Assembly: GCA_012519925.1 (NCBI GenBank)
Contig: JAAYPF010000079.1
Location: forward strand, 1-37,320
Origin: Clostridiaceae bacterium
GTDB taxonomy: Bacteria; Bacillota; Clostridia; Acetivibrionales; Acetivibrionaceae
Reading direction: 5' to 3'
DNA: 37,320 nt
The stretch's first letter is position 1; every line of letters begins with the position of its first letter. Below, piece after piece: positions 1-37,320 of this stretch. Below the pieces are notes generated by a model, which did no database searches, had not been told where the DNA came from, and saw nothing but the letters and a program-made list of their open reading frames with translations. Made by a program: the position numbers and the translations under genes.

Positions 1-81
1 CCACATATTTTTAAAAAATTTCTTTAATGGTTTTTAAGAAGTGTAGTATTAAGCCATTAAAGTATTGAAATGTCAAATTTG

Positions 82-153
82 GAAGTTGAGTGATGAAGGA
101 TGCCCGAACATTTATCAAAAAAGCTGATTCCTTCATTCGGAGTATTCAACTTC
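82..153. repeat. Imperfect inverted repeat at left edge
   Basis: GAAGTTGA (82-89) and GATGAAGGA (92-100) are answered on the right by TCCTTCATT (129-137) and TCAACTTC (146-153). The two 8-bp blocks pair with slightly unequal spacers and enclose about 28 bases. It could be the end of a mobile element or a structured transcript. No T-run follows, so it is not an obvious terminator. It lies just upstream of the frame of the truncated-looking gene at 317-1024. Confidence 0.45.
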
Positions 154-316
154 TGATTTAATAAAACCAACGTAACTATGTTACGAATTTATTATACTAG
201 AGAGGGAAGAAATAGAGATTGCTAATGCCAATTCTTCAAAAGTTAGTTTTTTACTTAATTTTAATGAAAGTAATTATAATAAGCAAGAAAATACAATTAA
301 TTTTTGTTATGTATTA

Positions 317-1024
317 ATGGCGGAAAATTATGTTTTTTGGTTAGATTTACTCAATGACAAAGATTTAATAAGGATGTTTTGTGCATATATTAATAATGAA
401 ATTAATAGACTAAATAATGACAAAAGGAAAACTTTTGCTTTTTTTGATGGTCTTAAGGATGAGTATATAAGCCACATATATCATATAAGTATTAAAGAAT
501 ATTTTACCGATGGAAAATTCGAAGCTCATGATGCAAGCGAAATTAGTAGAGCAAAAGTAAAAAAGTTGCTTAGAAAAAATGATTTTGAAGCTTATGAAAT
601 AAATATAAATAATAAGAATGTTATAATTGTGAAGAATGAGAGAAAATTAGAGTTTTTTTGTTTTTGTAATGATTTATTTGAGTATGATGAACAAGTTATA
701 ACGGAAATTAATGCTCTACATGATAAGCTATTAAAAATAGTTAGTAAGTATAGAAGCCTTATGTTATTTAATGAAATAAAAGTTATCGAAAATATTCAAA
801 AGGGTTTAGGTCTAATTTCATTATTTCTTGGACCTATAATGATTGTTATAAATGGACTTATAGCATTGGGGTTTACTCAAATCGAAGAGTTAGCAAAAAG
901 TCTATCAGCATTAGTTTTTTTAGGAGTAGTATTGCTTATTGCTAATATTTACATATTTGTATCTGTATGTATTCCTGTGTTTAAGATAGGTCATTTTGAC
1001 TGGAAAATAAGACGGGATTTATAA
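317..1024 (+). CDS. Unrecognised membrane protein gene, probably 5'-truncated
   Basis: I do not recognise this 235-residue protein. It has a charged, Asn/Lys-rich N-terminal region of about 155 residues, then two hydrophobic segments (about 166-186 and 194-218) and a short basic tail ending KIRRDL, so it is probably a C-terminally anchored membrane protein. No ribosome binding site precedes the ATG at 317. The same frame stays open back to 176, after a TAA at 173-175, and reads as coding-like sequence without another ATG, GTG or TTG start. The simplest reading is that the true N-terminus has been lost or frame-shifted. Very high AT content and the nearby tRNA fragment and repeats fit an accessory or decayed island. 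It could still be a short intact gene with a non-canonical start. Confidence 0.5.
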   Translation: MAENYVFWLDLLNDKDLIRMFCAYINNEINRLNNDKRKTFAFFDGLKDEYISHIYHISIKEYFTDGKFEAHDASEISRAKVKKLLRKNDFEAYEININNKNVIIVKNERKLEFFCFCNDLFEYDEQVITEINALHDKLLKIVSKYRSLMLFNEIKVIENIQKGLGLISLFLGPIMIVINGLIALGFTQIEELAKSLSALVFLGVVLLIANIYIFVSVCIPVFKIGHFDWKIRRDL

Positions 1025-1431
1025 TGCTTTTTATACTTTTAATATCTTCATGAGAAAATGTGAAAATATTAAAAAGCCTAATTTAAACTCATTCCAACGC
1101 TAACCAAAGCTTATGATTAGGAAGTACTAAAACAAGGGATAAGGTGTTTGCTTTTTCAGAATACAACCTTGATATACATAGGGTAACCATTCAGTGAAAA
1201 ACTTATAAGATATGAAAAATCATCTTATCCTTTATGGATATACGGGTTTCTGAGGAATTCATGTCCATTCCCATAAATATCATAATAGGACTTGCCACGT
1301 TTTCCTCAAAATTTGAACCTTGGGTTAAGCATTAGTTTTTAAGCCATTTTACATCAACGGTATATATTTTATCACTGCTATTATTTAACAGTCTTAAACG
1401 CAAAAATACACGCTGTTAGGTAAAAGCTATT

Positions 1432-1521
1432 ACCTTACCTTACCAAACCATACCACACCAAACCAAACCTTACCCAACCTCGCCTTACCATTCCATACCT
1501 TACCAAGCCATACCCAACCTT
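1432..1521. repeat. 18-unit degenerate pentanucleotide array (NCCNN)
   Basis: The 90 bases divide without any phase slip into 18 consecutive pentamers, every one with CC at positions 2 and 3. Units include ACCTT (five times), ACCAA (four), ACCAT, ACCAC, ACCCA, ACCTC, GCCTT, GCCAT and TCCAT. The opposite strand reads as NNGGN repeats. The period is exactly 5 while the other positions vary, so this is either an old diverged microsatellite or a sequence selected for CC every half helical turn. It does not lie in a plausible reading frame. Confidence 0.9.
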
Positions 1522-1759
1522 CAATATTATAACCAAAAAAATATAAAAGTATACAATTGCACCATGAAAATTTATTTTGTTGTGGTTGAATTATTGGTCA
1601 GATGGAGCATTTAAATAGTCGGAAGAATATCGGATACGTAATTGGGACAGTAGAACACAAACGAGTATTATGATAAATACATTGACAATGGGGCTTGATT
1701 AGCTCCTGTATCCTTCAAAATGATGAAAATCTAACAGTTAAAGAAAACAACAAAAGAAA

Positions 1760-1786
1760 AACTGCCTATTGTAAGCAGTTCTTTTT
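1760..1786 (+). terminator. Rho-independent terminator
   Basis: AACTGC (1760-1765) pairs with GCAGTT (1775-1780) around a 9-nt loop and is followed by CTTTTT. No intact plus-strand gene ends just before it. Terminators of this kind often follow an integrase gene next to an attachment site, which would fit the tRNA fragment 80 bp downstream. Confidence 0.65.
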
Positions 1787-1808
1787 ACAAATATGAAGAT
1801 TTGCTCCT

Positions 1809-1827
1809 AATTACAACCAATTACAAC
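1809..1827. repeat. Two direct copies of AATTACAAC, 10-bp period
   Basis: AATTACAAC occurs at 1809-1817 and 1819-1827, on the same face of the helix. Paired short direct repeats close to a tRNA-derived junction resemble arm-type integrase binding sites, but nothing here proves that role. Confidence 0.4.
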
Positions 1828-1864
1828 TATTAGCCTTGAAACCCTTGCAACTACATTATGTATA

Positions 1865-1906
1865 CTTCATTACGAGTGAATTGCTCTACCCCTGAGCCAC
1901 AGTGGC
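1865..1906 (-). pseudogene. 5' part of a tRNA-Thr(CGT) gene
   Basis: Reading the minus strand from 1906, the acceptor strand GCCACTG, TG, a D-arm GCTC-AGGGGTA-GAGC and an anticodon arm with loop CTCGTAA (anticodon CGT, threonine) are all in register. The match ends at the 3' side of the anticodon stem. What follows has no variable loop, no GGTTCGAATCC-type T-arm and no 3' acceptor strand to pair with GCCACTG. It is therefore a half tRNA. A break in the anticodon stem is where many tyrosine recombinases cross over, so an attachment-site relic is the likeliest explanation. Confidence 0.7.
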
Positions 1907-2003
1907 TTATAAGCTCTAATAAAATAATGGTACTTCCATATTTTAAGTTTGTCAAGATCGGTTATCAATGGACCTTTGTTACACAAAATGCAAATTATTT
2001 ATC

Positions 2004-3314
2004 TTAATTCCCAAACACCCTTTTCGAAATTTCTTTTACTTTACTTTTTACTTTTTCTTCATCAATAGTTTTAAGAATTCTGTTCTCCATAAGTATGTTA
2101 CCGTCAACAATAACTGTATCAACATCCGAACCTTGAACACAATATACCAGAGCCGGTATATACTCATTAATTGGAGCTATGTGTGGCTTGTCCATATCAA
2201 TTAATATGATATCCGCTTTTGAGCCTTCCTTGATTTGTCCAATCTCATTTTCAAACCCGGTAGCCTTAGCACCGTTTACAGTAGCCATTCTTAAAGCTTC
2301 TTCAGCTGTAACTAGTGTTGGTTGCATTTGTGCACCTTTATGTATCAAAGCTGCAAGGTGCATCTCTTCAAACATATCTAAGTTATTGTTGCTAGCAGTA
2401 CCATCAGTACCTAACGCAACATTTATACCTCTCTTCATCATTAATGGCACATTTGCTATACCACTGCCAAGCTTTAAATTACTTGTGGGATTATGAGCAA
2501 CATTAACCCCTTTGCTTTTCAATATATCATAATCATTGTCAGACAAGTGAACACAATGAGCCGCTATAACAGGGACATCAAATACTCCGGCATTTAGGCA
2601 AACTTCCGCAGGATCTGCTCCATATCTTTTTATACCTTCTTCCCTCTCTTTAGAAGTCTCAAGCAAATGAATATGAATACCTGTATTAAGCTCTTTTGCA
2701 AGCTTGGCCGATTCAGTCAATCCAAGCTCATCACAAAGATAGACCGAATGAATCTCTACGTACACTTTAATCCTGCCATTAGCCTTGTTGTGCCAATTCT
2801 TGAAGAATTCAACACATATCGGAACCTGGTTTCTGACCATTTCTCCTTCACTTCCGATAAATTTAAAAGCATTTCTCGATAAATTGACCCTCAAACCGGT
2901 CTCTTCAACAGCTTTAGCTACAGTATCCATATGGTAATACATATCAGTAAAAGTAGTTGTACCAGTCTTTATCATTTCTGCCATTCCAAGCATTGCTCCC
3001 CAGTATATATCTTCCTCGCCCAACTTCGCTTCAGTGGGTATAATATTGTTAAAAAGCCATTCTTCTAAAGGCAAGTCGTTAGCAAAGTTTCGCAATATAG
3101 TCATTCCGCTGTGAGTATGCGTATTGATAAGCCCAGGCATAGCAAGCTTATTGTAGCCGTCTATTACACTATCAGCATTAAATTCCTTAAGCTTATCTTC
3201 ACTTGTGCCAATAAAGTATATCTTATTTTCCTTTATAGCTATATTGGTATTCTTTATAACAGGATTGCTTTTATCACAAGTAACAACATCTATATCTTTA
3301 ATCAGTATATTCAT
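2004..3314 (-). CDS. mtaD: 5-methylthioadenosine/S-adenosylhomocysteine deaminase
   Basis: This 436-residue protein is an amidohydrolase of the TrzA/MtaD (COG0402) type. It hydrolytically deaminates the adenine of MTA, SAH or related 5'-modified adenosines to the inosine form in the cytosol. Visible metal-site motifs are HTH at 66-68 after PGLIN, HIH in GIHIHLLET, the histidine in AAHCVHL, and the late aspartate in LGTDGTASNNN. Length is normal for the family. ATG follows AAAGGAG with good spacing. It is the last gene of a minus-strand run after AhcY (35-bp gap) and a purine nucleoside phosphorylase, so a role in clearing SAM by-products is strongly suggested. Whether SAH, MTA or 5'-deoxyadenosine is the main substrate cannot be told from sequence. 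Confidence 0.88.
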   Translation of the reverse strand: MNILIKDIDVVTCDKSNPVIKNTNIAIKENKIYFIGTSEDKLKEFNADSVIDGYNKLAMPGLINTHTHSGMTILRNFANDLPLEEWLFNNIIPTEAKLGEEDIYWGAMLGMAEMIKTGTTTFTDMYYHMDTVAKAVEETGLRVNLSRNAFKFIGSEGEMVRNQVPICVEFFKNWHNKANGRIKVYVEIHSVYLCDELGLTESAKLAKELNTGIHIHLLETSKEREEGIKRYGADPAEVCLNAGVFDVPVIAAHCVHLSDNDYDILKSKGVNVAHNPTSNLKLGSGIANVPLMMKRGINVALGTDGTASNNNLDMFEEMHLAALIHKGAQMQPTLVTAEEALRMATVNGAKATGFENEIGQIKEGSKADIILIDMDKPHIAPINEYIPALVYCVQGSDVDTVIVDGNILMENRILKTIDEEKVKSKVKEISKRVFGN

Positions 3315-3349
3315 GCTTTACTCCTTTTCTAACGACTTTTTATTGTGTT

Positions 3350-4594
3350 TTAGTTCCAACTTCCAAGATACTTTATTTGTTCTTCAGTTAACTCATCAAT
3401 TTTTATACCCCAAGAATTGAGTTTCATGTTTGCAACTCTCTTGTCAATTTCGTCGGGAACATCAACAACTCTGTTTCCAAGCTTACTATAATTTTTCACC
3501 ATATACTCTGCCGATAGCGTTTGAAGGGCAAAACTCATATCCATAATTTCTGCTGGATGACCGTCCCCTGCAGCAAGATTTACCAATCTACCCTCTGCAA
3601 GTATATTAATCCATCTTCCATCTTCCATCCTATAGCCCATTATGTTTTTTCTCTGTTCCTTCTTTTCAACTGCCATTGCTTCAAGTTCAGGTAGGCAAAT
3701 TTCAACATCAAAATGACCCGCGTTACATAAAATTGCACCGTCCTTCATGACTTTGTAATGGTCACTGTGAATTACCCTGTTACAGCCTGTAACAGTTATA
3801 AAAATATCCCCGTGTTTCGCTGCTTCCTTCATAGGCATTACTTTAAAGCCGTCCATAATTGCTTCAGCGGCTTTGATAGCATCGATTTCACAAACAATTA
3901 CATTTGCACCCATGCCCTTTGCCCTCATTGCAATACCTTTTCCACACCATCCATACCCTATAACCACCACATCTTTGCCTGCTACAATAAGATTTGTGGT
4001 TCTATTTATTCCATCCCAAACCGATTGTCCTGTACCGTATCTGTTGTCAAAAAGATACTTGCAATAAGCATTGTTTACAGCTACCATCGGAAACTTCAAA
4101 ACTCCCTCACTCTCCATAGCTTTAAGTCTTATAATTCCTGTGGTAGTTTCCTCGCAGCCTCCCATAATATGTGGAAGCAACTCTGTCCTTGATGTATGCA
4201 AGAGATGAACTAAATCTCCTCCATCGTCAATTATGATATTAGGCTTATATCCAAGAACCAAATTTATATGTTCCTCATACTCTTCTTTAGTCGCTCCATA
4301 CCATGCGTATACATCAAGACCATCACTTGCTAATGCTGCTGCAATATCATCTTGTGTGGACAGTGGATTACTTCCAGTAACAGAAACTTCTGCTCCGCCC
4401 GCTGCAAAAACTTTTGCCATATATGCTGTTTTTGCCTCAAGGTGAACAGATATCGATACTCTAACTCCAGAAAAAGGTTTTGTTTCGGAAAACTCGTTTT
4501 CAAGGCTCCTTAATATAGGCATATTTTTTCTTACCCACTCAATTTTCTGTTTTCCAGAGTCAGCCATATTAATATCACGAATTGAACTTCTCAT
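3350..4594 (-). CDS. ahcY: S-adenosylhomocysteine (or S-inosylhomocysteine) hydrolase
   Basis: This AhcY-family NAD-dependent enzyme reversibly splits S-adenosylhomocysteine into adenosine and homocysteine. A Rossmann motif reads [11 protein letters not shown], the substrate-site stretch has [18 protein letters not shown] with the conserved Lys and Asp, and the N-terminal HLEAKTA and [17 protein letters not shown] blocks are typical. At 414 residues it is the short type seen in archaea and Thermotoga: it ends in IKYLGSWN and lacks the C-terminal Lys/Tyr tail of the long bacterial and eukaryotic enzymes. The frame opens upstream at a TTG that overlaps the GGAGG Shine-Dalgarno, so I start at the ATG at 4594. 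Co-location with an SAH/MTA deaminase raises the possibility that the real substrate is S-inosylhomocysteine. Confidence 0.92.
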
Positions 4595-4650
4595 TTTATC
4601 AAATACCTCCAAATTTTAATCTAATTCGTTTTATATTCACTTAAAACTAA

Positions 4651-4715
4651 AATAAAGCTCGAGGGCATCGAGCCCTTACGTTTTTGCCTCTTTCATTTCA
4701 CTCCAACAGGCGTAA
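4651..4715. repeat. Structured intergenic repeat, copy 1
   Basis: This is the first of four related elements. Stem AGGGC (4662-4666) / GCCCT (4672-4676) is capped by ATCGA and followed by TTACGTTTTTGCCTCTTTCA. It sits between the phosphorylase gene and ahcY, just 3' of the former. The second part of the element is less conserved here than in the copies at 13945 and 34526. The hairpin plus T-run could end or attenuate transcription between the two genes. Confidence 0.75.
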
Positions 4716-4729
4716 TCAGACACCACAAT

Positions 4730-5554
4730 TTATACCGGCCACATATCTATAACTTTTTTTACTACGCAGGTAAAATTCTTTTCGGCCTGTTTAGCAGTTT
4801 GTATAACCTCTTCATGGTTTAAGGGTTGATTTAATATCCCAGATGCCATGTTGGTAATACACGATATTCCCATAACATTCATTCCTGCATGTCTTGCAGC
4901 TATTACCTCCGGCACAGTGGACATTCCTACTGCATCAGCTCCTAAAACATTTAAGGCTCTTATTTCAGAGGGTGTCTCATACATGGGTCCTTTAGCAAAT
5001 ACATAAACACCCTCCTGCATATTAATACCCAATTCCGCCGATGCTTTTTTTAGCAACCCTCTCAATTCTTTACTATAGGCCTCACTCATATCCGGGAAAC
5101 GTGCTCCGAATTCATCAAAGTTTTTACCCCTAAGCGGAGATGGTGCAAATAAGCTGATGTGATCCCTTATAATCATGAGATCTCCAGGACTAAAACATTT
5201 ATTGATTCCACCCGCTGCATTAGTAACAAGTAAATCATTAATACCAAGTAGCTTAAAAACTCGTATAGCTATGACCACTTGTGAAATATCATACCCTTCA
5301 TAATAATGAAAACGTCCTTTCATAGCTATTACAGGCTTATTTCCTATTTTGCCGCACACAAGTTTTCCTTCATGTCCTTCAACTGTTGACAGCGGAAATC
5401 CGGGTATATCTTTATAATCTATCTCAACACTGTTTTTTATATCACCTACAAGAGACCCTAATCCTGAACCTAAGGTAATTGCAATTTGGGGTTCACAATT
5501 TAGTTTACTTTTAATAAATTGGGCTATTTCTTGCAATTTTTCATAGCTATACAT
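4730..5554 (-). CDS. punA: Purine nucleoside phosphorylase, trimeric class I
   Basis: This 274-residue protein catalyses phosphorolysis of purine nucleosides to base plus ribose-1-phosphate. The family signatures are LGSGLGS (phosphate loop), GRFHYYEGY, TNAAGGIN, and YVFAKGPMYETPSEIRAL, whose glutamate contacts the base. CITNMASG carries the asparagine that marks preference for 6-oxopurines (inosine, guanosine); methylthioadenosine phosphorylases differ at that site. Length and start (ATG after GGGAGG) are standard. It is the first gene of the minus-strand group with ahcY and the deaminase. With its 6-oxopurine signature it would act after the deaminase, on inosine or possibly methylthioinosine; the latter is an inference. 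Confidence 0.92.
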   Translation of the reverse strand: MYSYEKLQEIAQFIKSKLNCEPQIAITLGSGLGSLVGDIKNSVEIDYKDIPGFPLSTVEGHEGKLVCGKIGNKPVIAMKGRFHYYEGYDISQVVIAIRVFKLLGINDLLVTNAAGGINKCFSPGDLMIIRDHISLFAPSPLRGKNFDEFGARFPDMSEAYSKELRGLLKKASAELGINMQEGVYVFAKGPMYETPSEIRALNVLGADAVGMSTVPEVIAARHAGMNVMGISCITNMASGILNQPLNHEEVIQTAKQAEKNFTCVVKKVIDMWPV

Positions 5555-5708
5555 AAAATTCCTCCCGACTTTAATATTATACTTATTTTATAAACTTTTT
5601 AAAATAAAATGTATTGTTTTATTTGTTTCTTGAGAACAATAACATATAGACGGCTTATATTCTAATAAAATATATCATAAATAATGGATAAAGAAAAGAA
5701 AAGAAAAC

Positions 5709-5737
5709 TAAAAAAGCTATGTTATTTTTGCATAGCT
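5709..5737 (-). terminator. Terminator of the prkA-yhbH-spoVR operon
   Basis: On the minus strand AGCTATG and CATAGCT (5731-5737 and 5715-5721) form a 7-bp stem around a 9-nt loop, followed by a T-run. It lies about 97 bp after the spoVR stop. The rest of 5555-5833 shows no gene; it contains the upstream region of the phosphorylase gene. Confidence 0.75.
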
Positions 5738-5833
5738 CTTTTAGACGTTTTTATTGAAATAGCTATTGACCAGTCATTTTTTTGTGATCACATTATTGCA
5801 AATCATCTAAAGCACTGTTCTAACCACAATTCT

Positions 5834-7222
5834 TTAGGCATCTGCTAAGGTAATCTTCTTATGTTCATCACAAGCTATTACTTTTCTTTTATTATCAAGC
5901 CTTGTTACTAGCATTACTTTTCCATCCCATAAGTCAACCACATGTTTTAATGTTTCATAAGCATAACCAATATCTAATTCCCTTCCATCATAGTCATGCT
6001 CTAAAATAAGCATATTATCACTTTGTACCCATTCTAGAACTTTTATAACCGGAATACCCGATGTACCTGCACCATTTGCTATTGTATCACGAACTTCCTT
6101 CCATCCATCTTCGTCGGAAACATTTGTTATAACATAATTATTTCCCAGCTTAATATACTCAAAAAGATTCATCTCTTCACACAATTCTCGGGTCAGATAT
6201 CGCCTAATAAACGATTGATCCCTTTCAACTTCTCTCACTTCAAATATTTTCTTCAAGTCTCCGTTATTTTTATTCTTTAGGTCCTCAAAAATTTTAAAAC
6301 CTATATAATAAGGATTAAGTCGACCAAGATGAGGTCTTATAACCTGATTGTGCCTCTTCAAAAATTCTATGTGTAACCCTTGGGGTAAATCCAATTCGTT
6401 TAGAATGGTGTAGTGCCAGAAGCTTGCCCATCCTTCATTCATAATCTTCGTCTCTATTTGAGGAATAAAATAAAGTGTCTCCTCCCTGACAATATTTATA
6501 ATATCTCTTTCCCAACTAGTCAGTTTACCATAGTTTAGTATAAATAAAAGCATATCCTCGTCAGGCTCAAAAGGTATTTTTTTAAAGTCAGGCAACGGTT
6601 CCTCCTCTTTGTTTTTTGGATCTAATAAACGGTATTCATTCTTTGGTTTTGCCAACCTTTTTAAGGCTTCTTGCTTTTTCTGTTCATCAGATATCCTTTT
6701 CTCGCCTATTGTCCTCGATATCTGAAATTTAACCGCATGAGCAGCATTTAAAATCTTCTCCACCCTAGCATATCCAATCCCAGGATCTTGAATATACTCC
6801 CTTATCCTATTTGCATGATTCTTAAACATCTCCACCGTATTTTCTGCCCGAGTACCAAGTTTGAACAGCCTGTTATTTTTAAAGAAATCATTATGGCCAT
6901 ACACATGGGCAATGGTAAGAATTTGCAAAAGCAGTGTATTATCTTTCATTAAATAGGCAAGACATGGATTGGAATTTATAACCATCTCGTAGGGTAACCC
7001 TGTCATATTATACCTATGCAGCGTTTTAGTTCTCTCATAGTGCTTTCCATAGCTCCAATGAGGATAATGGGAAGGCATACCAACATAAGTCTCATACCCA
7101 ATCATATCTTCATAACTGCATATTTCAAATTCTTGTTCATAATAATTAAGCCCAAATTTCTTTGCAATCTCTTCAATTTTTTCATTCCATTCAAGCAACT
7201 CACTCATACTGTAGTCAGCCAT
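5834..7222 (-). CDS. spoVR: SpoVR family protein
   Basis: This 462-residue protein is SpoVR, the homologue of E. coli YcgB. In Bacillus it affects spore cortex formation; its biochemical activity is unknown. The diagnostic N-terminal blocks are present: WNEKIEEIAKKFGLNYYEQEFEICSY, GMPSHYPHWSYGK, YEMVINSNPCLAYLM and AHVYGHNDFFKNN, and further in MNEGWASFWHY and RPHLGRLNPYYIGFKI. Length is normal for the family. ATG follows GGGGGTG with 5-nt spacing. It is the third gene of prkA-yhbH-spoVR, with a 40-nt gap after yhbH, and is followed by a terminator. The same trio (yeaG-yeaH-ycgB) is linked in Proteobacteria as a stress-response set. Confidence 0.95.
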   Translation of the reverse strand: MADYSMSELLEWNEKIEEIAKKFGLNYYEQEFEICSYEDMIGYETYVGMPSHYPHWSYGKHYERTKTLHRYNMTGLPYEMVINSNPCLAYLMKDNTLLLQILTIAHVYGHNDFFKNNRLFKLGTRAENTVEMFKNHANRIREYIQDPGIGYARVEKILNAAHAVKFQISRTIGEKRISDEQKKQEALKRLAKPKNEYRLLDPKNKEEEPLPDFKKIPFEPDEDMLLFILNYGKLTSWERDIINIVREETLYFIPQIETKIMNEGWASFWHYTILNELDLPQGLHIEFLKRHNQVIRPHLGRLNPYYIGFKIFEDLKNKNNGDLKKIFEVREVERDQSFIRRYLTRELCEEMNLFEYIKLGNNYVITNVSDEDGWKEVRDTIANGAGTSGIPVIKVLEWVQSDNMLILEHDYDGRELDIGYAYETLKHVVDLWDGKVMLVTRLDNKRKVIACDEHKKITLADA

Positions 7223-7262
7223 AATTTCACCCCCAGGTCCGGTTATGAATATTAAAGTGCTT

Positions 7263-8471
7263 TTATTCTCCTTCTTTGTCGAGAAGCTTCTTTAAACCGG
7301 TCAAGATGTCTTCCTTTCTAGTCATAGTAATAATAGCAAAATTCTTATTATTAATACTTTTTTGATATTCACTTTTTATTGTGCTAGCTGAAGAATAATA
7401 GCCCGGTACAATTTCGCCATATCCAAATAAATTGCACACTTCACATAGTTTTTTTGCACATTCCACTGTTTTTTTATTATCCTCCGACCAATTGTCTCCA
7501 TCACTACAGTGAAAAGCATATATATTCCAACTTGCCGGGTTATATCTTTGCTCGATTATCTCAAGAGCCTTTTCATAGCCACTGCTTATATAGGTTCCAC
7601 CCGACTCGCCTTTATGAAAAAACTCATCCTCATTTACTTCCTTTGCAGAAGTGGTATGGGCAACGAATACAACTTCAACATTGGAATATTTTAACCTAAC
7701 AAACTGGTAGAGGAGGAAATAAAAGCTTCTGGCCATATACTTCTTAGTCTGATCCATTGAACCAGAAACATCCATTATACATATGACAACTGCATTAAAG
7801 TCTTTCTTACGGTCTTCTCTGACTCTTCTGTACCGTAAATCATCTTCCATAAAAGGAAACCGTTTTCTTTGTTGTCCCGTCTCACTATCTATGATGTATT
7901 CAAACTGCTCTTGAGCACCGTCACTTTCTTCATGGGTTCGCAAAAATCCCTGTTTCCTCTTTATCTTTTCTATAACAGAACGCCTCTTCGCTAGCCTAGG
8001 AGGGATACCCTTTCGTTGGTATCCTAAATTCTTCAAGCTTCGTATAGATTCTATCTCAGCCATTTTCTTTTTATCAATGTCCGGAAGGTTTAAGTCCTCG
8101 AATAAATAGTTGATCAGCTCTTCAATAGTGATTTCTGTCTCATAAATGTCTTCGCCTTCCTGATTACCGGCCTGACCTTCACCCTTTCCGTTTTTACCCG
8201 CTTTGTCCTCGCCGATTCTATCCCCTCGTTTTTCACTTCCATCTCCTGAACCGGCTGAAGTACCGTTGTTGCCATATACAAATTGGTACTCCTTTATACC
8301 TCTAATAGGTATTTTGATCTTTTTGTCTTTACTCTGACCAATAATACTCTCTTCGGCAATTATATTACCTATATTCTTTTTTATAGATTCCTCAACTAAT
8401 TCCCTATGCCGCCTTCTATCTTCGGCTGAACGGTCTTTCCCGTTATTAACAAATTCCCTGAAAATAGCCAT
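7263..8471 (-). CDS. yhbH: YhbH (DUF444) sporulation protein with a von Willebrand A domain
   Basis: A 402-residue DUF444 protein, homologue of E. coli YeaH. A Gly/Glu-rich, disordered-looking stretch (about 73-105) precedes the conserved core. The C-terminal half has a vWA-like fold with the MIDAS motif DVSGSMD after AVVICIM, then [21 protein letters not shown] and HCSDGDNW, all family hallmarks. ATG follows GGGGGTGG at proper spacing. It lies 43 nt after prkA and 40 nt before spoVR, so the three are almost surely one transcript. In Bacillus yhbH depends on the mother-cell sporulation sigma factor E and is thought to act with PrkA; the molecular role is not established. Confidence 0.95.
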
Positions 8472-8514
8472 TTAAACCACCCCCGCTAGTTTTCGCTGTG
8501 TTTAGGAAAGGGGT

Positions 8515-10443
8515 TTAATCTTTCCAAAGATTGTTTGCAGCATATTTTAAAACTACATTACAGCAGTGGTCACAATATCCGTTTTTCTTCATTTCTTCAA
8601 CCATAGCATTAAATTTTTCGCCCTGTTCCTTATCCCTTACCTTTGCAAGGGTAATGACTCTGCTAAGCTCTCTAACCGATGCAGTCAACTTTTTCTCAAT
8701 AGCTTCTTTTAAAGGTTCATAGCTAGCAAAATCAAGTTTCCCTCCGCTTCTTAATACATAGAACATATACGCTGTAACATCAGCCCTAAATCCCTTTGCT
8801 GCTGTATCAGTAATACCTATCTGTTCTTCTATGGAGCTTAAGAATTTTTCATCCGGTTCAAGCTCTTCTCCCGTATTCTTATCCTTTATTTTCGTCTTGT
8901 TAACAAAAGCTTCTGCATGGTCAAGATAATTGTTGAATAAACTTTCTGCCTGTTCTCTGTATCCATGAATAAAAGCCTTTGTTATTTCTTTCTCAAGAAG
9001 CTTGTTATATTCTTTTCTTATACTGTCTTGTAGAAATCTCAAATACTTTTCCCTATCTTCTTCACTGACTGCTAACTCTTTAACCGCTTTAACTAATGAC
9101 TCCATAACTGATATAGGATTGATACAATTATGCTCGGAATCAGAAAGAGTAGTATCTAAAGCTTTCATTATAAATCTAGTCGAAATACCAGTCATTCCTT
9201 CTCTTTGAGCCTCTTCCTTCAATTCGAAAATATCTATTTTTCTTGTCATACCCTTTTCTACAATTTCTTCACCATTATATATTTTGAGTTTGGTCATAGC
9301 ATCTACTTTACTAGATGGTGAAAGCCTTGAAAGAATTGCAAACATTGATGCAATTTCAATGGTATGCGGAGCTATATGTGCACTAAACTTACTCTTATTT
9401 AATATTTTCTGGTAAATCTTAATTTCTTCATTGAGTTCTAAGCAGTAAGGAACCTCTATTTTTACAATTCTATCTAAAATAGCCTCATTGGTATGATCCG
9501 ATTTAAACTTATTCCATTCAGCTTCATTGGAATGAGCAAGAATTATACCATCAAAGTAAATCATAGAACCTTTACCCGGTGAAGGGATAGACTTTTCTTG
9601 AGTTGCAGTAATCATTGTATGAAGGTATTCTGTTTCATTTTTGAATACTTCTATAAACTCTACAATACCTCTATTGCCGACATTAAATGCTCCGTTTAAA
9701 GACAATACTCTAGGATCATCTTCTGCATACATATCAATTTTTGATATATCAACACTTCCAATAAGCACGGATGTATCCTGATTATTAGGATCAACTGGAG
9801 GCACAACTCCTATTCCCTTTCTAGATCTAATTGAAAACCCAATAGTTTCTACAGGGAATTTTTCATATTCTCCACCAAATTCGTTTTTCAGCCTGTAACG
9901 ACATACAGGACACAAATCCCCTTCAATTCTTACATTGAGTATCTCTTCAAATTCCTTCCTCAAATGCTTTGGAACCAGATGTAAAGGTTCTTCCCTCATT
10001 GGACAACCTTTCAAAGCGTATATAGTCGGACTCCTCTCAAGTGCTTTTTTAAGAGTCTCCATTAACGAAGACTTACCAGCACCAACAGGACCTACAAGAT
10101 ACAAAACTTGCCTAGCTTCTTCTCCTGCCATTGCAGCCGAATGAAAATATCGTACTATCTTCATTATAGTTTTATCTATACCAAAAAATTCATCTTCAAA
10201 AAACTTATACCTTTTAATGCTATCATTACCATATATTCTTCGTAACCTATGATTTTCATCTGTTTTTATTACTTCTACGCCTGGCTCTGTAATCACCTTA
10301 TACATCCTCTGATGAGCCAACATTGGAATTTCAGGGTCTTCTCTAAGGATTTCAAGGTACTCGAGAAAGCTTCCTTCAAAATATTTTACTTTTCGCTCTT
10401 CTCTGTCCTTACGAATGATACTTGACAAATCAAGTCTTTCCAT
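8515..10443 (-). CDS. prkA: PrkA AAA+ protein, putative serine protein kinase/protease
   Basis: This protein (642 residues from my start) is PrkA, homologue of E. coli YeaG. The N-terminal AAA+ module has Walker A GPVGAGKS at about 118-125, preceded by YLV. Then come the family blocks CPMREEPLHLVP and GDLCPVCRYRLK, which look like a metal-binding pair of Cys motifs, and DRIVKIEVPY. The C-terminal PrkA domain ends in YCDHCCNVVLKYAANNLWKD. PrkA was described as a serine kinase; later work in Bacillus reports ATP-dependent protease activity instead. The frame extends 16 codons further to a GTG, but AAGGGGG lies 7 nt before the ATG at 10443, so I take that start. It leads the operon prkA-yhbH-spoVR. 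Confidence 0.95.
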   Translation of the reverse strand: MERLDLSSIIRKDREERKVKYFEGSFLEYLEILREDPEIPMLAHQRMYKVITEPGVEVIKTDENHRLRRIYGNDSIKRYKFFEDEFFGIDKTIMKIVRYFHSAAMAGEEARQVLYLVGPVGAGKSSLMETLKKALERSPTIYALKGCPMREEPLHLVPKHLRKEFEEILNVRIEGDLCPVCRYRLKNEFGGEYEKFPVETIGFSIRSRKGIGVVPPVDPNNQDTSVLIGSVDISKIDMYAEDDPRVLSLNGAFNVGNRGIVEFIEVFKNETEYLHTMITATQEKSIPSPGKGSMIYFDGIILAHSNEAEWNKFKSDHTNEAILDRIVKIEVPYCLELNEEIKIYQKILNKSKFSAHIAPHTIEIASMFAILSRLSPSSKVDAMTKLKIYNGEEIVEKGMTRKIDIFELKEEAQREGMTGISTRFIMKALDTTLSDSEHNCINPISVMESLVKAVKELAVSEEDREKYLRFLQDSIRKEYNKLLEKEITKAFIHGYREQAESLFNNYLDHAEAFVNKTKIKDKNTGEELEPDEKFLSSIEEQIGITDTAAKGFRADVTAYMFYVLRSGGKLDFASYEPLKEAIEKKLTASVRELSRVITLAKVRDKEQGEKFNAMVEEMKKNGYCDHCCNVVLKYAANNLWKD

Positions 10444-11094
10444 AATTATGCCCCCTTTTCTTTCCATAGGATTAATAATAAAATCTTTCACCTTATTAAC
10501 TTTTATATTCCACCATCAATAAAGCATTAACCATAAATTCGAGAGTCCACTAAATCACTTCAAAATTCTGACTTTTTACATTATCTCTCCAAACTTCGCA
10601 ATAGAATTTCAAGAATTTCTATACTTTAAAAAGTACTTGAAATTATACCAAACATGATTTATTATATATGTTACACAAGAAGAATTTGTTTTGTGAACAA
10701 TTTAGTTTTATCTTGTTGTATCTTAACACCTACAATTCATAATATTACTAAATCAAATATAAAATACTATAACCTATTAATTTTTAATGTTGTTGCTGTT
10801 TATTTGGTAGATTGTTGTTTTCACTAGATATTACTAATCTTCATACACTTTAAGACCTTTGAAAACAAATTGCAGAAAATTTTGCTCTCTTTGAAATAGA
10901 TTTACAATTAAAAAATATGCTTTCCATATTTCGGAATTTTACAGAATTGCTAATTAAATTATATCACATATATATTCAAATATCTATAATTTTTTATTTG
11001 CCACATTTTACTTAAGTTCGTATGATAATTTAGTGGTATAATATATAGCATATAACATTTTTTGAAACATATTAGTGAACATCAGGAGGAAAAA
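10444..11094. other. Divergent intergenic region, very AT-rich
   Basis: No gene is supportable in these 650 bp between prkA (minus) and the membrane-protein gene starting at 11095. A TATAAT at 11037-11042 is a likely -10 for the plus-strand gene, with only a weak -35. I could not find a convincing sigma-E, sigma-F or sigma-G promoter for prkA by eye. Confidence 0.55.
11037..11042 (+). promoter_or_regulatory. Likely -10 box of the 587-residue membrane protein gene
   Basis: TATAAT stands 52 bp before the chosen ATG. No good -35 is found at 17 bp; TTAAGT at a 19-bp spacing is the nearest. A weak or activator-dependent promoter is possible. Confidence 0.4.
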
Positions 11095-12858
11095 ATGAAA
11101 GTTTTTACAAAAGTTCTCAAACATATTTTATTTGTAACTACAATAATTATTACCGGACTTTGCCTATTTACTTTTATTTTGTCATTGAATATAAATAATA
11201 CACTTATGACTTCAAAATATCATGAAACGCTTCTTGCAAAGAATGGTGTTTACACCTATGTCAATGAGCTTATAAGTACTTCTTTAGACGGAATCATTAA
11301 TGACTTAAATATTGAACAAGCTAGCGATCAAAATGCAGAATTTCTTAATATTCTTAAAAAAACAACATCTCCTGAAATGATTAATATGAATATAAACTCT
11401 ATTACCGAACAGATTTTTCAATATTTTAGAGGCGAAAGAAAAAAACTGCCCGATCTTTATATTGATATAAACCCACCAATAAATAATAAGGATTCTAGTG
11501 AAAACGTTGCTGATAAAGCGGTTGCTTCAGATATATCCGAACAAATCAAAAAAATTAATCTACAGGCACTTTTATTGACCTTTAATAGAACCGATATATC
11601 AGAACAGCTTACACTTGTCAAATTCGCTTACTTTGTAGTCTCACATATAACTGGGTTATCAATATTATTAGTAGCTTTAATGATACTACTAATAATATTC
11701 CTGTACAGCAAATCTGATACAATAATTAAGTGGTTTATTTCAGCATTATTTATATGTGGAATTTTCAACCTTGCTCTTTCAATAGCCCTATTTATATACT
11801 TAAATAAAGTATTACCCAACAACATATATTTGCTCACTATGACCTTGCCTTTTAATTCAGAATTGATTAAGTCTTATATAAATGATTTGTTATTTCCATT
11901 GTCGTTCTTCTGCTTTATTCTAGGTATAGTTTTTCCTATTATAGGCATATTACTTTATACCTTTAGAACGAAATTTGTTAAAATATTGAGAGTTATTAAA
12001 GTTCTTGCCTCAAAACTCCCTATAAAATCAAAGAAACTGTTAAAATATGGTGTTATGACTTTTGTTTTAGTTTCCATTGTATTCGGGATGGGTTTTAATC
12101 TTTATGCCTTTAAAAGTGGCTATGAATCTAATAGTTTTTCAAATGTAGTATCAAAACTTACAAATACTAATACAGTTACACAAGTTATATCGGCAAAAGA
12201 TGATACTATATATACTCTTCAAGTAAAACTTATAGATGGTACAACGGATATGCCCGTACAAGGTATAAAAATCTCTGTAGCCGGTCAATCCAAATCACCC
12301 GAAAAGTACTACAACACTTCAGGAATTACTGATGAAGACGGCTGTTCAAGGTTTATACTAGGTCAAGGTACCTTTCATCTTAGCTTTACATCACCAACGC
12401 ATACTAGTGAGTATAATCTGCCCTCACCCTTTTTTTACGAAATAAAATCCGCTGGAATTACCATACTAACAATCAATACGGAAAAAAGTAAGCCTGCCGA
12501 TGGAGTTGCCGAAATTGAAGTATTGAACGATGAAAATCTTCCTATAACAAATTTAGAATTATATTTAGCTGAAGAAATAGATCTTAGTACAGAACAAGAG
12601 TCAGAATTAGATAATGATTCCCTTGTTTCTCCAAATCCAAAAACCGCAAAATATTTTTCAGTGACAAATAATGATGGTATTGCAGTATTTAAACTACCCC
12701 CTGGAAAATATTATACTGGGTTCACTAATTCAAAATTCCCGGTTGATTATGTACTTCCAGAAATGTTTGAAATAAATATTTCTTCTGATTATGTTACTAG
12801 GTATACAATAAGAATCTCCAATAATGAAGATTCGGAAACATCACTATCTGAAGAATAA
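11095..12858 (+). CDS. Unrecognised polytopic membrane protein with two exported beta-sandwich-like repeats
   Basis: I do not recognise this 587-residue protein as a named family. Counting from my start, residues about 10-32 form one membrane segment, about 33-170 a loop outside the membrane, and about 175-285 a group of three or four membrane segments, with another hydrophobic helix near 318-338. The C-terminal 210 residues look like two tandem transthyretin/CarboxypepD_reg-like domains. Both have the pattern V..DG..PV-G-K-I-V....T--DG-..F-L--G-Y (VQGIKISV...DEDGCSRFILGQGTFHL and ITNLELYL...NNDGIAVFKLPPGKYYT). An acidic, Ser-rich tail ends it. The frame opens at a TTG at 11062, but CAGGAGG precedes the ATG at 11095. 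It is followed after 89 bp by another exported-looking gene. Confidence 0.75.
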   Translation: MKVFTKVLKHILFVTTIIITGLCLFTFILSLNINNTLMTSKYHETLLAKNGVYTYVNELISTSLDGIINDLNIEQASDQNAEFLNILKKTTSPEMINMNINSITEQIFQYFRGERKKLPDLYIDINPPINNKDSSENVADKAVASDISEQIKKINLQALLLTFNRTDISEQLTLVKFAYFVVSHITGLSILLVALMILLIIFLYSKSDTIIKWFISALFICGIFNLALSIALFIYLNKVLPNNIYLLTMTLPFNSELIKSYINDLLFPLSFFCFILGIVFPIIGILLYTFRTKFVKILRVIKVLASKLPIKSKKLLKYGVMTFVLVSIVFGMGFNLYAFKSGYESNSFSNVVSKLTNTNTVTQVISAKDDTIYTLQVKLIDGTTDMPVQGIKISVAGQSKSPEKYYNTSGITDEDGCSRFILGQGTFHLSFTSPTHTSEYNLPSPFFYEIKSAGITILTINTEKSKPADGVAEIEVLNDENLPITNLELYLAEEIDLSTEQESELDNDSLVSPNPKTAKYFSVTNNDGIAVFKLPPGKYYTGFTNSKFPVDYVLPEMFEINISSDYVTRYTIRISNNEDSETSLSEE

Positions 12859-12947
12859 AGCAATTATGTCACAGTTTTATATGAGTTTGAATATTATATA
12901 AGGTAATATAGTTATGTAAAGGTCTCAATGAAAGGAGGATTCAAATT

Positions 12948-13652
12948 ATGTTACCTTATTATAGTTGTCCCTTTATCTCACAAAATACAAGCAACCTTAA
13001 CCAACCTGCAACATATAACCCTTATATGCCCCCAGTAGCTAACCCTGTTCCACCTTATTCAAATCCTAATTTTATGCCTTATACACCACAGGCAATGCCT
13101 TCATATGAATATAATGCGAACAGTCCAATATTTGAAAATCTTGAAACGGAAGATACTCAAAATATAAGCTATCCAAATTCCGAGGCTCGTCAACCAAATC
13201 CAGTTTTAAGTAACACCCCTGCAAGTACTAATATTACATTATTTAAGGAACTCACCGGTTATCCTAATTATGGTAATCCAAGCGGTAATGCAGACATATT
13301 GTACACAGGCAACAGAGGTGTTTGGACTTTTCAAGTGCCAGCGTTTCTTCTTGTGCCAGGAAACCTTAGAGCTCAAATAATAATTCGTGGAGTATTAGAT
13401 GACCATCAAAATGTACCTGTTAATAATTATTCTGCAAGGATAACCATTAATGGGGCGGTAATTCATACAGGAAGACTCGCTCTTGAACACGGACGCCCAG
13501 CTGTTCAGCAGTTTACCAATTGGAGAAATTTGACTTTCAATGTTCCTAATTTGAGAATAAACAATAGAGTTGTTATTGAAAACACTTCTAGGACTGGACG
13601 TGATGATTGGATAGCTTTTGACTGGATGGAATTACGATTTGTCACAAGGTAA
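12948..13652 (+). CDS. Pro/Tyr/Asn-rich protein with C-terminal beta-sandwich-like domain, possible spore surface protein
   Basis: This 234-residue protein has no signal peptide. The first 90 residues are low-complexity and rich in Pro, Tyr, Asn and Ser (YNPYMPPVANPVPPYSN, MPSYEYN), as in many spore coat proteins. From about residue 98 a folded domain with alternating hydrophobic strands follows (GVWTFQVPAFL, LRAQIIIRGVLDD, YSARITING, NLTFNVPNLRINNRVVIENTS) and ends DDWIAFDWMELRFVTR. The pattern resembles carbohydrate-binding or galactose-binding-like beta-sandwiches, but no family can be named. The start is well set: GAAAGGAGG before ATG. It may be cotranscribed with the upstream membrane protein. 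The spore-coat idea rests on composition and the sporulation genes nearby, so it is weak. Confidence 0.7.
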   Translation: MLPYYSCPFISQNTSNLNQPATYNPYMPPVANPVPPYSNPNFMPYTPQAMPSYEYNANSPIFENLETEDTQNISYPNSEARQPNPVLSNTPASTNITLFKELTGYPNYGNPSGNADILYTGNRGVWTFQVPAFLLVPGNLRAQIIIRGVLDDHQNVPVNNYSARITINGAVIHTGRLALEHGRPAVQQFTNWRNLTFNVPNLRINNRVVIENTSRTGRDDWIAFDWMELRFVTR

Positions 13653-13784
13653 AAAAGCGAGGAGTAATGTGCCATTTAAACCAATGTAGTAGATATCATA
13701 AAATTAGTTAGGTTTAGAAGGGCTTTGGGGTATGTTAGGTAGTCACCTCCGTGCAAGTGCATATTATTTAAAGAACTAAGCTAC

Positions 13785-13853
13785 AAGCCTTAGAGAAGGT
13801 ATTGGTCACTACGGGTCGAATCAAGCTCGCTTCGCCTACATTCTCTAAGGCTT
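13785..13853. repeat. 13-bp perfect inverted repeat with 43-nt interior
   Basis: AAGCCTTAGAGAA (13785-13797) and TTCTCTAAGGCTT (13841-13853) pair perfectly; the interior is GC-richer than its surroundings and holds a smaller stem around GCTCGCTTCGCC. The right arm runs into TTTTCGCG and then TTTTTTC, so it could end transcription of the 234-residue protein gene 133 bp upstream. It could equally be a small repeat element. Confidence 0.6.
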
Positions 13854-13922
13854 TTCGCGATATTTTTTCAATAATATCACTTACACTATTTGTAAGGTGT
13901 ACTTTCTAAATGAAGTTTTGAT

Positions 13923-13946
13923 AAAATCAATGCACTTTCTTAGAAA
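13923..13946. repeat. 24-bp module, first copy
   Basis: The 24 bases AAAATCAATGCACTTT...TTAGAAA are identical at 34690-34713. Here the module directly precedes the structured repeat (copy 2); in the other location it lies about 90 bp after copy 4. Confidence 0.85.
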
Positions 13947-14012
13947 TAAAAACTTCGGGGCATCGAGCCCCTTCGTTTTTGCCTCTTTCACTTCGTTCGA
14001 AAGATGCGTAAT
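13945..14012. repeat. Structured intergenic repeat, copy 2
   Basis: Stem GGGGC (13957-13961) / GCCCC (13967-13971) is capped by ATCGA, followed by CGTTTTTGCCTCTTTCACTT and a second small stem CTTTC/GAAAG. It lies between convergent genes and is followed immediately by a terminator. The stretch from 13653 to 14063 holds no gene; besides this copy it contains the 13-bp inverted repeat and the 24-bp module. Confidence 0.85.
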
Positions 14013-14046
14013 AAAAAAACTCCGTGGTATTCCAGGAGTTTTTTAT
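14013..14046. terminator. Bidirectional terminator between convergent genes
   Basis: AACTCC (14018-14023) and GGAGTT (14035-14040) plus inner TGG/CCA form a strong stem. A-runs precede and T-runs follow it, so it works in both directions. It serves the minus-strand gene ending at 14064 and possibly the plus-strand gene ending at 13652. Confidence 0.85.
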
Positions 14047-14063
14047 ATAAAAATATTAATCTG

Positions 14064-15095
14064 CTATATTTTGCACCTTAAAACACATGCTCTTTTTGAA
14101 CCGATATTCTGCCAATATTCAATATGACCATCATCTTGTCGGAAGTTTTCAAAGGAATAATTGTTCGCTTTTACATATTCGACAATATCTTTAGAGAACA
14201 ACACATCCCAACCTTCTTCTTTTACTGATGGAAGTTTACTGAATGTATACTCATCATATAACTCTCTGTGTTCATTAAACAACATAACCTTATATGTTCT
14301 GCTTGTGTTTTTATAAACCGCATATCCCAATCGGATTTTAATAATATTCTCTAATGCTATATTTCTGTCTTCTATTATCAACTCATGTAATTTCTTGTCA
14401 AGATATAGTATCTTATGGCTATCTAAATAGGTATGCAAAGCTTTTTTGTTATTAATATTCTTAAAATTTTTAAGAGATACTTTAAGAAAATCAGGCTTGT
14501 TATCTTTAAACAATACAATAGTAGCTTCGTCTTTGTTTAGATACCAAACTTCATTTTCATCCATATGTATAACTTCGCCTGACAGATTCTTCTCATTAAA
14601 TATCGGAAACAAGAAAGGTTCGTTATCGAAAAACATGACACGCCTAATACCAACCTCAGTAGCTTCTTTTACTGTAACTGTATAAGGTTCACCCCAGATG
14701 TCGCGGTCAACAATGACCATTCTGCCTGATTCTGTACAATAGATATAATTTTTTTTGTTTGAAAAAACTAAATCTTTTTTATCTACACTTAATACCCTTT
14801 CAAGATTTCTAATCTTATCTTTCTTTAACGAATTTAGAAAACTTGTAGCTTTGTCAGAGTTGACATGTATACTATCTAATATGTTGTCCTTTAGATTTTT
14901 AGGAAAAGCCGATATGCCTTCCTTACTCTTCTCTGACTGCGTGACAGAAGAACCAGCTTTAGTACCCCTATTCTCAGTAACTTCAGCTTGTACTTTGCCC
15001 TTATTCCTTGAATTTGATGATGAAATTAAAAACTCATCCGGAAGTAAATTAATATCTTTCATGGTCACTCTTAAAACGTCTTTTTTATTATCCAT
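14064..15095 (-). CDS. Unrecognised 343-residue protein
   Basis: I do not recognise this protein. It has no signal peptide or membrane segment. The first 95 residues are polar, rich in Ser, Lys and Asn and probably disordered; from about residue 100 the sequence is a mix of strands and helices with many aromatic and charged residues (RMVIVDRDIWGEPYTVTV, MFFDNEPFLFPIF, EVWYLNKDEATIVLF, KILYLDKKLHELII, KVMLFNEHRELYDEY), a repeating rhythm that suggests a beta-rich, possibly propeller-like fold. ATG follows AAGGGGTGG. It stands alone, with its own near-consensus promoter and a terminator, so it is a monocistronic unit. Function unknown; presumably cytosolic. Confidence 0.75.
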   Translation of the reverse strand: MDNKKDVLRVTMKDINLLPDEFLISSSNSRNKGKVQAEVTENRGTKAGSSVTQSEKSKEGISAFPKNLKDNILDSIHVNSDKATSFLNSLKKDKIRNLERVLSVDKKDLVFSNKKNYIYCTESGRMVIVDRDIWGEPYTVTVKEATEVGIRRVMFFDNEPFLFPIFNEKNLSGEVIHMDENEVWYLNKDEATIVLFKDNKPDFLKVSLKNFKNINNKKALHTYLDSHKILYLDKKLHELIIEDRNIALENIIKIRLGYAVYKNTSRTYKVMLFNEHRELYDEYTFSKLPSVKEEGWDVLFSKDIVEYVKANNYSFENFRQDDGHIEYWQNIGSKRACVLRCKI

Positions 15096-15168
15096 GAAAC
15101 CACCCCTTAAATTATAAAAACCGAAACAGTGTAGATATGTTTAAATTCCAAATTCATATTATACTATG

Positions 15169-15316
15169 TTATATTACATAACAATTATAACTTATATCGT
15201 AAAAATTGCCAATACCTTATAAAAGAATTTATAATAAAAACACTCTATTTTTTCTGCTCTTACTCTATTTTTTGCAAGTTGTTAATAAACTAGTGCTTAA
15301 TTGTTATGTAATATAA
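15169..15316. repeat. 19-bp perfect inverted repeat flanking a promoter region
   Basis: TTATATTACATAACAATTA at 15169-15187 is the exact reverse complement of 15298-15316. The 110 bp between them hold the promoter of the minus-strand gene and a 12-bp direct repeat ACTCTATTTTTT (15242-15253, 15262-15273). The left arm contains most of the -10 box. The remaining part of 15096-15571 shows nothing further that I can support. Confidence 0.8.
15184..15212 (-). promoter_or_regulatory. Sigma-A promoter of the 343-residue protein gene
   Basis: On the minus strand TTGGCA (15207-15212) and TATAAT (15184-15189) are 17 bp apart. The start point would be about 80 nt before the ATG. The -10 box overlaps one arm of the 19-bp inverted repeat, so a DNA-binding protein on that arm would block it. 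Confidence 0.75.
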
Positions 15317-15571
15317 TAATAATTGATTTACGTGTATAGACAAAACAGCAAAATTAATTAGGACGCAATAGAAAAAAACACTAAATATAGTATATAATTT
15401 ACCTACATTATAATACTTCGTGCAAACATCAAATTTTTATCGGTATAAACAAAAAGTTTTTTAAATTATGTGTTCTAATTATTTTAAGTATTCATTATTT
15501 GAATGTTATTTCCCAATATTTCGATCCTTTCTCTATTATCAATATATATCCCATCTTCAACTGCTTTAGTT

Positions 15572-15970
15572 TCATTCCCTCTGTTCCACCGATGCTTCAG
15601 GCTCTTTCTTTTTTAACTTAGCTTTATCTCTTCTAAACATTTCGTAGGTACCAAGGGTTAACAAAAAAAAGCCGAAATACTTTTTTAGAAGTGCTCCGGG
15701 CAATCTTATTGCCAAGCGTGAACCTATATATGCACCTAGCAAACCAAAAATAGTTATAGGAATTGCTACACTAAAATCAATCCGTTTATTCCTTATGTGC
15801 ACTATTAAGGCTATAACAGCTGTTGGAATAAAAAAAATGAGATTTACGCTTTGGGCAATATGCTGATCTGGATTTGCAAATATAACAAGGGCGGGAATTA
15901 AAATTGTCCCACCTCCTATACCCATGCCACTGATTATACCAGCCACAAGTCCAATAAAAAAAAGTATCAT
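15572..15970 (-). CDS. Half-size TauE/SafE permease, second of a pair
   Basis: This 132-residue membrane protein corresponds to one half of a TauE/SafE (sulfite/sulfonate exporter, DUF81) transporter. It has about four membrane segments and the family loop GMGIGGGTILIPALV near the N-terminus, then a basic, charged tail. Full-length members are about 250 residues and arose by internal duplication; here the halves are separate genes, only 14 bp apart, and would have to pair in the membrane. The frame extends further upstream, but GGGAGGA lies just before the ATG at 15970, which gives a proper start at the first membrane helix. The transported substrate cannot be inferred; the family handles small organosulfur or carboxylate anions. 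Confidence 0.85.
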   Translation of the reverse strand: MILFFIGLVAGIISGMGIGGGTILIPALVIFANPDQHIAQSVNLIFFIPTAVIALIVHIRNKRIDFSVAIPITIFGLLGAYIGSRLAIRLPGALLKKYFGFFLLTLGTYEMFRRDKAKLKKKEPEASVEQRE

Positions 15971-15984
15971 AACTTCCTCCCTTT

Positions 15985-16338
15985 TTACAATATCATTCTT
16001 ATAGCTGCAGCTATCATAAATAAGGCAAATATTTTCCTCAAAATATGTGATGGGCATTTACCAAGAAGCTTAGCACCTATATATCCACCTAAAATCCCTC
16101 CGAGCATTACTTTAATAGTCAAACCCCAGTGGATATAATTATTAGATATATAGAGTATTGCACTTACAATTGTCAACGGTAATATGATTGAAATTGCCGT
16201 TGCATGTGCCATATGTTCTTTCTTCTTCAGCAACAAAATCATGGCAGGTACAGCTATTGTTCCTCCACCGGAACCAAATAACCCATTTGCCAAACCTGTT
16301 GCTAAACCAATAAGTATATATTTAATGTATTTACCCAA
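15985..16338 (-). CDS. Half-size TauE/SafE permease, first of a pair
   Basis: A 117-residue companion of the gene downstream. It carries the matching glycine loop GLFGSGGGTIAVPAMI, then an amphipathic stretch LLLKKKEHMAHATAIS and three more hydrophobic segments, ending at AAAIRMIL. The start codon is TTG, supported by GGAGGGG five bases before it. The overall layout (glycine-rich loop, then HMAHATA here and HIAQSVN in the partner) shows the two proteins are repeats of one another. They most likely form a heterodimer equal to one full TauE/SafE transporter. Confidence 0.85.
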   Translation of the reverse strand: MGKYIKYILIGLATGLANGLFGSGGGTIAVPAMILLLKKKEHMAHATAISIILPLTIVSAILYISNNYIHWGLTIKVMLGGILGGYIGAKLLGKCPSHILRKIFALFMIAAAIRMIL

Positions 16339-16469
16339 GAACTCCCCTCCAAAACCGCTTATAAAAGCTACATATATAATTCTCTATTCTTATTTTTGTT
16401 TAATTTTTTTATTATATTCATAAATAAACAAGTCCATTTATATGTGTATAATTATCCATTGACTATCGG

Positions 16470-16499
16470 TTGCACTATTAAAGCTCAATTTGTTATAAT
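16470..16499 (+). promoter_or_regulatory. Sigma-A promoter of the clpS operon
   Basis: TTGCAC (16470-16475) and TATAAT (16494-16499) with an 18-bp spacer, about 68 bp before the clpS ATG. The spacing and perfect -10 make this the likely promoter for the four-gene operon. I see no CtsR-type heptad repeat around it. Confidence 0.65.
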
Positions 16500-16567
16500 T
16501 TAAATACAAAGCTATAAAAGATTTATCGCTTTCAATATATATTATTTGATATTATGGGAGATGTAAT

Positions 16568-16867
16568 ATGTCAGAAAAAGTAGTTTATAAAGAAGATACA
16601 ATGGTAAATTATGAAAAACCTAAAATGTACAAAGTTATACTCTTGAATGATGACTATACAACAATGGATTTTGTTGTGGAAGTACTTGTTGAGGTGTTTC
16701 ACAAAAGCCCTGCTGATGCCACTCAGATAATGCTTGACGTTCATCAGAAGGGAAAAGGTATTGTAGGTGCATACACCTATGATATAGCAAGTACTAAAAT
16801 AGCTCAGGTGGAACAGATGGCTGCTACAAGAGAATATCCTCTTGTAGCGGTTATGGAACCTGAATAA
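16568..16867 (+). CDS. clpS: ClpS, N-degron adaptor of ClpAP
   Basis: This 99-residue protein is ClpS, which binds proteins with Leu, Phe, Tyr or Trp at the N-terminus and hands them to ClpA. The core motifs are all visible: YKVILLNDDYTTMDFVVEVL (Asn-Asp-Asp of the binding pocket and the gatekeeper Met), HKSPADATQIMLDVHQKGKGIVG with the pocket histidine, and the C-terminal YDIASTKIAQVEQMA. The 20-residue N-terminal tail needed for delivery is present. ATG follows GGGAG. The next gene, clpA, begins 35 bp later, and the transferase that creates N-degrons follows that, so the operon spells out one pathway. Confidence 0.97.
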   Translation: MSEKVVYKEDTMVNYEKPKMYKVILLNDDYTTMDFVVEVLVEVFHKSPADATQIMLDVHQKGKGIVGAYTYDIASTKIAQVEQMAATREYPLVAVMEPE

Positions 16868-16902
16868 CACTAAATAATATACTTAGAATTGGTGGGTTTT
16901 AT

Positions 16903-19176
16903 ATGAAATTAGATGATATCACAAACAGAGTTTTAATGGCAGCATACAATGAGGCAAAATACAACGGTCATGAATACTTTACACCCGAACACATTCTCTA
17001 TGCCTCGCTTTTTTTCAATGAAGGTGCAGCTATTATTGAGAATAGCGGTGCTAGTGTTGAAATCATCAAAAATGAGTTAATGAAGTTTTTTAATGAAAAT
17101 ATGCCTTTAGTTGAAAACGCTGACCCTATTGAAACCATAGGTGTAAACAATATAATGCAAACTACAGCTTATCACTGTATGTCTTCTGGCAAGGATGTAA
17201 TAAGAATCGGTGATATAATAGCTGCTCTCTTTATCGAAAAAGAGTCCTTTGCTAGCTATATATTACAAAAGAATGGGGTAAGGAGAATAGATGTACTCAA
17301 ATATATCTCTCACGGAGTATCTCTTATACCTAAGTCAAACGATTCTTCCCTAGAGCCTGTTAAACCCTCAAAAAACTCTAGTGATGATGAGGAAGAGTCG
17401 GTATCTGAGGAAAGTGATTTTTTGAAAAACTTTACAGTTGAACTTGTTGAAAAGGCAAAAAAGGGTAGGATCGATCCTTTGATAGGCAGAGAAGACATAC
17501 TTGAACGTACAATACAGGTGTTGTCAAGAAGACTTAAGAACAACCCAATACATGTCGGTGATCCTGGCGTCGGTAAAACAGCTATTACCGAAGGTCTCGC
17601 ACGCCTTATTTTAGATAAGAAGGTACCTAAGGCTTTAAAGAACAGTAAAATATACTATCTAGATATGGGCAGTATGATAGCAGGTACTAAGTATCGTGGA
17701 GACTTTGAAGAGCGTATGAAAAAGGTTCTTAATGAAATACAGAGCAAAAAAAATGCTATCGTGTATATTGATGAAATACACACCATCGTAGGTGCTGGGT
17801 CGGTATCGGATGGTTCAATGGATGCCTCGAACATAATTAAGCCGTTTTTAACACAGGGTACTTTGCGTTTTATAGGTTCAACCACCTATGAGGAGTACAA
17901 GAAATATTTTGAAAAAGACAGGGCTTTATCAAGAAGATTTCAGAAAATTGATGTTCCAGAACCTAGCATGGAAGATACCTATGAAATTCTTAAAGGTCTA
18001 AAAGACAGGTATGAAGATTATCACAAGGTAAAATATACCGATGAAGCCCTAAGACTTGCAGCAGAATTATCCGCAAAGCACATCCAAGACAGGCATCTGC
18101 CTGATAAGGCTATTGATGTAATTGATGAAACTGCAGCTTATGTGCGACTTCACTGTAATGACGAAAACAAAATAATAACAATTACACAAAAAGATATTGA
18201 ACTTACAGTATCCTCCATTGCAAAAATACCTAAAAAATCAGTTTCAAACAACGAGATCAACCAACTTAAAACCCTTGACAAGAAACTCAAGAAAGAAATA
18301 TTCGGTCAGGATAAGGCAATAGACACAGTTGTAGGTGCAATTAAGAGATCTCGTGCTGGCTTCAATGAGCCTGAAAAACCTGTGGCATCTCTGTTTTTTG
18401 TTGGACCTACCGGCGTTGGTAAAACTGAATTGTGTAAGCAATTGTCTTTAACACTTGGAATTCCTTTAATCCGATTTGACATGAGCGAATATCAGGAAAA
18501 ACACACAGTTGCAAGACTAATAGGAGCTCCTCCCGGATATGTCGGCTATGAAGAAGGGGGACTTCTTACCGATGCAATAAGAAAAACTCCCTATTGTGTT
18601 CTATTACTTGATGAAATTGAAAAAGCTCATCCAGATATATATAATATACTACTTCAAATAATGGATTATGCCACACTTACAGACAATAACGGCAAAAAAG
18701 CCGATTTTAGAAATGTTATATTAATAATGACTTCAAATGCCGGAGCAAGAGAAGTAGGCAAGGCTATGATAGGTTTTGACAATAGAAACGTTGAAAAAAG
18801 TGCAATTATGAAAGAAGTTGAAAGAATATTCTCACCAGAGTTTAGAAACAGACTCGATGACATAGCTGTATTCAACCATATAAATGAGGACATGGCACTT
18901 CTTATAGCTAAAAAAGCCATGAAAATGTTTGAAGATAAATTAAAGCCGAAAAACATAAAATTATCAGTATCTTCTAAGTTTTATAAATGGCTTGCCCAAA
19001 AAGGCTTGTCCTCAAATTATGGTGCACGGGAGATTCTTAGAATTGTGCAAGATAATATCAAGACCTATTTCGTTGACGAGGTATTGTTTGGTCAACTTTC
19101 CTCGGGCGGAACGGCTATTGTGGACATTATTGACGAGGAAGTAAAAATAAGCAAAAAGACTAAGGTGAAAAAATAA
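16903..19176 (+). CDS. clpA: ClpA, AAA+ unfoldase of the ClpAP protease
   Basis: A 757-residue double-AAA+ unfoldase. The N-domain (1-145) is followed by an acidic Ser/Glu linker (about 159-172), D1 with Walker A GDPGVGKT at 219-226 and Walker B VYIDE near 287, and D2 with Walker A GPTGVGKT at 501-508 and LLLDE as Walker B. IGF at 623-625 (in [10 protein letters not shown]) is the ClpP-docking loop, so this is a partner of ClpP and not a ClpB-type disaggregase; the long ClpB middle coiled coil is absent, and so is the UVR motif of ClpC. Its stop overlaps the aat start by one base. It unfolds substrates delivered by ClpS. Confidence 0.97.
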
Positions 19177-19844
19177 TGCCTATATATAGACTTACTAGTG
19201 ATTTGATATTTCCCCATCCTTCTTTGTCGGATGAGGATGGACTTTTAGCAATAGGAGGAGACCTCTCGGTTGAGCGTCTTCTTCTTGCTTATGAGAACGG
19301 AATCTTTCCTTGGTATGATGGGCAACCAATACTATGGTGGTCACCGGACCCAAGGTTTATTCTTTATCCTAAAAATTTAAAAGTTTCAAAGTCAATGAAA
19401 AAAGTGCTTAAGAAGAATCTATATCATATCACTTTTGACAAGTGCTTTCGCAAGGTGATAACCTTATGCGGTGAGCTTAGAAGCGGTGAAACATGGATAA
19501 CCAACGATATGATTGAAAGTTACTGCGACCTTCACAACCTTGGATTTGCCCACTCTGTCGAAGCTTGGTTTGAAGATGAACTGGTGGGAGGTCTCTATGG
19601 TGTTTCTTTGGGAAGATGCTTTTTTGGTGAATCTATGTTTTCACTTATGGATAACGCTTCAAAAACAGCACTTATAACTTTAACTATAAAGCTTCAACAG
19701 TTAGGCTTTCTCTTTATAGATTGCCAGGTATACAGCAAGCATCTTGAATCTCTTGGTGCAATAAATGTCCCTAGGGAAGATTTCCTTAATGAACTTGCCC
19801 AAGGACTAAAATTCAAGACTTTAAGAGGAATTTGGGAGGCGTAA
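19176..19844 (+). CDS. aat: Leucyl/phenylalanyl-tRNA--protein transferase
   Basis: This 222-residue protein is Aat, which attaches Leu or Phe from aminoacyl-tRNA to the N-terminus of proteins beginning with Arg or Lys and so turns them into N-degron substrates. Family blocks are [86 protein letters not shown] and [16 protein letters not shown]. Length matches the E. coli enzyme. The ATG overlaps the clpA stop codon (TAATG), which implies translational coupling. In this operon the enzyme that makes the signal is encoded with the adaptor that reads it and the unfoldase that acts on it. Confidence 0.97.
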
Positions 19845-19848
19845 ATAT

Positions 19849-20949
19849 ATGGGATTTAAAAAAGGATTTATAAAGCTTTGCTTTGTACTACTTATACCTT
19901 TAGGTCTATTATTGAGTTATATTTCGACCTTATATCCAGAGACAGTAGAAAGCGTTTATTCAAAGGGACTATATAAGTTTATTGCAACTCCACTTAACAT
20001 TATTTCTGGACTTGTACCTTTTTCTCTCGCTGAATTGCTTTTGATTAGTTTTGTGGTTTTTATAATAGTGAAATTTGTCAAGTTAATAATTAAGCTGTTT
20101 AAATCTCCGAAACAAATCAAACATACTTTAATACACTCCCTTTTGAATATTGTGGTTTGTGTAAGTGTACTTTATTTTTCTTTTATAGTTGTCTGGGGAC
20201 TGAATTATCAGCGGTTGCCCTTTTCCCAAATAGCCGGACTTAAAGTTGAACCGGCTTCTGTCAGTGAGCTTGCTGAGGTTTGTGAAAAACTTTTAGATCA
20301 GGCAAAGGAATTACGAAAACATGTAGACGAAAACGATGAAGGAGTAATGGTTCTTCACGATGGAAAGCAAGGTGCTTTAAAACGAGCTTATAAAGGATAT
20401 GAAAAGGCTTCCGCAGTATATCCTGAATTTAATGGAATATACTCTAGACCTAAGGGAGTTATTTTCTCGGAAGTAATGTCCTATCTAGGCATTGAAGGTA
20501 TGTATTCTACCTATACTGGTGAAGCAAATGTAAACACCTCTATTCTTGATGCTCCATTCCCTTTTACAACCTGTCATGAAATGGCTCACCAAAGAGGGTT
20601 TGCACGTGAGGATGAAGCGAATTATTTAGCATATATTGCGTGTAAATATCATCCAGATAAGGATTTTCAGTACTCAGGGATGTTATATGCACTGATTTAT
20701 GCAGGAAACGCATTATATGATAACGATCCTGATAGATATTCAGAGCTTAGGAAAAAGTACTCAGATGCTATAGAAAGAGATCTCGCAGCAATTAGAACGT
20801 ACTGGAAAAAGTACGAGACTCCTGTTCAGGATTTTTCCTCTTCGGTAAATGACACTTATCTTAAGGTTAACAGACAGGAAGATGGAGTTAAAAGTTATGG
20901 GAGGATGGTGGATTTGTTAATTGCTGAGTATAGGGCTTTAGAGGGATGA
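19849..20949 (+). CDS. DUF3810-like membrane protein with an HExxH zinc-protease motif
   Basis: A 366-residue protein starting 4 bp after aat. It has three N-terminal hydrophobic segments (about 9-27, 57-84 and 95-116) and then a 250-residue soluble region on the far side of the membrane. That region contains HEMAHQRGFAREDEANYLAY with HExxH at 243-247 and a downstream acidic pair that could supply the third zinc ligand, as in gluzincin-type peptidases. The upstream FSEVMSYLGIEGMYSTYTGEANVN block is typical of DUF3810. Substrate unknown. Its tight packing behind clpS-clpA-aat suggests cotranscription, but a functional link to N-degron turnover is only inferred; if the active site faces outward it cannot act on cytosolic substrates. 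Confidence 0.85.
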   Translation: MGFKKGFIKLCFVLLIPLGLLLSYISTLYPETVESVYSKGLYKFIATPLNIISGLVPFSLAELLLISFVVFIIVKFVKLIIKLFKSPKQIKHTLIHSLLNIVVCVSVLYFSFIVVWGLNYQRLPFSQIAGLKVEPASVSELAEVCEKLLDQAKELRKHVDENDEGVMVLHDGKQGALKRAYKGYEKASAVYPEFNGIYSRPKGVIFSEVMSYLGIEGMYSTYTGEANVNTSILDAPFPFTTCHEMAHQRGFAREDEANYLAYIACKYHPDKDFQYSGMLYALIYAGNALYDNDPDRYSELRKKYSDAIERDLAAIRTYWKKYETPVQDFSSSVNDTYLKVNRQEDGVKSYGRMVDLLIAEYRALEG

Positions 20950-21045
20950 ATTAAACTAAATAATTAGTGTTTTTACATTATTTGTTTTGTTATGCATTTT
21001 CTATATTGTGCGATTATAATATCTTTAGATATCAATGGGGATTAA

Positions 21046-21099
21046 AAAAGCTGACTCCTATACAATATAGAAATCAGCTTTTGGCTGCCTAGGCTTTTT
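21046..21099. terminator. Bidirectional terminator between convergent operons
   Basis: AAAAGCTGA (21046-21054) pairs with TCAGCTTTT (21074-21082), with an inner CTATA/TATAG stem. A second small palindrome, GCCTAGGC, is followed by TTTTTC. It separates the plus-strand clpS operon from the minus-strand gene ending at 21163. Confidence 0.8.
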
Positions 21100-21162
21100 C
21101 AAAATATCCTTGACATAGGATCCATTTTACAAAGGTTAGTCGGTTTTATTTCTTGAAATTAA

Positions 21163-22032
21163 TTATAGGTAATCACCGGGTGTTTCAGTTATTAAATTTT
21201 CATTCATGTATTCATTTTTTCCGGTTTTATCTCTATATACTTCAATTGCAAAAACTATCATAATAAACTCAGCTAAAGCAGATACAAATGAAGCAATTGC
21301 CGGTCCAACTATAGTTATTCTGCCAATTATAGCACCTATAATAACACCAGCAATATAAGAACCTAGAGTAATTAGCAAAGTTATTCCCAATACAGGCCAA
21401 AAATATGATTTCCCCACTGAAATTGATTTTTTCAGAGCATCTACTACTCCTAAGTCATCACAAACCATTGCAGGGAACCAGAAAATAATCAACCTAGTAA
21501 AAACAAAAATACCAATTAGTAACCCTAAGGATGCCAAAATAATTGCAATAACCCCCAAAGGTACTGATACAGTCATTAAAACTATGCATATACCAACTAT
21601 TATCGCAATAGCAATAACTATTCCAAAATACAAAACAAACGTTGCTAACATAAATAAGATATATTTAACAATATTGTTTTTCATTTCCGGTATAAAATCA
21701 CTTAAATCTGCATTTCCGGTAACTAATGCTTTGTTTACCATCCCATAGGTTGCAGGTACAACTACTATAGAAAAGACTAAAGCTATGAGACTACCTATAC
21801 CCATTACTCCAAAGGACGAAAATAGAGTACTATAAAGTTCAAGAAAATCACTCGGGTTTTGCACCAATGTAGGATCTTTCATTATTGCATTCTGAATCTC
21901 CAAAGCTTGTTCAGTATATGCACTAGTACCTGAAGCACTAAATATAGCAGGTATTGCAACTGAAATAAATAATGGTATTAGTAATAAAAAATACTTTCCT
22001 AAAAAATTAAATGCGTTCTCTAAATATTTCAT
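21163..22032 (-). CDS. Polytopic membrane protein, family uncertain
   Basis: A 289-residue integral membrane protein with about six hydrophobic segments: about 13-32, 75-97, 121-150, 152-180, a segment near 212-240, and a last one near 243-262. Between the fourth and fifth is the pattern FTRLIIFWFPAMVCDDLGVVDALKKSISVGKSYFWPVLGI, which recalls the DUF975 and glycerophosphoryl-diesterase membrane-domain superfamily (an interface helix with a conserved A-L-x-x-S before the next helix). No catalytic motif is visible. ATG follows AAGGGGGTC. It lies 113 bp after the giant glucan synthase with no terminator between them, so it could be cotranscribed with it and could help to export or anchor its product; that is speculation. 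Confidence 0.75.
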   Translation of the reverse strand: MKYLENAFNFLGKYFLLLIPLFISVAIPAIFSASGTSAYTEQALEIQNAIMKDPTLVQNPSDFLELYSTLFSSFGVMGIGSLIALVFSIVVVPATYGMVNKALVTGNADLSDFIPEMKNNIVKYILFMLATFVLYFGIVIAIAIIVGICIVLMTVSVPLGVIAIILASLGLLIGIFVFTRLIIFWFPAMVCDDLGVVDALKKSISVGKSYFWPVLGITLLITLGSYIAGVIIGAIIGRITIVGPAIASFVSALAEFIMIVFAIEVYRDKTGKNEYMNENLITETPGDYL

Positions 22033-22145
22033 TTTTGACCCCCTTGATTATTAAATTAATAAAAAACACCAATCCAATTATAATTAAATTTATTCACAAT
22101 GTCCAGAGAAAAGTACCTATAACCAGCTCGTTTATCCAATAAAAG

Positions 22146-25100
22146 CTAGCCCTTACCTAAAATCACTTCCACATTGTGCTCCCCTTTATCATTTACAACT
22201 TTGATAATATTTGATGCAAATACCTCTCCGTCTATGGTAACATTTTTAATACCTCTATTTATACCTTCAGGATTCTTTATCGAAATATTATATAGTGTGT
22301 CTTTATACTTATATTTTATGTCAAAGCCTGTCCATTCCTTAGGTATGCATGGATCTATAATTAAACTCTCCCCATTCTTTTTAAAGCCTAGAATGTATTC
22401 AATTCCAATCCTATACATCCAACCTGCTGCTCCAGTGTACCACGACCAGCCACCTCGACCTATATGAGGTTCTACTGAATAGACATCGGCCGAAACTACA
22501 TAGGGTTCTACCTTGTATTTTGAAAGTTCTATATGTGTTTTTGCGTGATTAATAGGGTTTAGTAGGTCAAACAGTTCTGTGGCTTTATCACCATCTCCTA
22601 ACAGGGCAAAGGCCATAACAACCCAACAGGCTGCATGAGTATATTGTCCTCCATTTTCACGTACTCCAGGTACATAACTTTTTATATAACCGGGTTCTAA
22701 ATCTCCTTCATCAAAAGGAGGCGTAAGTAATTTAATAAGGCCCTCATCCCTTTTAACAAGGTAATTTTCCAACGCATTCATTGCAACATTGATTCTATCC
22801 TTGTCACCGGCACCGGATATAACAGCCCAAGACTGAGCAAGGGAATCAATCTGACATTCACTGTTCTGAATAGAACCAAGGGGTTGTCCGTTGTCAAAAT
22901 AGGCTCTTCTGTACCAGTTTCCATCCCAGGCATTCTCCTCAATGGACTTAACAACTTCTTTTGCAACAGTAGAATACCTATTTGCTCGCTCTTCTTCCCC
23001 CATAGTTCTACAAAGGGGAGCAAATTTCATCAAAATTGAATGTAGGAACCAACCCAACCAAACACTCTCACCTCTGCCCTTATTGCCAACAGTATTCATT
23101 CCGTCATTCCAATCTCCAGAACCAATAAGCGGAAGCCCATGTTCTCCAAATTTCAGTGATCTTTCAATAGCCCTTATGCAATGATCGTAAAGGGTTGATT
23201 TCACCTCTGATACTCTTGGAATCCTATAGCTTTCATCTTCAAAATCCTTTAAAGGCTCATCTTCAAGAAACGGAGTTTCTATTTTTAGTATATCAATATC
23301 ACCAGTACTCCTTATATACTCAGCTGTTATATAGGGCATCCATAAGAGGTCATCGGAAAATCTCGTTCTTGTGCCCTTATATTTTTCTTCATGCCACCAA
23401 TGTTGTACATCCCCTTCAAGGAATTGATGCTTCGAATGAAGTAAAATCTGTGCTTTGGTGATTTCCGGTAATATATGAACCACAGAAATACTATCCTGCA
23501 GTTGGTCCCTAAATCCGTATGCTCCACCAGATTGATAGAATCCAGATCGGGTCCACATCCTGCACGATAAAACCTGATACATAAGCCATCCATTTAACAT
23601 ATAGTCCATTGCCTTATCCGGAGTATAAACCTGGAGGCTTTCAAGTTTTTCTCTCCAAAATTCCTTTATACCATTAAGTGCCTTTTTTACTTCTTCTATT
23701 TTTCTATACTTGCCTATATTTCTTTCAACTTCTGTAAGTTTTTTCTCCTCTCCTAACGTGAAAGCTAGCTCCTTTTCTTCGCCGGGCTTAAATTCTAGGA
23801 CTACACCTAAAACTACACAGGGATCTAAGCCCGCTCCTACAGCTTCAGACAGCTTTACTCTTCTTATTCCAGGAGGATTTTTCAAGGTTCCGCCTGCTAA
23901 AAATTCTCTTCTGTCACAGGTAAAAGTTCTTTCTCTTATGGATACATCAACATAAGCTACTCTACCTGTAAACTCTTCATTATAAGTATTTCTTATAAGT
24001 ATAGCTCCCGACTCATGCTTTTCGGTACTTATATAAGAAGCAGTGGACTGATCATTCACACCAAGTACGGGGCGGATGTAATAGTATAAACTCAATTTCC
24101 TAGACGATTCACTTGTGTTTTTTAGTTTTATCAAGCTCAGCTTTAAACTATCCTCCACTGGCACAAACTGAGTTAATTCTTGATCAAATCCATGACTTGA
24201 ATTGCTAAAAACACTATATCCAAATCCATGTACTGCCAAATAAGTTTCATCCTCTCGTATCGGCAAAGCAGTAATGCTCCATATTTCCCCCGTAGCATCA
24301 TCGGAAACATAGATAATTTCACCGGGTATGTCGGACACTGGATCATTAGACCATGGAGTCAGCTTGTTCTCACGACTATTTTCATGCCATGTGTATCCTC
24401 CTCCGGATTCTGTTACGATAAATCCAAACTTTTGGTTAGATATTACATTAGACCAGGGTACAGGAGTACTGATCCCGCTCTTTAGCACAATTTCATATTC
24501 TTTCCCACCATCTCTAAAGCCGCCGATACCATTGTAAAACTGCATATCAGGACTTTCAACATATTTATTTTCATACTTTTTAATATCCTCATTATATTCC
24601 TTCAATTGGGGCATATTATTATCCTTTTTGACAAAAAGCTGTTCTCCCAAATCACCGGCACTACCTCTGAGTATTACCCGAGCCGCTGCACATATCAAAT
24701 TGATATCTTCCTTTGGAAGAGAACTCTGTTTAAGGACAAAAACTCCACCGGGTTTATTTATCATATCATGAGCATGGCTTGACGAAAGAATATCAGCTAA
24801 CAATCCCTGTAAAGGATTAGTATAGCTATTTTCCTCCTCATTTAGTATCACAAGATCTACTTTTAGATTCTTATATTTCCAATACTCATGAGCCTTTAAT
24901 ATGTCATAAACTATATCGATATCACCGGTTTTTTCCAATGTTACAAGTATTATGGGTATATCTCCTGATATACCATAAGACCACAATGCACTTTGACCTT
25001 TGATATTATTTATAATACAATCCCTCTTAAGCCTTTGTGCTGGGCTTATGAACAGTATATGCGATATAAGCTCCTGATAAAGTTCAATCTCAGAAGCTTT

Positions 25101-28100
25101 AAGATTCAAATATCTTGCCTCCACACGGCTTCTAGTTGTAGCAAGATTAAACTCTTCAGGTATAATATCCTTATTTATATATTTAGCAGCCATATCCAAT
25201 ACTGCTTCTCGACTCTCTCCAACTCCGACTATAAGGTTTAATTTAGCACTCTTTCCTGGCTCTATTTTTATCATACACCTCATGCTCATAATAGGGTCAA
25301 GAACCGCTCCAACAGTATTTGACAACGGTTTACTTTGTTCAAGAACTAGAGGATTAGATACATCTCGTCCCCTACCAATAAATTTGAAACGATCGGTTTC
25401 ATATTGCAGCCCACCTAATGACTCACCTTCTATAGTCAACAGATTTAACGACCACATAGTTTTATCGTTTTCAGATCGAGGTCTTCTGTTGGCTATCAGA
25501 CAATTTAGTTCAGGAACAAACTCTGTTCTTATAAATAAATTGCTAAAAGCAGGATGTGCAACATCAGCATCTTGCTGTGCTATGACCAGCTCATAATAAC
25601 TGCTGACTTCAAGTACACAAGGCTCATCTCCATGATTCATAAAAGTTACTCTTCTTATTTCTGCATTGTCACCAGAACTTACTACTATTTCGGTTACTGT
25701 GTCAATATCTTCATCCTTCCTATGGAATTTTGCCATTCCTGAAGTAAACACAACATTATACATTTCTGGTCTTTTGTCTATTGATGCATAAGTTGAACAC
25801 CATGTTGTATTTGTATTAGTGTTTCTTATATAAAAGAATATTCCGTAATTATCTAGAGCAAGGTCTTCTCTCCAACGGGTTATTGCAAAATTATTACTTC
25901 TACTATATCCAGTTCCCTTATCGGTAACCATTACGGAATAACTTCCGTTGGATAAAATATGAGCTTTGGGCAGTAAATAATCGGGTGCATCGTATTCCCT
26001 GTAAGAATCCTCAACATCAAAGGTAAGGTCGGTAAAGGGCGTAATTTTTTCCTTATTTTCCTTAGTAAACAAAATGTTTACAGGCACCTTTTCTTGAAGA
26101 AGAAGTTTGGCTGCATCTACTACCGGATCATTATGAAAGCGGTTTTGCATTACGTTCCCATTTAAATAGTTGTTAAGGGCAAGCAAACTCATTCCCTGAT
26201 GATGAGCCATATAGCTCTTTACAACACCGTATTTCGATCCTATAGGTAGTCTTTCGGGCGTATAATCTACTGCCTCATAGTATCCGTAAGGTCCGTCTGC
26301 TCCTTCTGCTGTCAATCTCTTTAAATTTCTAACAGCATCGTGGGGGTCAATGGGTAGTGCAAGCATAGTGGAATAAGGTGCAACCACCATGTCCTCCGCC
26401 AATCCCCTCTTCAGCCCAAGCCACGGAACACCAAAGGCTTTATACTGATAGTCCAGCCTAATATCAAAGGAATAAAATCCCGACTCGGAAGTTCCCCAAG
26501 GCACATTCCTCTGTTTTGCATACTTTTTTTGGCTTCTCAGCACAAAGGAATAAGTCTCGTCCAATAAAGTGTTTTTGACACTTTTCATTATAAGTAAAGG
26601 CATTAAATATTCAAACATTGTCCCGCTCCAAGATATCATACCCTTATAGCGGTCTATCCTAGTAAGAGTTCTGCCCAATCTAAACCAATGCTGAACATCA
26701 ACTTCTCCTCTTGCTATAGCAATAAAGCTTGTCTTTCTTGCCTCTGAAGCAAGTAAATCATAGTATGAGTTTGTCAAACTACTCTCTTCTATATTATAAC
26801 CGATTGAAAATAGCTGCTTTTTATTATCATATAGATGAATAAATTCGGTTTCGCAGGATAATTTATCAATCCGGTCTACTAAATAAATATAATTTGAAAT
26901 GAGCTGTTCTACATTTTGAAGTGATTTTTCCAACTCATGTTTTAATCTGTCCAGCCAATTTTTTATATTTACATAGCCGCTCTCTTTACTTTTTGCAATA
27001 ATTCTATTAAGCCTATCTATTTCTACCTTTAGCTTTCTATAATGTTCTGGCAGTTGTTGCAAGGAAACATTTGCCTTAAACATATCAAATATAGCCACTT
27101 TAGTCTTTTCAAAACCATTTTTGTAAGAACCCTTTTTTAATTCTTCAGGAATTTCAAACAACAAATGACTCCAAGAATAGTAGTTACTCAGTTCATCTTT
27201 GAAGAGCGAAACCATTTGGTCAACTTTACGAGCCCAGATATTCAACTTTTTGTCTTTATTCCTTTGGTTATCTCCAAGTAAGTCTAATGCTCTAACCCAA
27301 AGAGTTAAATCAAAATTATCTGCTTTATCAAAGCTAGAGGCAAAGTTTTCAAGTTGGTCAACATCATAGCTACTTCCATTTATCTCCTTATTACATAGAT
27401 TAATCGTATCTTTTAATCCGTCAACATATACCTTTTCAATAAGAGGTCTGTTTAAATACTCAACAAGCCCCTCTTTCAATGTGATAAGATAGCATACAAA
27501 GTTTCCACTGTCTACAGTCGAGATATATCTAGGTCTTAATGTATCGAGAGTGCGTGTATCATACCAGTTATAAAGGTGACCATTCCACTTGTCCATCTTT
27601 TCAATGGTACTTACTGTCCGTTTTATTATCTTGTACATTTCATCGGTGCCTATATAACCAAAGTCCCTTGCACTTAGAGCCGCCAACATACCAAGCCCTA
27701 TATTTGTCGGTGAAGTCCTGTGTGCAATTCCATTTGGCGGGTCTTCTTGATAGTTGTCCGGAGCCAAATAATTATTCCTATTGTCTACGAACTCTTCATA
27801 ATATCTCCAAGTTTTTCTGGCCGTCACTCTAAGTTCGAGTAACTCTTCTCCACTCAAAGGCTCAATGGATTTTACCTTTTCCTGACTCACCTTAAAAGCT
27901 ATATATGGTGAAACAAACCATGCTACGCATACTATCATAACCGGTATAGCCGATTGAGGTTTTAAAAATAATGCCAGTACAAAAACTATAACCGATTGAA
28001 AAACACCTATTTTCATCTTTATAATATAGCTTTTCAAAGAGTTCTTAAGTGCCTTTTCCGTATCTAGGGCAGTAACCCATTCGAGCATATTTCTTTTGGT

Positions 28101-30914
28101 TATACAAACCCTCGCCAATGTAATTGAAATTGCATTTACCATAAGATATGCCTGATAGGGTAAAAATACAAATTGCAATGTAATTTGTAAAAAGGCCGCT
28201 TTCAACCCGCAAATAACAGGTATATACCTTCTAGAAAGCATTACTCTAAGAGGTTTGTATACCAGATAGTCAAACCCCGATAAAACAAACGGAAAGTAGA
28301 TAAATAGCAGAAGAAGCCCTATCCACATCAAAGTATTTCCGGGAAATATACTAAAGCCAAAAGCAGAAAGTAGCATAAGGGCAGGGGCAACAAGACTTCT
28401 TCTGAGATTGTCAATTATTTTCCATTTTGAGACAGCAGTTATAGGATTTTTTATCTTATTGCCTTTTTTATTCCTTATTCTACCACCAAGCCATTGTAAT
28501 AACTGCCAATCTCCCCTCACCCAACGATGAAGTCTCATGGCATAGGAATTATACTTTGACGGATATCCGTCAATTAACTCAAGATCACTTACCAGACCCA
28601 CTCTTATATATGAGCCTTCAAGTAAATCGTGGCTAAGTATGGTGTTTTCAGGTATTGCGTCTGCCAATACTTTTTGAAACACATCAATATCATATATACC
28701 TTTTCCTGTGAATATACCTTCTCCAAATAAATCCTGATAAACATCAGATACAGCACTAGCATAAGGATCTCTTCCTTCTTCACCGGCAAAAATCCTCGAA
28801 AACAGGGACTTATTTACACTTTCTATATCAAATCCTATTCTTGGTTGCATCAACCCATAACCTCTAACCACAATACCTTTTTCCTCGTCTATATGTGGTA
28901 AGTTTAATGGGTGTATCATAGTCCCAACAAGTTTCTTAGCAGTACCTAAAGGCAGTACAGTATCCGCATCTAGTGTAATAACATACTTCACCTTAGGCAA
29001 AAGAGATATATCCTTCGAAGTTATACTATAGCTTGTCTTTCTTGAACCTAAAAGCATATCGTTGAATTCCATGAGAGCTCCTCTTTTACGCTCCCAACCC
29101 ATCCACTTTTTCTGTCTGTCATTAAACTGCCTATGTCTGTTAAAAAAATAGAAAATATCTTTTTCACCCTTAGAGTACTTCTTGTTTAGTTCACGGACCC
29201 TATCAATAGCTATTTTTATTATTTGGCTGTCACCAGGCATATCCTTACTGTCTGAATCCTTATAATCTCCCGCAAGGGCAAAGAACAAATTGTTTTCCCT
29301 ATTTGAAAGATAGTATTTCTCAAGGTTGTCAATTAATTCCCTAGCCCTATTCTCATCGGGGAGCAATGCGGGAATAACTACCATGGTACTATACTCTTCG
29401 GGGATACCTTCTTTTAATTCAATCCTCGGGAAAAATGAAGGCTTGAATAAATGGTTCAGTATCCAGTTAATAAAGTTTACTGAAATATCAGTGGCAGGTA
29501 TAAATAGTACTAAAATACCTATTAAAGCAAGTAGTGTATTATACTTTTGTGCTTCCCTAAATATATACTGGGCAATCAGTAAACTTATTAAAATAGTCAA
29601 TATACCCACAGAACCGACATAGAAAATAAGAGGTCTACTTTTTATGAAATCCGTGCATATTTTACCAAAGGTTTTCTTAACTCCTATCTCCTCTCTAAGT
29701 TGATTAATACCTTCATCTATAATATAGTAACCCACATGGCATTCCTTACTGTAATTTGCATCGCTTAGATCTTCTTTATCTTCTAGTGCTCTTCTTGCAA
29801 GTTCAACTACCTTGCTAGCTACATGCTTTTCCGAAACATCAAATTCTAATGCTAATTGCTCCACTCTTTTCCTATAAATATTTTTTGATGATAGATCCAT
29901 AATATTGTATATTCCACTTGGATCAGACCTTAGTATGCTCTCTAATTTGCTTAGCTCCTCAAAAACATTTACCCAATTACTTGAAGAAATATATTTAAGA
30001 CTAATTATGCAGTTGCCTATTGACCCCTTTCTTGCAGTTTGCTCACTATGCTCTTTATGGGTAATGTAATCTATATTTGTACCATTTATATCAAGAATAT
30101 CGTCAACTTGACGAAGAACATGGGCACAAGACCTTCCCATTTTTCTAAGTCTATAAGCTAAATGTTCAATAAAAGTGGAATTAATTTTGTACTCTCCCTT
30201 AAGTTCAGCTCTAATGGCTTGAATAAGCTTACCCGAGTCAATACCATTCTCACCTTTTGCAAAGGAAATTATATCTTCTACCTTGCGTCTTTGCTTTTGG
30301 GACTCTTCAATTGTCTGACATATATATCTGATATTTTCAATAAGTGCAAGCTTAAGCATTATAGCTAATGCCCACAGTTCCCTGCTCGCAAGAACCTTGT
30401 GGGATTGATAAGCATTAATATAATTGATGAGTATTTTTTCATCAATCCTGCCATCGGTATGTGATACAAGTTCAAGGGCAACGGTATATATCCTCGCATA
30501 TCCTTTTAACGGACCGGAACGTAGCATTGGAAGCTTTGAGTAATACTCCTTGCTTAGATCTTTCCTCACACCCTTTACCTGCTCCTCAATAATATAAAAA
30601 TTATCAAGAAGCCACTCAGCAGCAGGCGTTGTTCCAATTCCCTTCTGCATATCTTCATTTAAAGACTTATATATCGATAATATATACCGATAGTTTTCAT
30701 TCATTCTTGGAACAGGCCAATTAAAAAGATTAAGCTTTTTAGAGACAGCATGATCGTAGGCTATCTCTATAGCATGAGCTTCAAGCTCATCAGCATTTAG
30801 TGAGGCATCCCTTATTTTAATTTTTTCCTCTTTTGATTTTAATTGTATTAGCCAAAAAGCAAAAACGAATAAAATCAGAACAGCAATTAAATATAAAATT
30901 ATGTAATCATGCAT
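22146..30914 (-). CDS. Cyclic beta-1,2-glucan synthase-like giant enzyme (GT84 + cyclisation domain + GH94)
   Basis: A 2922-residue membrane enzyme of the NdvB/ChvB type. An N-terminal anchor (about 4-24) is followed by a soluble region, two membrane segments near 425-480, and a family-84 glycosyltransferase domain with VVIPALLPDE, the metal-binding ITLDADT near 648, SHDLLEGSYIRVG and RLHRWVRGDWQLLQW near 795. More membrane segments follow (about 840-1010). The middle region has a glycoamylase-like part with YMAHHQGMSLLALNNYL near 1570, the portion now assigned to cyclisation (GH189). The C-terminal third is a GH94 phosphorylase module with YGFRDQLQDS, WWHEE, and SGDWNDGMN near 2600 carrying the expected catalytic Asp. 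Known homologues polymerise UDP-glucose into beta-1,2-glucan, trim it and close the ring. The ATG has CAGGAG 14 nt upstream, a wide gap. Confidence 0.93.
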   Translation of the reverse strand: MHDYIILYLIAVLILFVFAFWLIQLKSKEEKIKIRDASLNADELEAHAIEIAYDHAVSKKLNLFNWPVPRMNENYRYILSIYKSLNEDMQKGIGTTPAAEWLLDNFYIIEEQVKGVRKDLSKEYYSKLPMLRSGPLKGYARIYTVALELVSHTDGRIDEKILINYINAYQSHKVLASRELWALAIMLKLALIENIRYICQTIEESQKQRRKVEDIISFAKGENGIDSGKLIQAIRAELKGEYKINSTFIEHLAYRLRKMGRSCAHVLRQVDDILDINGTNIDYITHKEHSEQTARKGSIGNCIISLKYISSSNWVNVFEELSKLESILRSDPSGIYNIMDLSSKNIYRKRVEQLALEFDVSEKHVASKVVELARRALEDKEDLSDANYSKECHVGYYIIDEGINQLREEIGVKKTFGKICTDFIKSRPLIFYVGSVGILTILISLLIAQYIFREAQKYNTLLALIGILVLFIPATDISVNFINWILNHLFKPSFFPRIELKEGIPEEYSTMVVIPALLPDENRARELIDNLEKYYLSNRENNLFFALAGDYKDSDSKDMPGDSQIIKIAIDRVRELNKKYSKGEKDIFYFFNRHRQFNDRQKKWMGWERKRGALMEFNDMLLGSRKTSYSITSKDISLLPKVKYVITLDADTVLPLGTAKKLVGTMIHPLNLPHIDEEKGIVVRGYGLMQPRIGFDIESVNKSLFSRIFAGEEGRDPYASAVSDVYQDLFGEGIFTGKGIYDIDVFQKVLADAIPENTILSHDLLEGSYIRVGLVSDLELIDGYPSKYNSYAMRLHRWVRGDWQLLQWLGGRIRNKKGNKIKNPITAVSKWKIIDNLRRSLVAPALMLLSAFGFSIFPGNTLMWIGLLLLFIYFPFVLSGFDYLVYKPLRVMLSRRYIPVICGLKAAFLQITLQFVFLPYQAYLMVNAISITLARVCITKRNMLEWVTALDTEKALKNSLKSYIIKMKIGVFQSVIVFVLALFLKPQSAIPVMIVCVAWFVSPYIAFKVSQEKVKSIEPLSGEELLELRVTARKTWRYYEEFVDNRNNYLAPDNYQEDPPNGIAHRTSPTNIGLGMLAALSARDFGYIGTDEMYKIIKRTVSTIEKMDKWNGHLYNWYDTRTLDTLRPRYISTVDSGNFVCYLITLKEGLVEYLNRPLIEKVYVDGLKDTINLCNKEINGSSYDVDQLENFASSFDKADNFDLTLWVRALDLLGDNQRNKDKKLNIWARKVDQMVSLFKDELSNYYSWSHLLFEIPEELKKGSYKNGFEKTKVAIFDMFKANVSLQQLPEHYRKLKVEIDRLNRIIAKSKESGYVNIKNWLDRLKHELEKSLQNVEQLISNYIYLVDRIDKLSCETEFIHLYDNKKQLFSIGYNIEESSLTNSYYDLLASEARKTSFIAIARGEVDVQHWFRLGRTLTRIDRYKGMISWSGTMFEYLMPLLIMKSVKNTLLDETYSFVLRSQKKYAKQRNVPWGTSESGFYSFDIRLDYQYKAFGVPWLGLKRGLAEDMVVAPYSTMLALPIDPHDAVRNLKRLTAEGADGPYGYYEAVDYTPERLPIGSKYGVVKSYMAHHQGMSLLALNNYLNGNVMQNRFHNDPVVDAAKLLLQEKVPVNILFTKENKEKITPFTDLTFDVEDSYREYDAPDYLLPKAHILSNGSYSVMVTDKGTGYSRSNNFAITRWREDLALDNYGIFFYIRNTNTNTTWCSTYASIDKRPEMYNVVFTSGMAKFHRKDEDIDTVTEIVVSSGDNAEIRRVTFMNHGDEPCVLEVSSYYELVIAQQDADVAHPAFSNLFIRTEFVPELNCLIANRRPRSENDKTMWSLNLLTIEGESLGGLQYETDRFKFIGRGRDVSNPLVLEQSKPLSNTVGAVLDPIMSMRCMIKIEPGKSAKLNLIVGVGESREAVLDMAAKYINKDIIPEEFNLATTRSRVEARYLNLKASEIELYQELISHILFISPAQRLKRDCIINNIKGQSALWSYGISGDIPIILVTLEKTGDIDIVYDILKAHEYWKYKNLKVDLVILNEEENSYTNPLQGLLADILSSSHAHDMINKPGGVFVLKQSSLPKEDINLICAAARVILRGSAGDLGEQLFVKKDNNMPQLKEYNEDIKKYENKYVESPDMQFYNGIGGFRDGGKEYEIVLKSGISTPVPWSNVISNQKFGFIVTESGGGYTWHENSRENKLTPWSNDPVSDIPGEIIYVSDDATGEIWSITALPIREDETYLAVHGFGYSVFSNSSHGFDQELTQFVPVEDSLKLSLIKLKNTSESSRKLSLYYYIRPVLGVNDQSTASYISTEKHESGAILIRNTYNEEFTGRVAYVDVSIRERTFTCDRREFLAGGTLKNPPGIRRVKLSEAVGAGLDPCVVLGVVLEFKPGEEKELAFTLGEEKKLTEVERNIGKYRKIEEVKKALNGIKEFWREKLESLQVYTPDKAMDYMLNGWLMYQVLSCRMWTRSGFYQSGGAYGFRDQLQDSISVVHILPEITKAQILLHSKHQFLEGDVQHWWHEEKYKGTRTRFSDDLLWMPYITAEYIRSTGDIDILKIETPFLEDEPLKDFEDESYRIPRVSEVKSTLYDHCIRAIERSLKFGEHGLPLIGSGDWNDGMNTVGNKGRGESVWLGWFLHSILMKFAPLCRTMGEEERANRYSTVAKEVVKSIEENAWDGNWYRRAYFDNGQPLGSIQNSECQIDSLAQSWAVISGAGDKDRINVAMNALENYLVKRDEGLIKLLTPPFDEGDLEPGYIKSYVPGVRENGGQYTHAACWVVMAFALLGDGDKATELFDLLNPINHAKTHIELSKYKVEPYVVSADVYSVEPHIGRGGWSWYTGAAGWMYRIGIEYILGFKKNGESLIIDPCIPKEWTGFDIKYKYKDTLYNISIKNPEGINRGIKNVTIDGEVFASNIIKVVNDKGEHNVEVILGKG

Positions 30915-31107
30915 CGCAGCTTACCAACTCCTGTTCGATATTTTAGAACTTTAGTAATACAAATTCTATTTTTTCAAAGTATTTTTATTATATGCGAAAT
31001 AGAAATATTCAAACATTCCTCGTATTATTTTTCCCAAAAAGTTTGTTTTTACAATAAAATTAAAATTTGGGTACATGAAAGTATTCCCTTTTAATCAAAA
31101 TAGGTCC

Positions 31108-31181
31108 AATAAAAACTCCAGGACATCGAGTCCCTCTGTTTTAACCTCTTTCACTTCATTCATAAAGAGGTTAAAAAAAAG
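31108..31181. repeat. Structured intergenic repeat, copy 3
   Basis: Stem GGAC (31121-31124) / GTCC (31130-31133) is capped by the same ATCGA as in the other copies, so the stem has changed on both sides while the cap has not. The second part forms a much longer hairpin here: TTTTAACCTCTTT (31139-31151) pairs perfectly with AAAGAGGTTAAAA (31164-31176). Either part could end transcription coming from the methyltransferase gene at 31364. Confidence 0.85.
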
Positions 31182-31255
31182 AAAACCATAAATTTCAAGG
31201 TTTTCCTAATAAGTCAGGTTATTTATTATGCTTTATTTAGGCTCTTTTTAAACCC

Positions 31256-31299
31256 CAGCATAGGAATTTACAAAAATAGTTTTTATAAATCCCTATGCT
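31256..31299. repeat. 44-bp near-perfect palindrome
   Basis: AGCATAGG at the left pairs with CCTATGCT at the right, and after one mismatch the stem continues through ATTTA and AAAAA to a TAG loop, giving about 18-20 pairs with two mismatches. An A-run follows on the plus strand. The right arm recurs in modified form at about 34506-34525, just before copy 4. It may be a terminator of the methyltransferase gene or a small mobile palindrome. Confidence 0.75.
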
Positions 31300-31363
31300 A
31301 AAAAAAGTAGATAATGTATAAACCTGTTTTAGTGTCAACAGTACAACAATTTTAATTTTTTAT

Positions 31364-32167
31364 TTATTGCTTCCTTCTGTACCTTAGTACTTCATATATT
31401 AAAAGACCTGCTGCTACCGATGCATTTAGCGATTCGCTTTTTCCCTCCATAGGTATCTTTACCAATTCATTTGAAATAGCCGAAACACTGTCACTAATTC
31501 CATTTGCCTCATTTCCAACAATAATTGCAATATTATCCTTGTAAGCTAAATCATAATAGCTTTTACTTCCGTTAAGATGTGCTGCACAAAGTGTTATGCC
31601 TTTGTCTTTTAGACTCTGAAGCGTTTGTAGTATATCTTCACAATAACAAATAGGTAGATGAAATATCGAACCCATGGTAGACCTTAATACTTTAGGGTTA
31701 TATACATCAACACATCCTTTGGATACTATTACAGCAGTAGCACCAGCTGCATCTGCCGTTCTAATTATTGTACCCATATTCCCAGGATCCTGTATGGAAT
31801 CTAAAACAACAAAAAAGTTTTTATTATCATAAACCTCTTCAATGTCTACTGACTTTTTACTCAGAACAGCAAGTATGCCCTGGGGGTTCTCAGTATCTGT
31901 AACCTCCATATAAAGCTTGTTTGGAACTGTATAAATATCACAGCAATTGCTTTCTTTTAACCGTTTAAGTATATCACTTCCACCTTTTGCCTCTGTCAGT
32001 TTATCCGATATAAGTATTTTAGCTATTACTTCTTTTTCCTTTATTGCTTCTTCAATAAATCTTATACCTTCAATAAAAAATAAACCTTTTTGCTCCCTAT
32101 ACTTCTTTTCTTTTAAAGCTTTTATTTCTTTAATCACTTGATTTTGTCCACTGCTTATAAAGTTCAC
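31364..32167 (-). CDS. SPOUT-class (TrmH/SpoU) RNA 2'-O-methyltransferase
   Basis: This 267-residue protein is a TrmH-family RNA methyltransferase that uses SAM to methylate a ribose 2'-OH, probably in 23S rRNA. The N-terminal part KEIKALKEKKYREQKGLFFIEGIRFIEEAI is the L30e-like RNA-binding substrate domain. The catalytic SPOUT knot has motif 1 VVLDSIQDPGNMGTIIRTADAAGA with the key Arg, motif 2 IIVGNEANGISDSV, and motif 3 IPMEGKSESLNASVAAGLLIYE. Length is typical of the family member found next to ribosomal genes in Firmicutes. It follows rplT after 125 bp with a terminator-like hairpin between. The target nucleotide cannot be deduced from sequence. Confidence 0.92.
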   Translation of the reverse strand: MNFISSGQNQVIKEIKALKEKKYREQKGLFFIEGIRFIEEAIKEKEVIAKILISDKLTEAKGGSDILKRLKESNCCDIYTVPNKLYMEVTDTENPQGILAVLSKKSVDIEEVYDNKNFFVVLDSIQDPGNMGTIIRTADAAGATAVIVSKGCVDVYNPKVLRSTMGSIFHLPICYCEDILQTLQSLKDKGITLCAAHLNGSKSYYDLAYKDNIAIIVGNEANGISDSVSAISNELVKIPMEGKSESLNASVAAGLLIYEVLRYRRKQ

Positions 32168-32186
32168 TATATCACCTCAACCACAG

Positions 32187-32231
32187 TTTTAACTCTTTCA
32201 CTTCATTTGAAACGGGAATAACAAAAAATAT
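32187..32231. repeat. Partial copy of the structured repeat
   Basis: TTTTAACTCTTTCACTTCAT followed by TTGAAACGGGAATAACAAAAA resembles the second half of the full copies (CTCTTTCACTTCGTTCGAAAG...). The ATCGA-capped hairpin is missing, so this is a fragment or an independently evolved relative. Confidence 0.5.
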
Positions 32232-32258
32232 AAAACAGCCCTAATCTCCTTAACATTA

Positions 32259-32283
32259 AAAAAGAGCCTTAACGGCCCCTTCT
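32259..32283 (-). terminator. Terminator of infC-rpmI-rplT operon
   Basis: On the minus strand AGGGGCC, loop GTTAA and GGCTCT pair, with G-U pairs in the lower stem, and are followed by a run of T residues. It stands just 10 bp after the rplT stop codon. Confidence 0.7.
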
Positions 32284-32292
32284 ATTAATTGT

Positions 32293-32646
32293 TTATTTTG
32301 CTGTTTTAACCTTCTCTGCAAGTTGTGCAAAAGAAGCTGGATCATTAACTGCCATTTCAGCTAACATCTTTCTGTTCAAAGATATGTTAGATTTCTTAAG
32401 TCCATTCATAAACTTACTATATGAAATTCCATTTATTCTTGCAGCAGCATTTATTCTAGCTATCCATAATTGTCTGAAATTTCTTTTCTTAGTTTTCCTA
32501 TCTCTATATGCATAAACCAAAGACTTCATGACAGCCTGGTTTGCAATTCTAAAATTCTTACTTTTCATTCCAAAATAACCTTTAGCAAGCTTTAATACCT
32601 TCTTATGTCTTGCACGGGTTCTCATTGCACCTTTTACTCTTGACAT
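32293..32646 (-). CDS. rplT: Ribosomal protein L20
   Basis: A 117-residue, strongly basic 50S protein needed early in large-subunit assembly. The start [26 protein letters not shown] and the internal [40 protein letters not shown] are diagnostic. It is the last gene of infC-rpmI-rplT, 17 bp after rpmI. In Bacillus L20 also represses its operon by binding the infC leader; a leader with suitable alternative pairing is present upstream here. Confidence 0.98.
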
Positions 32647-32663
32647 AACTCTTTCCCTCCTTC

Positions 32664-32861
32664 TTACTTATATGGAATTAACATTTTAATAGTCGCTGCA
32701 TCAGCATCCGATACAATCGTTGATTTTCTCAAGTTTCTTGTTCTCTTAGTAGTCTTCTTTGTCAAAATATGCCTCTTGAAAGCTTTTGCTCTCTTTACTT
32801 TTCCTGTACCAGTTAAACTAAATCTCTTTTTAGAAGAACTGTGAGTTTTTATTTTTGGCAT
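32664..32861 (-). CDS. rpmI: Ribosomal protein L35
   Basis: A 65-residue basic 50S protein. [47 protein letters not shown] is the classical L35 sequence pattern and the length is exact for the family. It begins 28 bp after infC with AAGGAGGAAAC before the ATG, and it is followed by rplT at 17 bp. Gene order infC-rpmI-rplT is the usual one in Firmicutes. Confidence 0.98.
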
Positions 32862-32889
32862 CGTATGTTTCCTCCTTATCTAATCTATA

Positions 32890-33405
32890 TTACAACTGTT
32901 TTGGGTTAATTATCATTATCATATTTCTACCTTCAAGTTTAGGTCTTCTTTCTACTGTTCCTATTTCTTCCACAGCCTTTGCAAACTTCTCAAGTACTTG
33001 TTGTCCTAGAGATGTATAATTCATCTCTCTTCCTCGGAACTTAACGCTAACCTTTACTTTGTCACCGTCTTTTAAGAATTTAATAGCATTTTTCAACTTA
33101 AACTCAAAATCATGGTCTTCAATAGAAGCAGACAATCTAATCTCTTTAACGCTAATTACCTTTTGATTCTTTCTAGCTTCCTTTTCCTTCTTAGCAAGCT
33201 CAAACATATACTTGCCGTAGTCCATTATTCTACAAACAGGCGGCGAAGCATGTGGAGCTATTTTAACCAGATCTAAGGATTTTGAATTAGCCAAAACCTG
33301 TGCGTCTTTTGAAGACATTATCCCAAGCATTGAGCCGTCCGCATCAATCAACCTAATTTCCTTATCCCTTATTTGCTCATTAATCATTAATTCGTTTTTG
33401 TTAAT
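32890..33405 (-). CDS. infC: Translation initiation factor IF-3 with AUU start
   Basis: IF-3 keeps the 30S subunit free and proofreads the start codon. INEQIRDKEIRLIDADGSMLGIMSSKDAQ opens the N-domain, PPVCRIMDYGKYMFELAKKEKEARKNQ is the linker region, and ISVKEIRLSASIEDHDFEFKLKNA and KVSVKFRGREM form the C-domain. A GTG at 33414 is inside the Shine-Dalgarno GGAGGTG and cannot be the start. An ATT at 33405 lies 8 nt after GGAGG and aligns with the ATT start known in E. coli and Bacillus infC; the next ATG is too far away (33387). That gives 171 residues. AUU initiation lets IF-3 limit its own synthesis. Confidence 0.95.
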   Translation of the reverse strand: MNKNELMINEQIRDKEIRLIDADGSMLGIMSSKDAQVLANSKSLDLVKIAPHASPPVCRIMDYGKYMFELAKKEKEARKNQKVISVKEIRLSASIEDHDFEFKLKNAIKFLKDGDKVKVSVKFRGREMNYTSLGQQVLEKFAKAVEEIGTVERRPKLEGRNMIMIINPKQL

Positions 33406-33419
33406 AAAAAACACCTCCG

Positions 33420-33579
33420 GGTAAATTTACAGTTTTGTGTTAACAAACGCAAAATAGTGGATCAAAGAACCGATCCACTTAACTACTAATAAGCAAAGTT
33501 AAAAATTTAACCTTAGACTATTAACCTTACCAGAAGCAACCCGTAAGGTGAGAAGTGGATGACTTCTTCTTTATTACAC
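33420..33579 (-). promoter_or_regulatory. infC leader with attenuator (L20-leader type)
   Basis: On the minus strand the leader contains hairpins GAAGT/ACTTC (33552-33566), ACCTTAC/GTAAGGT (33524-33530 with 33543-33549), a small AT stem (near 33500-33513), and a strong terminator-like stem AGTGGATC/GATCCACT (33456-33463 with 33472-33479) followed by ATTTT. The segment ATCCACTT in the first hairpin (33553-33560) is perfectly complementary to AAGTGGAT, the 5' arm of the terminator (33473-33480), so an alternative antiterminator can form. In Bacillus the infC leader is controlled by L20 through transcription attenuation. I cannot show L20 binding from sequence. Confidence 0.75.
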
Positions 33580-33585
33580 CGTTTT

Positions 33586-33614
33586 ATCCTATCAGAAATT
33601 TTGCATAATGTCAA
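33586..33614 (-). promoter_or_regulatory. Promoter of the infC operon
   Basis: Minus-strand TTGACA (33609-33614) and TAGGAT (33586-33591) with a 17-bp spacer. Transcription would start near 33579 and give a leader of about 175 nt. It lies just beyond the thyX stop, so infC is transcribed independently of thyX. Confidence 0.85.
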
Positions 33615-33676
33615 TTACTTTTTTTATTTTGTTTATAATATAAATTGCAAGTTAAAGTGATATGATATCATAAAAC

Positions 33677-34312
33677 TCAACAATCTATGTCATCAAAAAC
33701 TACAGGTATCATCTCTTTGAACTTATTTAACAAAGGTATTGCAATCTCCCTCATCTGAGGATGAGATGCTTTAGCTACTCTCAGTTTAAAAAAATGTCTC
33801 CATTCTCTTAAGTTCATAGTCATAACAAGCTCTGTCTTGAGCGAATTAGGAAGAATACTCCTTGCCTCCTGTGGTGTCGCACCCGCTTCTAACAATTCCA
33901 TATATTTTTGCTCTGTATATTCCATTACATTTTTCCAAATTTCATACTTCTTCTTTCCCTCTTCGGTAGAAGTATCCCAAAAACATGGCTCAATATATGT
34001 TATTTGATTTGAAAACTTGTCCTTACTGTAATTACAATATCTAGTGCTCTCCTGAGAATATGAGGCAATCCTATGTCTTACTATTTCGTGGGTTATACCT
34101 CTATCACATACTATTTTAACAGTAATGGAATAGTGCTCAATGACGGCCTCATGCCCATTTTTAATAATCTTTCTTACAAAATCCGCTGCAGAGTTGTCTG
34201 TGACCTTATCTTCACTTTTATAACATACCCTTCCTGCCTTTTCAATATGTTTTAGTATTTCTTCTCCATTAACATCTGACTCTATAACAAAATACGGCTT
34301 AATTACGATCAT
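33677..34312 (-). CDS. thyX: Flavin-dependent thymidylate synthase
   Basis: ThyX converts dUMP to dTMP with methylene-tetrahydrofolate and FADH2, replacing classical ThyA. The signature RHRX7S is present as RHRIASYSQES followed by TRY, and the downstream EARSILPNSLKTELVMTMNLREWRHFFKLRVAKASHPQMREIA block is typical of the family. The frame extends to a GTG five codons upstream, but GGAG lies 9 nt before the ATG at 34312, which gives 211 residues, a normal length. It is a single gene between thrS and the infC operon. No ThyA is visible in this window. Confidence 0.96.
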   Translation of the reverse strand: MIVIKPYFVIESDVNGEEILKHIEKAGRVCYKSEDKVTDNSAADFVRKIIKNGHEAVIEHYSITVKIVCDRGITHEIVRHRIASYSQESTRYCNYSKDKFSNQITYIEPCFWDTSTEEGKKKYEIWKNVMEYTEQKYMELLEAGATPQEARSILPNSLKTELVMTMNLREWRHFFKLRVAKASHPQMREIAIPLLNKFKEMIPVVFDDIDC

Positions 34313-34525
34313 TAATCTCAGCTCCACTCCTATATTAGTTTATGTATTACCCTTTAAAATCTTATCATATATTTGGGCTAAATAATAGTAGTAGAAATGA
34401 AATATAAAACAACCAAAACTTTCTAAAAGTAAATGAAGTTTAGAATACTAAAAATAATGCATAGCTCTTTTTTCTGCAATAAAATAGTGTAAGGACGGCA
34501 GGATTTTTATAAATTCCTATACTCA

Positions 34526-34600
34526 ATAAAAACTACGGGACATCGAGTGCCTACGTTTTTGCCTCTTTCACTTCGTTCGAAAGAAGCGGAACAAAGGGGG
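34526..34600. repeat. Structured intergenic repeat, copy 4
   Basis: Stem GGGAC (34538-34542) / GTGCC (34548-34552) with ATCGA cap has one mismatch. It is followed by TACGTTTTTGCCTCTTTCAC, then TTCGTTCGAAAGAAGCGGAA. Apart from the hairpin stem it is nearly identical to copy 2 over 50 bases. Confidence 0.85.
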
Positions 34601-34689
34601 CTACGCCCCGTTTAAACCCCGCATGGTACACTTTTACACTTCTTTTGAAAGCCTTGCGTCTTCTGCGACTCAAGGTTTTATTTTTTTAG

Positions 34690-34713
34690 AAAATCAATGC
34701 ACTTTCTTAGAAA
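34690..34713. repeat. 24-bp module, second copy
   Basis: Identical over 24 bases to 13923-13946, in the same orientation but in a different position relative to the structured repeat. Confidence 0.85.
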
Positions 34714-34761
34714 AGAACAAAAGAAGGCATAATTAATTTGACTTCTCTTCATTCCATAAGA

Positions 34762-36669
34762 TTATTTGGCTTTAGTTTCTACTTCCTCAACAATTCTATT
34801 AATAAAATCATTTAAAGCCATAGCTCCAAGGTCGCCATCCTTCCTTGATCTTACTGCAACCGCTCTGTTTTCAAGCTCTTTATCACCTATAACCAGCATA
34901 TAAGGTGTCTTCTCAAGTTGAGCTTCTCTGATTTTGTAACCAATCTTCTCATTCCTCAAATCCACCTCAACCCTTATGCCTTTTGACTCTAAAGCAGCTT
35001 TAACCTCATTGGTAAACTGATGATGCTTATCTACCAAAGGAAGCACCTTTACCTGAATAGGTGAAAGCCATGTAGGGAAAGCACCGGCAAAATGTTCTGT
35101 GAGAATTGCAATAAACCTCTCGATACTTCCAAATACAACTCTATGAATCATAACGGGTCGATGCTTTTCACCGTCTGCACCCACATAGTTTAAATCAAAT
35201 TTCTGAGGCATTTGGAAATCAAGTTGTATAGTTCCACATTGCCATGTACGACCTATTGAATCCTCAAGATGGAAGTCAATTTTGGGTCCATAGAATGCAC
35301 CATCGCCTTCATTTATCTTATAAGTCATTTTTCTTGCATCTAAAGCATCCTTCAGAGCATTCGTAGCCATCTCCCACTGTTCGAGAGAGCCCATAGAATC
35401 ATCTGGACGTGTAGAGAGTTCTACATGATACTTAAAGCCAAACACATTGTAGAAATCATCTATAAGATTTATAACTCCCAAAACCTCATCCTTTATTTGA
35501 TCAGGAGTCATAAATATATGAGCATCATCCTGGGTAAAGCATCTTACCCTCATCAAACCATGCAAGGCACCAGATAATTCGTGTCTGTGAACTAGCCCCA
35601 ATTCTGCCAATCTCTGCGGCAAATCCCTATAGGAGTGTAGTTTTCTCTTATATACAAGCATTCCTCCCGGACAGTTCATTGGCTTTATAGCAAAATCGCC
35701 TTCATCTATCTTGGTAAAATACATATTTTCCTTATAATGATCCCAGTGACCTGAACGATGCCATAAGTCTTCATTCAATATTATGGGAGTTCTAATCTCT
35801 TGATAACCTCTTGCTTCATGCTCTTTCCTCCAATAATTCTCAAGAAGATTTCTAAGCATCATTCCTTTAGGCATAAAGAATGGAAATCCAGGACCTTCTT
35901 CATATATATCAAACAAGTCAAGTTCTTTCCCAAGCTTTCTATGATCTCTCTTCTTTGCTTCCTCTAGTCTAAAGAGATATTCATCTAGATCACTCTTTTT
36001 AGAAAATGCAGTCCCGTAAATTCTCTGTAGCATTTTATTTTTTTCATTACCTCTCCAATATGCACCTGCAACGGATAAAAGCTTGAACGCCTTTATCTTA
36101 CCTGTAGCTTCAACATGAGGACCTGCACAAAGATCTACGAAATCTCCCTGTTTGTAGAAGGAGATTATCTCGCCTTCAGGCAAATCCCGGATTAGTTCTA
36201 CCTTGTAGGGTTCGCCCTTCTCTTCCATGAGTTTTATAGCTTCATCCCTTGGAAGAGTGAACTTCTCAAGCTTTAAGTTCTCTTTTACTATTCTTTTCAT
36301 CTCTTGCTCAATCTGAGCTAGTTCTTCAACGGAAAAAGGCTTCTCCACATCAAAATCGTAGTAATACCCATTGTCAATTGCCGGTCCTATCGCAAGCTTT
36401 ACATTAGGATAAAGATTTTTTACAGCCTGTGCCAAAATATGAGATGCAGTATGCCTGTACGCATGCTTTCCTCCGTCATCATCAAAGGTAAGCAGACTCA
36501 ACTTGCAATCTCCATTAAGCTCATATCCAATATCTTCTACTTTTCCGTCAACCTCTCCGGCTAATGCCACCCTTGCAAGTCCTGCACTAATGCTTTCAGC
36601 AACTTCTTTAATGCTAATACCCTTATTATATTCTTTCACACTTCCATCCTTCAATGTTACTTTGATCAT
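34762..36669 (-). CDS. thrS: Threonyl-tRNA synthetase
   Basis: ThrS charges tRNA-Thr and edits mis-charged serine. The N-terminal TGS domain begins MIKVTLKDGSVKEYNKG. The editing domain shows HTASHILAQAVKNLY and later CAGPHVEATGKIKAFKLL. The class II core has MNCPGG with the zinc cysteine, HRHELSGALHGLMRVRCFTQDDAHIF and motif 3 VVFGSIERFIAILTEHFAG. The anticodon-binding domain closes the protein. The frame opens at a TTG 18 bases upstream, but AAAGGA lies 9 nt before the ATG at 36669, which also matches the conserved MIKVTL start; that gives 635 residues. Expression is controlled by the Thr T-box upstream. Confidence 0.98.
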   Translation of the reverse strand: MIKVTLKDGSVKEYNKGISIKEVAESISAGLARVALAGEVDGKVEDIGYELNGDCKLSLLTFDDDGGKHAYRHTASHILAQAVKNLYPNVKLAIGPAIDNGYYYDFDVEKPFSVEELAQIEQEMKRIVKENLKLEKFTLPRDEAIKLMEEKGEPYKVELIRDLPEGEIISFYKQGDFVDLCAGPHVEATGKIKAFKLLSVAGAYWRGNEKNKMLQRIYGTAFSKKSDLDEYLFRLEEAKKRDHRKLGKELDLFDIYEEGPGFPFFMPKGMMLRNLLENYWRKEHEARGYQEIRTPIILNEDLWHRSGHWDHYKENMYFTKIDEGDFAIKPMNCPGGMLVYKRKLHSYRDLPQRLAELGLVHRHELSGALHGLMRVRCFTQDDAHIFMTPDQIKDEVLGVINLIDDFYNVFGFKYHVELSTRPDDSMGSLEQWEMATNALKDALDARKMTYKINEGDGAFYGPKIDFHLEDSIGRTWQCGTIQLDFQMPQKFDLNYVGADGEKHRPVMIHRVVFGSIERFIAILTEHFAGAFPTWLSPIQVKVLPLVDKHHQFTNEVKAALESKGIRVEVDLRNEKIGYKIREAQLEKTPYMLVIGDKELENRAVAVRSRKDGDLGAMALNDFINRIVEEVETKAK

Positions 36670-36715
36670 ATTCACCATTCCTTTCAAAAATAATAAAAGT
36701 TCTAAGATTTAAAAA

Positions 36716-36908
36716 TAAAAAAACCCCCATCCCCTGAAAAGGGACGAGAGTCTTGTTCCCGTGGTTCCACCCTAATTTATACTCGTTATGATTATAACGT
36801 AATCAACGTTCCAGCTCAGAGGTGGTCTTCGATTGATCTTCCTTGAAAGTACTCACAGCCTAGATACTTTCTCTCTTAAAGGTCTTTATCAATTTACTCT
36901 TCTCGTCA
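36716..36908 (-). promoter_or_regulatory. Threonine T-box riboswitch
   Basis: On the minus strand the leader begins GACGAGAAGAGTA, has the AAGAGAGAAAGTATC stem I block, and reaches GAAGACCACCTCTGAGCTGG, whose ACC is a threonine specifier codon. The T-box motif AGGGTGGAACCACGGG is at 36758-36773 and the terminator, a CCC/GGG stem followed by seven T residues, is at about 36716-36752. Uncharged tRNA-Thr would pair at the specifier and at TGGA of the T-box and allow read-through into thrS. TGGA predicts a U discriminator base in the tRNA. Confidence 0.93.
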
Positions 36909-37153
36909 TAGCTAGATTATCTTTTAGGTATTTATAAAATAACCTATTCAATATTTAGGTCGCAAAGCACATAACCAAAGCCTAAAAATTTCGAAATACA
37001 TAAAAACTTCTTGCAAACTCTTCCTATACTAAGCGAAATATAAACAATGCTTCGATAATAGATATAGGATCTAGAACTCAAAATAAAAATGAATCTTATA
37101 CTATAAATACTGAATGCTAGAGTTCTGAATTTTCACGCATATGTCACTATATT
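36909..37153 (-). promoter_or_regulatory. Extra structured leader between promoter and T-box
   Basis: About 245 nt separate the predicted start point from stem I of the T-box. Two inverted repeats are visible: AGAACTC/GAGTTCT (37073-37079 with 37120-37126) and TCCTATA/TATAGGA (37022-37028 with 37063-37069, with an inner AAGC/GCTT). No open reading frame of note lies here. It may be a second regulatory element or unused leader; a closer promoter cannot be excluded. Confidence 0.5.
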
Positions 37154-37159
37154 ATATAA

Positions 37160-37188
37160 ATTATATATAAATAAGCTTTTATTGTCAA
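37160..37188 (-). promoter_or_regulatory. Consensus sigma-A promoter of thrS
   Basis: Minus-strand TTGACA (37183-37188) and TATAAT (37160-37165) separated by exactly 17 bp: a perfect match to the sigma-A consensus. A second ATTATA on the plus strand at 37151-37156 could act as a shifted -10. The remaining bases to the window end show no supportable gene. Confidence 0.85.
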
Positions 37189-37320
37189 CGTGGATTAAAT
37201 TTTGAGTTTCCCCAAATTTAGTAACAAAAAACTGAGGGATCTTTGAGCTTAAAGGCTTTGAAAATATCAAGTTGTTGTGATGGAGGTGGTTTTTCTAGGA
37301 GGTATCTAACACCTTCCTTA

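What the first reader, a model, noticed from the sequence alone, without database searches (positions are those of the whole stretch)
4651..34713. Mosaic family of structured intergenic repeats with a constant ATCGA-capped hairpin
Four full copies (4651, 13945, 31108, 34526) and a fragment (32187) all lie between genes and in the same orientation. Each begins with a hairpin whose ATCGA cap is constant, while the stem changes on both sides (AGGGC/GCCCT, GGGGC/GCCCC, GGAC/GTCC; the fourth has one mismatch). That is the pattern expected when an RNA or cruciform structure is kept. Each full copy lies 3' of a minus-strand gene. Other shared modules (a 24-mer at 13923 and 34690, a TTTAAACCCC-GCAT piece at about 31246 and 34612, and one arm of the 44-bp palindrome) occur around them in different orders. 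This looks like a modular element that is reshuffled, not simple duplication. A plain bidirectional terminator that spread is the main alternative.
Basis: partly seen in the sequence, partly recalled or inferred. Interest (0 to 1): 0.6.

Follow-up and report, generated by a model that had tools for sequence, protein, structure and literature searches.

The report
Mobile hairpin repeats stacking on terminators
The repeats are copies of a tiny mobile DNA element, about 65 bases and two hairpins long, that inserts right behind the stop signals of bacterial genes, carries a stop-signal-like hairpin of its own, and can therefore pile up in rows.

Summary
Six of thirteen same-family genomes (Acetivibrio and allies) carry 50-101 matches; a few relatives lie elsewhere in the order. 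The unit, about 63-66 bp, is A-tract / hairpin H1 (ATCGA cap) / T-tract / hairpin H2. H2's outer end abuts a gene's intrinsic terminator: a strong hairpin starts there in 87 of 110 single copies here (controls 12-22 of about 108) and 72 of 80 copies in four other species (controls 8-14 of 80). At six sites a relative has the same terminator without the element, so it is an insertion behind the terminator's T-tract. One terminator holds 0, 1 or 2 units in three species. H1 with its T-tract looks like a terminator itself, so each copy offers a new target, which would explain head-to-tail arrays. The 'reshuffled modules' read better as separate repeat families beside it. What moves it is unknown: neither Y1 transposase nor reverse transcriptase genes were found in every high-copy genome. 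I found no description in the library searched.

The parts
13945..14017 (+). Best-scoring copy of the element (AATAAAAAC-H1-GTTTTT-H2-GTAATAAAAA). In gene sense (minus strand) it reads H2 then H1
   Evidence: (103.1 bits, top of the list; it was also in the model)
13948..13980 (+). Hairpin H1: A5C/GT5 outer stem, 3x3 internal loop, GGGGC/GCCCC inner stem, ATCGA cap; terminator-like on both strands
13981..14007 (+). Hairpin H2: GCCTCTTTC / 9-nt loop / GAAAGATGC
14014..14044 (-). Intrinsic terminator of the minus-strand ORF 14064-15095, behind whose T-tract the copy sits
31108..31180 (+). Full copy; the corresponding terminator lacks it in a same-genus species (G002)
31181..31207 (-). Terminator-like hairpin (AAAACC/GGTTTT with A8 tract) of the minus-strand ORF 31364-32167
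34525..34597 (+). Full copy (one mismatch in the H1 stem), lying next to the hairpin GGGGGCTACGCCCC of another repeat family
4650..4721 (+). Full, diverged copy, about 8 bases beyond the stop codon of the minus-strand ORF 4730-5554; no separate terminator hairpin was detected here
32187..32228 (+). Fragment: H2 part only, H1 missing; not in the list of 147 model matches
34601..34715 (.).
13700..13941 (.). Separate repeat region (partial relatives near several other copies); not part of the element

Best explanation
A non-autonomous mobile repeat of about 63-66 bp that homes to intrinsic transcription terminators. In the sense of the terminated gene the arrangement is [gene]-[its terminator hairpin]-TTTTT-ATTAC-H2-AAAAAC-H1-GTTTTTATT. 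SHOWN: the element mostly lies directly behind the T-tract of a predicted terminator in a fixed orientation, relatives carry the same terminators without it, and it forms head-to-tail arrays with a period of about 64 bp. INFERRED: (1) H1 with its flanking A5 and T5 works as a bidirectional terminator, so an insertion does little harm and the far end of each copy is a new target, which lets copies stack; (2) the ATCGA cap of H1 and the hairpin H2 are recognition parts for a factor acting in trans; (3) that factor is unknown.
For: Adjacency: with the first 122 of 147 matches, 110 without a following tandem unit, a hairpin of score >=16 starts at the H2 end in 87 of 110; controls 45-75 nt further out 22/109, 18/107, 12/107; H1 side 21/110. 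Folding profile: 75 % of 110 at the junction against 8-16 % from 10 nt outward and 4-9 % on the H1 side. Replication in four other species: 72/80 against 14, 12 and 8 of 80, H1 side 14/81. Orientation: the H2 side faces an ORF's 3' end in 97 of 116 copies with a neighbour, the H1 side in 46 of 115. Empty sites with the same terminator at six places: L054:1515 in G004 and G008, L097:2821 array in both, L078:2150 and L078:3824 in G008, L085:2394 array with 0, 1 and 2 units in G008, G004 and A. straminisolvens, and the window's own copy 31108 in G002. Arrays: 16 neighbouring same-strand pairs, 58-80 and mostly 63-67 bp apart; 4 of 16 join the two subfamilies, and in 9 of 16 at least a quarter of random pairs are as alike, as expected from repeated insertion; the other 7 look like duplications. 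Recent activity: 18 of 45 A. straminisolvens cores identical (copies chosen by a pattern). Terminator position kept in 7 of 10 diverged relatives read, 3 of 5 outside the family (no shifted control was run for these ten).
Against: No enzyme has been tied to it: PF01797 (Y1) gave no match in G002 and G013, PF00078 (reverse transcriptase) none in G006 and G010, all four with 50 or more copies. 23 of 110 copies had no hairpin of that score at the H2 end, among them the window's 4650. The exact insertion point and any target duplication are unresolved: the flanking TTTTATT could be element or target, and matching flank triplets were only mildly in excess (32 of 61 against 25.4 expected). Some array pairs are plainly duplicated units. 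Two of ten site comparisons show a counterpart in a relative (L097:464, L085:4694). Termination by H1 is read from its anatomy, not measured. Within this genome H2 shows little covariation. The cap is not absolute: 31 of 147 matches lack it within one mismatch, and two G001 loci read ATCCA and GTCGA.
Confidence: 0.78

Rival explanations
1. A functional 3'-end element (reinforcing terminator, insulator or RNA stabiliser) kept in place by selection at particular genes, not a mobile element.
For: Strong structure (z -6.3, gene terminator included), bidirectional terminator anatomy, intergenic 3'-end location; a copy can be inherited: L097:464 has a partly deleted counterpart in G004 and L085:4694 one in G004.
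Against: Same terminators without the element at six sites; 0 or 1 match in G003, G008, G009, G011, G012 (G011 is only 55 % complete); array size differs between species; many identical copies in one species.
Confidence: 0.12
2. A REP/REPIN-like repeat moved by a RAYT or IS200/IS605-type Y1 transposase acting on single-stranded hairpins.
For: Short intergenic hairpins, no terminal inverted repeats, clusters; Y1 genes in 9 of 14 family genomes; IS608-type elements are flanked by imperfect palindromes that the transposase recognises (passages of PMC3116915). In G010 one element lies about 0.9 kb from a RAYT-length (270 aa) Y1 gene (L316).
Against: No PF01797 match in G002 (100 % complete) or G013 (87 %), both rich in copies. 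Of 11 loci with a Y1 ORF of 203-291 aa read with about 0.8-2 kb of flank (L124, L316-L318, L321-L326, L328), 1 has an element, not clearly above what such copy densities give by chance (my estimate, no call). Of the other Y1 loci read, L327, L319 and L320 have elements at 1.5, 2.7 and 4.7 kb, but these contigs were chosen because they hold both; L121 has a sub-threshold match (E 0.13). 30 loci with 32 of the 48 Y1 matches were read in all. Units lie in direct, not inverted order; no invariant GTAG tag.
Confidence: 0.25
3. A satellite of a group IIC intron or another reverse transcriptase, copied from RNA and inserted at terminators as group IIC introns are.
For: Same target: group IIC introns insert at intrinsic terminator motifs (PMC4424553, passages). 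The A-tail/T-tract junction would suit priming. In the own genome 29 matches keep H2 without a recognisable H1 cap and 12 the reverse, some looking cut at the H1 end.
Against: No PF00078 match in G006 and G010, with 50 and 72 matches (G010 is 90 % complete); no group II intron family hit in the window or in six element loci; no element at E<=0.5 in the 12 reverse-transcriptase loci held, of 66 matches; many of the 29 are merely diverged caps, not truncations.
Confidence: 0.15
4. A mosaic element whose modules are reshuffled.
For: Several repeats do occur together in the window.
Against: The H1-H2 unit is kept in 104 of 147 matches by a simple motif rule, while the other blocks are separate families found near only a few copies.
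Confidence: 0.04

Closest known systems
REP / BIME / REPIN repeats with RAYT (TnpA-REP) transposases
   Same: Short, numerous, intergenic, hairpin-forming, clustered, species-specific variants
   Different: Here a direct two-hairpin unit, not inverted REP pairs; no invariant GTAG tag; placed behind intrinsic terminators; no consistent link to a RAYT found
Group IIC (class C) introns
   Same: Target: intrinsic terminator motifs (PMC4424553, passages)
   Different: No ribozyme family hit, no reverse transcriptase, 65 bp; carries its own terminator-like end
MITEs of bacteria (e.g. RUP, Correia/NEMIS; features recalled)
   Same: Small non-autonomous mobile repeats
   Different: No terminal inverted repeats, no clear target duplication, target is a structure
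Uptake-sequence terminators of Haemophilus/Neisseria (recalled; mentioned in passages of PMC2267715)
   Same: Repeated sequence associated with terminator hairpins
   Different: There the repeat forms the terminator stem; here it is added behind a gene's own terminator

Membership tests
REP/REPIN | Associated RAYT/Y1 transposase in the genome | tested here: not met
   No PF01797 match in G002 and G013, both with 50 or more copies; G013 is 87 % complete
REP/REPIN | Repeats beside the RAYT gene | tested here: inconclusive
   1 of 11 loci with Y1 ORFs of 203-291 aa has an element, 0.9 kb away; 32 of 48 Y1 matches read
REP/REPIN | Conserved GTAG (or CGTC) tag at the hairpin foot | tested here: not met
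   The corresponding bases vary (TAC, TCC, TTC, GAA) among copies
REP/REPIN | Inverted pair of REPs as mobile unit | tested here: not met
   Array units are direct: 16 same-strand pairs 58-80 bp apart, against 3 opposite-strand neighbours within 200 bp
MITE | Terminal inverted repeats | tested here: not met
   Ends read directly: AATAAAAAC... and ...GCGTAAT are not inverted repeats of each other
MITE | Target-site duplication | tested here: inconclusive
   Possible AAAT at L097; flank match 32 of 61 against 25.4
Group IIC intron or derivative | Insertion behind an intrinsic terminator | tested here: met
Group IIC intron or derivative | Group II ribozyme domains | tested here: not met
   No Rfam intron match in the window (gathering) or in six element loci (E<=1)
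Group IIC intron or derivative | Reverse transcriptase available in the genome | tested here: not met
   No PF00078 match in G006 and G010; present in 10 of 14 family genomes
Intrinsic terminator | Hairpin followed by T-tract | tested here: met
   H1 with T5 on both strands
Intrinsic terminator | Terminates transcription in vivo | not testable with these tools
   No RNA 3'-end data on hand
Any Rfam RNA family | Match at gathering score | tested here: not met
   Only T-box and L20 leader in the window, neither at a copy

The most novel reading that the evidence does not exclude
A class of minimal 'terminator-homing' elements that spreads without any dedicated transposase or reverse transcriptase of a known family, recognised through the H1 cap, using the site where transcripts end as its integration signal and supplying a fresh terminator with every copy, so that it is self-stacking and nearly harmless.
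Probability: 0.3. Interest if true: 0.85.

Novelty: new variant of a known kind. Interest (0 to 1): 0.62.

Why it matters
An element that selects intrinsic terminators and ends in a terminator-like hairpin of its own would be a clean example of a parasite choosing a harmless niche and rebuilding it, and it could create back-up terminators at many gene ends. The six empty sites and the 0/1/2-unit site make the insertion rule directly testable, and the split pattern of Y1 and reverse-transcriptase genes sets a clear puzzle: what moves it.

Tried and rejected
Rejected: known Rfam RNA (a permissive scan of six element loci gave a T-box at one locus, away from the copy, and five hits far below their families' thresholds). 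Association with Y1 or reverse-transcriptase genes did not hold in all high-copy genomes. A simple target-duplication test was inconclusive. A possible larger carrier element shared by C142, C167 and C241 was compared: the shared stretches are about 80-160 bp at 77-80 %, so not a clear autonomous version. H2 covariation within this genome was weak for class A and partial for class B, where two loop classes may be mixed. In the count on the 37-sequence alignment one pair (9-32) was mis-set by me by one column. Site L054:3823 could not be aligned beyond the gene, and at L054:1089 the terminator itself differs between species, so neither is counted as an empty site; window 34525 and 32187 lack a recognisable copy in G001 and G002 but without a clearly conserved terminator.

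Literature: eight searches (one search gave no paper), of which I saw listings; passages were seen in five papers. Nothing describing this element was found; most subscription journals are not in that library.

Rows dropped: analyses of own copies used the first 122 of 147 matches; 12 of these were left out of the H2-side test and 10 to 12 of the H1-side test as tandem neighbours or short flanks; two that stayed in (C46, C63) are in fact followed by a further unit and count as misses. In one search, 88 of the 92 matches were entered and 80 and 81 tested. In one search copies with fewer than 4 of 5 cap letters were left out, so the constancy of the cap there is partly by selection. Five of the six matches outside the family were read. 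ORFs are mechanical.
Full report
What is there. One copy used as a DNA query gives 55 matches in the window's own genome. A covariance model built from 37 copies gives 147 at E<=0.1, with at most 150 candidates scored. The window is one whole contig (C200) of a 253-contig genome of 3.9 Mb.

Anatomy. H1 has an A5C/GT5 outer stem, a 3x3 stretch that is usually unpaired but sometimes fully paired (for example C207), a five-pair inner stem and the cap ATCGA. H2 is a nine-pair stem with a 9-nt loop (class A) or a shorter stem with a loop of about 12 nt or less (class B); by a simple rule 94 and 28 of the first 122 copies fall in A and B. Folded in gene sense, the best copy and its neighbour terminator form three hairpins in a row (z -6.3); H1 alone, on the other strand, gives z -3.0.

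H1 structure is kept. Among 172 distinct H1 sequences the pair next to the cap has 13 both-side changes (shuffled maximum 9) and the next pair 62 (maximum 40), with 154 of 172 paired at the latter against a shuffled maximum of 134; the next three pairs show no excess. Copies were admitted if 4 of 5 cap letters matched, so the cap's constancy there is partly selected, and relatedness makes shuffles optimistic. By another rule 31 of 147 matches lack the cap, and two G001 loci read ATCCA and GTCGA. In relatives from G010, G045 and G047 the cap stays while H2 has a different sequence that can still pair.

Where it sits. The H2 end faces an ORF's 3' end in 97 of 116 copies with a neighbour (6 of 122 had none), the H1 end in 46 of 115. 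Directly at the H2 end a strong hairpin begins: 87 of 110 (score >=16) against 22/109, 18/107 and 12/107 at positions 45-75 nt further out and 21/110 on the H1 side; an energy profile gives the same picture. In A. straminisolvens, A. mesophilus, A. alkalicellulosi and the MAG DTU079, 72 of 80 against 14, 12 and 8 of 80, and 14 of 81 on the H1 side. So the rule is: gene, its own terminator hairpin, T-tract, then the element with H2 first.

It moves. Contig lengths identify G013 as A. straminisolvens, G004 as A. mesophilus, G006 as DTU079 and G005 as A. alkalicellulosi; G008 has the length I recall for A. thermocellus ATCC 27405. At six places a relative has the same terminator but no element: L054:1515 (G004, G008), the two-unit array L097:2821 (G004, G008), L078:2150 and L078:3824 (G008), L085:2394 (G008) and the window's 31108 (G002). 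At L085:2394 the three species hold 0, 1 and 2 units. Results the other way: L097:464 and L085:4694 have counterparts in G004, and G008 seems to hold a decayed remnant at the latter, so older copies are inherited.

Arrays. Sixteen neighbouring same-strand pairs lie 58-80 bp apart. Four join class A with class B. In nine of sixteen at least a quarter of random pairs are as alike; seven are clearly more alike. Both repeated insertion and duplication seem to act. Since H1 followed by TTTTT is itself a hairpin with a T-tract, insertion behind it follows the same rule as insertion behind a gene's terminator. This last step is inference.

Distribution. Model matches at E<=0.001 (150 candidates scored per genome): G000 133, G013 101, G004 92, G005 87, G010 72, G002 51, G006 50, G007 8, G001 5, G008 1, G011 1, none in G003, G009, G012 (14 genomes). 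In the order search, 13 of 58 genomes matched at E<=1e-4; outside the family only G047 (3), G045 (2) and G033 (1). Of ten diverged loci read, seven have a terminator-like hairpin at the same place; of the five outside the family, three. No control was run for these ten.

What moves it. Y1 transposase genes (PF01797) occur in 9 of 14 family genomes but gave no match in G002 or G013. Reverse transcriptases (PF00078) occur in 10 of 14 but gave none in G006 or G010. I read 30 loci holding 32 of 48 Y1 matches and 12 loci of 66 reverse-transcriptase matches. Among 11 Y1 loci of RAYT-like length one, in G010, has an element 0.9 kb away. Three further Y1 contigs, chosen because they hold both, have elements 1.5-4.7 kb away, and L121 a sub-threshold match. 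The reverse-transcriptase loci have none. The ends of the element are not inverted repeats. So no known machinery is assigned; draft genomes (G013 87 %, G010 90 % complete) leave room for missed genes.

The other modules. The block 34601-34715 has three further copies at 96-98 % and a weaker one among the fetched regions, the region 13700-13941 has several partial relatives, and the palindrome at 31257-31299 has short relatives. These regions were fetched because they hold the element, so co-occurrence counts are biased. They are separate repeats.

What is known. Group IIC introns insert at intrinsic terminators (PMC4424553, passages; the original paper was not held). REPIN and GTAG-repeat papers (PMC3116915, PMC3733652; passages) describe other tags and inverted pairs; the main text of the latter holds no 'clostrid' or 'terminator'. 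RepRanger (PMC12306157, passages) names Acetivibrio clariflavus once, in a table of counts. The stem-loop family survey (PMC2267715, passages) covers Clostridium perfringens and C. tetani. None of the passages seen describes this element.

Noticed in passing
window 34601-34715; L204, L152, L128: A 115-bp repeat at 96-98 % identity, next to a hairpin GGGGGCTACGCCCC at one end and with the 24-mer AAAATCAATGCACTTTCTTAGAAA at the other; perhaps a second, young mobile repeat family.
   Followed up: partly
window 31257-31299 and 34503-34523; L144, L194, L222: A short palindromic repeat (about TTTATAAATTCCTATACT) with relatives in other fetched regions.
   Followed up: partly
window 1433-1519: Direct repeats of a CCWTACC-like motif in 10- and 15-base steps.
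   Followed up: no
window 22146-30914: A single ORF of 2922 aa on the minus strand, by its look a very large carbohydrate-active enzyme; no family search was run.
   Followed up: no
window 36737-36918 and 33443-33577: T-box leader and ribosomal L20 leader, both on the minus strand.
   Followed up: no
L223, L227, L232 near 1400-1640: Three loci share about 80-160 bp (77-80 %) around a copy of the element, possibly another repeat that contains it.
   Followed up: partly
L316 1023-1096 and about 2004-2339 (G010:C292): An element 0.9 kb from a RAYT-length Y1 transposase gene; a lead for the mobilising enzyme in that genome.
   Followed up: partly
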